Of a DNA stretch of 52,592 nt, positions 1 to 52,592 are shown in pieces. The position numbers and the translations under genes were made by a program. The number at the start of each line of letters is the position of its first letter. Position 1 is the stretch's first letter. The DNA is from Dietzia aurantiaca. Lineage in GTDB: Bacteria; Actinomycetota; Actinomycetes; Mycobacteriales; Mycobacteriaceae. Below the pieces are notes generated by a model. The model searched no databases. It had not been told where the DNA came from and saw only the letters and a list, made by a program, of their open reading frames with translations. The stretch is taken from NCBI RefSeq assembly GCF_021033825.1, contig NZ_JAIFXZ010000021.1:1-52592 (forward strand), in the 5' to 3' direction.

Positions 1-1
1 C

Positions 2-895
2 GGCCAGCGTCGTCGTGGACTGGAGGCGCGTGGCGCCACCCCCAAGGCGGAGGACCGGACCTATCACGCGGCCCACCGCAAGGCGAAGTCGGCGGACCGC
101 AAGGCGCAAGGTGCGCAGCAGCGCCGCCAGTACGCCCAGAAGAAGGCGGACGGGCCCGAGCTCGTGGTGGGCCGCAACCCGGTCGTGGAGTGCCTGCGGG
201 CCGGGGTCCCGGCGACCGCGCTGTTCGTGGCGGTGGGCGCCGACAACGACGAGCGACTCACCGAGGCCGTGCGTTTCGCCGCCGACAACGGGATCTCGAT
301 CCTGGAAGTGCCGCGCGTCGATCTGGACCGCATGACGTCCAACGGCATGCACCAGGGGATCGGGCTGCAGGTCCCGCCGTACGAGTACGCGGACCCGGAC
401 GACCTCATCCAGAGCGCTATGCACTCGTCGCAGCCGGCGCTACTGGTGGCGCTCGACAACATCACGGACACGCGGAACCTCGGCGCCGTCATCCGCTCGG
501 TCGCGGCCTTCGGCGGCCACGGCGTCCTGATCCCGGAGCGTCGCAGCGCCTCCATCACCGCAGTGGCGTGGCGGACCTCGGCAGGCGCCGCGGCCCGCTT
601 GCCCGTCGCCCGCGCCACCAACCTCAACCGCACGCTGCTGGACTGGGCCAAGTCCGGTGCCCAGCTCGTCGGCCTCGACGCCGGTGGCGACGTGTCGTTG
701 GACGACTACGACGGCACCGGCCCCACGGTCATCGTGGTGGGATCCGAGGGCAAGGGCCTGTCCCGGCTGGTACGCGAGAACTGCGACTCGATCCTGTCGG
801 TCCCGATCGCCTCGAAGGTGGAGAGCCTCAACGCCTCCGTCGCCGCGGGCGTGGTGCTGTCGGAGTTCGCGCGTCAGCGGCGCGTCAAGGGCTGA
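2..895 (+). CDS. rlmB: TrmH/SpoU-family 23S rRNA 2'-O-ribose methyltransferase (RlmB-like), 5' end missing
   Basis: The reading frame is open from the left edge (base 2) and ends at TGA 893-895, so the true start lies outside the window. The first about 50 visible residues are a basic linker, as in actinobacterial RlmB-like proteins. The substrate-binding domain starts near the [14 protein letters not shown] segment, and the knotted SPOUT domain follows. The three SpoU motifs are visible: [28 protein letters not shown] and [18 protein letters not shown]. By family knowledge the enzyme uses S-adenosylmethionine to methylate a ribose 2'-hydroxyl of 23S rRNA, typically G2251. The exact target base cannot be read from sequence. 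In actinobacteria this gene commonly follows cysS, which would lie to the left. Confidence 0.9.
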
Positions 896-918
896 CGCCG
901 GCTGTCCGGCCAGGCGGG

Positions 919-968
919 TACATTGCTTGGTGCACTTCGCTTGTGACCTCTGATTTAGGGAGATAGAC
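919..968 (+). promoter_or_regulatory. Candidate promoter and leader for the 63-residue peptide gene
   Basis: A TACATT hexamer at 919-924 matches the actinobacterial -10 pattern. A purine-rich AGGGAGA ribosome binding site at about 957-963 lies just upstream of ATG 969. No good -35 element is visible. This supports the small gene having its own transcript rather than reading through from rlmB. Confidence 0.35.
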
Positions 969-1160
969 ATGCTCGGTTCGCTGTACAACGGCTCGATGGA
1001 GATCGCCGGTGGTATCGCCAACCAGTTCCCCGGCACGGAAGGCGGGGGGATCAGCCTGGGCTCGCTGATCGTTGGATCTGCGGCGGCCCCGTGGAGCCTC
1101 GTACAGGCGGGCGCGCAGGCGCTGGGGATCCCGCTTGAGTGGCTCTTCCCGGCACCCTGA
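969..1160 (+). CDS. 63-residue hydrophobic/amphipathic small protein, unknown function
   Basis: A short ORF with a good ribosome binding site (AGGGAGA, about 5-bp spacing) and ATG start. The peptide is rich in Gly, Ala, Leu and Ile, has no Cys or Lys and only two acidic residues, and ends in Pro-Ala-Pro. It has no signal peptide and could form one amphipathic or membrane-associated helix near residues 29-58. I do not recognise the family. Small leaderless acidic peptides (PorA/PorH class) form mycolate outer-membrane channels in corynebacteria, and size and composition are loosely similar, but that is only an analogy. It lies between rlmB and a convergent phosphotransferase gene, in no apparent operon. 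Confidence 0.6.
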   Translation: MLGSLYNGSMEIAGGIANQFPGTEGGGISLGSLIVGSAAAPWSLVQAGAQALGIPLEWLFPAP

Positions 1161-1217
1161 TCCACCCGCCGCGGATGCCCGCGCGAGACCTGACGCGCTA
1201 CCCGTGGGGGCCGACGG

Positions 1218-2231
1218 TCATGCCCGCGGGCGGCGGGGTGAGCGGCAGCGATCGAAGGTCGATCGCGCGTACTCCCACGTCTCCTCGCCGTAGTACATGT
1301 GGCCCGCGAGCATGTAGAGCCCGGCCAGCCGCTGGTAGGTCCACGCCCGGTCGAGAAAGTCGGGGTCGATACGGCCGACATAACGAGCGAGGACGTCCTC
1401 CACGAAGCGCGGGCCGTATTCGTACAGTTCCGCGAAGTCGATGGCCGGGTCGCCGATGCACATGTCGGTGAAGTCGATCAGGCCCAGCCGTCCGGCCGGG
1501 GCGGCGCCCGCGTCCCAGTACAGGTGACGTTGGTAGATGTCGTAGTGCACGAATACCCGGGGCAGCAGGGTGGACTGCAGCGCGGCCACCTCGTCGCAGA
1601 TCTCGCGGGCCGTGCGCATCTCGTCCGGTGCGAGCACGTCGGGCATGTTGTTCTCCACGATCCCACGGACAAAGTCGAGGTTCTCGGGCTGGTACGACGG
1701 CGCGACCAGATCCATCGGCGGCGCCGAGGTGTCCTGGACGTGCAGCGCAGACAGCAGAGAACCCAGCTGTGTCGCGATGATCGTCTGCTCGGTGACGGGC
1801 AGGCTGTGCAATAGGTCCGGGGTGAGGCGTTCTCCGTGGATCATCGGGTAGCCGGCGAATGGGACAAGACGCTTGTCTGGCTGCGCGCTCGCAGACACAT
1901 GCGTGTAGCGGGGGAGCGCGGCCTCGATCCGGGGCGCCAGGTGCTCGAGCACCGCGATCTCGGTGGGCAGCTGCGCGAGCGCCTGCTCGTCGGAGGGGAA
2001 GCGGAACACCAGATCGGCGTATCCGAGGGCGTCCTCGCCGGAGCAGCCGCGGCAGATGATCACCACGTGGTCCCAGCCCTCGTCGGTGCGACTGACCGAC
2101 TCCCAGCGCAGCGACGGGTAGGCCGTGCGGATCGCGTGGAGTTCTGCCCCGGCTTCAACCCCGGCCACGGCGTCGTCGGCGTCGGGTCCGGCGCCAGCGT
2201 CGGGCTCGGGCTCGGAGGCGGTGTCCATCAT
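1218..2231 (-). CDS. APH/choline-kinase-fold phosphotransferase
   Basis: A 337-residue protein if it starts at the paired ATG codons 2226-2231. A longer upstream open frame belongs to the shadow of znuB and is excluded. The C-terminal half shows the aminoglycoside-phosphotransferase/kinase fold. The catalytic loop reads FVHYDIYQRHLYWD, and the metal-binding segment is LIDFTDMCIGDPAIDFAEL with its Asp. In the usual HxDxxxxN loop the final Asn is His here, an odd substitution at a metal ligand. The substrate is unknown; relatives phosphorylate small alcohols, amino sugars or antibiotics. The N-terminal about 30 residues are Asp/Glu/Pro/Ala-rich and probably disordered. GGGAG lies directly before the ATG pair, so the exact start is uncertain. 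Confidence 0.75.
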   Translation of the reverse strand: MMDTASEPEPDAGAGPDADDAVAGVEAGAELHAIRTAYPSLRWESVSRTDEGWDHVVIICRGCSGEDALGYADLVFRFPSDEQALAQLPTEIAVLEHLAPRIEAALPRYTHVSASAQPDKRLVPFAGYPMIHGERLTPDLLHSLPVTEQTIIATQLGSLLSALHVQDTSAPPMDLVAPSYQPENLDFVRGIVENNMPDVLAPDEMRTAREICDEVAALQSTLLPRVFVHYDIYQRHLYWDAGAAPAGRLGLIDFTDMCIGDPAIDFAELYEYGPRFVEDVLARYVGRIDPDFLDRAWTYQRLAGLYMLAGHMYYGEETWEYARSTFDRCRSPRRPRA

Positions 2232-2307
2232 CTCCCAGACGTTAGTAGCGACAAGCGCGGACGCCGTGCTTCCTCGCGGCATGGCGGGCTGACCTGGCCC
2301 GACCCGG

Positions 2308-2370
2308 CGTCGCGAAGAGGGTTTCGCGCAGTGCCTCTCGGGCGATGTGGGCGAAAGGCTCTTCGCGACG
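2308..2370. terminator. Long two-part inverted repeat downstream of znuB
   Basis: A perfect 12-bp stem (2308-2319 with 2359-2370, CGTCGCGAAGAG) continues after a GG/GG internal loop into a 6-bp stem TTTCGC/GCGAAA (2322-2327 with 2351-2356). It sits in the 203-bp gap between the 3' end of znuB and the phosphotransferase start, on whose strand both genes lie. It probably acts as the znu operon terminator. There is no T-tract, which is common in high-GC actinobacteria. Confidence 0.55.
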
Positions 2371-2434
2371 ATAAGCGGCGGCGCTGTGGAGCGCTGTGGA
2401 GCTCTGTGCGGCGGGCGCGGCGGGGCCGGGGGCG

Positions 2435-3283
2435 TCAGCGACGCAGGGCTGCCACGACCCGGCAGGCCAGGTAGATCACGAACGAGATCGTGGTGACGAA
2501 GACGGAGACCGGCACGCCGGGCGCCAGCGAGAGCAGCATCCCGCCGACCGCCGCGATCTCGGCGAACAGGATCGTCAGCCCGATCGCCTTGGCCGGGCTG
2601 GAGGTGACAGCAGCTGCGGCGGCGGCCGGGGTGATGAGCAGCGAGAGCACCAGCAGCGCACCCACGACCTGCACGGCCTGCGCGGCGGCGAGTCCCACGA
2701 GCACGGCGAAGACCATGTTGATCGCCCGCACCGGCACGCCGCGAGCCTCGGCGACCTCGGGGTCGGCGGAGGAGAACACGAGTGGCCGGTACAGGGCCAC
2801 GAGCGCGGCGCAGATGATCGCCGCGACGATCGCCATCTGCAGCAGGCCGTTCTCGGACACCCCCACGATCTGCCCGGTGAGCAGGGCGAAGGCGGTTCCG
2901 GACCGGCCGGGGTAGAGGTGGATGAACAGCACCGCCAGGCCCAGTCCGAACGCCAGCACCACGCCGATCGACGAGTCGCGCTGGGAGGCCCGCGATCCCA
3001 TGAGCCCGAACATCAGGGCGGCGATCACCGATCCCACGATCGCGCCGAATCCCAGGTTGAGGCCGAACAGCAGCGCGGCGGCGGCACCGGTCAACGCCAA
3101 CTCGCTGGCACCGTGCACGGAGAACGACATCTGTCGCATCACGATGAACGGCCCGATCGCCCCGGCGAGCAATCCGAGCAGCGCGATGGCGGCCAGGCCG
3201 AGCAGGACGAAATCCTGCTGCAGCAGGTAGGCGGTGACCTCGGTGTCGGCGATGGACCCGAAGATCTCGAGCAAGCGGTCCAT
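2435..3283 (-). CDS. znuB: Zinc/manganese ABC transporter permease (ABC-3 family)
   Basis: A 282-residue integral membrane protein with about seven to eight hydrophobic segments and the ABC-3 family pattern: GPFIVMRQMSFSVHGASELA early, then EARGVPVRAINMVFAVLVGL and VVGALLVLSLLITPAAAA. The family forms the dimeric channel of ZnuABC-type metal importers in the cytoplasmic membrane. Its ATG overlaps the TGA of the upstream ATPase gene (ATGA at 3282-3285 read on the minus strand), so the two are translationally coupled. It is the last gene of a three-gene operon. Zinc is the likely metal, judged from the His-rich partner proteins rather than from the permease itself. Confidence 0.9.
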   Translation of the reverse strand: MDRLLEIFGSIADTEVTAYLLQQDFVLLGLAAIALLGLLAGAIGPFIVMRQMSFSVHGASELALTGAAAALLFGLNLGFGAIVGSVIAALMFGLMGSRASQRDSSIGVVLAFGLGLAVLFIHLYPGRSGTAFALLTGQIVGVSENGLLQMAIVAAIICAALVALYRPLVFSSADPEVAEARGVPVRAINMVFAVLVGLAAAQAVQVVGALLVLSLLITPAAAAAAVTSSPAKAIGLTILFAEIAAVGGMLLSLAPGVPVSVFVTTISFVIYLACRVVAALRR

Positions 3284-4158
3284 CAGTGCGCTCCGTGTCC
3301 GTGGTCGTCGTCGTCATGATGGTGGTGCCCGGTCGACCAGGGCTCGGCCACCAGGTGCTGCGTGTCGCCCACCACGACGATCTGCCCGCGCACCCGCAGC
3401 ACCTCGACGGGCGAGGAGTACAGGTCGGACATGACCTCGGAGGTGAACACCTCGTCGGGCGTGCCGATGCGGTGCCGGCCGTCGACGATGTAGAGCACGC
3501 GGTCGACCATCGGCAGCACCGGGTTGATCTCGTGGGTCACGAAGACGATCGCGGTGTCGTCGTCGCGACGCCGGTGATCGAGCACGGAGGCGACGGTGCG
3601 CTGGCCGGTGAGGTCGAGGCTGAGAAGCGGCTCGTCGCACAGCATGACGCACGGGTCGCACGCGATGGCCTGGGCCACGCGCACGCGCTGCTGCTCGCCG
3701 CCGGACATCCGGCCGAGCGGCTTGTCGGCGAGCTTTCCGGCCTCGAGCCGGGCCAGCGAGTCCTCGACGATCCGCCGCTTCTCACCTCGCCGGCCGGGCC
3801 ATCCGGGACCCCAGCGGGTGCCGTCGATCCCCAGGCTGACCAGGTCGCGGCCGCGCAGGGTGATGCCGGGGTCGAACGCGCGCTGCTGCGGCACGTAGCC
3901 GAGGTGGGTGCCGCGGTCGCCGGGCGCCCGGCCGTCCACGACGACACGGCCGGCGTCGGGGGAGAGCTCGCCGAGCAGCACCTTGAGCAGGGTGGACTTG
4001 CCGGCGCCGTTGGGTCCGAGCACGGCCACGAACTCGCCGGGCTGGATCTGCAGGTCGAGGTCGCGGATCAGGGTCCGGCCGCCGCGCGAGATGGTCACGC
4101 CGTCGAGCGAGACCACCGGGCCGGGCCCGGGGATGCCGCGCTCGTGGTCAGTGCCCAC
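3283..4158 (-). CDS. znuC: Zinc/manganese ABC transporter ATPase with His/Asp-rich tail
   Basis: A 291-residue ABC ATPase. Walker A is GPNGAGKS (residues 48-55), the signature is MSGGEQQR (151-158), Walker B is VMLCDEP (171-177) and the switch His lies in VFVTHE. It powers import through the neighbouring permease. The last about 14 residues are unusual for the family: a run of four His, four Asp and then HGHGAH. This could bind zinc on the cytoplasmic face. The start overlaps the end of the binding-protein gene by 11 bp, and the stop overlaps the permease start, which supports a tightly coupled operon. Confidence 0.9.
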   Translation of the reverse strand: MGTDHERGIPGPGPVVSLDGVTISRGGRTLIRDLDLQIQPGEFVAVLGPNGAGKSTLLKVLLGELSPDAGRVVVDGRAPGDRGTHLGYVPQQRAFDPGITLRGRDLVSLGIDGTRWGPGWPGRRGEKRRIVEDSLARLEAGKLADKPLGRMSGGEQQRVRVAQAIACDPCVMLCDEPLLSLDLTGQRTVASVLDHRRRDDDTAIVFVTHEINPVLPMVDRVLYIVDGRHRIGTPDEVFTSEVMSDLYSSPVEVLRVRGQIVVVGDTQHLVAEPWSTGHHHHDDDDHGHGAH

Positions 4159-5209
4159 CGTCGCCCTCCGGTGTGGCGTCGGAGAGGGCGCGGGTCAGCT
4201 CGGCGACGATGTCGCGCATCCAGGTGAGATAGTCCGTGCCGTCGGGGAGGGTCTCGGTCAGGTCGACGACGACGACACCGGCCTCCACCGCGGCGTCACG
4301 CACCCGGGCGGTGACGGCCGTCTCGGTCTGCGAGTTGAACGCCAGGAACGCGACCTCCCGCTTGTGGAGGAGGTCGATCAGGGCGGCGAGGTCGGCGGCC
4401 GCCGGGTCCGTATCGTCCTCGACGGAGGAGAGGAACCCGCGCGGCGTCAGGTCGACCATGTGTGCGTAGTCGAACAGATGCGCGCCGATACGCTCGGTCT
4501 GGGCGTAGGGGAAGTGCCCGCGCTCGTGGATCTCGTCGAGCTGCGCACGGAGCGGGCTCAGCTCCTCGCCGAAGTCCCGGGCGTTGGCCCGGTACTCCTC
4601 GGCGTGCTCGGGATCGAGTTCCGAGAGCTGCTCGGCGACCCGCTCGGCCACGGCGGCCGTGGTGGGCAGGCTGAACCAGACGTGCTCGTTGGTCTCCGAA
4701 TCGTGCGAGTGGCCGTGGTCGTGACCGGTGTGATCTTCGTGACCCGCGTCGTCACCGTGGTCGTGGGAGTGCTCCGGCGCGGCCTCGCCGGTGACCCGGG
4801 AGTACTCGTCGACGGCCCGCACCACCGGCACATCCCCGGCGTTGGCCAGGGCGAGGTCCACGAACGAGTCGTAGCCGCCGCCGTTGTAGACCACGAGATC
4901 GGCGGTGGCGACCCGGGCGGCGTCGGCGGGGCCGGCCTCGTAGGAGTGGGGATCGGCCGCGGGGTCGGAGATCACGGACTCGACCTCCGCGTTGCCGCCG
5001 GCGACCTGCCGGGCGATGTCCGCGTAGACGGTCGTCGACGCCACCACGGACGGGCCGTCGCCGTCGGCGGGCCCGGTGCCCGAGGCGCCGCCGCAGGCGG
5101 TCAGCGCGCCGGCGCCGAGGAGGGCGGTGGCGAGCACGGCCAGAGTCCGGGACAGGCCGGCGCGGCGGGGCTGGCGGGAGGCCGGGCGGGAGGTCGACAC
5201 GGGCACCAC
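4148..5209 (-). CDS. znuA: Zinc ABC transporter substrate-binding lipoprotein
   Basis: A cluster A-I (ZnuA/TroA) metal-binding lipoprotein of about 353 residues. It has a basic N-terminus, a hydrophobic core and the lipobox LTAC (Cys39). The binding core includes DPHSYE (His88), NEHVW (His176) and GAHLFDYAHMVDL. A His/Asp-rich loop at about 147-168 is typical of zinc rather than manganese receptors. It captures metal outside the membrane for the ZnuB/ZnuC pair. The start is GTG: tandem GTG codons at 5204-5209 follow GAGGAG, with another at 5198-5200, so the true start may be a few codons in. A dyad operator and a -10 element lie just upstream. Confidence 0.9.
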   Translation of the reverse strand: MVPVSTSRPASRQPRRAGLSRTLAVLATALLGAGALTACGGASGTGPADGDGPSVVASTTVYADIARQVAGGNAEVESVISDPAADPHSYEAGPADAARVATADLVVYNGGGYDSFVDLALANAGDVPVVRAVDEYSRVTGEAAPEHSHDHGDDAGHEDHTGHDHGHSHDSETNEHVWFSLPTTAAVAERVAEQLSELDPEHAEEYRANARDFGEELSPLRAQLDEIHERGHFPYAQTERIGAHLFDYAHMVDLTPRGFLSSVEDDTDPAAADLAALIDLLHKREVAFLAFNSQTETAVTARVRDAAVEAGVVVVDLTETLPDGTDYLTWMRDIVAELTRALSDATPEGDGGH

Positions 5210-5226
5210 TCCTCGGGGTGAAGGCG

Positions 5227-5283
5227 AACGGTAATGGGAACCGTTGTCGGTAAGTGTACGACCGCGCCTGCGCGGGGCGACAA
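5227..5283 (-). promoter_or_regulatory. znu operon promoter with dyad operator (candidate Zur site)
   Basis: A dyad AACGGT-N7-ACCGTT lies at 5227-5245, 18 bp upstream of the znuA start. On the minus strand a -10-like TACACT (5253-5258) and a -35-like TTGTCG (5278-5283, 19-bp spacing) place the transcription start near 5246, at the dyad. A repressor bound here would block initiation. Zur is the expected metal sensor for this operon, but the match to a Zur consensus is only approximate. Confidence 0.5.
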
Positions 5284-5308
5284 CCCCGGGGGTGTTCGCC
5301 GCATTTGC

Positions 5309-6112
5309 TCAGCCGCGGAGGTCGGCCAGGGTTCCCAGCAGGCGCACGACGGCGGGGATGTCCTCCACGCGGTGGCCGGCCGCGGTCTCGCCCGGACCGA
5401 CCTTGATCCCCACGTCCTGCGGGCGCAGTCGCGCGAAGCCGCGCTCGTCGGTGACGTCGTCGCCGATGAAGATCGTCACGTCGGCGTCGGCCTGATCGGT
5501 GAGCCGCTCGAGGGCCGCACCCTTGCTCGCCTCGCGGACCGCGATTTCCACGACGTTCTTGCCCTCGGTCACGAACACCCCGCCGGCGGCCGCGGGCCCG
5601 GCCATCGCCCGGGCCGTCGCCCGCTCGCGTGCGGCCGGATCCTCGACCGGCCGGACGTGCAACACGGCGGCGGTCGGCTTGGATTCGACGTGCGCCCCGG
5701 GTGCGTCGGAGGCGATCTCCGTGAGTTCGGCGTGGATGCGGGCCAGGAGGGCGTTGTCGTCGTCGTCGAGTGGGGCGTCGAACCCACCCTCCCACTCCGA
5801 ACCGTGGCTGCCCACCAGCACCACCGGGGTGCCCGCGCCGCTCACCTGGGCCAGCGCGGCGCGGTTGCGGCCCGACAGGAGGGCGACAGTCGTGCCGGGC
5901 AGTTCAGCGAGTCGCGCGAGGGCCTCGAGCGCGCCGGGGGCGGCGAAGGCGCTCATGGGCTCGTCGGCGAAGGGAGCGAGGGTGCCGTCGTAGTCGCACG
6001 CCACGACGAGGGCGGATGCGGCGGCGGCGCGGCGCAGTGCCTCGGCCAGGGCCGGGGTGAGGTCCGGCCCGGTGGGCTCTGAGGTGGAGGCGGTGTGGTC
6101 GGCGGCGCTCAT
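5309..6112 (-). CDS. otsB: Trehalose-6-phosphate phosphatase
   Basis: A 267-residue HAD-superfamily phosphatase. The nucleophile motif is ACDYDGTLAPF (Asp40, with Asp42 as acid/base), motif II is VALLSGR, the conserved GSHGSEW segment follows, and motif IV is IFIGDDVTDE. It dephosphorylates trehalose-6-phosphate to trehalose, a compatible solute and a precursor of mycolate glycolipids. I chose ATG 6110-6112 because the longer upstream frame runs into the divergent amidase promoter and shows no family residues. GGAG lies close upstream. The trehalose-phosphate synthase gene otsA is not adjacent. The gene is divergent from the amidase, with 78 bp between starts. Confidence 0.9.
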   Translation of the reverse strand: MSAADHTASTSEPTGPDLTPALAEALRRAAAASALVVACDYDGTLAPFADEPMSAFAAPGALEALARLAELPGTTVALLSGRNRAALAQVSGAGTPVVLVGSHGSEWEGGFDAPLDDDDNALLARIHAELTEIASDAPGAHVESKPTAAVLHVRPVEDPAARERATARAMAGPAAAGGVFVTEGKNVVEIAVREASKGAALERLTDQADADVTIFIGDDVTDERGFARLRPQDVGIKVGPGETAAGHRVEDIPAVVRLLGTLADLRG

Positions 6113-6134
6113 GGCTCCAGCGTAGAAGATGTCC

Positions 6135-6173
6135 TTGACGTGGCGCGGGTCGACTGTACGATTGTCGACAATC
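6135..6173 (+). promoter_or_regulatory. Amidase-gntR promoter with perfect 14-bp GntR-type operator
   Basis: GATTGTCGACAATC at 6160-6173 is a perfect palindrome of the kind bound by FadR-subfamily GntR proteins. A -35-like TTGACG (6135-6140) and -10-like TACGAT (6157-6162, 16-bp spacing) put the operator over the -10 and start site, consistent with repression. The downstream bases CCGAC are also conserved in the second copy at 28306. Confidence 0.75.
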
Positions 6174-6190
6174 CGACGAAAGGTGGCCTG

Positions 6191-7672
6191 ATGACCGCGT
6201 CTCTCACCGCACTGCAGCTCGCCGAGCGGTTCCGACGCGGCGAGCTGTCGCCCGTCGACGCGGCGCGTGACGCGCTGGCCGCGATCGAGCGGGTCGACGG
6301 CCGGCTGAACGCGATCTGCCACACCGGCCCCGAGGAGACGCTCCGGCAGGCACGGGCGGCCGAGCGGCGCTACCGCGACGGCGCGGCGATCGGCCCCATC
6401 GACGGCGTCCCCACCACCATCAAGGACATCTTCTACACCCGTGGAGTGCCGACGCTGCGCGGCTCCCACCTACTGGCCGACAAGCCCGGCGCGTACGACC
6501 CGGCCTCCTGGCCCGACGACGCCCCCGTCACCGCCGCGACCCACGAGGCCGGCTGCGTGGTGATCGGCAAGACCACCACGCCCGAGTTCGCGTGGAAGGG
6601 CGTCACCGACAACACCCTGACCGGCATCACCCGCAACCCCTACGACCCGGCGCTCACCCCGGGCGGCTCGAGCGGCGGCGCGTCGGCCGCGGTCGCCGCG
6701 GGGCTCGGGCAGCTCGCGCTCGGCACCGACGGCGGCGGATCGGTGCGGATCCCGGCCGCGTTCTGCGGCATCGTCGCCCTCAAGCCCACCTACGGCGTCA
6801 TCCCCATGTTCCCGTCGAGCCCGTTCGGCACGCTGGCCCACGCCGGGCCGATGACGCGCACCGTCGCGGACACTGCCGCGTTCATGGACGCGCTCCTGCG
6901 CCCCGATCCACGCGACTGGTCCGCGGTGCCCGCCCGAGCCACCACGCCCACCGCCGGTGGATACCTCGCCGCCGCCACCGACGGCGCCCGCGGCGACCGG
7001 TCGCTCGAGGGGCTGCGCGTCGCCTACAGTGCGACCCTGGGATTCGGGAGGAACGACGACGACGTCGAGCGTGAGGTCGCGCGGGCCGTGGGCGTGCTCG
7101 AGGCGCTCGGCGCGCGCGTCGACACGGTGGATCCCGAGATAACCGACCCCGTCGACGCGTTCCACGTCCTGTGGTTCGCCGGGCTCGAGGCGGTGCTCGC
7201 GCCCCACGGCCCGGGGGCGATCGAGCGAGTGGACCCGTCGATGCGGGAGGCGCTCGGCCGCTACCACGAGTTCTCGGCCGCCGACTACCTCGACGCGGTC
7301 GCGATCCGGATGGCGCTGGGCGCCCGGATGGCGGACTTCCACCAGAACTACGACCTACTGGTCACGCCCACCACGCCGATTCCCGCGTTCGCCGCGGGCT
7401 CGGACGTCCCGCCGGACTGGCACAGCCCCGACTGGACCTCGTGGACGCCCTACACGTACCCCTTCAACATGACCCAGCAGCCGGCGCTGTCCGTGCCGTG
7501 CGGGCTCACCGATTCCGGGCTGCCGGTCGGGGTGCAGCTGATCGGGGCCCGGTTCGAGGACCTGCTCGTGATCCGCGCCGGGGCGGCGCTCGAGGCCGCG
7601 CTCGGTCAGGTGGTCCCGGCACCGCCCGTCCACGCCGATGCGACGGCGCTACCGGGGAGCGCCACGGCATGA
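6191..7672 (+). CDS. Amidase-signature family amidohydrolase
   Basis: A 493-residue amidase-signature enzyme. The Ser-cisSer-Lys triad is visible: Lys78 in VPTTIKDIF, the cis-Ser in TPGGSSGGASAA (Ser161) and the nucleophile Ser184 in GTDGGGSVRIPA. The family hydrolyses carboxylic amides to acid plus amine or ammonia. The substrate cannot be read from sequence. The start ATG 6191 has AAAGG with 7-bp spacing; a longer upstream frame crosses the promoter. The stop overlaps the gntR start (ATGA), so the two are co-expressed. The neighbouring ectoine importer suggests an acylated amino acid or cyclic compatible-solute derivative as substrate, which is inference. GatA is unlikely because gatB/gatC partners are absent. 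Confidence 0.88.
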   Translation: MTASLTALQLAERFRRGELSPVDAARDALAAIERVDGRLNAICHTGPEETLRQARAAERRYRDGAAIGPIDGVPTTIKDIFYTRGVPTLRGSHLLADKPGAYDPASWPDDAPVTAATHEAGCVVIGKTTTPEFAWKGVTDNTLTGITRNPYDPALTPGGSSGGASAAVAAGLGQLALGTDGGGSVRIPAAFCGIVALKPTYGVIPMFPSSPFGTLAHAGPMTRTVADTAAFMDALLRPDPRDWSAVPARATTPTAGGYLAAATDGARGDRSLEGLRVAYSATLGFGRNDDDVEREVARAVGVLEALGARVDTVDPEITDPVDAFHVLWFAGLEAVLAPHGPGAIERVDPSMREALGRYHEFSAADYLDAVAIRMALGARMADFHQNYDLLVTPTTPIPAFAAGSDVPPDWHSPDWTSWTPYTYPFNMTQQPALSVPCGLTDSGLPVGVQLIGARFEDLLVIRAGAALEAALGQVVPAPPVHADATALPGSATA

Positions 7673-8352
7673 CCGAGCCGGATCATCTCGCCGGGCTCGA
7701 CCCGGTGGTGCAGGAGTCGACGCCCGCGATCATCGCGCGGGCCCTGCGCCGAGCGATCTCCGACGGCACCTTCGCCCCCGGTGACCAGCTGGGGGAGGCC
7801 GCGCTGGCGCGCACCCTCGGGGTGAGCCGGGGGCCGCTGCGGGAGGCGATGCAGCGGCTCACCCAGGAGGGGCTGCTGGTCTCACATCGCAACCGCGGGC
7901 TGTTCGTCGCCGAGCTCACCCCCGAGGCCGTGGCCGACATGTACCTGCTCCGCACGACCATCGAGACGGCAGCGCTTCAGCGGGTCCTCGAATCGGGGGC
8001 GGGTTCCCGGACCGCTGACGAGCTGGACTCCGCCGTGGACGCGATGGCGGCACTGGCGTCGGAGCCCCGCTCGGCCGCGATGGTGGCTGCCGATCTCGAC
8101 TTCCATCACGCGTTGGTCGAGGCGGCGCGCAGCCCGCGATTGTCCCGGGTCCACGAGACGGTGCTGGTGGAGACGAGCATGTGCCTGCACGCCATGAGCG
8201 CCACCTACTCGGACGCCGAGTCCCGGTTGTCGGAGCATCGCGCGATCGCGGACGCGGTCAGGGTTGGGGACGCCGCGCGTGCCACGTCGCTGCTGGTGGA
8301 GCACATGCAGGACGGGCTCGCCCGGGTCCGGGCGGCCGGTCCGGCGACCTGA
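7669..8352 (+). CDS. GntR-family transcriptional regulator, FadR/FCD subfamily
   Basis: A 227-residue protein. The N-terminal winged helix (about residues 14-75) has the motif GEAALARTLGVSRGPLREAMQRLTQEGLL. The C-terminal FCD domain carries the usual metal-binding residues: DLDFHHALVEAA, then LSEHRAIADAV and LLVEHMQDG. FCD domains sense small organic acids or amino acids. The gene overlaps the amidase stop and is translationally coupled to it. Its likely operator is the perfect palindrome in its own operon promoter, and an almost identical copy controls the aminotransferase operon at 28306. A strong hairpin overlaps its stop codon, which separates it from ehuB. Confidence 0.9.
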   Translation: MTEPDHLAGLDPVVQESTPAIIARALRRAISDGTFAPGDQLGEAALARTLGVSRGPLREAMQRLTQEGLLVSHRNRGLFVAELTPEAVADMYLLRTTIETAALQRVLESGAGSRTADELDSAVDAMAALASEPRSAAMVAADLDFHHALVEAARSPRLSRVHETVLVETSMCLHAMSATYSDAESRLSEHRAIADAVRVGDAARATSLLVEHMQDGLARVRAAGPAT

Positions 8353-8383
8353 CCCAGGCGAGCCGGCCGGGTCAGGTCGCCGG
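8341..8383 (+). terminator. Strong hairpin overlapping the gntR stop codon
   Basis: A perfect 15-bp stem pairs 8341-8355 (CCGGCGACCTGACCC) with 8369-8383 across a 13-nt loop. The left arm contains the gntR TGA at 8350-8352. There is no T-tract. It probably ends the amidase-gntR transcript. The next 193 bp up to ehuB should contain a separate promoter; I see only weak candidates there, such as a TTGTG/CACAA dyad at 8433-8450. Confidence 0.65.
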
Positions 8384-8576
8384 GTCAGCCGAAGGTCGGA
8401 GATGGTGAGGTTGAGGCGGTTGCGGATTGCGGTTGTGTCGGGAGCCACAAGTGACCCGTGATAAGTTCGGAAACAGCTAAGAGAGCATCGGGCGTGAGCC
8501 CACGTTCCGGTGAGACGTGAAGGTCGGACCGCGGGAGGGCCCGCGGTGCGATCGCGACCGGAAGGCTGGCAAGACA

Positions 8577-9470
8577 ATGGCACCCTCGGTGTTGAGAAAT
8601 CCCGCACGAACCCGTGCGATGGGCGCGATCGCCGCGACCGCGGCGGCCGTCATGGCGCTGTCCGGCTGCACCTCCACCTCGACGGATGAGGACGGCAGTC
8701 TCCTCGAGCAACTGCAGGACAAGGGCTCGGTGACGGTCGGCTTCGCCGGGGAGGCCCCGTACTCCTTCGAGGAGAACGGCGAGCTGACCGGTGCCACCGT
8801 GGCGCTGCACCGCGAGATCTTCGGCAACCTGGGGATCGACACCGTCGAGGGCCAGAACGCGGACTTCGGCGCCCTCATTCCCGGCCTGCAGGCCAACCGC
8901 TTCGACGTGGTGAGCGCGGGCATGTCGATCCTGCCCGAGCGCTGTGAGCAGGCCGCGTTCTCCGAGCCCGAGTTCAACTACACGACCGCGCTGATGGTGC
9001 CCGAGGGCAACCCGATGGGGCTGACGGACCTGCAGTCCGTGCTCGACAGCGGCGCTCGCCTGAGCACCATGACCGGCGCGATCGAGTCCGACTACGCCGC
9101 CCAGATGGGTATCGACAACACGCAGGTCGCCACCCCGCAGGACGGCATGGACGCCGTCACCTCCGGCCGCGCGGACGTGTTCGCGCTGACCGCCATCTCG
9201 CTGAACTGGATGGCCAACAACAACCCCGACGCCCCGGTCGAGGTGACCGAGTCGTTCGTCGCCGAGATCGACGGCGTGCCGCAGGTCGGCGCGGGTGGCA
9301 CGGTGTTCCGCACCGACGACCAGGAGCTGCTCGACGCGTACAACGAGGAGCTCGCCAAGATCACCTCGGACCCCGAGAAGTACCTGGAGATCGTGGGCGA
9401 GTACGGGTTCACGGCCGAGGAGCTCCCGGATCCGGAGCTGACGACCGCGGACCTCTGCGCAGGGGCGTGA
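8577..9470 (+). CDS. ehuB: Ectoine/hydroxyectoine-type ABC transporter substrate-binding lipoprotein (EhuB-like)
   Basis: A 297-residue family 3 solute-binding lipoprotein. The signal peptide ends in ALSGC (Cys31). Segments typical of EhuB are present: VTVGFAGEAPYSFEENGELT, FGALIPGLQANRFDVVSAGM, ILPERCEQAAFSEP and a C-terminal LTTADLCAGA. It would capture ectoine or hydroxyectoine for the following permeases. I chose ATG 8577 because GGAAGG lies 11 bp upstream and it gives a clean signal peptide; a longer GTG frame from 8517 adds only non-conserved residues. Assignment rests on remembered family sequence plus the B-C-D-A gene order, which is that of actinobacterial ehu operons. Another polar amino-acid binding specificity is possible. 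Confidence 0.8.
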   Translation: MAPSVLRNPARTRAMGAIAATAAAVMALSGCTSTSTDEDGSLLEQLQDKGSVTVGFAGEAPYSFEENGELTGATVALHREIFGNLGIDTVEGQNADFGALIPGLQANRFDVVSAGMSILPERCEQAAFSEPEFNYTTALMVPEGNPMGLTDLQSVLDSGARLSTMTGAIESDYAAQMGIDNTQVATPQDGMDAVTSGRADVFALTAISLNWMANNNPDAPVEVTESFVAEIDGVPQVGAGGTVFRTDDQELLDAYNEELAKITSDPEKYLEIVGEYGFTAEELPDPELTTADLCAGA

Positions 9471-9500
9471 TCCCGATTCCGAGAACCGAGGTGAGCGGCA

Positions 9501-10232
9501 GTGGACCGTAACCTCGACGCCTTCCTGGATTCCTGGCCCGGATTCCAGGAAGGCATTCTCATCACCATCTACCTGACCCTGGGTGGGGCGGCGCTGGCGT
9601 TCGTCATGGCGCTGGTGCTCGGCGTCGCCGCGGGGTCGCGACTCATCGTGCTGCGCGGGATCGCCCGCACGATCATTGAGTTCTTCCGCGGAACCTCCCT
9701 GCTCGTGCAGCTCTTCTGGCTGTTCTTCGTGTTGCCCCTGCTCGGGTACGAACTCGACCCGCTGTTCTGCGGGATCCTGGCACTGGGCCTGAACTACGGC
9801 GCGTATGCCGCCGAGGTCGTCCGCGGAGCGCTGGCGGCCGTGCCGGCCGCGCAGACCGAGGCCGCGATCGCGCTCAACCTCTCGACGTGGCAGCGGCTGT
9901 ACAAGGTGACGTTCCCGCAGGCCTGGGTGCAGATGATCCCGCCGCTGAACAACCTGCTGATCCAACTCCTCAAGGGCAGCGCGCTGGCCAGCTTCATCCT
10001 GCTGCACGACCTGACCTTCCAGATCGGTGAACTGCGCAAGACCACGGGCGACACCCTCTTCGCGTTCGGAATCGGCCTGATCCTGTACTTCGTGATCGCC
10101 TACGTACTGACTCTCTTCATGAACCTGCTCGAATTCCTCGCCAAGGCCCGTCTCGGGACCGGACCGACGCTGCGGGGGCTGCTGAGTCTGCGGCCCGAAC
10201 GCGTCGACGACGCGGTGGGGGTGGACCGATGA
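9501..10232 (+). CDS. ehuC: Ectoine/hydroxyectoine-type ABC permease EhuC-like
   Basis: A 243-residue polar-amino-acid-type inner-membrane permease with about five membrane spans. The hallmark segment IEFFRGTSLLVQLFWLFFVLPLLG matches EhuC proteins. The coupling (EAA) loop is AAQTEAAIALNLSTWQRLYK, followed by VTFPQAW. It starts with GTG 9501 after GAGGTGAGCGG, 30 bp behind ehuB. Its stop overlaps the ehuD start (ATGA), so the two permeases are made together as a heterodimer. Confidence 0.82.
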   Translation: MDRNLDAFLDSWPGFQEGILITIYLTLGGAALAFVMALVLGVAAGSRLIVLRGIARTIIEFFRGTSLLVQLFWLFFVLPLLGYELDPLFCGILALGLNYGAYAAEVVRGALAAVPAAQTEAAIALNLSTWQRLYKVTFPQAWVQMIPPLNNLLIQLLKGSALASFILLHDLTFQIGELRKTTGDTLFAFGIGLILYFVIAYVLTLFMNLLEFLAKARLGTGPTLRGLLSLRPERVDDAVGVDR

Positions 10233-10873
10233 GCGTGAACTGGAGTTGGGAACGCGCGGTCGAGAGCATCCCGTTCCTGCTGGAGGGCTTCAAGATCACC
10301 CTGCTGGCCACGGTGGCGGGTTTCGTCATCGCCGCGATCCTCGGCCTGGTGGTCGCGGTGCTACGGCGCTCCGGCCCGAAGGTCGTGACGGTGCCGCTGC
10401 GGATGGTCACCGAGTTCATCCGGCTGACGCCCCTGGTGGTGCAGCTGCTGTTCGCCTACTTCCTGCTGCCACAGTTCTCCGCGCTGCAGATCGGTATCAC
10501 CGTGCTCGGCATCCACTACGCCACCTACATGGCCGAGGTGTACCGGGCCGGCATCGACGCGGTGCCCCGCGGGCAGTGGGAGGCCGCGCGAGCGCTGTCG
10601 CTGCCCCCGGGACGGACCTGGCGCGCGGTGGTGCTGCCGCAGGCCATCCGGAACACCGTGCCCGCGCTCGGCAACTACGCGATCTCGCTGTTCAAGGACA
10701 CCCCGTTCCTCTTCGCGATCACCGTGGTCGAGATGGTCACGGCCGCGCAGCAGTACGGCGCCCGGAACTTCCAATACCTCGAGCCGATCACGATCGCCGG
10801 CGTGATCTTCCTGCTCGCGAGCTACCCGACGTCGATCCTGATCCGGAGACTGGAGAAGACCCTTGTCTACTGA
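10229..10873 (+). CDS. ehuD: Ectoine/hydroxyectoine-type ABC permease EhuD-like
   Basis: A 214-residue partner permease with about five membrane spans. The coupling loop reads IDAVPRGQWEAARALSLPPG, followed by AVVLPQAIRNTVPALGNY and LFKDTPFLFAITVVEM, all typical of HisM/GlnP-type subunits and close to EhuD. The ATGA overlap with ehuC and the 11-bp overlap with the ATPase gene show a single coupled operon. It forms half of the membrane channel. Specificity is set by the binding protein, so the ectoine assignment is inherited from ehuB. Confidence 0.82.
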   Translation: MSVNWSWERAVESIPFLLEGFKITLLATVAGFVIAAILGLVVAVLRRSGPKVVTVPLRMVTEFIRLTPLVVQLLFAYFLLPQFSALQIGITVLGIHYATYMAEVYRAGIDAVPRGQWEAARALSLPPGRTWRAVVLPQAIRNTVPALGNYAISLFKDTPFLFAITVVEMVTAAQQYGARNFQYLEPITIAGVIFLLASYPTSILIRRLEKTLVY

Positions 10874-11702
10874 CGGAAACCCCCCGACCGGACCCGCCCG
10901 GCCGGCGGACCCACCGGGGGCGGGCGATGACGGCTCGCACATGGTGGTGTTCGACAAGGTGCTCAAGCAGTTCGGCAGCAACGTCGTACTGGACCACCTG
11001 GACTTCACCGTGCGACGGGGCGAGCGTGTGGCCCTGATCGGCCCCAGCGGCTCGGGTAAGACCACCATCCTGCGTCTGCTCATGACGCTCGAGGAGGTCA
11101 ACGACGGCGTGATCTGGGTGGAGGGCCAGCCCCTGACCCACCAGCGCAAGGGCGACAAACTGGTCAAGGCGTCCCAGAAGCACCTCCGGCAGGTCCGGTC
11201 GAAGATCGGGATGGTGTTCCAGCAGTTCAACCTGTTCCCCAACATGACGGTGATGGAGAACATCACCGAGGCCCAGATCCATGTCCTTAATCGCTCCAAG
11301 GCCGAGGCCGTGGACCGGGCCCGCGAGCTCCTGGCCACGGTCGGGCTGTCGGACAAGGAGAACGCCCACCCCACCACGCTCTCGGGCGGTCAGCAGCAGC
11401 GGGTCGCGATCGCTCGCGCGCTGGCCATGGACCCGGACATCCTGCTGCTCGACGAGGTGACATCCGCCCTCGACCCCGAGCTCGTCGCCGACGTCCTCGG
11501 TGTGCTGAGGACGATCGCCGAGACCACTGACATCACCATGCTGCTGGTCACCCACGAGATGGGATTCGCCCGCGACGTGGCCGACCGGGTTCTCGTGTTC
11601 GACAAGGGCAAGATCGTCGAGGAGGGCACGCCCGAGGCAATCTTCACCAACCCGCAGAAAGAGCGGACGCGGACGTTCCTCAAGGCCGTCCTCGACCGCT
11701 GA
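10863..11702 (+). CDS. ehuA: Ectoine/hydroxyectoine-type ABC transporter ATPase EhuA-like
   Basis: A 279-residue polar amino acid ABC ATPase. Walker A is GPSGSGKT (60-67), the Q-loop is MVFQQFNLF, the signature is LSGGQQQR (173-180) and Walker B is ILLLDEVTSALDPE. The start is TTG 10863, inside the end of ehuD. The first about 26 residues are Pro/Gly/Asp-rich, and an alternative ATG at 10941 opens the conserved core. It energises the EhuBCD importer. The operon ends here, 9 bp from the stop of the convergent CoA-transferase gene, and no hairpin is obvious in that gap. Confidence 0.82.
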   Translation: MSTDGNPPTGPARPADPPGAGDDGSHMVVFDKVLKQFGSNVVLDHLDFTVRRGERVALIGPSGSGKTTILRLLMTLEEVNDGVIWVEGQPLTHQRKGDKLVKASQKHLRQVRSKIGMVFQQFNLFPNMTVMENITEAQIHVLNRSKAEAVDRARELLATVGLSDKENAHPTTLSGGQQQRVAIARALAMDPDILLLDEVTSALDPELVADVLGVLRTIAETTDITMLLVTHEMGFARDVADRVLVFDKGKIVEEGTPEAIFTNPQKERTRTFLKAVLDR

Positions 11703-11711
11703 CCGGGGGCG

Positions 11712-12908
11712 TCAGGCGGGCAGGACGCCGGCTGCCCGTAGTCCCTCTGCCTGCTCCTCGGTGATCCCGAGCTCGGAGAGCACCTCGGCGGTGTCCGCGC
11801 CGCGGTCGCGCGGGCCGAAGCGGACGGCGCCCGGGGTGTGCTCGAGCTTCACCGGGATGCCCACGCTGCGGTACCCGTCCCGCTCGACCACCATTTCGCG
11901 GTGGAGGACCTGGGGCAGCGACATCGCTTCCCCGACCGTGTTGACCGCCCCCGCCGGCACCCCGGCTGAGCGACACAGATCCGACAGCTCCGCGCGGCCC
12001 CACTCGCCGACGATCGCGCCGAGCGTCTCGCGCAGCTCCGCCGAATGGGCGAGCCGCTCGGCATTGGTGACGTAGCGCGGGTCCTCGGCGAGCTGGCCGA
12101 CGCCGAGCGCGGAGGTGAGAGACCGGAACTGCGAGTCGTTTCCCACGCCGATGAAGAACGGGCCGTCCGCGCACTGGAACGTCTCGTACGGGCAGATCGT
12201 CGGGTGTGCCACGCCGGTGCGCGGCGGGGTCTCGCCCGTGGCGAACCACTTGCCGGCGTGCGGGTGGAGAATCGATACGGCGTTGTCGAGCAGTGCGAGG
12301 TCGACCAACTGGCCCCGGCCGGTCGTCTCCCGGGCGTGCACGGCCATGAGGATCCCTGCCATCGCGTTGAGGCTGGTGATGATGTCGACCAGGGGGATGC
12401 CGACGCGCATCTCGGGACCGTCGGCCTCACCGTTGATGCTCATCAGGCCGGACAGTGCCTGGAGGACGGCATCGTATCCGGGCGCGCCGCCGAGCGGACC
12501 GTCGACGCCGTACCCGGTGATCCGGCAGTGGATGAGCCGCGGGAACTCCACGGCGAGCACCTCGTCGGATAGGCCCCATCGGTCGAGGGTGCCGGCCTTG
12601 AAGTTCTCGATCACCACGTCCGCCTCGGCCAGCAGTCGGCGAAGGAGGGCCTGCCCCTCGTCGGTGCGCAGGTCCACGCTGATGTTGCGCTTGTTGCGGT
12701 TGAGCCCGTCGAAATAGGCGCTGTGGCCCGGTTTGACGAACGGCGGGCCCCACCACCGGGTGTCGTCGCCGGCGGGAGGTTCGACTTTGATCACGTCCGC
12801 GCCGTGGTCGGCGAGCATCTGCCCGCAGAGCGGCCCGGCCAGGACGCGGGAGAGGTCGACGACCCGCAGGTCGGTGAGTGCGCCGGTGCGATCGGTGGTG
12901 TCGGTCAT
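11712..12908 (-). CDS. Family III CoA transferase (CaiB/BaiF type)
   Basis: A 398-residue family III acyl-CoA transferase. It opens with LRVVDLSRVLAGPLCGQMLADHGADVIKVEPP, followed by YFDGLNRNKRNISVDL and YDAVLQALSG. The catalytic Asp is expected in the segment GPEMRVGIPLVDIITSL. The family moves CoA from a donor thioester to a carboxylic acid. Here it probably activates the acid that the TRAP system imports, ahead of the two acyl-CoA dehydrogenases in the same operon. Its ATG overlaps the MFS stop. It is the last gene of the operon that starts at 16403. Confidence 0.88.
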   Translation of the reverse strand: MTDTTDRTGALTDLRVVDLSRVLAGPLCGQMLADHGADVIKVEPPAGDDTRWWGPPFVKPGHSAYFDGLNRNKRNISVDLRTDEGQALLRRLLAEADVVIENFKAGTLDRWGLSDEVLAVEFPRLIHCRITGYGVDGPLGGAPGYDAVLQALSGLMSINGEADGPEMRVGIPLVDIITSLNAMAGILMAVHARETTGRGQLVDLALLDNAVSILHPHAGKWFATGETPPRTGVAHPTICPYETFQCADGPFFIGVGNDSQFRSLTSALGVGQLAEDPRYVTNAERLAHSAELRETLGAIVGEWGRAELSDLCRSAGVPAGAVNTVGEAMSLPQVLHREMVVERDGYRSVGIPVKLEHTPGAVRFGPRDRGADTAEVLSELGITEEQAEGLRAAGVLPA

Positions 12909-14158
12909 CTGTCACTCCTGGTGTTCGGTGTGGTCTGGTCGCGGGGGTCGGGCGCGTGGCGGGTCGGCAGGGCGCCGACGCTGCCGAGCTCGTCGAAGGG
13001 ATGCCGGCGGAGCGAGACGCTCGTGGTGGCCGCCGAGGCGGCGGTGAGCGCGCCGGAGAGGAGGAAGACGCTGCCCGGGCCGGCGATCCCGGCGATCGCG
13101 CCGGCGCCGAGGGGGACGAGGACCTGGGCGGCCCGGTTGCCGGTCAGTCGCAGCGACAGCGCTGCGGCGCGCTCCCCGGGCGGCGCGGCCGCGGTCACCC
13201 AGTTCATGGTCACGGGCTGGTTCATGCCCCAGAAAAACCCGATCACGGCGAGGCAGGCGAACATCGTCGCGGCGCCGCCGGCGAGGCCGAGTACGACCAC
13301 CGCCGGGGTGGTCACGACGGGGGAGGCGATGAGGATCGCGCGCTGGGACCACCGCCGCAGCGCCCACGGTGTGGCCGCGCGGGAGATCATGGAGAACACC
13401 GAGCGCGTCGCGACGAGCAGGGTCACCACGAGCGGTGTCAGCCCCACGGACTCGCCCAGCACGGGCATATACGCGGTGATGAGGTCGAAGCCCGTCACCA
13501 CGATGAGCGCGGCGAAGATCGACGGCGGCATGCCCTTCCGGCGCAGGAGCGCGGTCATCGACTCCGCACGGGGCTGACCCGCGCTTCGCGCGGGGGGCGT
13601 CGACCGGGGCAGGGCGAGCGCGAACGGCAGCGAGATGACGATCGCCGTCGCCATCACCCACAGCGCCGGGCCGGTGTCCACGTGCTCACCGGCGCGTCCG
13701 GCCTGGAGCAGGACGCCCATGACCGGCGTGCCCACCGCCTGGCCGACCGAGACGGCGAGCGTGAACATCGCGAAGCCGTTCACGTGCCGGTCGCGGGTGG
13801 TGAGTTCCATGACGAATCCCTGGGCGGCGATGAGCGTCATGACCTGACCCAGGCCGACCATCGCGTTGGCGGCGGCCAGGACGGGGATGGAGGGCGCCAC
13901 CGCGGTCAGGGCGACCGCTGACGCGGACACCGCGGTACCGACGGCGAGGACGCCCCAGCTGCCGCGCCGGTCGACGAGCCGCCCGAACTGCAGGGCGACG
14001 AGCATCGGCAGCGCCGCGAACGTGGCGGCGACCAGCCCCACCTGGGCGGCGTCGCCGCCGAGCGCGAGTACCCGGTACGAGACCGCCACCCGCACGGCGT
14101 CGTACGCGCCGTTGACCAGCACGACGGCGACGAACAGTCGGGCGAGCGGAGCGGTCAC
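12905..14158 (-). CDS. Major facilitator superfamily transporter
   Basis: A 417-residue polytopic membrane protein with about 12 hydrophobic segments and the MFS loop motif as GRLVDRRGSWGVLAVG (after helix 2). I chose GTG 14156-14158, 8 bp downstream of the acyl-CoA dehydrogenase stop, because a longer frame reads antisense into that gene. The N-terminus is then MTAPLARLFVAVVLVNGAYD. The substrate is unknown. Lying between the dehydrogenases and the CoA transferase, it may export or import an intermediate of that pathway. The stop overlaps the CoA-transferase start. Confidence 0.8.
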   Translation of the reverse strand: MTAPLARLFVAVVLVNGAYDAVRVAVSYRVLALGGDAAQVGLVAATFAALPMLVALQFGRLVDRRGSWGVLAVGTAVSASAVALTAVAPSIPVLAAANAMVGLGQVMTLIAAQGFVMELTTRDRHVNGFAMFTLAVSVGQAVGTPVMGVLLQAGRAGEHVDTGPALWVMATAIVISLPFALALPRSTPPARSAGQPRAESMTALLRRKGMPPSIFAALIVVTGFDLITAYMPVLGESVGLTPLVVTLLVATRSVFSMISRAATPWALRRWSQRAILIASPVVTTPAVVVLGLAGGAATMFACLAVIGFFWGMNQPVTMNWVTAAAPPGERAAALSLRLTGNRAAQVLVPLGAGAIAGIAGPGSVFLLSGALTAASAATTSVSLRRHPFDELGSVGALPTRHAPDPRDQTTPNTRSDR

Positions 14159-14166
14159 GGATCGGC

Positions 14167-15252
14167 CTAGGCGCCGGTCACGGCGTCGAGCCACGCCGAG
14201 GGGATCCCGTCGACGGGGGCGCCCTCGACGATCATCGGCCAGGCCCCGTCCATCCCGCCGGTGACGGCGGCGCGGCTGAGGAAGCCCTCCCAGAAGGCGG
14301 CCGAGCCGAACTCCGACCGCCACTGCAGCGCGGGGAGGGTGAGCCGGTGCAGCGTGTGCTCATGCGTCGTGCCGATCGCGCCGTGGATCTGGTGTGCGTT
14401 GCGCACGGCGACGGCCAGCGCCTGCGAGACGACGCTCCGGGCCACGGCCACGCGGAATTCCGACAGGCCCCCGGCGAGATCGTCGGTCAGGGCGTCGACG
14501 AGCGCGGTGTCCACGGCGGCGCGGGACAGTACCGATTCGGCGGCGATGTCCACGACCAGGTTCTGCACCGACTGGAACTTCGCCAGGGCCCGGCCGAACT
14601 GGTTCCGCTCGGTGGTGTGCGCGATCGACGAGGCGAGCATCCCGTCCATCGCCCCGACGCACTGGAGGGCGCGGGCGAGGGCGCCGCGCAGGACGTGGGC
14701 CTGCACCGCCGAGGCGGGGACCGGCGCCCACGGGTGGTCGCCGTCGGCGGTCACGGAGCCGGTGGGGACGGCGGAGATGCCCTCGGACTCGACGACGACG
14801 AGGTGGTCGGTCGCCACGTCGGCGACCTCGTAGTCATCTGATGCCCGCCGGACGCACAGGACTGTCGCGGTGGCGCCGGCCCAGGGCACGCGGTGCGCGG
14901 TGCCGTCGGACCCGAGGACCGCCACCGTTGCGGTCTGCACGGACGAGTCGTCCAGGCCGGCAGCGCGGCGGAGGGGGCCGGCGAGCAGATCGGTCTCGGC
15001 GAACGGCACGGCCACACCGGCAGCCGCGAGCGTCCGCAGGAGGGCCGCGGCCTCGGTCCAACCCGCGCCGCTGCCGCCGGACTCCTCCGGCGCGGTGAGT
15101 CGGGCGAGGCCGACCTCGGTCAGGGTGGCCCACACCGCATCCGGGTCGGGCTCGACGTCGGGTCCGGAGAAACCGGAGACGAGGTCGTCCATGAGGTTCT
15201 GCAGGTCGGGATCGACACCGAGGTCGATCTCGGTGGTGTTCGAGGTGGTCAT
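14167..15252 (-). CDS. Acyl-CoA dehydrogenase, probable non-catalytic (beta-type) subunit
   Basis: A 361-residue FadE-type protein. Recognisable parts are TTERNQFGRALAKFQSVQNLVVDIAAE and the FAD-contact segment QIHGAIGTTHEHTLHRLTLP. The region that should carry the catalytic Glu is not preserved (it reads LQCVGAMDGMLAS), so it resembles the beta partner of the heteromeric dehydrogenases of steroid catabolism. Its start overlaps the stop of the neighbouring alpha-type gene (ATGA), which supports an alpha-beta complex. It would desaturate the CoA ester made by the downstream CoA transferase. The substrate is unknown. Confidence 0.82.
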   Translation of the reverse strand: MTTSNTTEIDLGVDPDLQNLMDDLVSGFSGPDVEPDPDAVWATLTEVGLARLTAPEESGGSGAGWTEAAALLRTLAAAGVAVPFAETDLLAGPLRRAAGLDDSSVQTATVAVLGSDGTAHRVPWAGATATVLCVRRASDDYEVADVATDHLVVVESEGISAVPTGSVTADGDHPWAPVPASAVQAHVLRGALARALQCVGAMDGMLASSIAHTTERNQFGRALAKFQSVQNLVVDIAAESVLSRAAVDTALVDALTDDLAGGLSEFRVAVARSVVSQALAVAVRNAHQIHGAIGTTHEHTLHRLTLPALQWRSEFGSAAFWEGFLSRAAVTGGMDGAWPMIVEGAPVDGIPSAWLDAVTGA

Positions 15253-16403
15253 CAGCGCATCCCCAGTCCCCGCGCGATCACGCCGCGCAGGATCTCGTTG
15301 GTTCCGCCTCGGAGCGTGAAGCCCGGGCGTTGGTGTAGCCCTGCACGCAGGAGGGCGTCGATCTCTCCGGGGGCGACGGGTGTCTCGTCGCCGAGCCCGG
15401 TGGAGACCACGTCGACGAGGTCACCCTCGGTCGTGGTGCCGAGCAGTTTGACCAGCGCGGCCGCGGTGTCGGCCTTCTCTCCCCATTGCAGGGCGCCCGC
15501 GATGTTCTGGCTCAGGGCGTGGAGACCGGCCATCCGGGCGACGGATCGGCCGAGGTCGGTCCGCTCGGGGAGCCTGCCCGCGGTGATCTCACCGATCTCG
15601 GCCGCGAGCAGGCGGAACGAGGACAGGAAGCGTTCGGGCCCGCTGCGTTCGAAGGCGAGCTCGGAGTTGACCTGCTCCCAGCCGTTGCCCGGGGTGCCGA
15701 ACACGCGGGAATCGGGGACGAACACCTCGTCGAGCACGACCTCGTTGAAGTGATGGTCCCCGGACAGCGAGACGATGGGGCGGATGGTGACGCCCTCGGC
15801 GCGGAGGTCGACGATGAACTGGCTCAGGCCGGCGTGCCGGTTACCCGTGTCGAGTGGCTCGGTGCGGGCCAGGGCGATGAACGCCTCGGCGTGCTGGGCG
15901 CCGGAGGTCCACACCTTGGTCCCGGTGACCGTCCACCCGCCGTCGACGCGCACGCCCCGCGTGCGCACGCTCGCGAGGTCGGAACCCGAGTCGGGCTCGC
16001 TCATGCCGATGCCGAAGCAGCAGTCGCCGGCCGCGATCCGCGGCAGGAACTCCTGCTTCTGCTCCTCGGTGCCGTAGCGCAGTAGCGAGGGGGCGATCTG
16101 CCGGTCGGCCACCCACTGCGCGGCGACCGGGGCGCCCACCGCGAGGAGTTCCTCGGTGATGACGAAGCGCTCGAGGTGTGTGCGACCGCGGCCGCCGTAC
16201 TCCTCGGGGATCGTCATGCCGACCCAACCGCGATCGGCCAGGCGCCGGGTGAACGCCTCGTCCCAGCGGGTGAGCCACGTGTCGATCCACGGGGTGAATG
16301 CGCCCGCGGTGATCTCGGCGGCGAGAAACTCCCGCACCTGACCGCGGAGCTCCCGCATCTGCGGCGTCTCCACGGTCGTGGGCGGGGCGAAAGTGGTACT
16401 CAT
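15252..16403 (-). CDS. Acyl-CoA dehydrogenase, probable catalytic (alpha-type) subunit
   Basis: A 383-residue acyl-CoA dehydrogenase. Segments include GWVGMTIPEEYGGRGRTHLE, FGIGMSEPDSGSDLASVRT, VTGTKVWTSGA and the end FTLRGGTNEILRGVIARGLG. The C-terminal Glu position of short-chain enzymes is Gly here, while a Glu lies in NSELAFERSGPERF, the isovaleryl-type catalytic position. That is the pattern of alpha subunits in alpha-beta FadE pairs. ATG 16403 has AGGAG about 6 bp upstream. It is the first gene of a four-gene operon (two dehydrogenases, MFS, CoA transferase), divergent from the IclR gene. Confidence 0.88.
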   Translation of the reverse strand: MSTTFAPPTTVETPQMRELRGQVREFLAAEITAGAFTPWIDTWLTRWDEAFTRRLADRGWVGMTIPEEYGGRGRTHLERFVITEELLAVGAPVAAQWVADRQIAPSLLRYGTEEQKQEFLPRIAAGDCCFGIGMSEPDSGSDLASVRTRGVRVDGGWTVTGTKVWTSGAQHAEAFIALARTEPLDTGNRHAGLSQFIVDLRAEGVTIRPIVSLSGDHHFNEVVLDEVFVPDSRVFGTPGNGWEQVNSELAFERSGPERFLSSFRLLAAEIGEITAGRLPERTDLGRSVARMAGLHALSQNIAGALQWGEKADTAAALVKLLGTTTEGDLVDVVSTGLGDETPVAPGEIDALLRAGLHQRPGFTLRGGTNEILRGVIARGLGMR

Positions 16404-16440
16404 CGGTTCTCCTGCTGGTGAGGGCTGTCGGGCCGCGTGA

Positions 16441-16476
16441 TGTCACTATGACACCGTTCGGCTATTTACGCAATAG
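16441..16476. promoter_or_regulatory. Two dyads between the acyl-CoA dehydrogenase operon and iclR
   Basis: The 129-bp divergent region holds TGTCA-cta-TGACA (16441-16453, perfect) and CTATT-tacgc-AATAG (16462-16476, perfect arms). Either could bind the adjacent IclR-type regulator, which commonly controls a divergent catabolic operon. Which dyad is the operator cannot be decided from sequence alone. Confidence 0.5.
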
Positions 16477-16532
16477 AGCAACGGGTTACGGATTTAAGTA
16501 AGTATGGGCTGCGGCTTGGTAGGCTCGTGCTC

Positions 16533-17285
16533 ATGACCACCACTGCCGAGCTCGATGCCCAGATCCCGGAACGGCCCAGGCATCGGATGGTGGACAGGGT
16601 GGCGTCAATCCTCGAGGCGGTGGCCCGGTCCGGATCGGGGATGACGCTCACGGCGATCGCCAAGGCGCTCGGCGCACCGGTCAGTTCGACGCAGGGACTA
16701 GTCAACGGCCTGGTGGCCACCGGGTATCTGGACGAGCGGGACCGGGTCTACACCCTCGGGATGGCGCCGTACCTGCTCAACGTGATCGCGGGTCGCCCTC
16801 CCGTGACGCAGGTCCCCCACGACGCGCTCGAGGCGATCAACGAGGAGACCGGGATGGTCACCGTTCTCTCCGCCGCGGTGGGCGACGACCTCTTCTACGT
16901 CGATCACGTCTCGTCCGACCCCGCCTATGCGTACCTCGCCGAGAACCGTCTGCGGCGCTCGTTGCTCCGGACGTCGGCCGGGTGGGTCCTGCTCGCGGCG
17001 CGGGAGAACCGGGACCTCTGGGCCTACCTCAACGCCCGCCCCGAGGCGGATTCCGGCCGGGTCGAGGCCTTCCTCGAGGCGCTCGCGCAGATCCGCGAGA
17101 CCGGGATCTGCGCGGCGCCCCACGCCGCCGAGAAAGGCGCTGATGGCGTGTCGGTCGCGGTGACCGAGCGGGGCGGCACGATCGCCGCGGTGGGCGTCAT
17201 CGGTTCCCGTGCCGAGATCGACGAGCGACGTGACGACCTCGTGGAGATCCTCGGCCGTCACGTCGCCACCTGGCAACTCGACTGA
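16533..17285 (+). CDS. IclR-family transcriptional regulator
   Basis: A 250-residue regulator. The N-terminal winged helix (about residues 20-75) contains LTAIAKALGAPVSSTQGLVNGLVATGYL. The C-terminal effector domain has the IclR pattern FYVDHVSSDPAYAYLAE, LLRTSAGWVLLAA and GVSVAVTERGGTIAAVGVIG. IclR effector domains bind small organic acids. No ribosome binding site is visible; TAGGCT at 16520-16525 ends 7 bp before ATG 16533, so the transcript may be leaderless. A GTG two codons upstream is an alternative start. It probably regulates the divergent dehydrogenase operon and perhaps the convergent hydratase/TRAP operon, whose stop is 10 bp away. Confidence 0.88.
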   Translation: MTTTAELDAQIPERPRHRMVDRVASILEAVARSGSGMTLTAIAKALGAPVSSTQGLVNGLVATGYLDERDRVYTLGMAPYLLNVIAGRPPVTQVPHDALEAINEETGMVTVLSAAVGDDLFYVDHVSSDPAYAYLAENRLRRSLLRTSAGWVLLAARENRDLWAYLNARPEADSGRVEAFLEALAQIRETGICAAPHAAEKGADGVSVAVTERGGTIAAVGVIGSRAEIDERRDDLVEILGRHVATWQLD

Positions 17286-17295
17286 CCGCGCCCGG

Positions 17296-18111
17296 TCAGC
17301 GACCCTCGTAGTTCCCCGGTCGCTTCTCGCCGAACGCGGCGAGCGCCTCGCGGTGGTCCGCCGTGTGGTGGGCGAGGGCCTGCATGGCCGCGGAGAGCTC
17401 AAGCACCGACTCCAGGGACTGGTGCTGGGATTCGCGGAGGAGTTTCTTGGCCATCCGGACCGAGTGCGGCGGGTTCTTGGCCACCCGCGCAGCCAGCTCA
17501 CGGGCCGCGCCCATCAGCTCCTCGGGCTCGACCACCCGGGAGACCAACCCCCAGTCGAGCGCGGTCGCGGCGTCCACGCGGTCGCCGGTCAGCGCCATCT
17601 CGGCCGCGCGGGCCGGGCCTACGGCCTTGGTCAGCAGCCACGCGCCGCCGTCGCCGGGGATGATGCCCAGCTGGACGAAGCTCTCGGCGAACCATGCCCT
17701 GCTCGACGCCACCCGGAGATCGCACATGAGGGTGAGATCGCAGCCCGCGCCGACGGCCGGGCCGTTCACGGCCGCGATCACGGGCACCTCGCAGTGGTAG
17801 AGCGCGCGCGGGATCCGCTGGATGCCGTCGCGGTACCCGCCGCGCACCTCATAGGGGCTCCCCCCGAACATTCCGCTGCGGTCGACCATGTGCTTGACGT
17901 TGCCGCCCGCGGAGAACGCGGAACCGGCGCCGGTGAGGATGACGGCACGCACGTCGGGGTCGGCGTTGACGACGGACACCCGGTGGACGAGCGCCTCGAT
18001 CACACGGTCGTCGGAGATGGGGTTGCGAGCGTCCGGCAGGTTGATGGTCCAGGTCTCGATGTGATCGGCACGGTCGATCAGCAGCGCGTCGTCGGAGGTG
18101 TTCTCTGTCAT
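17296..18111 (-). CDS. Enoyl-CoA hydratase/isomerase (crotonase family)
   Basis: A 271-residue crotonase-fold protein. The first oxyanion segment is ILTGAGSAFSAGGNVKHM, and the second is VNGPAVGAGCDLTLMCDLRVAS, followed by FAESFVQLGIIPGDGGAWLL. By family it hydrates a trans-2-enoyl-CoA, or isomerises or cleaves a CoA ester. I chose ATG 18109-18111 because AAAGGA lies 6 bp upstream; the ATG two codons earlier abuts that site. It follows the TRAP permease gene by 67 bp on the same strand and is probably in the TRAP operon, linking uptake with CoA-ester catabolism. Confidence 0.88.
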   Translation of the reverse strand: MTENTSDDALLIDRADHIETWTINLPDARNPISDDRVIEALVHRVSVVNADPDVRAVILTGAGSAFSAGGNVKHMVDRSGMFGGSPYEVRGGYRDGIQRIPRALYHCEVPVIAAVNGPAVGAGCDLTLMCDLRVASSRAWFAESFVQLGIIPGDGGAWLLTKAVGPARAAEMALTGDRVDAATALDWGLVSRVVEPEELMGAARELAARVAKNPPHSVRMAKKLLRESQHQSLESVLELSAAMQALAHHTADHREALAAFGEKRPGNYEGR

Positions 18112-18178
18112 CGTCATTCCTTTGCGGGGAGGGTTGGAGTGGGTGTCGGAGTGGGTCGGTCGGTTGGGTCGGCTCAGG

Positions 18179-19462
18179 TCACATTGTCTCCGGGATCCAG
18201 AGCACGATGCCGGGGAATATGAGGAACAGCAGGGCAACCGCCAGCATGGCGATCACGTACGGGAAGGCACCGCGGAAGACCTCCTCGACCCGGCGGCCGG
18301 CGGAGCGGGCAACCACGAACACGTTGAGGCCCATGGGCGGGGTGACGAGGCCGACCTCGGCCAGGAGCACCATGAACACCCCGAACCAGATGGGGTCGTA
18401 ACCGAGCTCGACGACCAGCGGGAGGACGACCGGGACGGTGAGCGCGATGATCGCGATCTGGTCCATGAAGAAGCCGAGCACCACGTAGACGATGCCGATG
18501 CACAGCATGATGACGAACGCGGGGAGCGTGAGGTCGCCGATCCACGCGACGAGCGTCGGCGTGACCTTGGTCTCGGTGAGGAAGTGGCCGAAGACGTGTG
18601 CACCGATGATGATGGCGAAGATCATGGCCGTGGACTTGGTGGTCTCCACGAGGGTGTGTCCCACGCCGGCGAGGCTGAACCGCCCGCGCGCGATCACGAG
18701 AACCAGCGCCGCGACGCTCCCCAGCGCCGCCGCCTCGGTCGGGGTGGCCCACCCCATGTAGATGGAGCCGACGACGGCGAGAAAGACCAGTGCAAGCGGG
18801 GCGGCCGTGCCCAGTGCGCGTCCCTTCTCGGCCCACGTGGAGGGTTGCCCCGACGGGACGGTCTCGGGGTCGCGCAGCATCGTCACGTAGAGCATCACCA
18901 CGAGAGCGCACGCGATGATCACGCCGGGCAGGGCGCCGGCGATGAGCACGTCGCCCACGCTCACCTCGGCGGTGATCGCGTAGAAGACCAGGATGATCGA
19001 CGGCGGGATCATGGCGGCGAGGGTGCCGACCACCGCGACGAGGCCGCTCGCGGTCTTGGGGCTGTAGCCCTCGTCGATCATCTTGAGCGTCGAGGTCTGG
19101 GCGAGCGTGGCGGCCGCTGCGGTGGAGGAGCCGGACACCGACGCGAACGCGGTGCCCGCGCCGATGGAGGCGACGGCCGTGCCGCCCCGGATGCGGCCGA
19201 CGATGGCCCGCGCCGCGTCGAACAGTGAATCGAGCAGTCCCGAGAGCATCAGGAGGTGCGCCATGAGGATGAACAGCGGTACGGCGGACAGCGAATAGCT
19301 CATCACCGAGGTCGCGGGCACGGTCTGCATGACCCCGTCGACCACGCCGAAGCCGCCCACGGCGAACAAGCCGATGATGCCGGCACCGAGGATCGCGAAC
19401 GACACCGGGACCCGGATGAGGATGAGGACGAGCAGGAGCACGACTATGGCGAGTGCGAGCAT
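18179..19462 (-). CDS. dctM: TRAP transporter large permease (DctM type)
   Basis: A 427-residue membrane protein with about 12 hydrophobic segments. DctM features include VPVSFAILGAGIIGLF, GSSTAAAATLAQTSTLKMIDEGY, MIPPSIILVFYAI and a C-terminal LVTPPMGLNVFVVA. It is the main channel subunit of a sodium-driven TRAP importer. It starts 1 bp after the DctQ stop (read on the minus strand). It works with DctP and DctQ encoded just upstream. The imported acid is unknown; the CoA-ester genes nearby suggest a monocarboxylate that is activated by CoA transfer. Confidence 0.93.
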   Translation of the reverse strand: MLALAIVVLLLVLILIRVPVSFAILGAGIIGLFAVGGFGVVDGVMQTVPATSVMSYSLSAVPLFILMAHLLMLSGLLDSLFDAARAIVGRIRGGTAVASIGAGTAFASVSGSSTAAAATLAQTSTLKMIDEGYSPKTASGLVAVVGTLAAMIPPSIILVFYAITAEVSVGDVLIAGALPGVIIACALVVMLYVTMLRDPETVPSGQPSTWAEKGRALGTAAPLALVFLAVVGSIYMGWATPTEAAALGSVAALVLVIARGRFSLAGVGHTLVETTKSTAMIFAIIIGAHVFGHFLTETKVTPTLVAWIGDLTLPAFVIMLCIGIVYVVLGFFMDQIAIIALTVPVVLPLVVELGYDPIWFGVFMVLLAEVGLVTPPMGLNVFVVARSAGRRVEEVFRGAFPYVIAMLAVALLFLIFPGIVLWIPETM

Positions 19463-19463
19463 G

Positions 19464-20096
19464 TCAGATCTCCTCTGCGTGGATGCCGGGCTCGTAGTCG
19501 GTGGCGACTCGACTGAACGGGGTGGTGAGTTCGCGATAGAGGTCGATGGCCACCACGACGAAGCCGAGGCCGGAGGCCACCGGGATGATCGACTTCCACC
19601 ACCAGCTCGGAAGTGACAGTTCAGCCATCCCGGGTGGAGGGATCTCGGAGGTGACGAAGGAGAACTGCATTGCGCGCGTTCCCGAGTACACCAGGAGCAC
19701 GAGCCCGGCGAGGATGATGAGGTACGTGATCAGCAGCAGTACCTTGCGCACCGGCTCGGGGGTCTTCTCGAAGATCGTGACCACGGCGACGTGCGCGCCG
19801 GCGCGGTAGGCCGTGACCGTACCGAAGAAGGCGAGGGCCATCATCAGGTACTGCTCGACCAGGCCGACATTCCAGCCCAGCGGGGCGTCGAAGGCGGTCC
19901 GGGTGAACACCTCGAGCGCGGTGAGGGCGACGATGACGACGATCGCGACGCTGGCGATCACCGCGCAGAACGCGGAGATCCCGTTCTGGATGCGGTCGAG
20001 CCTCGGGTGGGTGTCGGTGAGGTAGCCGAACGGCGTCCGACGGGCGGGTGTGGATCCCTGGCGGGGGACGATGACCTCGGGTACCTGGTCGCTCAT
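19464..20096 (-). CDS. dctQ: TRAP transporter small permease (DctQ type)
   Basis: A 210-residue protein with four hydrophobic segments, as in DctQ. They include ISAFCAVIASVAIVVIVALT, YLMMALAFFGTVTAYRAGAH and VLLLITYLIILAGLVLLVYS. I chose ATG 20094-20096, which overlaps the dctP stop (ATGA); the longer frame upstream is antisense-like sequence within dctP. About 35 hydrophilic residues precede the first span, which is longer than usual. It stabilises the DctP-DctM complex. Confidence 0.88.
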   Translation of the reverse strand: MSDQVPEVIVPRQGSTPARRTPFGYLTDTHPRLDRIQNGISAFCAVIASVAIVVIVALTALEVFTRTAFDAPLGWNVGLVEQYLMMALAFFGTVTAYRAGAHVAVVTIFEKTPEPVRKVLLLITYLIILAGLVLLVYSGTRAMQFSFVTSEIPPPGMAELSLPSWWWKSIIPVASGLGFVVVAIDLYRELTTPFSRVATDYEPGIHAEEI

Positions 20097-21211
20097 GATC
20101 GCTCGCTTCCGTGCTCGGACTCCGCACGGGCGAGTGCGGCGGTGAAGTCGTCGAGGACCCGGCGGGCGGGCAGACCGATGCTCTCCAGGTCCTCGACCCA
20201 GGACTCCCGGACGGGCGCGGCCAGCGCCTCCCAGTGGGGGCGCTCGGCGTCCGTGACCTCGATCATCTGTACTCCCGCGTCGCGCATTGCCTGCTTCGAC
20301 TCGTCCATCGACCGGTTGATCTCGCGGCACACGGAGTCCTGTGCGACCTCGGACGCCTCGGCGAGGACGGCCTGCTGCTCCGGGGTCATCTCGTTCCAGA
20401 CCGTGTCGGAGACGGAGTAGGTGACCGTGAACGAGCCGAGGTTGGCACCGTCGGTGGAGTACTGGATGACCTCCTCAAGGCTGTACGGCGTGATGCTCAG
20501 GGGGCTCGCGAGGGTGCCTTCGACGGTGCCGCGGGAGATCGCCTCGTACATGTCACCCAGCGGCATAGAGACGCCGGCCGCGCCGGCTGCGTCCACCACG
20601 CGGTCGGCCGCGCCTCCGGTCGACCGCATGATCTTGCCGTGGAGAGCCTCGACGGAGTCGACGGGGAACGCGCCCGACATGGCTTCGTAGCCGGGGATAT
20701 AGGCGACCCAGAGCGGGTGCACGTCCTGCGGCGCGAGCTCGGTCTCGAACAGCGTGGTCCCCGGCTGCATGATCTCGAGCATCGCGTCACCGCCGACGCA
20801 CGAGTCCTGGGTGAAGCCGGGAAGGTCTCCCACGTTCGCCAGGGGGAGTTGCGTTCCCACGTACGCGGGGGAGACGGCTGCGATCTGGGCGATCCCGGTG
20901 CGCAGCACGGCGGGCATGTCCCGCTGCTTTCCGAGCTGGCCGGAGTCGAAGTACACGATCTCCATCCCGGCGGACGGCGCCGTGTCCCGGAGGATCTCCA
21001 TGAAGTCGGTCGTGCCGCTGCGCCCGATGGGGTGGGTGGCGGCGAAACTGTCCGCGACCCTGATCTCCAGAGGCTCGGACGGGGTGTCGGGCTCGCCGGA
21101 ACATGCCGTCGCGGCGATCGCCACGGATAGGCCGGCCGCGACCGTCGACGCCGCGCGACGGGCTGTGGTCCGCCGGGCTGTACCGCGGATCGGACGAGGG
21201 GGGCGTCTCAT
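20093..21211 (-). CDS. dctP: TRAP transporter solute-binding lipoprotein (DctP type)
   Basis: A 372-residue periplasmic-type receptor. The signal peptide ends in the lipobox AATAC (Cys37), so the protein is lipid-anchored. Family features include LEIRVADSFAATHPIGRSG, YFDSGQLGKQRDMP and LHGKIMRSTGGAADRVVDAAG, the last containing the Arg that usually binds the ligand carboxylate. ATG 21211 has AAGG about 6 bp upstream. It leads the operon dctP-dctQ-dctM-hydratase. The ligand is unknown, and the protein is about 40 residues longer than typical DctP proteins. Confidence 0.88.
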   Translation of the reverse strand: MRRPPRPIRGTARRTTARRAASTVAAGLSVAIAATACSGEPDTPSEPLEIRVADSFAATHPIGRSGTTDFMEILRDTAPSAGMEIVYFDSGQLGKQRDMPAVLRTGIAQIAAVSPAYVGTQLPLANVGDLPGFTQDSCVGGDAMLEIMQPGTTLFETELAPQDVHPLWVAYIPGYEAMSGAFPVDSVEALHGKIMRSTGGAADRVVDAAGAAGVSMPLGDMYEAISRGTVEGTLASPLSITPYSLEEVIQYSTDGANLGSFTVTYSVSDTVWNEMTPEQQAVLAEASEVAQDSVCREINRSMDESKQAMRDAGVQMIEVTDAERPHWEALAAPVRESWVEDLESIGLPARRVLDDFTAALARAESEHGSERS

Positions 21212-21235
21212 GAGAATCCTTAACTAGGGAACTCA

Positions 21236-21251
21236 CTACGCATATACGTAG
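21236..21251. promoter_or_regulatory. Dyad upstream of dctP
   Basis: CTACG-catata-CGTAG lies 25 bp upstream of the dctP start in the 229-bp gap to the LuxR-type gene. The arms are perfect. It is a likely operator for the TRAP operon. It differs from both dyads near iclR, so a different regulator may bind it. I see no other gene in this gap. Confidence 0.45.
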
Positions 21252-21440
21252 CAAAACGGGACGTCGCTAGACTATGCCGTGACGCGAGTCACTGTCAATC
21301 CCGCTGGGCGAGGTAGTTCGATACGACGACGTAGGCATCACTCGCGAGGAGCACGTTCGCTACCGGAGGGATTTCGACGGGTCAATGCCCCGGCTCGGGG
21401 CGTGCGAGCGGGGACTGCCAGTCCGGGCTCGTGTCCGGGA

Positions 21441-22058
21441 TCAGTGCGCGGGCTCGAGCCCGTTCCGCATCCCCCACGCCACGGCCTGCGCCCGCGTGGT
21501 GACCCCGATTTTCCGGTAGGCCTCACGGATGTACGACTTCACGGTGTTGGGCGAGAGATAGCGCGACCGGGCGATCTCCTCGTTGGAGTAGCCCCGCACG
21601 ATGAGTGAGAGCATCTCGGCCTCGCGGGGGCTCAGGCCCACGCCTTCCGCGGGCCAGTGATCGCCGGCGACGCCGCCGTCCCGCGCGCCGAGGTCCACCA
21701 CGCGATGCCCGCCGGCGATCGACTCGATCCCCTCGACGAGCGCCTCGGCGGGAAGCGACTTGGCCAGGAAACCGCTGGCGCCCGCGGCGAGTGAGTCCTC
21801 CACGGCCCGTGGGTCGGTCATGAACGAGTAGACCGCCACGGCGGCCACCCGCGGGTCGGCCGCCAGCTCTGTCAGCTGTACCTGCCAGTCCAGGGGAGCG
21901 GCGAACGTATCGAACAGTGCCACATCCACCGTGAGATCGGGGTCCGTCCGAAGCTGCGTTTCCACGACTGAAACACGGTCGTGAAACGGTGACAGCAGCG
22001 CGCGCACGCCGGCCACCACGACGTCGAAGTCGTCGATTACGCACACGCTGACCGGCAT
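21441..22058 (-). CDS. LuxR/NarL-type response regulator, orphan
   Basis: A 205-residue two-domain response regulator. The receiver domain (about 1-115) has the acidic pair IDD (Asp9, Asp10), phospho-acceptor Asp50 in VDVALFDTF and the conserved Lys in FLAKSLPAE. The C-terminal LuxR helix-turn-helix reads LSPREAEMLSLIVRGYSNEEIA and then YLSPNTVKSYIREAYRKIGV. I chose ATG 22056-22058 because the receiver fold starts there; a GTG at 22115 would add 19 residues without family support. No ribosome binding site is obvious at either start. No histidine kinase is in the window. It may control the TRAP operon next to it or the divergent whiB gene. Confidence 0.87.
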   Translation of the reverse strand: MPVSVCVIDDFDVVVAGVRALLSPFHDRVSVVETQLRTDPDLTVDVALFDTFAAPLDWQVQLTELAADPRVAAVAVYSFMTDPRAVEDSLAAGASGFLAKSLPAEALVEGIESIAGGHRVVDLGARDGGVAGDHWPAEGVGLSPREAEMLSLIVRGYSNEEIARSRYLSPNTVKSYIREAYRKIGVTTRAQAVAWGMRNGLEPAH

Positions 22059-22202
22059 GGGGAAAAGGTAGCAGCGGTTGGCACGCAACCTTGTCGGGGC
22101 CTGCCGATTCCTCACCAGACAGATGTGACCACACCCCTGGGGGTGTGGCGCGGTTCCTCAGGCTGCAAGAAGCTGAACGTCAGCGAGGAGGAGATGACCT
22201 GG

Positions 22203-22481
22203 ATGACACCGCCGACGGGGATCCGCCGGATCGACGAACGATGGGCATGGGCAGATCACGGGCACTGTCAGGAGTTGCCGGATCTGTTCTACAACTCCGA
22301 GGACGAGCCCAAGCGGGTACGCCGCCGCAAGGAGGCCGCCGCCAAGAAGATCTGTGCCGGTTGCCCCGTCCTGGCCGAGTGTCGCGAGCATGCCGTGACC
22401 AACAGTGAGTTGTATGGCGTCTGGGGCGGCTTGACCGAGACGGAACGTCACCGCCTGGCGGGCCGCGTCCGCACCGGCTGA
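22203..22481 (+). CDS. WhiB-family iron-sulfur transcriptional regulator
   Basis: About 92 residues. The four cluster-binding cysteines are Cys22 (HGHCQ), Cys51 and Cys54 (KKICAGCP) and Cys60 (AECREHA). They are followed by the GVWGG turn (72-76) that contacts sigma factor. Basic residues RVRRRK lie between Cys22 and Cys51. AGGAGG at 22186-22191 is 11 bp before ATG 22203 and 2 bp before ATG 22194, so either start is possible. WhiB proteins bind a [4Fe-4S] cluster and modulate SigA-dependent promoters in response to redox state. It is divergent from the response regulator, and its class (WhiB1-7) is not clear to me. Confidence 0.9.
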   Translation: MTPPTGIRRIDERWAWADHGHCQELPDLFYNSEDEPKRVRRRKEAAAKKICAGCPVLAECREHAVTNSELYGVWGGLTETERHRLAGRVRTG

Positions 22482-22497
22482 CCCCGTCGGCGGCGCG

Positions 22498-23961
22498 TCA
22501 GCGCACCGGGATCGCGACGAGCTTGGTCTCGAGAAACTCCTCGATCCCGGTCCTCCCGCCCTCGCGGCCCAGCCCCGACTGCTTGATGCCGCCGAACGGC
22601 GCCGCCGGGTTGGAGACCACGCCGACGTTGACGCCGACCATTCCCGCCTGCAGCCGCTCGGACATCGTCATCGCGCGGTCGAGGTTCTCGGTCATGACGA
22701 ACGAGACCAGGCCGAACTCGGTGTCGTTGGCCAGCTCCACGGCCTCGTCGTCGGTGTCGAAGGGGATCAGCGCGGCGACGGGTCCGAAGATCTCGGTCGA
22801 CATCAGTTCGGCCTCGGGCGAGACCCCGGTGAGCACGGTGGGCGGGTAGAAGAACCCCGGCCCGTCTCCGCGACTGCCGCCGGTCAGGACCTCGGCGCCC
22901 CGCGAGACGGCGTCGTCGACCAGCCCCTCGACCTTGGCGACGGCCTTCTCCTCGACCAGCGGGCCCACGTCCACGCCGTCCTGGACACCGTTGCCGACGG
23001 TGAGCGCGCCCATCTTCTCGGTGAGGCGCCTCCCGAACTCGTCGATCACCGAGCGGTGCACGAGGATCCGGTTGGCGGACGTGCACGCCTCACCCATGTT
23101 GCGCATCTTGGCGGCCATGGCGGCGTCGACCGCGGTGTCCATGTCCGCGTCCTCGCACACGACGAACGGTGCGTTCCCGCCCAGTTCCATGGACGTGCGC
23201 AGCACCCCGCGTGCGCACTGCTCGAGCAGCGTCCTGCCGACGGGGGTGGAGCCGGTGAACGACAGTTTGCGGGCGATCCCGGAGTCGATCCACGGCTCCA
23301 CCACGCTGCCGGCCGAGGTCGTGCACACGACGTTGAGAACGCCGTCGGGCAGCCCGGCCTCCCGCAGCAGATCGACCACGTACAGCGAGGTCAGTGGTGT
23401 GAGGTTGGCGGGCTTGAACACCATGGTGCAGCCGGCGGCGATCGCCGGCCCGATCTTGCGGGTGGCCATGGCCAGCGGGAAGTTCCACGGGGTGATGAGG
23501 ATGCACGGCCCCACGGGCTCGGAGGTGACCATCAGCCGGGTGTTGCCGTCGGGGGAGCGGCGGGCGTCGCCGGAGATACGGCAGGCCTCCTCGGAGAACC
23601 AGCGGAAGAACTCGGCGCCGTAGGTCACCTCGCCGCGCGCCTCGGCCAGCGGTTTGCCCATCTCGGTGGTCATGATCAGCGCGAGCTCGTCGGCGTTCTC
23701 GAGGAGTAGTTCGTAGGCGCGCCGGAGGATCTCGGCCCTCTCCCGCGCGGGCACGGCCGCCCAGCTCGCCTGGGTGCGGCCGGCGGCCTGGATCGCCGCG
23801 GCGGCATCGTCGGCACCGCCGTCGGCGATCGTCGCCACGGATTCGCCGGTGGCCGGGTTGTGCACCTCGAACGTGGCGCCGGTGGCGGCGTCGCGCCACT
23901 GGCCGTCCACGTGGATGCCGGTGCCGAGGGTGGCGATGAGGTCGGCGACGGAGCGGGTCAT
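22498..23961 (-). CDS. gabD: NAD(P)-dependent aldehyde dehydrogenase, succinate-semialdehyde dehydrogenase-like
   Basis: A 487-residue aldehyde dehydrogenase. It shows ITPWNFPLAMATRKIGPAIA (cofactor-binding region), FTGSTPVGRTLL, the general base Glu in MELGGNAPF, the catalytic Cys in NMGEACTSANR and EIFGPVAALIPF. The NMGEACTSANR form is common in actinobacterial succinate-semialdehyde dehydrogenases. AGGAGG lies 6 bp before ATG 23961, which overlaps the stop of the FAD/FeS enzyme gene. It is the third gene of the aminotransferase operon and would oxidise the semialdehyde made by the aminotransferase: succinate semialdehyde if the amine is GABA, or aspartate semialdehyde if it is 2,4-diaminobutyrate from ectoine. 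Confidence 0.85.
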   Translation of the reverse strand: MTRSVADLIATLGTGIHVDGQWRDAATGATFEVHNPATGESVATIADGGADDAAAAIQAAGRTQASWAAVPARERAEILRRAYELLLENADELALIMTTEMGKPLAEARGEVTYGAEFFRWFSEEACRISGDARRSPDGNTRLMVTSEPVGPCILITPWNFPLAMATRKIGPAIAAGCTMVFKPANLTPLTSLYVVDLLREAGLPDGVLNVVCTTSAGSVVEPWIDSGIARKLSFTGSTPVGRTLLEQCARGVLRTSMELGGNAPFVVCEDADMDTAVDAAMAAKMRNMGEACTSANRILVHRSVIDEFGRRLTEKMGALTVGNGVQDGVDVGPLVEEKAVAKVEGLVDDAVSRGAEVLTGGSRGDGPGFFYPPTVLTGVSPEAELMSTEIFGPVAALIPFDTDDEAVELANDTEFGLVSFVMTENLDRAMTMSERLQAGMVGVNVGVVSNPAAPFGGIKQSGLGREGGRTGIEEFLETKLVAIPVR

Positions 23962-26900
23962 GGCTGCCTCCTGGGGGTCGGGTCGGTCGGGTCGGGGTCG
24001 AGGAGTTCGAACAGGTGACGGCCGGTCCGGCGGCCGACGCGCGGGTCGCGCGCCGCGAGGTGGGCTACCTGGGTGGCGCACGAGAACCCGTCGGCCAGGA
24101 CGGGGGCCTCGGGGTCGGCACGAAGGGCGGGGGCCAGGGCCTGCTGCGCCACCGCGTCGGCGACGGCCTCGTGCCCGGCGGTGAACCCGAAGTCCCCGGC
24201 GAGGCCGCAGCAGCCGGTGGCCTCGCGGACCGAGCCCACGCCGAGGGCGGTGAGGGTGGCGCGCTGGACCCGGTTGCCGAAGGTGGCGTACTCGTGGCAG
24301 TGGGTCTGGACCGTGACGCGGTCGGGCGGGGCACCGCCGGGCCAGGCGGGGGCGCGGCCGGAGGCGGCCAGCACGCCCAGGTACTCGGCGGCGGAGCGCA
24401 CGCGCGCGGCCACGCGGCGGGCGAGCTCGGCGTCAGAGGTCTCCGCGAGGAGGCGGGGGAGATCGCCGCGCAGGGCGGCGGCGCAGGAGGGTTCGACGAC
24501 GAGGACGGGGACCTCCTCCCCGTCCGGGCCGCGGATCCCGTCGAGGTGCCGCGCGGTGTCGCTCAGGGTGCGGCGGGCGGCGTCCAGCCGTCCGGTGGTG
24601 ATGTGGGTCAGCCCGCAGCAGTGGCCGGAGCTGCACGCGACGGACGTGTGCGAGCTGCCGAGGACGCGGGCGGCCGCGCCGGCGACCGCGGGGCGCAGTC
24701 CCCGGGTGAAGGAGTCGAGGAAGAGCACCACCTCGGCCGAGGTGCGCGTGGCCGGGGCAGAGGCCGACGTGGGGGCCAGCGTGGGGGCCCCGCGCTTGAC
24801 TGCCCAGACGCTGTCGGGGGCCCGGGCCAGTTCGGTGCGCAGTTCGGCGGCGGAGGTGAAGCGGGGCAGCTCGCGGTCGGCGGCGACCCCGCCAACCCGG
24901 GCGGCGGCCCGCCCGAGCCGCGTGGACATGACGGCGTTGAGCGGCCCGGCGATCCGGCCGGTCGCGCGCAGCCACACCGGCAGCAGACCGAGGGAGTAGT
25001 GCACCCGGGGTCGGGGTCGCCCCCGGTAGCGGCGGTGCAGGGCCTCGGACTTGAAGGCGGCCATGTCCACACCGGTGGGGCAGTCCGACGAGCACGCTTT
25101 GCAGGCCAGGCACAACTCGAGTGATTCCTCGACCGCCGGGTCGTCGACGGGCAGGGTGCCGCGCACGACCTCCTGCAGGACGCGGGCGCGGCCCCGGGTG
25201 GAGTCCTTCTCGTCGCCGGTGGCGCGGAACGACGGGCACATCACGCCGCCGGTGGAGGTGCGGCAGCGGCCCACCCCGATGCAGGCCTGGACCGGGTGGG
25301 CGCCCCCTGCGGAGGTGAGCAGGCCCAGGTCGCGCGGGTGGCGCCGGTCGGGGATGCCGTCCAGGGCCAGATCGGCATCCAGTGGTCGGGTGGCGGTGAG
25401 TCCGCCCGGAGCGAGCAGTCCCGCGGGGTCCCAGAGGCGCGCGAAGCGGTCGAACGCGCCGAGCATCTCGGGCGAGTACATGACCGGCAGCAGTTCGGAG
25501 CGGGCCCGGCCGTCGCCGTGCTCCCCGGACAGCGAGCCGCCGTGGCGCACGGCGAGGTGGGCGGCGTCGGTGCAGAAGGCGCGGAAGACGGCCCGTCCGG
25601 CGTCGCTCCGGAGGTCGAAGGTGATGCGGATGTGCATGCAGCCGGCGCCGAAGTGTCCGTACATCACACCGGTGAGTCCGTGCTGGTCCAGCAGCTCGCG
25701 GAACTCGGCGAGGTAGTCGGCCAGGCGCTCGGGCGGGACGGCCGAGTCCTCCCAGCCGGGCCACGACTCGATGGTCCGGCCGGTCGCCGGGTCGGTGAGC
25801 CGCGAGCTGAGCCCGGCGCCGTCCTCGCGGACCCGCCACAGGTCGGCGCGGGCCACGGGGTCGGTCACGACGAGCGCTTGCATGGCGTGGCCGGTCCGGA
25901 CGAGTTGGTCGGCCAACCCCGCCATCCGGGCCTCGAGCCCGCTGTCGGTGGCGGCGTCGGGGGTGGCGGCCTCGTCGTCGTCCAACTCGATGAACAGCCA
26001 CGCGCGTCCGTCGGGGAGTTCGGCGACGGAGTCCGCGCCGCGCCGGGAGCGCATAGTCGCGACGATCACCTCGTCCACGCCCTCTACGGCTGTAGGACGG
26101 TGCGGCAGGATGGCCGGCACGTCGCGTGCGGCGTCCACGACGTCGGCGTATCCCACCACGAGCAGGCCGGTACGGGCGGCGCGCGGCACGATCCGCATCC
26201 GTGTGGCGGTGACGATCGCGCACGTGCCCTCGGACCCCACGAGCGACCGGGCCACGTCGAAGCCCTCCTCGGGCAGGAGGTGCCGCAGGTGATAGCCCGA
26301 CACCTGGCGGGGGATCCGGCCGAGCTCAGTGCGGATGGCGGCGAGGTGCTCGGCGGCCAGGTCCCGGAGTCCGGTGGTGAGGTGCTCTGCGCGCGCGGTG
26401 GCGGCGGCCTCGCGCGGGTCGGTGGCCTCGATGCCGTGGCGGGTGGCGGTCAGGCGGAGTCCGTCGGCGGTGACCAGGCGCAGCGCCTCCACGTGGTCGG
26501 CGGTCCGGCCGTGGCGCACCGAGTGGTTGCCGCACGCGTCGTTGCCGATCGCCCCGCCCAGGCACGCCCGCGACTGGCTGGACGGGTCGGGGGCGAAGGT
26601 CAGGCGGCTGTCGGTGGCGGCGTGGACGGCGGCGCGCAGGTCGGTCAGGACGGCGCCGGCCTCGGCGCTGACCACCCCGGCGGCCTCGTCCACCGCGAGT
26701 ACGCGGTTCATATGCCGCGACAGGTCCAGCACGAGGCCGCTGCCGATCGCGTTGCCGGCCATCGACGTGCCGCCGCCCCGAGCGGTGGCCGGCACGCCGA
26801 GCCGGTGGCATGCCGCCAGTGCCGTGGCCACCTCGTCCTCAGTTCGGGGGAACACCACGGCCGCCGGGACGACCCGGTAGTTGGAGGCGTCGTAGGAGTA

Positions 26901-26996
26901 TTCGGCGATGCGGCGGGGATCGGACTCGGGCGACAGGCCGGCGGCGGTGAGCGCCTCGATCAGCGCGTCGCTGCGGGCCCCCACCGTCGCGGTCAC
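23958..26996 (-). CDS. FAD- and [4Fe-4S]-containing D-2-hydroxyacid dehydrogenase (YdiJ/D-2-hydroxyglutarate dehydrogenase-like)
   Basis: A 1012-residue three-part enzyme close to E. coli YdiJ in length and layout. The N-terminal FAD-binding-4 domain shows ATARGGGTSMAGNAIGSGLV. The FAD-oxidase C domain contains YGHFGAGCMHIRI and GGSLSGEHGDGRAR. The ferredoxin-like region carries the cysteines of CIGVGRCRTSTGGVMCPSF and CLACKACSSDCPTGVD. Two CCG cysteine-rich motifs follow: SGHCCGL and then HCHEYATFG...CCGLAG. YdiJ-type enzymes oxidise D-2-hydroxyglutarate to 2-oxoglutarate and pass electrons to the respiratory chain. I chose GTG 26996, whose GTGA overlaps the aminotransferase stop; the frame runs further upstream only as shadow. 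Other 2- or 4-hydroxyacids are possible substrates. Confidence 0.82.
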   Translation of the reverse strand: MTATVGARSDALIEALTAAGLSPESDPRRIAEYSYDASNYRVVPAAVVFPRTEDEVATALAACHRLGVPATARGGGTSMAGNAIGSGLVLDLSRHMNRVLAVDEAAGVVSAEAGAVLTDLRAAVHAATDSRLTFAPDPSSQSRACLGGAIGNDACGNHSVRHGRTADHVEALRLVTADGLRLTATRHGIEATDPREAAATARAEHLTTGLRDLAAEHLAAIRTELGRIPRQVSGYHLRHLLPEEGFDVARSLVGSEGTCAIVTATRMRIVPRAARTGLLVVGYADVVDAARDVPAILPHRPTAVEGVDEVIVATMRSRRGADSVAELPDGRAWLFIELDDDEAATPDAATDSGLEARMAGLADQLVRTGHAMQALVVTDPVARADLWRVREDGAGLSSRLTDPATGRTIESWPGWEDSAVPPERLADYLAEFRELLDQHGLTGVMYGHFGAGCMHIRITFDLRSDAGRAVFRAFCTDAAHLAVRHGGSLSGEHGDGRARSELLPVMYSPEMLGAFDRFARLWDPAGLLAPGGLTATRPLDADLALDGIPDRRHPRDLGLLTSAGGAHPVQACIGVGRCRTSTGGVMCPSFRATGDEKDSTRGRARVLQEVVRGTLPVDDPAVEESLELCLACKACSSDCPTGVDMAAFKSEALHRRYRGRPRPRVHYSLGLLPVWLRATGRIAGPLNAVMSTRLGRAAARVGGVAADRELPRFTSAAELRTELARAPDSVWAVKRGAPTLAPTSASAPATRTSAEVVLFLDSFTRGLRPAVAGAAARVLGSSHTSVACSSGHCCGLTHITTGRLDAARRTLSDTARHLDGIRGPDGEEVPVLVVEPSCAAALRGDLPRLLAETSDAELARRVAARVRSAAEYLGVLAASGRAPAWPGGAPPDRVTVQTHCHEYATFGNRVQRATLTALGVGSVREATGCCGLAGDFGFTAGHEAVADAVAQQALAPALRADPEAPVLADGFSCATQVAHLAARDPRVGRRTGRHLFELLDPDPTDPTPRRQP

Positions 26997-28279
26997 GACC
27001 GGCCCACGACCCGGTGGACGGCGCGGGTCAGGCGCTCGACGCCCGTGTCGACCTCGTCGGCGGTCACGACCAGGGCCGGGATGACGCGCACGATCGAGCC
27101 GGTCGGGCCGCAGGTCAGGGTGAGCAGGTCCTCGTCGATGCACGCCTGCTGCACGGCGCCGGCCAGACGGGCGCCCTCGAGCGCGCCGGGGTTGCCGGCG
27201 GGCGCGGCCGCGTCACCGAACTCGACGGCCAGCATGAGCCCGGTACCGCGGATGTCGCAGATCTCGCCCACGTCGCCGAGGCTACGCCTAAGCCCGTCGA
27301 GAAGTTGCGTTCCGCGCTCGGCCGCATTGGCCACCAGTCCCTCGCGATCGATGACGTCCAGCGTCGCGACGGCAGCCGCGGCCGCGACCGCGTTGCCGCC
27401 GTAGGTGCCGCCCTGTGACCCGGGCCAGGCCCTGGCCATGAGCTCCTCCGGCGCGGCGATCGCCGAGATGGGAAAGCCCGAGGCGATGCCCTTGGCGGTG
27501 ATGAGGACGTCCGGCACGAGTCCCTCGGTGTGCTGGTGGCCCCAGAACCGACCCGTGCGGCCGACGCCGGCCTGCACCTCGTCGAGCACGAGCAGCGCGC
27601 CGTGCGCCGTGGCGCGCTCGCGCAGCCCCTGCAGGTAGCGCTGCGGGACGGCCATGTAGCCGCCGTCGCCGAGTACCGGCTCGATCACGATCCCCGCCAG
27701 CTCACGCGGGTCGATGCGGGTGGCGAGCAGGAAGTCGAACTCGGCCAGTGCGTAGTCCACGGCCTCATCGGTGGTCATCCCCAGGCGCAGCGCGTCGGGG
27801 TAGGGGGTCTGCGCCACGCCGGCCATGAGGGGGCCGAACCCGGCGGAGAACTTGGTGCCGGCGGTGGTCAGGCTCGCGGCGGCGACGGTGCGCCCGTGAA
27901 AGCCGCGCTGCACGGTGACGATGTACTGCCGACCGGTGGCCATGCGCGCCAGGCGCACCGCGGCCTCGACCGCCTCCGAGCCGGAGTTGGCGTAGAACAC
28001 CGAGTCGATACCCGCCGGCAGGTGCTCACCCAGCTTTTCGGTGAGCTCGAGAAGCGGCTGGTGCATGACGGTCGTGTACTGCGCGTGGATGATCTTCGCG
28101 CACTGCGCCTGCGCGGCCGCCACCACATCGGGGTGGCAGTGGCCGGTCGAGGTCACGCCGATGCCGGTCGTGAAGTCGAGGTAGTCGCGGCCGTCGGTGC
28201 CGTGGATCCACGAGCCCAGGGCGTGGTCCACCACGACGGGCGTGGCCTGCTTGAGGACGGGGGACAGGTGCGCGGTCAT
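26993..28279 (-). CDS. gabT: Class III (omega-amino acid/GABA-type) PLP aminotransferase
   Basis: A 428-residue fold-type I aminotransferase. It shows GIGVTSTGHCHPDVVAAAQ, VFYANSGSEAVEAAVRLAR, FHGRTVAAASLT, LLVLDEVQAGVGRTGRFWG (the PLP-contacting Asp) and the lysine site ITAKGIASGFPISA. GABA, acetylornithine and 2,4-diaminobutyrate aminotransferases all share these. It probably transfers an omega-amino group to 2-oxoglutarate. It is first in an operon with the FAD/FeS and aldehyde dehydrogenases, all joined by 4-bp overlaps. No ribosome binding site precedes ATG 28279; promoter geometry predicts a leaderless transcript. A GntR operator covers the -35 region. Confidence 0.87.
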   Translation of the reverse strand: MTAHLSPVLKQATPVVVDHALGSWIHGTDGRDYLDFTTGIGVTSTGHCHPDVVAAAQAQCAKIIHAQYTTVMHQPLLELTEKLGEHLPAGIDSVFYANSGSEAVEAAVRLARMATGRQYIVTVQRGFHGRTVAAASLTTAGTKFSAGFGPLMAGVAQTPYPDALRLGMTTDEAVDYALAEFDFLLATRIDPRELAGIVIEPVLGDGGYMAVPQRYLQGLRERATAHGALLVLDEVQAGVGRTGRFWGHQHTEGLVPDVLITAKGIASGFPISAIAAPEELMARAWPGSQGGTYGGNAVAAAAAVATLDVIDREGLVANAAERGTQLLDGLRRSLGDVGEICDIRGTGLMLAVEFGDAAAPAGNPGALEGARLAGAVQQACIDEDLLTLTCGPTGSIVRVIPALVVTADEVDTGVERLTRAVHRVVGRS

Positions 28280-28285
28280 GCGGTC

Positions 28286-28319
28286 AGTGTGTGACCGGCC
28301 GGGGCGATTGTCAACAATC
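28286..28319 (-). promoter_or_regulatory. Aminotransferase operon promoter with second GntR operator
   Basis: GATTGTCAACAATC at 28306-28319 is a near-perfect copy of the amidase-promoter palindrome (one base differs, and CCGAC follows in both). On the minus strand a consensus -35 TTGACA (28309-28314) lies inside it. A -10-like CACACT (28286-28291) follows at 17 bp, ending 6 bp before the gabT ATG. Binding would cover the -35 box and repress. The same site lies 37 bp upstream of the divergent hydroxyacid dehydrogenase. Confidence 0.75.
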
Positions 28320-28355
28320 CGACAACACCGGATTCCGGCGGGTTACGGTGGTGAC

Positions 28356-29327
28356 ATGACGCAGGAGAAGCCGACCGTCGTACTGCTCACCGCCGACGGC
28401 GTCCCCGAGCCCGCCGACCTCGTCGAGGTACGTGATCTCGCCGACGTACGGGTCTGCACCGCCGGCACGCTCGCCGAGACCCTGCCGGGCGCCGAGATCC
28501 TTCTCGTCTGGGACATCTTCTCCGGCGCGCTGGCCGACGCTTGGCACGCCGCCGACTCGCTGCGCTGGATCCACGTGGCCGCCGCGGGTGTCGACGCCCT
28601 GCTCTTCGACGAGCTCCGCGAATCGGATGTGCTGGTCACCAACGCGCGCGGGGTGTTCGACGGCCCCATCGCCGAGTACGTGCTGGCGTGCGTGCTGGCC
28701 CACGACAAGCGCCTGCACGAGACCGAGGCCTTCCAGCGCGCCGGGCGGTGGCGCCACCGCGAGACCCTCCGGGTGGCCGGCCGCCGCGCCCTGGTCGTGG
28801 GGACCGGCGGGATCGGGCGGGCCACCGCGCGCCTGCTCCGCGCGGTCGGGCTCGAGGTCCACGGGGCGGGACGACGACGACGGGACAGCGACGAGGATTT
28901 CGGCCACGTCGTGGATTCCGCGGACCTGGCCGCGCACCTGCGCGAGGTCGACCATCTCGTCATGGTCGCGCCGCTGACGGAGGCCACCCGGGGGATGCTC
29001 GGGGCGCAGGAGTTGGCGGCCCTGCCCGACGGCGCCCACGTGATCAACGTCGGACGCGGAGAACTCGTCGACCAGGATGCGCTGACCGCCGAGCTCGCGA
29101 CGGGCAGGCTGTCGGCGCACCTGGACGTCGTCGTCGTCGAACCTCTCCCAGGTGGCGACCCGCTCTGGACACTCGGGGGCGCGCACATCAGCCCCCACAT
29201 GTCCGGCGACGTGGAGGGCTGGCGCGACACACTCTCCGCGCAATTCGTCGCCCACCTGCGGACATGGCTCGGCGGCGACGAACCGGCGCCGACGGTGGAC
29301 AAAGGTAGAGGATACGTCAGCAGCTGA
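28356..29327 (+). CDS. NAD-dependent D-2-hydroxyacid dehydrogenase
   Basis: A 323-residue D-isomer-specific 2-hydroxyacid dehydrogenase. The Rossmann motif is VVGTGGIGRATARLL. The catalytic Arg lies in NVGRGELVDQDAL, the Glu in VVVEPLPGGDPL, and the His in HISPHMSG. It interconverts a 2-oxoacid and a D-2-hydroxyacid with NAD(P)H. I chose ATG 28356: TACGGT (28344-28349) ends 6 bp upstream and no ribosome binding site is seen, so it may be leaderless. It shares the regulated divergent region with gabT. It could supply the D-2-hydroxyacid substrate of the FAD/FeS dehydrogenase across the divide, which is inference. Confidence 0.87.
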   Translation: MTQEKPTVVLLTADGVPEPADLVEVRDLADVRVCTAGTLAETLPGAEILLVWDIFSGALADAWHAADSLRWIHVAAAGVDALLFDELRESDVLVTNARGVFDGPIAEYVLACVLAHDKRLHETEAFQRAGRWRHRETLRVAGRRALVVGTGGIGRATARLLRAVGLEVHGAGRRRRDSDEDFGHVVDSADLAAHLREVDHLVMVAPLTEATRGMLGAQELAALPDGAHVINVGRGELVDQDALTAELATGRLSAHLDVVVVEPLPGGDPLWTLGGAHISPHMSGDVEGWRDTLSAQFVAHLRTWLGGDEPAPTVDKGRGYVSS

Positions 29328-29331
29328 GTGG

Positions 29332-29360
29332 TTGTCCAAGGTCACAGGGTCTTCTACGGT
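29332..29360 (+). promoter_or_regulatory. Candidate ectD promoter
   Basis: A -35-like TTGTCC (29332-29337) and a -10-like TACGGT (29355-29360) are spaced 17 bp apart. They predict a start near 29367 and a leader of about 44 nt with a GAGGAG ribosome binding site (29401-29406). ectD would thus have its own promoter, separate from the hydroxyacid dehydrogenase gene. Confidence 0.5.
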
Positions 29361-29410
29361 CGGGCCCATAGGCGCGTGAACCATCCGTGCCCCCGACCGA
29401 GAGGAGAACA

Positions 29411-30274
29411 ATGACCCTGGCCGTCGATGACTACATCACCCGAGTGAGCGGTGCCCCGGTGATCGTCGACCGACCGGACCCGGTGGTGTGGTCCGACCTG
29501 GACGATCCCGAGATCCGGGACTTCGCCGACCGCGGGTACATCCAGCGTGAGGGCGCGATCGACGACGCCCGGATCGACTCCTGCCTCGAGGAGCTGCAGC
29601 GGATCGGTCACCATCCCGACATGGCCGAGGACCCGCGGATCATCCGCGAGGCCGGCAGCGAGGCCGTCCGATCGATCTTCGATGTGCACCTGCTCAGCGA
29701 GGTCGTGTGGGAGGCCGTCGAGAGCTCCGGCGCGATCGAGTTGGCCCGCGAGATCCTCGGTTCGGACGTGTACGTGCACCAGAGCCGACTGAACTACAAG
29801 CCCGGTTTCGCCGGCGGCGCGTTCTACTGGCACTCGGACTTCGAGACCTGGCACGCCGAGGACGGCATGCCACGGCCGCGCGCCTGCAGCGCCTCGATCG
29901 CGCTCACGCCCAACCGCACCTACAACGGGCCGCTCATGATCATGCCCGGCACCCAGAAGTACTTCGTGCAGTGCGCGGGCGAGACGCCGGACGACTACTT
30001 CAAGGAGTCCCTGGTCTCGACGGCGCCGAAGGTCGGTGTGCCCTCGGAGGAGCACATCTCCGAGCTGTACCGGCGGCACGGCCTCGACGTGCTCACCGGC
30101 GACGCGGGGTCGATGACCGTGTTCGACTGCAACGCGCTGCATGCCTCCGGCGGGAACATCACGCCCATGCCGCGGGCCAACGTGTTCATCGTGTTCAACA
30201 GCGTCGACAACGCGCTGGCCGAGCCGTACGCGGGCACCCCGCGGCGCCCGGAGTTCCTCGCACGCCGACCCTGA
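29411..30274 (+). CDS. ectD: Ectoine 5-hydroxylase
   Basis: A 287-residue Fe(II)/2-oxoglutarate dioxygenase of the PhyH family with the EctD signature YWHSDFETWHAEDGMPR (139-155). Iron ligands are His141, Asp143 and His244 (in NALHASGGN). YNGPLMIMPGTQKYFV and CAGETP are also typical of EctD. It converts ectoine to 5-hydroxyectoine with O2 and 2-oxoglutarate, in the cytoplasm. The start is ATG 29411 with GAGGAG just upstream. The ectoine biosynthesis genes ectABC are not in the window, so ectD is either distant from them or acts on imported ectoine. Confidence 0.92.
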   Translation: MTLAVDDYITRVSGAPVIVDRPDPVVWSDLDDPEIRDFADRGYIQREGAIDDARIDSCLEELQRIGHHPDMAEDPRIIREAGSEAVRSIFDVHLLSEVVWEAVESSGAIELAREILGSDVYVHQSRLNYKPGFAGGAFYWHSDFETWHAEDGMPRPRACSASIALTPNRTYNGPLMIMPGTQKYFVQCAGETPDDYFKESLVSTAPKVGVPSEEHISELYRRHGLDVLTGDAGSMTVFDCNALHASGGNITPMPRANVFIVFNSVDNALAEPYAGTPRRPEFLARRP

Positions 30275-30290
30275 CCGGGCGACCGACCGG

Positions 30291-31202
30291 TCACGCGGCG
30301 GGCAGGCCCATGAGGTCCGCCGCCTCGGCGAACGCGTCGACGAACGCCCGGAGCTGGCGCTGTCTGGTATCGCGTTCCCGGAAGGTGACCGACACCGTGC
30401 GGGTGGGGGATTCGACGAGCGGCAGTACGTCCACGCCCTCGGGTGTGGTGACCAGTCCCAGGTCGGAGGCGATCGTCACGCCGAGGCCGGCGGCGACCAG
30501 CGCGAGGGCGGTGGACTGCTCGCCGGCCTCGTGGCGGACCTCCGGATCGAAGCCGGCCTCGCGGCAGGCGATCCGGACCGCCCGACCGAAATGCGACCGT
30601 GGGTGCGCGATCACCCAGGGCGCGCCCGCGAGGTCGGTCAGCGACACCTCGCCGGTCGGGATCGACCCTTGCGGCACCACCGCGCGCAGGGACTCGACCG
30701 CGACGGGCAGGCGGTCCAGGTCGGGAACCCGCGCCATCGGATAACTCGAGTAGTCGAGGACGAAGGACAGGTCGAGCGAGCCGTCCCGGACCGCGCCGGT
30801 GGTGTCCTCGGGTGCCAGTTCCCGGGTGCGGACACTGATCTCCGGGTGGTCGCGGCCGAGAACCCGCAGGCCCGCGGGCAGCAGGGCCGTGGCCACCGAC
30901 GCCCACACCCCGGCCGTCAGCGTTGTGGCCCCGCCTTCGCGGGCCGACTCCATGGCGTGGCCCGCGTCCTCGACGGCCGCCAGGATCGTGCGGGCGTGCC
31001 CGGCCAGGACCAGTCCCGCCTCGGTCAGCACCAGCCCTCGGCCCCGCCGCTCGAACAACGGCGTGCCCGCCTCCCGTTCCAGCAGCGACAGTTGCTGGGA
31101 CACCGCCGAGACCGTGTAGTCCAGCGCGGACGCGACGGCCGTGACGGTGCCGCGCCGCTCCAACTCGTGGAGCAACCGCAGGCGGTGCAGGGACGGCTCC
31201 AT
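30291..31202 (-). CDS. LysR-family transcriptional regulator
   Basis: A 303-residue regulator. The N-terminal helix-turn-helix reads LHRLRLLHELERRGTVTAVA, then TVSAVSQQLSLLEREAGTPLFERRGRGLVLTEAG. The rest is the two-lobe effector domain with SFVLDYSSYPMARVPDLDRL and GLGVTIASDLGL. I chose ATG 31202, which gives the standard N-terminus; a longer frame upstream is antisense to the neighbour's promoter. It is divergent from the amino-acid dehydrogenase gene, the usual LysR target arrangement. The effector is unknown. Confidence 0.88.
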   Translation of the reverse strand: MEPSLHRLRLLHELERRGTVTAVASALDYTVSAVSQQLSLLEREAGTPLFERRGRGLVLTEAGLVLAGHARTILAAVEDAGHAMESAREGGATTLTAGVWASVATALLPAGLRVLGRDHPEISVRTRELAPEDTTGAVRDGSLDLSFVLDYSSYPMARVPDLDRLPVAVESLRAVVPQGSIPTGEVSLTDLAGAPWVIAHPRSHFGRAVRIACREAGFDPEVRHEAGEQSTALALVAAGLGVTIASDLGLVTTPEGVDVLPLVESPTRTVSVTFRERDTRQRQLRAFVDAFAEAADLMGLPAA

Positions 31203-31252
31203 GGGCCAGAGCGTAGGAGGGGGAGCGACATCGTGCAGGAAAAGTGAACGGT

Positions 31253-31267
31253 GGACTCCATGAATCC
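31253..31267. promoter_or_regulatory. Possible LysR-type binding dyad
   Basis: GGACTC-cat-GAATCC is an imperfect dyad (5 of 6 arm positions) about 50 bp upstream of the lysR start, within the 175-bp divergent region. It is a weak candidate; nothing else distinctive is visible there apart from the GAGGAGGCG ribosome binding site of the dehydrogenase. Confidence 0.3.
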
Positions 31268-31377
31268 TCGCTGGACCGGTCGGGAAAGGGCCCTCATGCT
31301 GGGGGTACGCCACCGGACAGGCTGGTCGGCGCGGTCGCCGCCCACGGGGCGGACACCACAGCGAGGAGGCGAGCATC

Positions 31378-32625
31378 ATGACGTCGATCGAGATTCCCGG
31401 CAGGGCAGGCCTTCCGGCGGTGGCACCGGGCGCCTCCGGCACTCCCACCTCGCCCTCGCAGGCGCCCGGTCGGGCGACCCGCGAGCCGTACCTGCGCCTG
31501 CACTGGGAGGACGACCTCACCGACGCGCGCGGCTACCTCGTGGTGGACACGCTCGTCGGGGGACTGGCGACCGGCGGGACCCGCATGCGGGCCGGCTGCA
31601 CCATGGGGGAGGTGGAGGACCTCGCCCGCGGCATGACCCGTAAGACCGCGGCGTTCGATTTGCCCGTGGGCGGCGCGAAGGGCGGGATCGACTTCGACCC
31701 CAAGGACCCTCGCGCCGTGGAGGTGCTGGCGCGGTTCTGCGAGGCCATGCACCCGTTCCTCGACCGGCACTGGGTGACCGCCGAGGATCTGGGCGTGACC
31801 CAGCAGCTCATCGACGAGGTCTTCGCCCGGCTCGGGATGCGCCAGTCGTACCACGCGGCCATCGAGCGCTCGTCGAACTGCGCGGACACCACCGAGCGCA
31901 TCTACCGTGGCCTCAACGCGCAGGTGCCGGGCGGCCTGCTCGGCGACGTGATCGGTGGGTACGGGGTCGCGCAGGCATGCCTGGCCGCCGCGAGCGTGCG
32001 CGGCTGGGACATCGAGCGCACCTCGGTGGCGGTCCAGGGCGTGGGCACCATGGGCGGGGCTGCCGCCTGGTACCTGCACGAGGCCGGGATGAGGGTGGTG
32101 GCCCTCGCCGACGCCGGTGGCACCCTTTACGACCCGGCGGGGCTCGATGTCCACGCGTTGCTGGCCACCCGCGACCGCTACGGCGAGATCGACCGCGACG
32201 CAGTCCCCGCCCGGGTGCATCGCCTGGACCGCGAGGCGATCCTCGGCATGGACGTCGACGTCCTGGTCCCCGCCGCCGTCTCGTACGCGATCACCGCCGA
32301 GAACTGCGCCCGGGTGACGGCCCCGGTGATCGTCGAGGCCGCCAATGCCGCCACGACGGTGGATGCCGAGCTCGACCTCACCGCCCGCGGGATCGCGGTG
32401 GTGCCCGACTTCGTGGCCAACGCCGGCGCCGTGGCGTGGGCGTGGTGGCTCATCCTCGGCGAGGTCGACGAGCGGGCCGAGACCTCGTTCCTGCGACTGG
32501 GGCGGGCCATGACGACGAAGGTCGCCGACCTCATGAGCGACTGGACCCCGTCCGACGGCCCGCTGCGGTGGGCGGCTGACGTCTCCGACAGGGTGCGGGA
32601 CGTCCCCGCGGTGGTGGTGCCCTGA
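31378..32625 (+). CDS. Glu/Leu/Phe/Val-type amino-acid dehydrogenase
   Basis: A 415-residue ELFV dehydrogenase. The substrate-binding and catalytic lysines are Lys89 (RKTAAFDLPVGG) and Lys101 (GGAKGGIDF). TAEDLGVTQQ (134-143) is characteristic, and the NAD-binding motif is VQGVGTMGGAAAWYL. It deaminates an L-amino acid to the 2-oxoacid plus ammonia. The N-terminal about 35 residues are Pro/Ala/Ser-rich and non-conserved. GAGGAG lies upstream of ATG 31378. Leucine or valine dehydrogenase is closer than glutamate dehydrogenase by length and active-site context, but specificity is uncertain. It is probably regulated by the divergent LysR protein. Confidence 0.85.
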   Translation: MTSIEIPGRAGLPAVAPGASGTPTSPSQAPGRATREPYLRLHWEDDLTDARGYLVVDTLVGGLATGGTRMRAGCTMGEVEDLARGMTRKTAAFDLPVGGAKGGIDFDPKDPRAVEVLARFCEAMHPFLDRHWVTAEDLGVTQQLIDEVFARLGMRQSYHAAIERSSNCADTTERIYRGLNAQVPGGLLGDVIGGYGVAQACLAAASVRGWDIERTSVAVQGVGTMGGAAAWYLHEAGMRVVALADAGGTLYDPAGLDVHALLATRDRYGEIDRDAVPARVHRLDREAILGMDVDVLVPAAVSYAITAENCARVTAPVIVEAANAATTVDAELDLTARGIAVVPDFVANAGAVAWAWWLILGEVDERAETSFLRLGRAMTTKVADLMSDWTPSDGPLRWAADVSDRVRDVPAVVVP

Positions 32626-32644
32626 CGCCCGCGAAGGCGCCTCG

Positions 32645-33601
32645 TCACTCCCGGGCGGGCTCGCGAGCCCCGTCGCCGAGCGCCTCGTTGATGCGTCGCT
32701 CCCACGGCAGCCAGACGTGCGAGCGGCGCATCCCCTCGCGGATTTCCGGCGGCGGCCCCTCGAACAGGAACGTGCCCTCCTCGCGGCCGAGGAGCTGCCG
32801 GACCTCGGGATGTGAACGGGCCGCGCGGATGACGTTGAGCAACGTGTCCTCGTCCACGTCGAAGTTGAGCAGACTGATGGGATACGCTCGTTCCCCGACG
32901 CGAAACGGGCCCTCGGGGATTGTGGCCTCGTCGGTGGTGGTGAAGACGATCTCGGCGCGCTTTCCGATCCCGAACGGCCGCATCGCGCTCGGGCCGCGGT
33001 GGACGTGCACCTCGAGGATCGAGTCCCACGGGATCAGTGCGACCAACGAGTCGTTCTGGCCGGCGAGCCCGTGCGGCGAGAACTCCAGGCGTCGCCCCAG
33101 CGGCACCTTCGCCAGCATCCAGAAGATGTAGACGATCAGGAAGATGTTGAGGGCCACAAAGGCGGGGTACTGCCGGTGGTGCGAGATGTGTATGGCGCCC
33201 ACCCTGTCTGCTGTGATGGCCCCGATGCCGAGCATCACGAACCCGAGAACGGCCATGCCGCCAGCGGTCCACGGCGTCCAGTCCCCGCGGGCGCTGACGT
33301 ATGTGATGCCGTCCCTGACGCTCACGCGCCCCCGTCGGACAGGGATCGCACCGGAGCGGCCGACATAGGCGAGGGCGCCGCCGCAGAACAGAATGAACAC
33401 GCCGGCCAGGGCGACGATGACGCTCGGGTGCGTGGAGGACCACCTAATGTTGAAGACTGTCCAGGCGAGCGTGGCGGCTGCCCCTACCCCGGCGAGCACG
33501 GCGGCGACCAGTGCGGCCGGGTCGGTGCGGTCGTAGAAGTGTCGGCGCCACTCCAGCGGCGCGGCATCGTACTCCTGCCGGGTCTCGGGTGAGCTCACCA
33601 T
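32645..33601 (-). CDS. Four-span membrane protein, unknown function (possible partner/immunity protein)
   Basis: A 318-residue protein with hydrophobic spans near residues 30-50, 60-80, 111-131 and 147-166, followed by a soluble domain of about 150 residues. The soluble part has alternating beta-like segments (LVALIPWDSILEVHVHRG, AEIVFTTTDEATIPEGPF) that resemble a PH-type domain, and a late YPISLLNFDVDEDTLLNVIR. I do not recognise the family. Its start overlaps the end of the glycine-zipper protein gene by 7 bp, so the two are co-translated. That pairing suggests it protects against or assists the glycine-zipper protein, which is inference. Confidence 0.75.
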   Translation of the reverse strand: MVSSPETRQEYDAAPLEWRRHFYDRTDPAALVAAVLAGVGAAATLAWTVFNIRWSSTHPSVIVALAGVFILFCGGALAYVGRSGAIPVRRGRVSVRDGITYVSARGDWTPWTAGGMAVLGFVMLGIGAITADRVGAIHISHHRQYPAFVALNIFLIVYIFWMLAKVPLGRRLEFSPHGLAGQNDSLVALIPWDSILEVHVHRGPSAMRPFGIGKRAEIVFTTTDEATIPEGPFRVGERAYPISLLNFDVDEDTLLNVIRAARSHPEVRQLLGREEGTFLFEGPPPEIREGMRRSHVWLPWERRINEALGDGAREPARE

Positions 33602-34533
33602 CCGAAGCCCTCCTTTCCGTCAGCACGTTCTCGTTCGATGTGGTTCCGCAGGGCGGCGGTGGCCGCGGGGCCGGCCAGCAGCCTGACGCCTGCCCCGAGC
33701 GCGAATCCGAGCGCGGTACCGGGGCCGGGCAGGACGCTCCCGGCGGCCGCCCCGGCCACCGCGGACGTCGCCACCCCGGCGCTCTCGATGGCGAGCGCCT
33801 CCCCGAGGGACTCGTGCTCCGGTCTCGTGGCGAGCCCGATCGTCAGTCCCAGGCCGGTGCCGAGCACCGGGAGGCTCCGGGTGACCGCGCTCGCGGCGTC
33901 CATCACCTGGGCTGTCGAGTCCAGGGCGTCGAGACTTCCGGAGATGGCCGCGCCGGCGGCCACGGTCCGTGGGTCGACCTCGATCAGTTCCGGTTCGTGG
34001 GGATAGTGGACATACGACTCGGTCATGGACATGAGGTTCAGCGCGTTGGCCGCCGCGAGGTCGAGGTCCTCCAACGCGCGCAGGAGCGGCAGGATCCGGC
34101 TCTCGATCGCCGAGGCGTCGGCCTCGCCGCGCTGGTGCGCACGGGCCACCTCCGGGTCCGAGGGATCACCGATGAGCAGCGGGCCCCGCACCGTGCCGTC
34201 ATCCGCCACCCGGCAGCGTGCCACGGCAGCCTCCTCGACGGCGTCCGACAGTCGGCTCTGCAGGCCCGGGGCCCGGTCGCAGAAGTCGGTGAGGGCCCGA
34301 ACCGCACTCCCGGCCTTGCGGGCGACGATGGTGATGTCCCGCGTGAGCTCGGCGCAGCTTCCGGCGGAAGCGGAGACCGTGTCGCCCGCGAAACCGACGA
34401 GGTGCGCGCCCGCGGCGGCGCGCACGGTCGCGGCCGAATCCAGGAGGATCTCCTCGTCGGCTCGCAGGTCGTCGACCCGGGCGCACACCGTGTCGAGGTG
34501 CCAGGACATGACGTCCGGCACGGTCAGGCTCAT
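33595..34533 (-). CDS. Glycine-zipper protein with helical N-terminal domain (candidate type VII-secreted effector)
   Basis: A 312-residue protein. Residues 1-170 are predicted helical and resemble the helical leader domains of WXG/LXG-type secreted proteins (DTVCARVDDLRADEEILLDS, then FAGDTVSASAGSCAELT). The C-terminal part is Gly/Ala-rich and hydrophobic: LPVLGTGLGLTIGL (221-234) and GVATSAVAGAAAGSVLPGPG onwards (253-288), with repeated GxxxG/AxxxG spacing. It ends in a charged tail with a final Trp. The start overlaps the EspC-like gene stop (ATGA). No signal peptide is present. It could be a membrane-active effector or a structural membrane protein, but the family is not recognised. Confidence 0.72.
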   Translation of the reverse strand: MSLTVPDVMSWHLDTVCARVDDLRADEEILLDSAATVRAAAGAHLVGFAGDTVSASAGSCAELTRDITIVARKAGSAVRALTDFCDRAPGLQSRLSDAVEEAAVARCRVADDGTVRGPLLIGDPSDPEVARAHQRGEADASAIESRILPLLRALEDLDLAAANALNLMSMTESYVHYPHEPELIEVDPRTVAAGAAISGSLDALDSTAQVMDAASAVTRSLPVLGTGLGLTIGLATRPEHESLGEALAIESAGVATSAVAGAAAGSVLPGPGTALGFALGAGVRLLAGPAATAALRNHIERERADGKEGFGW

Positions 34534-34835
34534 CGCGGCGGCCCCACCAGTCCGAGGGCCGCGGTGGTGGCCCATTCCTGGTCCTCGAGGACGCCGGCCG
34601 CGGTGACGAGCGCGTCGATCTCGGCATCGAACCGCGTGGCGATATTCTCCTGGAACTCCAGCGTGTCAAAGGCGACCGCACCGTTGCACTCGGCGATGAG
34701 CGAACCGCGCAGGGCCGCTCCGATGGTCGTGAGCGCATCGGCCGGGGTCACGCCGGCGGTGCGCTGTTCCTCTGTACCGAGGGTCCGGGCGAGCGCGCGG
34801 AGGCGGGACGAATCGACGTCGGTGATGTCAGCCAT
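34530..34835 (-). CDS. EspC-like (DUF2580-type) small helical protein
   Basis: A 101-residue, mostly helical protein beginning MADITDVDSSRLRALARTLG, which resembles the start of EspC/ESX-associated proteins, and with their usual size. No central WxG turn is visible; the only Trp is near the C-terminus (QEWATTAALG). I chose ATG 34835 because GGAGGG lies just upstream; a longer frame from 34865 is unsupported. Such proteins are co-secreted partners in type VII (ESX) secretion. It leads a three-gene operon with the glycine-zipper and membrane proteins. No ESX core genes (eccC, mycP) are in the window. Confidence 0.72.
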   Translation of the reverse strand: MADITDVDSSRLRALARTLGTEEQRTAGVTPADALTTIGAALRGSLIAECNGAVAFDTLEFQENIATRFDAEIDALVTAAGVLEDQEWATTAALGLVGPPR

Positions 34836-34922
34836 GGGCCCTCCGGGGTGATGAATGTTCGTCACCAGGTCTGACGGGCCGGGCCGCCCATCTGGTTCCC
34901 CCGGAAGGAAAGTTCGCCGGAG

Positions 34923-35648
34923 CTAGGCCTCCGCTGCCCCGCCGTTCGCGCTCTCGCCGCCGCCGCCGTTACCGTTGCCTATCGCCGAATGCAGACTCAC
35001 CCGCCTCGGGGAGTCGTCGGTCCCCAGCAGCAGGTCGATGGTCAGCCCGAGGCGGTTGCTCACGTCCGCGGCCGTCGACCGGCGGGTCAGCCACGAGACC
35101 AGATTCGACATCCACACGTCGGAGATCACCCGCGCGATCGACAGCTGGACCTCGTCCGGCGTGCCCTCGGCGATGGCGCGGGCGATGATGCGGTCCATGA
35201 GGAAGCCCACCTCCTCCACCTCGTTGGCCACGCTCGCGTCGGCGAACATGAACGCCCGGGTCATGGCCTCGGTGAGGTTGGGATCGCGTTGCATGGCCTT
35301 GGTGATCCCGTCCACCACGACCTTCATCCGCTCCTGCGCCGTGTCCCCGGGCGGGGCGGTGCGCTCGGTGCGCTGATCCAGGCGCCGGAACTCGCGGGCC
35401 AGGGCCGAGACGAGCAGGTGCACCTTGGAGGGGAAGTAGCGGTAGAGGGTGCCCACCGCGACCTCGGCCTTCTCCGCGACCGCGCGCATCTGCACGGCCT
35501 CGTACCCGCCCTTCGCCGCCAGCGCCAGGGTCGCGTCGAGGATCCGCCGCCGGCGTTCCCGCTGGGACGAGGTGCTGGGCTCATCGGAGCGGGCGGCGGT
35601 GTCGGAGGCGCTACTGCCGGAACCGGTCTCGGTCGAGCTCTTGGTCAT
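34923..35648 (-). CDS. kstR: TetR-family repressor of steroid/cholesterol catabolism
   Basis: A 241-residue TetR regulator. The N-terminal helix-turn-helix reads YEAVQMRAVAEKAEVAVGTLYRYF, followed by PSKVHLLVSALAREF. The ligand domain contains MQRDPNLTEAMTRAFMFADAS and ARVISDVWMSNLVSWLTRR. These segments are those of KstR, which binds CoA thioesters of steroid intermediates and represses side-chain and ring degradation genes. A low-complexity Gly/Asn/Ala tail ends the protein. ATG 35648 follows AAGG. It is divergent from fadE34, as in Mycobacterium tuberculosis, with KstR boxes between them. Confidence 0.92.
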   Translation of the reverse strand: MTKSSTETGSGSSASDTAARSDEPSTSSQRERRRRILDATLALAAKGGYEAVQMRAVAEKAEVAVGTLYRYFPSKVHLLVSALAREFRRLDQRTERTAPPGDTAQERMKVVVDGITKAMQRDPNLTEAMTRAFMFADASVANEVEEVGFLMDRIIARAIAEGTPDEVQLSIARVISDVWMSNLVSWLTRRSTAADVSNRLGLTIDLLLGTDDSPRRVSLHSAIGNGNGGGGESANGGAAEA

Positions 35649-35712
35649 TGGGCGAACCTTCTGCGCTGGGCGGATCTGGGACCCGGTTGTGCGGATCGTG
35701 GCGTGCTGATGC

Positions 35713-35748
35713 ATTCTAGAACACGTTTCCTAGAACAGGTTCTATTAT
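35713..35748. promoter_or_regulatory. Tandem KstR boxes over the kstR and fadE34 promoters
   Basis: The KstR box consensus is TnnAACnnGTTnnA. TAGAACAGGTTCTA (35731-35744) matches perfectly, and the abutting TAGAACACGTTTCC (35717-35730) matches except the last base. A -10-like TATTAT for fadE34 (35743-35748) overlaps the first, and a minus-strand -10-like TAGAAT for kstR (35713-35718) overlaps the second. Each promoter therefore has its own box, which fits autoregulation plus repression of fadE34. Confidence 0.85.
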
Positions 35749-35813
35749 GTCGGGAGGGCGCGATCCGTGATGGTCGTGCCGCCACCGAATCCAGTCGCGC
35801 CGAGGAGTCATAC

Positions 35814-37985
35814 GTGAGCATCGCCACCACCCCGGATCAGACCGAGATCCAGAACTCGATCAAGGCCTGGGCGAAGTCCGCCGATCCCGTGACCACCGTA
35901 CGCGCCCAGGAAACCGACCCCGACGCGTGGAAGGCCCTGTGGCCGCATCTCGCCGAGCTCGGCCTGTTCGGCGTGGCCGTGGCCGAGGAACACGGCGGAG
36001 CGGGGGCGGAGATCGTCGACCTGGCGTGCATGCTCGAGGCCGCGAGCTCGCGCATGGCCCCCGGCCCGATCCTGACCACGGCTCTGGCCGGCGTCCTCGT
36101 CTCGAACGCGGGCGGCGACGTGGCCGCAGCGCTGGGTGAGACGATCGCCGAGGGCGGGCTGCCGGTCGGCATCTGCCTGGGCTTCGGGACCGAGACCCTC
36201 GACGCCTCCGGCGCGGTGACCGGGGATGCCGGCATCGCCTACGGCGGGACCGTCGACGGCGGACTGCTGCTGCCCGTCGTGGTCGACAGCCTCACCCGCT
36301 GGGTCCTTCTGGAGCCCGGCACCAAGGGCGTGACCATCACCCCGTCGACCCCGTACGACATCTCCGCGTCCATCGCGCGGGTGTCGCTGGAGGACGTGGC
36401 GATCCCGGCCGACCGGATCCTCGACGGCATCACGACCGCCCACGTCCACCAGCTGTTCGTCACCCTCGCCGCGGCCGAGGCCGCCGGGGTCGCGGACTAC
36501 ACGCTGAACACGGCCGTCGAGTACGCCAAGATCCGCGAGCAGTTCGGCCGCACCATCGGCTCGTTCCAGTCCATCAAGCACCTGGCCGCCGACATGCTGT
36601 GCCGCACCGAGCAGGTCCGCGCCCTGGCCTGGGACGCCGCCGTGGCCGCAGAGGACCTCACGGACGCGGACTCCGAGCTTCCCGTGGCCGCCTCGGTCGC
36701 CGGCGCGCTCGCGTTCGACAACGCGGTGGCCAACTCGCAGGACTGCATCCAGATCCTCGGCGGCATCGGCTTCACCTTCGAGCACGACGCGCACTTCTAC
36801 ATGCGTCGAGCCGGCGCGCTGCGTCAGGCGATCGGCGGCGCCGCCCGCTGGCGTCGGTCGCTCGCCGACCTCACGCTGGCCGGCAAGCGTCGCCACCTGG
36901 ACATCGACCTGTCCGAGATCGTCGGGATCGACGCCAAGCGCGAGGAGATCAAGACGCTGGTCGCCGAGGTCGCCGCGGTGGAGGGCGCCGAGCGCAAGCA
37001 GGCCCTCGCCGATACCGGCCTGTTCATGCCGCACCTGTCCGAGCCGTGGGGCCTGGGTGCCTCCCCGGCCGAGCAGCTCATGATCGACGAGGAGCTCGAG
37101 GCCGCGGGAGTGTCCCGCCACGACATCAACATCGGCGGCTGGGCCGTGCCCACCATCCTGCAGGCCGCGCCCGAGCACGCCGACCTGCTGGTCCGCGACA
37201 CCATGGCCGGCAAGATCAAGTGGTGCCAGCTGTTCTCCGAGCCCGGCGCCGGCTCCGACCTGGCCGCCCTGCGCGCCACCGCGGAGAAGGTCGACGGTGG
37301 CTGGAAGCTCAACGGTCAGAAGGTGTGGACGTCGCTGGCCCGCGAGGCCGACTGGGCCATGTGCCTGGCCCGCACCGACAAGGACGCCCCCAAGCACAAG
37401 GGCATCACCTACTTCCTGGTCGACATGAAGTCGGCGGGCATCCGCACCTCACCTCTGCGCGAGATCACCGGCGAGGCCCTGTTCAACGAGGTCTTCCTCG
37501 AGGACCTGTTCGTGCCCGACGAGTTCCAGATCGGCACGGTCAACGACGGCTGGAAGATCGCCCGCACCACCCTGGCCAACGAGCGCGTGGCCATGGGGGG
37601 CGGCTCCTCGCTCGGTGACGCCGCCGAGGAGATCATCGGCCTCATCGAGGCGGCCGGCGTCTCGGACGACGCCCTCGTCCTGGACGAGCTGGGCAAGCAC
37701 ATCGCCGACGGCGTCGTGGGCAGCCTGCTCGACCTGCGCACCGCGCTGCGGAGCCTGGCGGGCTCCGGCCCGGGCGCCGAGTCGAGCGTCCGCAAGATCG
37801 TCGGCGTGCGCCACCGCCAGGACATCGCCGAGTTCGGCCTCGAGCTCACCGGCACCAGCGGTGTCGAGTTCACCGAGCAGGGCCGCAAGTTCCTCATGGT
37901 CCGCTGTCTGTCGATCGCCGGCGGCACCGAGCAGGTCCTCCTCAACGTGGTGGGCGAGCGCATCCTCGGCCTGCCCCGCGACTGA
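35814..37985 (+). CDS. fadE34: Two-domain acyl-CoA dehydrogenase FadE34-like (ChsE3)
   Basis: A 723-residue protein made of two acyl-CoA dehydrogenase units. The N-terminal half has AEYAKIREQFGRTIG-like and ILGGIGFTFEHDAHFYMRRA segments. The C-terminal half has FSEPGAGSDLAALRATAEKV, NGQKVWTSLA, the probable catalytic Glu in LANERVAMGGG and IAGGTEQVLLNVVGERILGL. This matches FadE34, a single-chain enzyme that dehydrogenates the 5-carbon steroid side-chain CoA ester. GTG 35814 has GAGGAG 6 bp upstream. Divergent from kstR, it is the first gene of the side-chain operon. M. tuberculosis FadE34 is about 711 residues. Confidence 0.88.
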   Translation: MSIATTPDQTEIQNSIKAWAKSADPVTTVRAQETDPDAWKALWPHLAELGLFGVAVAEEHGGAGAEIVDLACMLEAASSRMAPGPILTTALAGVLVSNAGGDVAAALGETIAEGGLPVGICLGFGTETLDASGAVTGDAGIAYGGTVDGGLLLPVVVDSLTRWVLLEPGTKGVTITPSTPYDISASIARVSLEDVAIPADRILDGITTAHVHQLFVTLAAAEAAGVADYTLNTAVEYAKIREQFGRTIGSFQSIKHLAADMLCRTEQVRALAWDAAVAAEDLTDADSELPVAASVAGALAFDNAVANSQDCIQILGGIGFTFEHDAHFYMRRAGALRQAIGGAARWRRSLADLTLAGKRRHLDIDLSEIVGIDAKREEIKTLVAEVAAVEGAERKQALADTGLFMPHLSEPWGLGASPAEQLMIDEELEAAGVSRHDINIGGWAVPTILQAAPEHADLLVRDTMAGKIKWCQLFSEPGAGSDLAALRATAEKVDGGWKLNGQKVWTSLAREADWAMCLARTDKDAPKHKGITYFLVDMKSAGIRTSPLREITGEALFNEVFLEDLFVPDEFQIGTVNDGWKIARTTLANERVAMGGGSSLGDAAEEIIGLIEAAGVSDDALVLDELGKHIADGVVGSLLDLRTALRSLAGSGPGAESSVRKIVGVRHRQDIAEFGLELTGTSGVEFTEQGRKFLMVRCLSIAGGTEQVLLNVVGERILGLPRD

Positions 37986-38024
37986 ATCACCTCCCCTCCC
38001 ACTCCCGAACAGGACTGATCCCCC

Positions 38025-40376
38025 GTGGACTTCACCCGTACCGAGACCCAGGCAGCCGTCGCCGAGGCGGTGGCCGGCGCCCTGACCACCGCAGCACCCG
38101 CCGAGGACCTGCTCACCGCGTTGCCCAGCCGCAGCGTGGAGGACGCGGGCTACGACGAGCGCCTGTGGGCGTCGTTCGCGGAGTCCGGACTGCTCTCCCT
38201 TGGCCTCCCCGAGGACCTGGGCGGCGACGGCCTGACCGTCGCCGACGTGGCCGTGGTGCTCGAGGAGGTCGGCCGCGCGGGCGTGGTGATCCCCGCCCTG
38301 GAGACCCTGGGCTTCGGCGTGCTGCCGATCGTCGCGCTCGGCACGCCGGCGCAGCAGAAGAGGCTGCTCGAGGGGATCGAGGACGGCCGGATCCTCACCG
38401 CCGCCGTCGCGGAGCCCGGGCGTCCGCTGCCCGCCGTGCCCACCGTGCGGCTGAACGGCGGGACGATCACCGGCACCGTCACCTCGGTGCGTTACGCGGC
38501 CCAGGCGCGATCCGTGCTGGTCCCGGTGTCGACCCCCGAGGGTGCGGCCGTCGTCGTCGTCGCCCCCGACGCCCCGGGGCTCACCCTGACCCCCACCCTC
38601 GGCTCCCTGGGGGTGCCCGAGTACGCGATGCGGTTCGAGGCCACGCCGGTCGACGACGACGACGTGGTCCGCGGCCGCGGCGACGAGCCCCTTCTCGAGG
38701 TGTTCCGGCGGCTCATCCTCGCGGCGTGCGTCGCGCACGGCGACGGCCTCATCGCCGGTGCGCTGGACATGACCGCGGACTACCTGAAGGAGCGGGAGCA
38801 GTTCGGTAAGCCGCTCGGCTCGTTCCAGGCGGTGCAGCAGGAGCTCGCCGACGTCTACATCGCGTCGCGGACGCTGCACGTGATCGCGCAGTCGGTGGCG
38901 TGGCGGATCTCTTCGGGACTCACCGGCTCGTCCGACCGCTACGAGACCGACCCGACCATCGGCGCCTACTGGCTCGCCGCCGAGGGGCCGCGCGCGGTGC
39001 AGGTCCTGCACCACCTGCACGGCGGCGTCGGCGTGGACATCACCTACCCGATGTTCCGGTACTCCTCGGCGGTCAAGGACCTGGCCCGCTTCGTGGGCGG
39101 CCCACGCCTGCAGCTCACCGAGCTCGGCGAGGCCGTGGCGGCCGACCCGGTCGACGCGGTGTCGGTCGGGTCGTCGAGCGACGACGCGGTAGCCGACGAC
39201 GGCGAGGCGTTCATCGACCTCACCCCCGCCCAGCGCGCCCTCCAGTCCGAGCTGCGCGAGTACTTCTCCACCCTCATCTCCGCCGACGAGGCCGCCGACA
39301 TCGGCACCACCCGGCACGGCAAGACCTACGAGGAGATCATCAAGCGGATGGGCCGCGACGGCTGGCTGGGTGTCGGCTGGCCCGCCGAGTACGGCGGCAA
39401 GGGATTCGGCCACCTCGAGCAGCAGATCTTCACCAACGAGGCCACGCGTGCCGACGTGCCGCTGCCCTCGGTGACGCTGCAGACGGTGGGCCCGACCCTG
39501 CAGAACTACGGGACCCAGGCGCAGAAGGACAAGTTCCTGCCCGGCATCCTCTCCGGTGACATCCACTTCGCGATCGGCTACTCCGAGCCCGACGCCGGCA
39601 CCGACCTCGCGTCGCTGCGCACCACCGCCAAGCGCGACGAGGCCACCGGCGACTGGATCATCAACGGACAGAAGATGTGGACCACCGGCGGCCACCACGC
39701 CGACTACATCTGGCTGGCCGCCCGCACGGGCACCCCGGACTCCCGCCACCGCGGTCTGACGATCTTCATCGTCGACACCTCCGACCCGGGCTTTACGTTC
39801 ACGCCGATCATCACCTGCGACGGCGCGCACCACGTCAACGCCACCTACTACTCCGACGTGCGCGTGCCCGCCGACATGGTGGTCGGCGAGGTCGACGGCG
39901 GCTGGAAGATGCTCACCACCCAGCTCAACCACGAGCGCGTCATGCTCGCCCCCTCCGGGCGGCCCGGCGGCTACTACGACGAGCTGGCCGAGTGGGCGCG
40001 CGGCACCGGGCCCGACGGGGTGCGCCACCTGGACCGACCCGAGGTCCGCGACGGACTGGCAGAGATCTTCGCGATCGTCCGCCTCAACGAGCTGCTCAAC
40101 TGGCAGGTCTCCGCGATGGGCGACAACCCGTCGATGGGCGACTCCGCCGCCTCCAAGGTGTTCTCCACCGAGAAGATCCAGCACGTCGGCCGCATCGCCG
40201 AGGAGCTGCTCGGTCGCTTCGGCGACCCCACCGATGCCGGCACGGCCAAGCTGCAGCGCTGGTTCGACATGATGAACAAGCGCAACGTCGTGATCACGTT
40301 CGGCGGCGGCGTCAACGAGGTCATGCGCGAGCTGACCTGCATGGGCGGCCTCGGCATGCCCCGCACCGCCCGCTGA
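38025..40376 (+). CDS. Fused FadE28-FadE29 (ChsE1-ChsE2) acyl-CoA dehydrogenase
   Basis: A 783-residue protein whose halves match two separate mycobacterial proteins. Residues 1 to about 370 resemble FadE28 (GLPEDLGGDGLTVADVAVV, YLKEREQFGKPLGSFQAVQQ, HHLHGGVGVDITYPMFRY). Residues from about 400, beginning FIDLTPAQRALQSELREYFS, resemble FadE29 (MGRDGWLGVGWPAEYGG, FAIGYSEPDAGTDLASLRT, TTQLNHERVMLAPSG with the probable catalytic Glu, and ITFGGGVNEVMREL). An Asp/Ser/Val-rich linker of about 30 residues joins them. The separate proteins form an alpha2-beta2 dehydrogenase for the 3-carbon steroid side chain. It lies 39 bp behind fadE34 and is followed by chsH2. I see no frameshift or stop between the halves. 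Confidence 0.85.
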   Translation: MDFTRTETQAAVAEAVAGALTTAAPAEDLLTALPSRSVEDAGYDERLWASFAESGLLSLGLPEDLGGDGLTVADVAVVLEEVGRAGVVIPALETLGFGVLPIVALGTPAQQKRLLEGIEDGRILTAAVAEPGRPLPAVPTVRLNGGTITGTVTSVRYAAQARSVLVPVSTPEGAAVVVVAPDAPGLTLTPTLGSLGVPEYAMRFEATPVDDDDVVRGRGDEPLLEVFRRLILAACVAHGDGLIAGALDMTADYLKEREQFGKPLGSFQAVQQELADVYIASRTLHVIAQSVAWRISSGLTGSSDRYETDPTIGAYWLAAEGPRAVQVLHHLHGGVGVDITYPMFRYSSAVKDLARFVGGPRLQLTELGEAVAADPVDAVSVGSSSDDAVADDGEAFIDLTPAQRALQSELREYFSTLISADEAADIGTTRHGKTYEEIIKRMGRDGWLGVGWPAEYGGKGFGHLEQQIFTNEATRADVPLPSVTLQTVGPTLQNYGTQAQKDKFLPGILSGDIHFAIGYSEPDAGTDLASLRTTAKRDEATGDWIINGQKMWTTGGHHADYIWLAARTGTPDSRHRGLTIFIVDTSDPGFTFTPIITCDGAHHVNATYYSDVRVPADMVVGEVDGGWKMLTTQLNHERVMLAPSGRPGGYYDELAEWARGTGPDGVRHLDRPEVRDGLAEIFAIVRLNELLNWQVSAMGDNPSMGDSAASKVFSTEKIQHVGRIAEELLGRFGDPTDAGTAKLQRWFDMMNKRNVVITFGGGVNEVMRELTCMGGLGMPRTAR

Positions 40377-40399
40377 TCCGACCCGTACGAAAGGCACCC

Positions 40400-41494
40400 A
40401 TGAGTGACGACACGGCTACCGACGCCCAGGCCGGCCGGATCCTCGCCGCATCCGAGGAGATCCGGGCCGCCGGCGGCAGCGCCCCGCGCGCGGGCCGCGA
40501 TCCCATCAACACCCCGATGATCCGCAACTGGACCGAGGCGATCGGCGACGCCAACCCGATCTACGAGTCCGAGGAGGCGGCCGTCGCGGCCGGCCACGGC
40601 GGACTCGTCGCCCCGCCCGCGATGGCGCAGGTCTGGACCATGCGCGGTCTCGGGAAGACCCGCGAGTCCGACGACCCGCTCGGCAACATGACCGATCTGC
40701 TCGACGGCGAGGGCTTCACCTCCGTCGTGGCCACCAACTGCGACTCCACCTATCACCGCTACACCCGCCCCGGCGAGGAGGTGACCATCTCCTCGGTCCT
40801 GACCGACGTGGTGGGCCCCAAGAAGACAGGCCTGGGCGAGGGCTGGTTCTTCACCACCCGCAACTACTGGCGGGTCGGCGACGAGGTCGTGGCCGAGATG
40901 GACTTCCGGATCCTCAAGTTCCGGCCGCCGGTCAAGGCTGAGCCGGCCGCCGCCGGACCCGCCGCCGATCAGATCGTCGCGAGCTCGGGCTCGGCCACGG
41001 ACGACCTGGTGGTGGGCAAAGTCCTGCGCCCGTCGGTCTCGCAGGACACCCGCTTCTTCTGGGACGGCGTCGCCGCCCACGAGCTGCGCATCCAGAAGCG
41101 CGAGGACGGCTCGCTGCAGCACCCGCCCGTGCCGGCGCTGTGGAAGGACAAGTCCGAGCAGACCGACTACGTGGTCTCCTCCGGCCGCGGCACGGTGTTC
41201 AGCTTCGTCAACCACCACGCCCCGCGCGTGCCGGGGCGCACCCGGTTCCCGTTCGTGATCGCGTTGGTGGAGCTGGAGGAGGGCGTGCGAATGCTCGGCG
41301 AGCTGCGCGACGTCGACCCGGCCGAGGTGGAGATCGGCATGGACGTCGAGGTGGAGTTCCTCGACATGCCCGGGGATTCCAGCGAGGACGCGGCGTTCGG
41401 CACCGAGCCGTGGACGCTGTACGCGTGGCGGCCGGCCGGTGCGCCGCCGGTGGATCGTCAGATGCCTGCAGTCACGGAAGGTGGCGCCAAGTGA
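40400..41494 (+). CDS. chsH2: Steroid side-chain enoyl-CoA hydratase large subunit (MaoC-DUF35)
   Basis: A 364-residue protein with a MaoC-like hotdog domain in the first about 180 residues (MIRNWTEAIGDANPIYES, GGLVAPPAMAQVWTMRG, HRYTRPGEEVTISSVLTDVV). A DUF35 region follows (DTRFFWDGVAAHELRIQKRE, QTDYVVSSGRGTVFSFVNHH). This is the layout of ChsH2 (Rv3542c, about 311 residues). ChsH1-ChsH2 hydrates the 3-carbon side-chain enoyl-CoA, and the DUF35 domain docks Ltp2. AAAGG lies 5 bp before ATG 40400. The stop overlaps the chsH1 start (GTGA). Confidence 0.88.
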   Translation: MSDDTATDAQAGRILAASEEIRAAGGSAPRAGRDPINTPMIRNWTEAIGDANPIYESEEAAVAAGHGGLVAPPAMAQVWTMRGLGKTRESDDPLGNMTDLLDGEGFTSVVATNCDSTYHRYTRPGEEVTISSVLTDVVGPKKTGLGEGWFFTTRNYWRVGDEVVAEMDFRILKFRPPVKAEPAAAGPAADQIVASSGSATDDLVVGKVLRPSVSQDTRFFWDGVAAHELRIQKREDGSLQHPPVPALWKDKSEQTDYVVSSGRGTVFSFVNHHAPRVPGRTRFPFVIALVELEEGVRMLGELRDVDPAEVEIGMDVEVEFLDMPGDSSEDAAFGTEPWTLYAWRPAGAPPVDRQMPAVTEGGAK

Positions 41495-41940
41495 GCGAGA
41501 ACAGTGCAGTGACCGGCGCGGTCTGCCCCGCCGAGCCGCCCGCCGCGCGAGTGGGGGACACCCTGCCCGAGCTGGCCATCGAGGGGACGCCGACGTTCAT
41601 CGTGGCCTCGGCCCTGGCGACGCGCGACTTCCAGGATGTCCACCACGACCGGGACCTGGCCCACCAGAAGGGCTCGAAGGACATCTTCGTCAACATCCTC
41701 ACCGACACCGGCCTCGTCCAGCGGTACGTCACCGACTGGGCCGGACAGCAGGCGCGGATCACCTCCATCAAGTTGCGTCTCGGTGTGCCCTGGTACGCCT
41801 ACGACACGCTGACCCTGACCGGTGAGGTCACGGAGATCGCGCCCGACGGCCTGGTCACCCTGAAGATCGTCGGCAACGACTCGCTGGGCGCGCACGTCAC
41901 CTCGACCGCGACCCTCTACATGAACGGAGACCCGCAGTGA
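41491..41940 (+). CDS. chsH1: Steroid side-chain enoyl-CoA hydratase small subunit (MaoC)
   Basis: A 149-residue hotdog protein. The catalytic segment RDFQDVHHDRDLAHQKGSKD has the Asp/His pair of the MaoC hydratase motif, and ITSIKLRLGVPWYAYDTLTL follows. It is the catalytic partner of ChsH2. GTG 41491 overlaps the chsH2 stop, and its own stop overlaps the ltp2 start, so the three are translated as a unit. The N-terminus is slightly longer than in the M. tuberculosis protein. Confidence 0.87.
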   Translation: MSENSAVTGAVCPAEPPAARVGDTLPELAIEGTPTFIVASALATRDFQDVHHDRDLAHQKGSKDIFVNILTDTGLVQRYVTDWAGQQARITSIKLRLGVPWYAYDTLTLTGEVTEIAPDGLVTLKIVGNDSLGAHVTSTATLYMNGDPQ

Positions 41941-43124
41941 GCACGCTGGCTTCTGAGTCACTCGCCAACCGGGCGGCGATCGTCGGGATCGGCGCCACCG
42001 ACTTCTCCAAGGACTCCGGCCGCTCCGAGCTCCGACTGGCGGCCGAGGCGGTGCAGGCCGCCGTGGCGGACGCGGGACTGCAGCCGTCTGACGTCGACGG
42101 CCTGGTGTCCTTCACCATGGACACCAACACCGAGATCGCCGTGGCCCGCGCGGCCGGCATCGGCCACCTGAACTTCTTCTCGCGGATCCACTACGGCGGT
42201 GGAGCGGCGTGCGCGACCGTCCAGCAGGCCGCGATGGCCGTCGCGACGGGTGTCGCCGAGGTGGTGGTCTGCTACCGCGCCTTCAACGAGCGCTCGGGCA
42301 TGCGGTTCGGGCAGGTCAACTCGGCGCTGGTGCAGCAGGTCAACTCCTCCGGCACCGACAACGCGTTCTCCTACCCGCACGGGCTGTCCACGCCGGCCGG
42401 GTTCGTCGCCATGGTCGCGCAGCGCTACATGCACGAGTACGGCGCCACCAGCGAGGACCTCGGCCGGGTGGCCGTGGTCGACCGCAAGCACGCCGCCGTG
42501 AACCCGGCCGCGTTCTTCTACGACAAGCCGATCACGTTGGAGGACCACCAGAATTCGCGCTACATCGCCGAGCCGCTGCACCTGCTGGACTGCTGCCAGG
42601 AGTCGGACGGCGGGCAGGCGATCGTGGTGACCACGCCCGAGCGCGCGAAGGACCTGCCGCACAAGCCGGTCTCGATCGCGGCCGCGGCGTCGGGCTCAGG
42701 ACCGGACCAGTACATCATGACCTCGTACTACCGTCCCGAGCTCGCGGGTCTGCCCGAGATGGGGATCGTGGGCGACCAGCTGTGGAACCAGTCCGGGCTG
42801 CGCCCTGACGACATGGACATGGCCGTGCTCTACGACCACTTCACCCCGTACGTCCTCATGCAGCTCGAGGAACTGGGCTTCTGTGGTCGCGGCGAGGCAA
42901 AGGACTTCGTCCGGGAGCCGGGCGCCCTCGAGGTGGGCGGCCGCCTGCCGCTGAACACGCACGGCGGCCAGCTGGGCGAGGCGTACATCCACGGTATGAA
43001 CGGCATCGCCGAGGGCGTGCGCCAGCTGCGGGGCGATTCGGTGAACCAGGTCGCGGGAGCGGAGAAGCTCGTCGTCACCGCCGGCACCGGTGTCCCCACC
43101 TCGGGGCTCGTCCTCACCGTCTGA
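41937..43124 (+). CDS. ltp2: Thiolase-fold steroid side-chain aldolase Ltp2
   Basis: A 395-residue thiolase-like protein. It shows RAAIVGIGATDFSKDSGRSE, RIHYGGGAACATVQQAAMAV, YDKPITLEDHQNSRYIAEPL, CQESDGGQAIVVTTPERAK and GGRLPLNTHGGQLGEAYIHG. This is the Ltp2 family, which performs the last retro-aldol step of side-chain removal, releasing propionyl-CoA and the 17-keto steroid in complex with the DUF35 domain of ChsH2. GTG 41937 overlaps the chsH1 stop (GTGA). It ends the operon, and a strong hairpin follows 55 bp later. Confidence 0.9.
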   Translation: MSTLASESLANRAAIVGIGATDFSKDSGRSELRLAAEAVQAAVADAGLQPSDVDGLVSFTMDTNTEIAVARAAGIGHLNFFSRIHYGGGAACATVQQAAMAVATGVAEVVVCYRAFNERSGMRFGQVNSALVQQVNSSGTDNAFSYPHGLSTPAGFVAMVAQRYMHEYGATSEDLGRVAVVDRKHAAVNPAAFFYDKPITLEDHQNSRYIAEPLHLLDCCQESDGGQAIVVTTPERAKDLPHKPVSIAAAASGSGPDQYIMTSYYRPELAGLPEMGIVGDQLWNQSGLRPDDMDMAVLYDHFTPYVLMQLEELGFCGRGEAKDFVREPGALEVGGRLPLNTHGGQLGEAYIHGMNGIAEGVRQLRGDSVNQVAGAEKLVVTAGTGVPTSGLVLTV

Positions 43125-43179
43125 GCCGGCCGGGCTCCGCACTGCCCCGATCCGCTCGGCTCCCGTCCCTCCACGTCGT

Positions 43180-43231
43180 CAAGAGTGTTTCGCACACGTT
43201 TACCGAGAAGGGGGTGTGCGAAACGCTCTTG
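43180..43231. terminator. Bidirectional terminator-like hairpin between ltp2 and the lipase gene
   Basis: An 18-bp inverted repeat (43180-43197 with 43214-43231, one mismatch) has arms CAAGAGTGTTTCGCACAC and a 16-nt loop. It lies between convergent genes and can serve both. There is no T-tract downstream. No gene is visible in the 202-bp gap. Confidence 0.6.
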
Positions 43232-43326
43232 TCGTTGATGGAGGTGGGCGGAGACCGGCGTGTGCGGAGTGGTGCCCGGGGCCTCTCATCGTCCGGTGGT
43301 GCGGTGACGGGTGCGCGTCGGCGACC

Positions 43327-44406
43327 CTAGCCGCGCAGGCAGCCGCGCACGAACGAGCCGATGTCGCGGACCGCGGCCCTGGCCTCGGGGACCAGCGGGT
43401 GGAACGCCTGGAACACGTGGAACTGGTGCGGCCAGAGCTGGAACTCGTGAGTCACGCCGTGCTCGGCGAACTTCTCGGCCAGCCTCGCGATCCCGCCCGC
43501 GAAGTTCTCCGCGCCCCCGCACTGGATGAGGAAGGGTGGCCAGTCGGGGGAGGGGCGGTAGTTGATCGGCGAGATCGCGGGGTCGTCGGCGTCGGTGTCC
43601 GGCGCGTACCGGGCGCGGCACAGTTCAGCCATCCCCAGGGCCAGGAACGGGTCCTTCTTCGCCCTGTCGCGGGCGGACATGTCGGAGAAATCCAGGTCGA
43701 CCCAGGGGGACATGAGGACGACGCCAGCGGGCATCGCCTCGCCCGTCTTCTCCAGGTGGGCGACCAGTTGCAGCGCGAGGTTGCCGCCCGCCGAGTCGCC
43801 GGCCACCACGATGTTCTCGGCGGGAAATCCCATGTCGAGCAGCCACTGGAAGCCGGCGATCGTGTCCTCGGTCGCGGCCGGATGCGGATGCTCGGGGGCC
43901 AGGCGGTAGTCGGGCAGGAACACCGGTGTACCGGTCTCGGCGGCCATCCGCGAGGCCAGGGCCTTGTGCGACCAGGGCGAACCGAACGTGAACCCGCCGC
44001 CGTGGACGTGGTAGATCACCTTGTCCGAGTCGAAGAACCGCTTCCGACCGACCCACAGCCCCGGCACGGGCCCGTCCGAGGACCAGTCGGCGGTGGTTTC
44101 CAGGGCGGCCGCGCGGCCCGCTCCCGAGGTGAGGGCACGGAGCCGGTTGAGCGACGCCTCGGTGGGCGGCATTCGATCCAGCGCGGGACGGACGAACATC
44201 CGCAGGCCCCCGGCCAGACCGCGGGCGCGCAGGGTGCCCTGCACGCCGGGGCCGGCCAGGAGCGGCGCGCGCTGGGAGGGCCGCTCCGCTTCGACGTCGG
44301 CGGACCGCTGACCGTCCGCCGGGACGTCCCCGGACCCTGTCGCCCGGGGCAGTCGGAGTCCACCGTCGTACGGCGCGCCCGTCCGCCGGGGCCGCGATCC
44401 AGTCAT
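43327..44406 (-). CDS. Alpha/beta hydrolase, hormone-sensitive-lipase family
   Basis: A 359-residue esterase/lipase. The oxyanion motif is YHVHGGGFTFGSPW, the nucleophile Ser lies in VAGDSAGGNLALQL, and the catalytic His is in the C-terminal WPHQFHVFQAF. PDYRLAPEHPHPA is typical of the family. It hydrolyses carboxylic esters. I chose ATG 44406: TACATT (44413-44418) ends 6 bp upstream with no ribosome binding site, so the transcript may be leaderless. It is divergent from the FadD19-type gene and shares the region with KstR-box-like sites, so it may act on steroid or lipid esters. Confidence 0.85.
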   Translation of the reverse strand: MTGSRPRRTGAPYDGGLRLPRATGSGDVPADGQRSADVEAERPSQRAPLLAGPGVQGTLRARGLAGGLRMFVRPALDRMPPTEASLNRLRALTSGAGRAAALETTADWSSDGPVPGLWVGRKRFFDSDKVIYHVHGGGFTFGSPWSHKALASRMAAETGTPVFLPDYRLAPEHPHPAATEDTIAGFQWLLDMGFPAENIVVAGDSAGGNLALQLVAHLEKTGEAMPAGVVLMSPWVDLDFSDMSARDRAKKDPFLALGMAELCRARYAPDTDADDPAISPINYRPSPDWPPFLIQCGGAENFAGGIARLAEKFAEHGVTHEFQLWPHQFHVFQAFHPLVPEARAAVRDIGSFVRGCLRG

Positions 44407-44473
44407 GTGCGCAATGTAGATGTCGGAGTGAGGTGACGGGTGTCGAATCGCCGCTGCTACCATAAATCCCAGC

Positions 44474-44555
44474 TAGAACTCGTTCTCGTTCTCTGGGGAT
44501 AGCGCAGGCCACGGGCCGGTCTGGACACGAGAACAAGTTCAGGTCACAATGTGAC
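44474..44555. promoter_or_regulatory. KstR-box-like sites and a separate dyad between lipase and fadD19-type gene
   Basis: TAGAACTCGTTCTC (44474-44487) matches the KstR box except its last base and contains the palindrome AGAAC-tc-GTTCT. GAGAACAAGTTCAG (44529-44542) matches the core AACnnGTT but not the outer T and A. A third element, GTCAC-aat-GTGAC (44543-44555), is a perfect dyad unlike KstR boxes. Together they suggest KstR control plus a second regulator. Confidence 0.6.
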
Positions 44556-44597
44556 AGTAGCCACATCTGCCCTCAGCTAGAAGGAATTATTCCCGCG

Positions 44598-46244
44598 ATG
44601 ACCGACGCAGTAGCCGATCACACGTCCGACCCCCTCGCCGGGACCAATCCCGAGATGAACCAGGCCTTGGTGTTCGAGGCAATCGTCGACAAGATTCCCG
44701 ACAACCTGCTCCTCACCATGGACGGCGAGGACTTCACGTACCGGCAGATCGATGATCTGGCCAACCAGATGGGGCATGTGCTCCGGGCCCACGGTGTCGA
44801 GCCGGGCAATCATGTCGCGCTGTACATGAAGAACAGCACGCCGCACATGGCCGCGATCATCGCGACCATGAAGATCCGGGTCGCCGGCATCAACGTCAAC
44901 TATCGCTACACCCCGGCCGAGCTGGTCTACCTGTTCAACGACTCGCAGTCGACCGGTGTCCTGGTGGACGCCGAGTTCGCCGAGACGATGGCGGCCGCGG
45001 CGCCCAAGCTCGAGACCGTCAAGACGATCTTCTCCGTGGGTGGCGTGCCCGAGGTCCTGGCCACCGCGTGCGCCGAGAACGGCATCGCGGTCGTCGACCT
45101 GGACGCCGAGATGGCCACTCAGTCCACCGCGCGGGACTTCGAGCCTGCGCGAGGGGACGACAAGTGGATCGTCTACACCGGCGGTACCACCGGTTTCCCC
45201 AAGGGCGTGCAGTGGAACCACTCGGACTACTACTACGCCTGCCTGTCCGGCGGTAACCCGTACGGCGACAAGCGACACAGCCCGGCCGAGGTTGCCGAGC
45301 ACATCAACCCGGACGGCGGTTTCCGCGTGGTCGTCTCCGCGCCGCTCATGCACGGCGCCGGCCTGTTCACCCTGCTGACCTTTGTCAACCTCGGCGGACA
45401 CCTGCTGATGTTCCGCGACTTCGACCCGCAGGCCATCGTCGAGACGGTCGCCGAGCGCCAGGGCCAGATGCTGGTGTTCGTGGGCGACGGCATGGCCGTG
45501 CCGATCACCGACGCGATCGTGGCCAACAAGGACAAGCTGGACTTCAGCTCGCTGTTCATGGTCGCCTCCGGCGGCGGCATCTGGTCCAAGGCCACGCGTG
45601 ACCGCCTCCTCGAGGTCCTGCCGAACATCATGACGCGCGACAACTTCGGCGCTTCGGAGTCGGGCAACGACGGCGAGTTGGCCATCACCGACAAGGCAGA
45701 ACTCACCCTGCCGTCGAGCGCGCGCATCGGCCTGATCAACGAGTCCAACCAGCCGATCAACCCGGGCTCGGACGAGATCGGGTACATCGTGCGCCGCGGC
45801 CACGTTCCGGTGGGCTACTGGAACGACCCGGAGAAGACCGCCAAGACCTTCCCCGAGGTCGGCGGACGGCGTGTCTCGGTGCTGGGTGACATGGGCCAGA
45901 TCCGCGAGGACGGCACCATCGTCTTCCTCGGTCGCGGCTCGGGCTGCATCAACACCGGCGGCGAGAAGGTCTTCCCGGAGGAGGTCGAGCAGGCGATCAA
46001 GGCCCACCCCGCCGTCCACGACGCGCTGGTCGCCGGTGCCCCCGACGAGCGGTTTGGCCAGAAGGTCGCCGCGGTGGTGTCCTTCCGCGAGGGCCAGTCG
46101 GCCACGAGCGAGGAGCTGACCACGTTCCTGCGTGAGTCGCTGGCCAACTACAAGGTGCCCAAGACGATCGTCGACGTTCCCGAGATCCGTCGTTCACCCG
46201 CCGGCAAGGCCGACTACAAGTGGGCCAAGGACCAGGTGTCCTGA
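44598..46244 (+). CDS. fadD19: Acyl-CoA synthetase, FadD19-type (steroid side chain)
   Basis: A 548-residue adenylate-forming ligase. The P-loop is YTGGTTGFPKGV, then NFGASESGNDGEL, VPVGYWNDPEKTAKTF, LGDMGQIREDGTIVFLGRGS and a C-terminal lysine motif RRSPAGKADYKWAKDQ. The ending and length match FadD19-type enzymes, which activate the C24 side-chain carboxylate of steroids with ATP and CoA. AAGGA lies 12 bp before ATG 44598. It is separate from the fadE34 operon but close to it, with KstR-box-like sites upstream. FadD17-type activity on a shorter side chain cannot be excluded. Confidence 0.8.
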   Translation: MTDAVADHTSDPLAGTNPEMNQALVFEAIVDKIPDNLLLTMDGEDFTYRQIDDLANQMGHVLRAHGVEPGNHVALYMKNSTPHMAAIIATMKIRVAGINVNYRYTPAELVYLFNDSQSTGVLVDAEFAETMAAAAPKLETVKTIFSVGGVPEVLATACAENGIAVVDLDAEMATQSTARDFEPARGDDKWIVYTGGTTGFPKGVQWNHSDYYYACLSGGNPYGDKRHSPAEVAEHINPDGGFRVVVSAPLMHGAGLFTLLTFVNLGGHLLMFRDFDPQAIVETVAERQGQMLVFVGDGMAVPITDAIVANKDKLDFSSLFMVASGGGIWSKATRDRLLEVLPNIMTRDNFGASESGNDGELAITDKAELTLPSSARIGLINESNQPINPGSDEIGYIVRRGHVPVGYWNDPEKTAKTFPEVGGRRVSVLGDMGQIREDGTIVFLGRGSGCINTGGEKVFPEEVEQAIKAHPAVHDALVAGAPDERFGQKVAAVVSFREGQSATSEELTTFLRESLANYKVPKTIVDVPEIRRSPAGKADYKWAKDQVS

Positions 46245-46270
46245 CGGACCGGTAAGCATTACTGGCCCAC

Positions 46271-46313
46271 TGCGAAGGCCGGGTCCGCCACCAGGGCGGG
46301 CCCGGCCTTCGCA
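46271..46313 (+). terminator. Intrinsic terminator-like hairpin after the fadD19-type gene
   Basis: A 19-bp stem pairs 46271-46289 with 46295-46313, with one non-Watson-Crick pair and a 5-nt loop. The arm begins TGCGAAGGCCGGG. It starts 26 bp after the ligase stop and lacks a T-tract. Confidence 0.75.
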
Positions 46314-46335
46314 CGTGCCCCGTACCATCGGTGGC

Positions 46336-46626
46336 ATGCGCAGATTCGATCCGACGCCGCGGATCCGCGGCCTGGTGCGGTCGTATCGTGGCCGGCACGG
46401 CCGTCGCGCCCGTGTGCTCGCGGCGCTGTTGGAGGGCGACGACGACAACGCCGCCGCCGAGGTGACCGTCCACCCGTCGCAGGTGCGGCTGCCCCGGACC
46501 GTGATCTATGCGGCCGCCCGAAGCAGGGGGCTGGAGCCCGCCGGTGGTGCGGCAGCGCTCGCGCAGCGCGGGCCGTGGATCGAACCGATGCGGTTCGCCC
46601 GGCCGGCGGAGGGGAGTGCCGGATGA
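46336..46626 (+). CDS. Small basic protein, unknown function
   Basis: A 96-residue protein with an Arg-rich N-terminal half (TPRIRGLVRSYRGRHGRRAR) and one Trp. I do not recognise the family. ATG 46336 is preceded by TACCAT (46323-46328) at 7 bp and by no ribosome binding site, so a leaderless transcript is likely. The stop overlaps the next gene's start (ATGA), which indicates a two-gene unit. The high basicity could mean nucleic-acid or membrane-surface binding. It lies between steroid genes but has no recognisable link to them. Confidence 0.6.
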   Translation: MRRFDPTPRIRGLVRSYRGRHGRRARVLAALLEGDDDNAAAEVTVHPSQVRLPRTVIYAAARSRGLEPAGGAAALAQRGPWIEPMRFARPAEGSAG

Positions 46627-47024
46627 GCGTGGGGTGGCTCCTCGTCGCGCTGGCGCTCCTGCCGCCGGCCTTGTGGCTCCTGGCGATCGCGGTGGTTACG
46701 GCGCGCGGGAAGCTTCGCCGCAGAGGGGATGAGAGGACGCGCCGCCTGCGACTGGCCCGCATGTTCGGGCGCGGTTTCGGTGGTGATGTCGTCGTCGTCC
46801 CCACCGCGGATGTCGATCTGCCCGAGCACACCGTCCTCGAGGTGGCCGCGGGGGCGGGGTTCCGGTTCGTCGGGTATGAGCGCGCCGACACGCCACTGCG
46901 CAGGCGGGTGGGGGTGTTCGTCCGCGTCGGCGGGCCGGTCGACGCGGTGATCAGGGGCCCGCTGGGGCCGGACGAGCGGGCGAAGTCGGCGGTCCACGCG
47001 GGGAGGGCCCCGGCGCCCCGGTAA
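46623..47024 (+). CDS. Single-span membrane protein, unknown function
   Basis: A 133-residue protein with one N-terminal span (VGWLLVALALLPPALWLLAIAVV) followed by a basic stretch (RGKLRRRGDERTRRLRLARM). That predicts an outside-N, cytoplasmic-C orientation. The soluble part (FGGDVVVVPTADVDLPEHTV, FRFVGYERADTPLRRRVGVF) looks like a small beta domain. I do not recognise it. It is translationally coupled to the preceding basic protein, and the pair may work together. Confidence 0.6.
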   Translation: MSVGWLLVALALLPPALWLLAIAVVTARGKLRRRGDERTRRLRLARMFGRGFGGDVVVVPTADVDLPEHTVLEVAAGAGFRFVGYERADTPLRRRVGVFVRVGGPVDAVIRGPLGPDERAKSAVHAGRAPAPR

Positions 47025-47034
47025 TGTCGCGCGC

Positions 47035-48078
47035 ATGCGCATCGGAATGGCCCTGAACTACAGCGGCGGGTTCGCCGAGACCGCGGCGGAGGCCGCGGAC
47101 CTCGAGCGGGCCGGACTGGACATCGCCTTCGTCCCGGAGGCCTATTCGTTCGACGCCGTGAGCCAGCTCGGCTACCTCGCGGCCCGCACGTCCACCATGG
47201 AACTCGCGTCCGGGATCCTGCAGATCTACACCCGTACGCCCACGCTCACCGCCATGACCGCCGCCGGTCTGGACTTCGTGTCCGAGGGCCGCTTCACGCT
47301 CGGACTGGGTGCCTCGGGCCCGCAGGTCGTCGAGGGTTTCCACGGCGTGAAGTACGACGCGCCGCTGGCCCGCACCCGCGAGATCATCGAGATCTGCCGC
47401 CAGGTGTGGCGGCGCGAGAAGGTCGTCCACGACGGCGCCAAGTACCAGATCCCGCTGCCCGCCGACCAGGGGACCGGGCTGGGCAAGCCGCTCAAGCTCA
47501 TCAACCACCCGGTGCGCGAGAAAATCCCCATCGTGCTGGCCGCGCTCGGGCCCAGGAACGTGGAGTTGGCCGCCGAGATCGCCGACGGCTGGCAGCCGCT
47601 GTTCTTCCACCCCGAGAAGGCGCACCTGGCGTGGGCCGACCCGCTGGCCAAGGGGCGCGCCAAGCGTGATCCGTCCCTCGGTGAGCTGGAGGTGTACGCC
47701 GGCCCGCCGCTGGCGATCTGCGACGAGAGCGAGGTCCCGGGCTATCTGGACTTCGTGCGCCCGCACCTCGCGCTGTACATCGGCGGCATGGGTGCGCGCG
47801 GCAAGAACTTCTACAACGAGCTCGCCTGCCGCTACGGCTACGAGGCCGAGGCCGAAGAGATCCAGGATCTGTACCTGGACGGCAAGAAGGACGAGGCCGC
47901 GGCGGCGGTACCGGACGAGCTCGTGCGGTCCGTCTCGCTGATCGGGCCCGCCTCCTACGTCGCCGAGCGGGTCGAGGCGTTCCGCGAGGCCGGCGCCACC
48001 ACGCTCACCGTCGTCCCGATGGCCATGGACGCGCCGGGCCGCATCAAGCTCGTGGAGCAGTTCCGCGCCCTCTGCTGA
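47035..48078 (+). CDS. LLM-class (F420- or flavin-dependent) oxidoreductase
   Basis: A 347-residue luciferase-like TIM-barrel protein. It shows MRIGMALNYSGGFAETAAEA, DIAFVPEAYSFDAVSQLGYL, LGASGPQVVEGFHGVKYDAP and PIVLAALGPRNVELAAEIAD. Its length matches an F420-dependent oxidoreductase encoded in the KstR regulon region of M. tuberculosis. The cofactor is expected to be F420 but is not proved by sequence. TAATGT (47022-47027) lies 7 bp before ATG 47035 and no ribosome binding site is visible, so it is probably leaderless. It is convergent with chsH3, with a strong hairpin between. Confidence 0.85.
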   Translation: MRIGMALNYSGGFAETAAEAADLERAGLDIAFVPEAYSFDAVSQLGYLAARTSTMELASGILQIYTRTPTLTAMTAAGLDFVSEGRFTLGLGASGPQVVEGFHGVKYDAPLARTREIIEICRQVWRREKVVHDGAKYQIPLPADQGTGLGKPLKLINHPVREKIPIVLAALGPRNVELAAEIADGWQPLFFHPEKAHLAWADPLAKGRAKRDPSLGELEVYAGPPLAICDESEVPGYLDFVRPHLALYIGGMGARGKNFYNELACRYGYEAEAEEIQDLYLDGKKDEAAAAVPDELVRSVSLIGPASYVAERVEAFREAGATTLTVVPMAMDAPGRIKLVEQFRALC

Positions 48079-48137
48079 GCAGCGCGGGACCCATGCCGGC
48101 ATCCGCTCCCCGCCCCGGTCGGTTCCCGTGAAATGAC

Positions 48138-48168
48138 CACACCCCGCGGCACGGGGCCGCGGGGTGTG
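48138..48168. terminator. Bidirectional hairpin between the LLM oxidoreductase and chsH3
   Basis: A perfect 13-bp stem pairs CACACCCCGCGGC (48138-48150) with 48156-48168 over a 5-nt loop. It lies between convergent genes, 60 bp after one stop and 34 bp from the other. Confidence 0.75.
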
Positions 48169-48201
48169 CAGGTGAGCCGAACGGCCCGATCGGATCAGCG
48201 A

Positions 48202-49062
48202 TCAGGCGAGGTCGACCACCACGTTCTTGAGGACGGGGGCGTCCTCGCGCTCGACCACAGTGGCCGCCACGAGCAGCTGCGTGCCCTCCTTCCACACGCG
48301 GATGCGCATGGTCTCGCCGGGGAAGAAGATGCCGCCGAAGGTCACGCCGTAGCCGCGGACCTTCTCGACGTCGCCGCCCAGCACCTCGTCGACGACCGCG
48401 CGCAGCACCAGGCCGTACGAGCACAGGCCGTGCAGGATCGGGCGCGGGAAGCCCGCCGCCTCGGCGAAGGCCGGGTCGGAGTGCAGCGGGTTGCGGTCGC
48501 CACACAGGCGGTAGATCAGGGCCTGCTGCGGCAGGGTCGCGACCTCGATGGTGTGGTCGGCCTCGCGCTCGGGGTACTCCACCTTCTCGGAGGTGCCCCG
48601 CTCGCCGCCGAAGCCGCCCTCGCCACGGGCGAAGATGCCGGACCGGGCGGTCCACAACTTCTCACCGTCGGCGGAGACCGTCTCGGACTCCTGGATGATC
48701 ACCGCGGCCGAGCCCTTGTCCTGGATCTCGGCGATCTTCGTCGTCGTCGTCGCGGTCCCGTCGGCCGGGATCGGACGGTGCAGGCGCACGGACTGGCTGC
48801 CGTGCACGACCTTGGCCAGGTCGATCTCCACGCCGGGGAACGACACCCGCGGCGCCTCGGTCACGTTCATCGTGGCCGCGACGGTCGCGAACGACGGCAG
48901 CACCTTCGGCGCGGTGTCGTGGATGTACTCCAGCCCGGTGGTGTCCATCGGGTCGCCCGCGGCGCCCACCCCCAGCGCGTAGAGCGCCACGTCGGAGGCG
49001 GTCCAGGAGAACTCCTGCGAGGGCAGCTCCGCCCCGAGGGCGGTGTTCAGATCGATCGGCAC
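48202..49062 (-). CDS. chsH3: MaoC-family steroid enoyl-CoA hydratase (ChsH3/Hsd4B C-domain type)
   Basis: A 286-residue double-hotdog hydratase. The N-terminal half contains FSWTASDVALYALGVGAAGD. The C-terminal half carries the catalytic hydratase-2 motif YRLCGDRNPLHSDPAFAEAA, then ILHGLCSYGLVLRAVVDE. Length and position next to kstD match M. tuberculosis Rv3538. It hydrates an enoyl-CoA in steroid side-chain beta-oxidation. The start is GTG 49060-49062, 3 bp after the kstD stop with no clear ribosome binding site, so translation is probably coupled to kstD. Confidence 0.88.
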   Translation of the reverse strand: MPIDLNTALGAELPSQEFSWTASDVALYALGVGAAGDPMDTTGLEYIHDTAPKVLPSFATVAATMNVTEAPRVSFPGVEIDLAKVVHGSQSVRLHRPIPADGTATTTTKIAEIQDKGSAAVIIQESETVSADGEKLWTARSGIFARGEGGFGGERGTSEKVEYPEREADHTIEVATLPQQALIYRLCGDRNPLHSDPAFAEAAGFPRPILHGLCSYGLVLRAVVDEVLGGDVEKVRGYGVTFGGIFFPGETMRIRVWKEGTQLLVAATVVEREDAPVLKNVVVDLA

Positions 49063-49065
49063 TTT

Positions 49066-50787
49066 TCAGACTCCGGTTTTCTCGGTGGTCGGGGCGGTGG
49101 CGAGCATGTTCTCGATCGCGAGGTAGCCGAACACCAGCGCAGGTCCGATGGTGGCGCCCGGGCCGGCGTAGGTGTGGCCCATGACCGGCGACGAGGCGTT
49201 ACCGGCGGCGTAGAGGCCCTCGATCACGGAGCCGTCCTCGCGCAGGACACGGCCGTGGACGTCGGTGTTCGCGCCGCCCTTGGTGCCGAGGTCACCCGGG
49301 ACCATCTTGACCGCGTAGAACGGAGCCTTGGCGACCGGGCCGAGGCTCGGGTTGGGCTTGTTCGTGGGGTCGCCGTAGTAGTGGTCGTACCCGGAGGCGC
49401 CGCGGTTGAAATCCTCGTCGCGGCCGTTGGCGGCGAAGCCGTTGAACCGGTCGGCGGTCTTCTGCAGTGCCTCGGCGGGCACGTCGATGAGCTCGGCGAG
49501 CTCGGCGAGGGTGTCCGCCTTGTGGAAGTTCTCGGTCGCGAGCCACTTCTTGGGTAGCGGCTGCTTGGCCTGCAGGCCGGCGAAGAGGTAGCGGTTCTTG
49601 TACTCCTGGTCGAAGACGATCCAGGCCGGGACGTTCTCACCCGGGGCATCCTTCTGCCCCTCGGGAGCCTGGCCGAACTCACCGCCGTACATCTTGTGGC
49701 CGGCCTCCACGTACGGCAGCGACTCGTTCATGAACCGTTCGCCGCGGGAGTTGACCATGAAGGAGCAGGGCAGCGACCGCTCGGCCAGGGCGAACCACGG
49801 GCCACGCGGCATGAGGATCGTCGGACCCCACCAGGCGTCCTCCATGAAGGACAGTGCGGCGCCGGCCTTCTCCATGTACTCGATGCCCTCGCCGGTGTTG
49901 GCCGCGGCGCCGACCGACCACGAAGTGGGGATGGGCTGACGCTGGTACTTGTCGCGCATCTCCTGGTTGTGCTCGAAGCCGCCCGAGCCCATGACCACGC
50001 CGCGGCGGGCACGGAGGGTGACCTCCTCGCCGTTGCGGGTGACGGTGATGCCGACGACGCGCTCGTCCTGCCCCGAACCCTCGGTGACCAGGCCGGTCAT
50101 CGGCGTTTCGAGCCACACCGGCACGCCGGCGTCGAGCAGGCCCTTGCGCATGGCGGCGATGAGCGCGCGGCCCATGCCCACCGAGTTCTGCTTGCGGGCC
50201 TTGGCCAGGAACATGCGGGCGGCGACGCGGATCGAGCGCCGGATGCCCTTGGTGTGCGGGCGCTGGAGGAGGTTGAGCCAGCGGTAGTCGGACTGCATCA
50301 CGACCATGTTGGCCGGGGCCTTGGCGTAGCCCGGCTCCAGCTTGTCGGCCTCGGGGCCGAGCTGGTTCAGGTCGAAGGGGCGGGGCTCGACCGAGCGGCC
50401 GCCGAGGCGGCCTCCGGGGGCCTCGGGGTAGTAGTCGGAGTAGTCCTTGACCCACTCGAGCTGCAGCGGACTGTTGGCGAGGATGAAGTCGAGCACCTCG
50501 GGGCCGCGGTCGATGTAGGTGTCGATGCGCTCGGGTTCCACGACGTCGCCGATGATGGACCGCAGGTAGGTCCTGGCGGCCTCCGGGGTGTCCAGCACAC
50601 CGTCGCGCTGGAGCACGGAGTTGCCCGGGATCCACACGCCGCCGCCGGAGCGGGCCGTGGAGCCTCCGTAGTGTGGGGCCTTCTCAACGAGGACCACGCT
50701 GAGGCCCTTCTTTGCTGCCGCGAGGGCGGCCGTCATGCCTGCTCCACCGCTGCCGACGACGACGACGTCGAATTCCTGGTCTGCCAT
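49066..50787 (-). CDS. kstD: 3-Ketosteroid delta-1-dehydrogenase
   Basis: A 573-residue flavoprotein. The dinucleotide-binding motif is VVVVGSGGAGMTAALAAAKK, with GGSTARSGGGVWIPGN, GVVMGSGGFEHNQEMRDKYQ and a C-terminal GHTYAGPGATIGPALVFG typical of KstD. It introduces the C1-C2 double bond into ring A of 3-ketosteroids, using FAD. I chose ATG 50787 because the Rossmann motif starts a few residues later; the longer upstream frame is shadow. There is no ribosome binding site, and a perfect KstR box overlaps the -10 TATAAC (50797-50802), so the transcript has almost no leader. chsH3 follows in the same operon. Confidence 0.92.
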   Translation of the reverse strand: MADQEFDVVVVGSGGAGMTAALAAAKKGLSVVLVEKAPHYGGSTARSGGGVWIPGNSVLQRDGVLDTPEAARTYLRSIIGDVVEPERIDTYIDRGPEVLDFILANSPLQLEWVKDYSDYYPEAPGGRLGGRSVEPRPFDLNQLGPEADKLEPGYAKAPANMVVMQSDYRWLNLLQRPHTKGIRRSIRVAARMFLAKARKQNSVGMGRALIAAMRKGLLDAGVPVWLETPMTGLVTEGSGQDERVVGITVTRNGEEVTLRARRGVVMGSGGFEHNQEMRDKYQRQPIPTSWSVGAAANTGEGIEYMEKAGAALSFMEDAWWGPTILMPRGPWFALAERSLPCSFMVNSRGERFMNESLPYVEAGHKMYGGEFGQAPEGQKDAPGENVPAWIVFDQEYKNRYLFAGLQAKQPLPKKWLATENFHKADTLAELAELIDVPAEALQKTADRFNGFAANGRDEDFNRGASGYDHYYGDPTNKPNPSLGPVAKAPFYAVKMVPGDLGTKGGANTDVHGRVLREDGSVIEGLYAAGNASSPVMGHTYAGPGATIGPALVFGYLAIENMLATAPTTEKTGV

Positions 50788-50788
50788 G

Positions 50789-50802
50789 TAGAACACGTTA
50801 TA
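50789..50802. promoter_or_regulatory. Perfect KstR box between kstD and hsaE
   Basis: TAGAACACGTTATA matches TnnAACnnGTTnnA exactly. It ends 1 bp from the kstD ATG and contains the minus-strand -10-like TATAAC (50797-50802). It lies 46 bp upstream of the hsaE start on the other strand. KstR bound here would block kstD initiation and probably also the divergent hsaE promoter. Confidence 0.88.
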
Positions 50803-50847
50803 GAACTGATGGCAATCGCGCCAGACGCCCCAGGTAGCATCCCCCTC

Positions 50848-51633
50848 ATGCTCAATGAGGAGACCCGTGCCACTCTCGCGCAGCGACTCTGGGACGCCGA
50901 GGCCGGCGTGACCCCGATCGCCCCGCTCACCGACGACCACCCGGACCTGACCCCGGACGACGCGTTCGAGATCCAGCTCATCAACATCCGGCGCAAGCTG
51001 GACGCGGGCGCTGTGGTCACGGGCCACAAGGTGGGCCTGGCCTCCAAGGCCATGCAGGAGATGATGGGCGTCGACGAGCCCGACTACGGCCATCTCCTCG
51101 ACACCATGGAGTACCCCGAGGGCGCGCCGATCGAGGCGGCGAGGTTCTGCTTCCCCCGCGTCGAGGTCGAGGTGGGCTTCATCCTCGGCGCCGACATCCC
51201 GCCGGAGGGTTGCTCCCAGGAGGAGGCCGCCGCCGCGATCGAGTGGGTCGTGCCGTCCATCGAACTGATCGACTCGCGGATCAAGGACTGGAAGATCACG
51301 CTCGGCGACACGATCGCCGACAACGCCTCCTCGTGCGGCTACGTGGTGGGCTCCGGCCGCGTGCGCCTGGCCGACATCGATGTGGCGGACATCGAGGCCA
51401 CCCTCTACAAGAACGGCGAGTTCCTCGCCTCCGGTCGCTCCGATGCGGTGCTGGGCAACCCGCTCAACTCGGTCGGTTGGCTGGCCTCGACCGTCGCCAA
51501 GTTCGGCGTGCGCCTGCGCAAGGGCGACGTGATCCTGCCGGGCACCGCCATCCGCGCCATTGACGCGACCCCGGGCGACGCCTTCCGCGCCGACTTCGCC
51601 GGGCTGGGCTCGGTCTCGATGGAGTTCCGCTAG
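50848..51633 (+). CDS. hsaE: 2-Hydroxypenta-2,4-dienoate hydratase-type enzyme (HsaE)
   Basis: A 261-residue fumarylacetoacetate-hydrolase-superfamily hydratase (MhpD/TesE group). It shows GHKVGLASKAMQEMMGVDEP, the metal-site acidic pattern FPRVEVEVGFILGADI, VVPSIELIDSRIKDWKITL and GNPLNSVGWLASTVAKFG. In steroid degradation HsaE hydrates 2-hydroxyhexa-2,4-dienoate after ring cleavage. ATG 50848 is preceded by TAGCAT (50835-50840) at 7 bp, with no ribosome binding site, so it is probably leaderless. In M. tuberculosis hsaE is followed by hsaG and hsaF; here the next gene is a convergent regulator instead. Confidence 0.85.
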   Translation: MLNEETRATLAQRLWDAEAGVTPIAPLTDDHPDLTPDDAFEIQLINIRRKLDAGAVVTGHKVGLASKAMQEMMGVDEPDYGHLLDTMEYPEGAPIEAARFCFPRVEVEVGFILGADIPPEGCSQEEAAAAIEWVVPSIELIDSRIKDWKITLGDTIADNASSCGYVVGSGRVRLADIDVADIEATLYKNGEFLASGRSDAVLGNPLNSVGWLASTVAKFGVRLRKGDVILPGTAIRAIDATPGDAFRADFAGLGSVSMEFR

Positions 51634-52412
51634 CGGTCTGCGGCCAGCGCACGCCCGGCCGCCACGGCCACCCGGGTGACCAGCGGCTCCAATCGGGCAA
51701 GCGCGCTCTCGTCCGCCGCGCTGGCCGACAACGCCGCAACCGCCCGGGTGCCACCGGTGGCCGGCCCGGAGTCGACGGCGGCGGCGTCGTCGTCAAAAAT
51801 CGGGGCGGCCACGCAGTACAGGCCGGGCGTGAGCTCGGCGTGGTCCAGCGACCTCCTCCTGCGACGGATCTCGGCGAGCTCGACCGCCAGCGCGTCCGCC
51901 GAGGTGACGGTGGTGTCGGTCCACGCCACCATCGGCTCCCGGGCCACCCGCGCGGCGGCCTCGTCGTCGAACGCCAGCATCGCCTTGCCGACCCCCGTGC
52001 AGTACGCGGGCAGCCCGCCTCCGATCCGTGACGGCGACGGGATCGGCCGCGGCCCGTGCAGCTTGTTGAGGTAGACCACCTCGTCGCGGTGCAGTGTCGC
52101 CAGGTGGACGGTCGCGCGCGTGGCCTCGAAGAGGTGCGCGAGAAAGGGCGTGAGGACCCGGCGGATTCGCTCGTACTCCGGCGACACCGGGATCGGATCC
52201 AGCTCGTGGATCAGCGGACCCAGCCGGTAGTGCTGGCCGATCCGCGTGACCGCGCCGTTGCGCTCGAGCGCGGCGAGGAGCCGCAGTGTCGTGGACTTGG
52301 CCAATCCCGTGGCGCGCGCGAGTTCGCTCAGCGTCAGGCCGCCGCTGCCTGCGGCCGTCGCGCGCAGCACGTCGAAGGCGCGGTCGACGGGGGACGCGGG
52401 GGGCAGTGTCAT
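51630..52412 (-). CDS. IclR-family transcriptional regulator
   Basis: A 260-residue IclR protein. The helix-turn-helix segment is LTLSELARATGLAKSTTLRL, followed by LAALERNGAVTRIGQHYRLG. The effector domain has ATVHLATLHRDEVVYLNKLH, AYCTGVGKAMLAFDDE and LTPGLYCVAAPIFDDD. The stop shares the sequence CTAG with the hsaE stop, so the two genes overlap tail to tail by 4 bp. It may regulate steroid ring genes or the gene entering from the right edge. Related IclR proteins respond to aromatic or hydroxy acids, but the effector is unknown. Confidence 0.87.
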   Translation of the reverse strand: MTLPPASPVDRAFDVLRATAAGSGGLTLSELARATGLAKSTTLRLLAALERNGAVTRIGQHYRLGPLIHELDPIPVSPEYERIRRVLTPFLAHLFEATRATVHLATLHRDEVVYLNKLHGPRPIPSPSRIGGGLPAYCTGVGKAMLAFDDEAAARVAREPMVAWTDTTVTSADALAVELAEIRRRRRSLDHAELTPGLYCVAAPIFDDDAAAVDSGPATGGTRAVAALSASAADESALARLEPLVTRVAVAAGRALAADR

Positions 52413-52418
52413 CTGGCG

Positions 52419-52503
52419 AGTGTAGCGCGATCCCCCGACACAGTGCCCGATCGGATTCGAACACTTGCGCGATAGCGGAACGGCGGGTAAGGTCGTACAT
52501 ACG
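52419..52503 (-). promoter_or_regulatory. Upstream region of the second iclR gene
   Basis: A minus-strand -10-like TACACT (52419-52424) ends 6 bp before ATG 52412, with no ribosome binding site, predicting a leaderless transcript. A short dyad CGTA-ca-TACG lies at 52494-52503, close to the stop of the upstream partial gene. No clear -35 element is visible. Confidence 0.4.
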
Positions 52504-52508
52504 TTCTA

Positions 52509-52592
52509 CTAGTGTGCGGCGGGGGTGGCGATGTTGACGACGATGTCGGCGGGTTCGTTGTCTGCGGTTCCAGAGTCCTCCTGCTGCGAGGA
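52509..52592 (-). CDS. C-terminal end of a gene entering from the right edge
   Basis: On the minus strand the frame is open from the right edge to TAG at 52509-52511, giving 27 residues that end DIVVNIATPAAH after an acidic/Ser/Gln stretch. This looks like a natural protein C-terminus, but it is too short to identify. A plus-strand frame from ATG 52531 is also open to the edge, so strand is not certain. Confidence 0.35.
   Translation of the reverse strand, partial: SSQQEDSGTADNEPADIVVNIATPAAH

Follow-up and report, generated by a model that had tools for sequence, protein, structure and literature searches.

Two near-identical 14-base palindromes, which have no strand of their own, are found in the window, that is, the whole 52,592-nucleotide stretch of Dietzia aurantiaca DNA analyzed in this study. 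The first (GATTGTCGACAATC, positions 6160-6173; operator 1) is a perfect palindrome, and the second is GATTGTCAACAATC (28306-28319; operator 2). Their coordinates in the initial annotation were borne out. Next to operator 1, an amidase-signature family gene (6191-7672, plus strand; above the PF01425 and NF004815 cut-offs) is overlapped at its stop codon by the gene of an FCD-type GntR regulator (7669-8352, plus strand), which is the proposed binder of both palindromes. A strong hairpin lies at the gntR end (8338-8386, plus strand; approximately −56 kcal/mol for 8325-8400), and it is terminator-like without a T run. It is followed by the ectoine/hydroxyectoine ABC transporter genes ehuBCDA (8577-11702, plus strand), whose EhuB, EhuC, EhuD, and EhuA products exceed the NCBIfam equivalog cut-offs. 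In a search for a known RNA element between gntR and ehuB, no part of the window reached an Rfam gathering score. The sub-threshold Rfam matches at 8300-8700 were mostly microRNA models on the GC-rich hairpin and were taken as chance matches.

Next to operator 2, three genes are encoded on the minus strand: a class III aminotransferase gene called gabT (26996-28279; PF00202, with none of the NCBIfam equivalog cut-offs reached), a fused FAD/FeS dehydrogenase gene resembling YdiJ and GlcD-GlcF (23958-26999; 416.2 bits with the YdiJ model, below its cut-off of 1350), and an aldehyde dehydrogenase gene of the succinate-semialdehyde type (22498-23961; PF00171; 573.6 bits with TIGR01780, below its cut-off of 646.35). 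On the other side, a divergent D-2-hydroxyacid dehydrogenase gene (28356-29327, plus strand; PF02826 and PF00389 above cut-off) is directly followed on the same strand by an ectoine hydroxylase (ectD) homolog (29387-30274; TIGR02408, 338.3 bits against a cut-off of 336.5). This is the only TIGR02408 match in the genome, and it is a possible member of the regulon. The ehuBCDA genes and this sole ectoine hydroxylase go beyond what the initial annotation had described.

The GntR protein of 227 amino acids has a PF00392 winged helix (65.8 bits, cut-off 27) and a C-terminal FCD domain (PF07729, 73.6 bits, cut-off 24.3). The recognition helix, with the stretch SRGPLREA, is conserved among homologs. 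In the FCD domain, D142, H146, H190, and H212 are invariant or nearly so. Residues of this D/H/H/H kind bind metal in FCD proteins.

Operators and promoters

In the 3.77-Mb D. aurantiaca assembly, positions 6160 and 28306 are the only sites matching GATTGTCRACAATC with zero or one mismatch, and an exact site is expected approximately 0.004 times per genome under a zero-order model. When up to two mismatches were allowed, there were 16 forward and 20 reverse rows (a palindrome being counted on both strands), versus 2 and 2 for the letters-reversed control. Thus, many unrelated hits, which the initial annotation had named as a counter-sign, were not seen in the own genome. A three-mismatch scan of the window alone gave 10 rows versus a shuffle mean of 3.06; therefore, loose operator matches do arise by chance. 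As for the claimed identity of 18 of 19 bases, it holds for 6159-6177 versus 28305-28323 (a C, the 14-mer, and CGAC), but the statement that both sites continue with CCGAC does not: the first C of that string is already the final palindrome base.

The two palindromes had been placed on a −10 and a consensus −35 element, and both placements were confirmed and recur across the genus. The amidase-gntR promoter is TTGACG-16-TACGAT (6135-6162, plus strand), and operator 1 covers the last three bases of its −10 element. All 16 Dietzia sites and two Gordonia loci share the form TTGACN-16-TA[CG]GAT. The gabT promoter is TTGACA-17-CACACT (28286-28314, minus strand), whose −35 element (28309-28314) lies within operator 2 and whose −10 element is six bases before the gabT start codon. 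The form TTGACA-17/18-CA[CG]ACT was found at 17/17 Dietzia sites. Since operator 2 lies within a 76-bp divergent intergenic region, it also faces the D-2-hydroxyacid dehydrogenase gene, which the initial annotation had omitted. Among the 164 sites in 80 named loci, 56 are close to the start of a homolog of this dehydrogenase gene.

Counts anchored on genes gave operator 1 5′ of the amidase gene in 16/16 Dietzia genomes where the amidase start could be read and ATTGTNNACAAT 5′ of gabT in 18/20 Dietzia genomes. These are fair counts, in which G007/L052 and G019/L055 are the only entries fetched by the motif alone. The operator-column conservation of 1.00 is partly by construction, because the sequences concerned were chosen by the motif.

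Co-occurrence of the GntR protein and the palindrome

The 80 named loci were chosen by GntR similarity alone, and 77 of them have ATTGTNNACAAT, with 164 copies in total. Its half-site ranks first among 1,024, while its 19 other permutations yield at most one match. This operator sequence has the TKGT/ACMA palindrome of the FadR/FCD subfamily. Among 78 relatives outside the genus, the exact 14-mer is present in 17/17 GntR-positive versus 1/61 GntR-negative genomes, with a GntR match threshold of 1e-40. The loci with the module include ones from Dietzia, Gordonia, Williamsia, Arthrobacter, Kocuria, Mycobacterium, Nocardia, Amycolatopsis, and Actinomadura, and genes beyond the Dietzia set also stand behind the operator in other genera. 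The two sites are 8-12 kb apart in 11/12 sister loci, which makes the 22-kb distance in D. aurantiaca a local accident. The proposed link between the amidase operon and the gabT operon is supported by the conserved motif, geometry, and co-occurrence, but not the notion that the operons are distant.

Two near-identical Dietzia genomes (G021 and G022, counted as one event) have kept gabT, while gntR and the amidase gene were not found. In their gabT operator, 4 of 14 bases are changed and the −35 element has decayed along with it, while the flank and the −10 element are kept. This decay in a lineage without gntR supports the predicted GntR-operator pairing. Some genomes count against the pairing: G020 has the motif and no GntR match (the assembly is 87% complete, with the amidase gene at a contig end), and G006 has the GntR protein and no motif (64% complete). 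G090 has the motif and lacks this GntR protein, while G036 and G091 have the exact motif away from the module, the GntR matches of G091 being near the 1e-40 threshold. The candidacy of the GntR protein at 7669 as the binder is supported by its co-occurrence with the palindrome in 77/80 loci, the constant geometry, and the operator decay. Judging from these sequence comparisons, both palindromes are very probably the operators of one repressor over a split catabolic cluster that recurs in many actinobacteria.

Alternative explanations and related regulators

A chance match of the palindrome pair would fit the loose three-mismatch matches in the window, but it is contradicted by the genome uniqueness, the expectation of approximately 0.004, and the conservation in 77/80 loci, and its probability is negligible. 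It is unlikely that another regulator of the own genome, whether another FCD-type GntR or a member of a different family, binds the palindromes while the adjacent GntR protein acts elsewhere. The genome does encode four further FCD proteins. In addition, an identical 12-base core is reported for PrpR (PA0797) of Pseudomonas aeruginosa, an FCD-type GntR and autoregulated repressor of the methylcitrate operon (PMC9765439), so the motif belongs to more than one regulator. The predicted PrpR operator, ATTGTCGACAAT, is the core of Dietzia site 1, and the reported gel shift was done on the PrpR upstream region (PMC9765439). On the other hand, the GntR protein and the motif co-occur across genera, and three of the four other FCD proteins have GRSTVREA, SRVPVRDA, and SVTPVREA at the recognition-helix stretch versus SRGPLREA. 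PrpR also differs in controlling propionate/methylcitrate genes; no methylcitrate-cycle gene was found among the Pfam-annotated genes at and between the two sites (up to 31.5 kb).

That the GntR protein binds both sites as an activator is improbable to a slightly greater degree. A separate TTGACA lies downstream of the site-2 operator in G012 and Gordonia hydrophobica, leaving the operator in a position compatible with activation. However, the site-1 operator lies on the −10 end in 16/16 Dietzia sites and two Gordonia loci at any leader length, and the site-2 operator contains the −35 element in 17/17. The promoter overlap rather points to repression by the GntR protein.

The predicted Dietzia regulon resembles FadR-subfamily regulons of the RegPrecise type, which have a TKGT/ACMA palindrome whose GT and AC are 2 or 3 nt apart, serve carboxylate-related catabolism, and include single-site divergons (PMC4494728). 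A Dietzia-type regulon was not found in the available text of that paper, and the word "amidase" is absent from its main text. In the accessible part of a report on Mycobacterium smegmatis, the table of predicted GntR operators has no match to the Dietzia palindrome (PMC2018728).

Proposed regulon and its substrate

From the computed operators, promoter overlap, GntR-motif co-occurrence, and conserved module, I infer GntR binding, repression, an inducer, and a substrate as follows. A GntR dimer on operator 1 would cover the −10/start region of the amidase-gntR promoter, most likely resulting in negative autoregulation. A dimer on operator 2 would cover the −35 element of the gabT-FAD/FeS-ALDH operon beside the promoter of the divergent hydroxyacid dehydrogenase gene and perhaps ectD. 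By sitting on these promoter elements, the protein may block RNA polymerase until it is released by a pathway metabolite, probably a carboxylate in the FCD pocket. The regulated genes would form one catabolic module of amide hydrolysis, transamination, aldehyde oxidation, and 2-hydroxyacid redox reactions. I consider it likely that the FCD-type GntR protein at 7669 represses the amidase-gntR operon, the gabT operon, and the divergent gene as one catabolic regulon.

The odds are about even that the substrate is ectoine, 5-hydroxyectoine, or a close relative, which is likelier than any other single candidate. It is nearly as probable that the regulon is real but serves a compound unlike ectoine, for instance GABA or some other omega-amino acid, pantothenate, or another amide, the Ehu and EctD genes being accidental neighbors. 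The aminotransferase and the aldehyde dehydrogenase indeed look GABA-type. No EutD/DoeA ectoine hydrolase over the cut-off was found in the own genome (best 58.6 bits versus 613), and in relatives, neither the EutA-like nor the EutD-like proteins reach the cut-off of their family; an M24 protein (L115), for instance, has 416.4 bits in the EutD model. No operator within three mismatches precedes ehuBCDA at 8340-8620 of the window. Five of eight other Dietzia loci have no such site before ehuB, and the remaining three have one three-mismatch string each, inside or near ehuB. Thus, co-regulation of ehuBCDA in Dietzia is not supported. What argues for ectoine is that the operator precedes ehuB in 6/6 non-Dietzia loci holding ehuB (three of the six EhuB proteins were scored, all above cut-off) and that ectD adjoins gntR in two Rhodococcus loci, with scores well above cut-off.

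Several observations accompany this comparison. The hairpin between gntR and ehuB counts against the ectoine link, as does the score of the own EctD, barely over its cut-off. The same applies to DUF3830, which was not found in the own genome, while two control genomes gave matches; it is unmentioned in the literature searched. A search with PF17645 (EutA-like) gave zero matches in the own genome and likewise in the control genomes; this blank is no evidence of absence, because no control genome matched. Pantothenate breakdown was considered from general knowledge, and the literature search gave no tie to the cluster.

The known repressor of ectoine catabolism is EnuR/EutR of the MocR type (PMC8739950, PMC5924519, PMC5320631). 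It is likewise a GntR-superfamily repressor, and the import-plus-catabolism cluster under its control may include ehuABCD together with genes for a class III aminotransferase and an SSADH-like dehydrogenase. In contrast, EnuR has an aminotransferase-like sensor domain, while GntR/HTH and FCD are the sole domains found in the 7669 protein, and the EnuR operator differs from the Dietzia palindrome. Of the canonical EutD/DoeA cluster, Dietzia has the importer (the Ehu genes) but no hydrolase above the cut-off. Putative Gram-positive ectoine clusters of Actinomycetota and Bacillota have genes for a EutD-like protein, an aminotransferase, an aldehyde dehydrogenase, an amidohydrolase, and EhuABCD or an MFS transporter (PMC13188858). 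They were found via EutD, and the regulator mentioned for Bacillota is a PucR protein; an FCD-type GntR or its operator was not found in the accessible part of that paper. It is a tentative and rather doubtful idea that Actinobacteria run ectoine/5-hydroxyectoine uptake and breakdown via an FCD-type GntR whose sensor domain is unrelated to that of proteobacterial EnuR, and that the Dietzia pathway lacks EutD and proceeds through ectoine hydroxylation, the amidase, and 2-hydroxyacid dehydrogenases.

The regulator and its operator make a testable pair for a catabolic module of many actinobacterial genera, for which no assigned substrate was found. Ectoine is a salt-stress compound whose consumers were held to be restricted to Proteobacteria in a 2018 review (PMC5924519), and Gram-positive ectoine clusters were termed provisional in a 2026 paper (PMC13188858). 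If the ectoine link is true, this pair would supply both regulator and operator of ectoine utilization in Gram-positive bacteria.

A palindromic operator at two places in the genome

The window is contig C14 of the 3.77-Mb genome of Dietzia aurantiaca and has two closely similar palindromes. Operator 1 (GATTGTCGACAATC, 6160-6173) ends 17 bases before the start codon of an amidase gene, and gntR (7669-8352), encoding the FCD-type regulator proposed to bind both sites, lies directly 3′ of the amidase gene, the start and stop codons overlapping as ATGA. Operator 2 (GATTGTCAACAATC, 28306-28319) is 26 bases from the start codon of gabT and 36 bases from a divergent gene for a D-2-hydroxyacid dehydrogenase. 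The initial annotation was right in placing the palindromes before the amidase-gntR and gabT operons, but did not mention this divergent gene. The 19-base likeness that it described was confirmed, with a single difference between 6159-6177 and 28305-28323, and a motif scan of the D. aurantiaca genome found these two places alone, as all further listed matches have two mismatches. The exact 14-mer occurs in 38 of the 101 genomes searched (D. aurantiaca counted) and the backwards pattern in one of 101, while about 0.004 exact sites per genome are expected from a zero-order estimate.

The operator predicted to bind P. aeruginosa PrpR has the same core (PMC9765439), and the palindrome agrees with the FadR-subfamily consensus (PMC4494728). 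Therefore, this kind of operator is already known. No description of this regulon was recognised in the literature searched, which covered main texts, largely from outside subscription journals.

Co-occurrence with GntR

In Dietzia, GntR was detected in 20 of the 23 genomes and the exact 14-mer likewise in 20. Neither was found in G021 and G022. In G006, GntR is present without a motif match (assembly 64% complete, with gntR at the end of a contig); G020 has the motif without a GntR match (assembly 87% complete, with the amidase at the end of a contig). Outside Dietzia, 78 genomes were searched for GntR, 38 with the window protein at 1e-30 and the other 40, with G036 repeated, with an alignment at 1e-40. 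The exact 14-mer was found in 17/17 GntR-positive and 1/61 GntR-negative genomes (G090), with a Fisher p of about 3e-16, which serves as a guide, since related genomes are counted and two thresholds were used. Five of the 18 motif-positive non-Dietzia genomes were judged by coordinates: GntR and motif are no more than about 2 kb apart in G068, G085, and G094 and 7.7 kb apart in G063, and G090 has no GntR match. The other 13 were inspected at the exact motif, and a module gene is in view in 11; none is in view at that site in G036 and G091. A one-base operator variant was seen in G091 (L090:18186), flanked by homologues of gabT and of a divergent aldehyde dehydrogenase (ALDH) gene; the ORF of the latter seems fragmented.

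Eighty named loci were chosen by GntR similarity alone, as the best 80 of at least 582 confirmed matches; they include five Dietzia genomes also present in the genome set, and Williamsia muralis twice. ATTGTNNACAAT has 164 copies in 77 of these best 80 loci. When all 1,024 half-sites are ranked, its own comes first, and permuting it in the 19 other ways gives at most one match. The loci lacking the motif are L098, whose contig starts within gntR, L132, and L165, which has one-off variants of the operator. Of the 164 sites, 148 are near a predicted gene start and 16 were left unassigned by the rough gene finder. The genes near the operator, where one site may count for two genes, are GntR or EutA-like (63), hydroxyacid dehydrogenase (56), gabT (35), ALDH (25), DUF3830 (17), amidase (11), EutD-like (11), EhuB (6), MFS (4), FAD/FeS dehydrogenase (4), and other (11). 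None of the checked module genes was found in L103, L121, and L132.

Two protein types recur in the 80 loci. DUF3830 proteins (function unknown; e.g., L146:8957-9457) are present in 36, frequently 3′ of an operator; one member has a solved structure (3kop), and no mention of DUF3830 was found in the literature searched. Class I aminotransferase-like proteins are present in 22 (e.g., L116:11900-13180) and resemble the sensor part of MocR, with just 47 residues preceding it.

Promoter geometry and a gntR-less lineage

ATTGTCGACAAT lies 5′ of the amidase gene in all 16 Dietzia genomes with a readable amidase start, and ATTGTNNACAAT lies 5′ of gabT in 18 of 20, counted from gabT. At site 1, a promoter TTGACN-16-TA[CG]GAT overlaps the operator in 16/16 Dietzia sites and two loci of Gordonia, and this overlap is kept in G012 despite a far longer leader. 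At site 2, TTGACA is inside the operator and CA[CG]ACT follows 17 or 18 bases on in 17/17, with the gabT start codon 6 or 7 bases further in the sequences displayed. A separate TTGACA with the same promoter lies immediately 3′ of the operator in G012 and Gordonia hydrophobica. This geometry suggests a repressor that would block polymerase, and the gabT transcript is probably leaderless.

G021 and G022 are nearly identical here and were counted as one event. Genome searches gave no match to GntR or the amidase in either, while gabT is retained at 89% identity. In G021, ALDH (89%), FAD/FeS dehydrogenase (81%), and gabT are all at the expected place, where amidase, gntR, transporter, and hydroxyacid dehydrogenase genes were not found. 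The gabT operator of G021 and G022 has four of 14 bases changed relative to the sister genomes; its distal flank, GATCGTC, is intact, as is the -10 CACACT. Since the -35 overlaps the operator, it is also altered. Metal ABC transporter genes (2435-5209; ZnuA-type binding protein, ATPase, and ABC-3 permease) adjoin the cluster in many Dietzia loci, including that of G021.

Is the substrate of the ectoine type?

The module core consists of amidase, class III aminotransferase, succinate-semialdehyde-type ALDH, FAD/FeS dehydrogenase, and D-2-hydroxyacid dehydrogenase. Four genes 3′ of gntR exceed the NCBIfam cut-offs for EhuB, EhuC, EhuD, and EhuA, of the ectoine/hydroxyectoine transporter. Directly 3′ of the hydroxyacid dehydrogenase gene at operator 2, ectD (29387-30274) is narrowly above the ectoine hydroxylase cut-off and is the sole such match in the genome. 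Two homologues of ectoine synthase are encoded elsewhere in it, on contigs C3 and C23. Among the named loci, the operator is 5′ of ehuB in all six non-Dietzia loci holding this gene, and the three EhuB proteins scored are all above the cut-off. Two Rhodococcus loci have an ectD above the cut-off 3′ of gntR, and EutA-like and EutD-like genes with scores below the family cut-offs lie 3′ of operators in relatives. The ectoine reading is weakened because the D. aurantiaca genome has no EutD over the cut-off and no DUF3830 was found in it, no operator was found before ehuB in the Dietzia loci inspected, and a GC-rich hairpin (8338-8386, about -56 kcal/mol) closes gntR at its stop codon, between gntR and ehuB. 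This hairpin has no T run and matches no Rfam family at the gathering score. On balance, an ectoine-type substrate is about as likely as not.

In a review, EnuR regulation is described and ectoine consumers are said to be restricted to Proteobacteria (PMC5924519); provisional actinomycete clusters were found via EutD, and the available part of that source names no FCD regulator (PMC13188858).

Dietzia has two EhuBCDA versions, 81-90% or about 30-57% identical to that of the window (L073, L075, L076, L082, and L083), located 3′ of gntR or 5′ of the amidase gene, as if the transporter had been exchanged.

One module, split in Dietzia

The initial annotation linked two distant operons. The link is supported, but "distant" is misleading, as the sites are close in most sister loci: site 1 is 8.1-12.3 kb from the gabT promoter in 11 of 12 same-genus loci and 19.3 kb in G010. 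The extra length in the window is mostly a block (11712-21211) of CoA-transferase, MFS, two acyl-CoA dehydrogenase-like, IclR, enoyl-CoA hydratase, and TRAP transporter genes. Part of this block is at the same place in G010, and much of it is found on the opposite side of the amidase gene in G004. The enzyme genes can form a single compact cluster in other genera, as in L088 (motif-gabT-gntR-hydroxyacid dehydrogenase-amidase). The amidase-gntR and gabT operons are one module, which is split in Dietzia.
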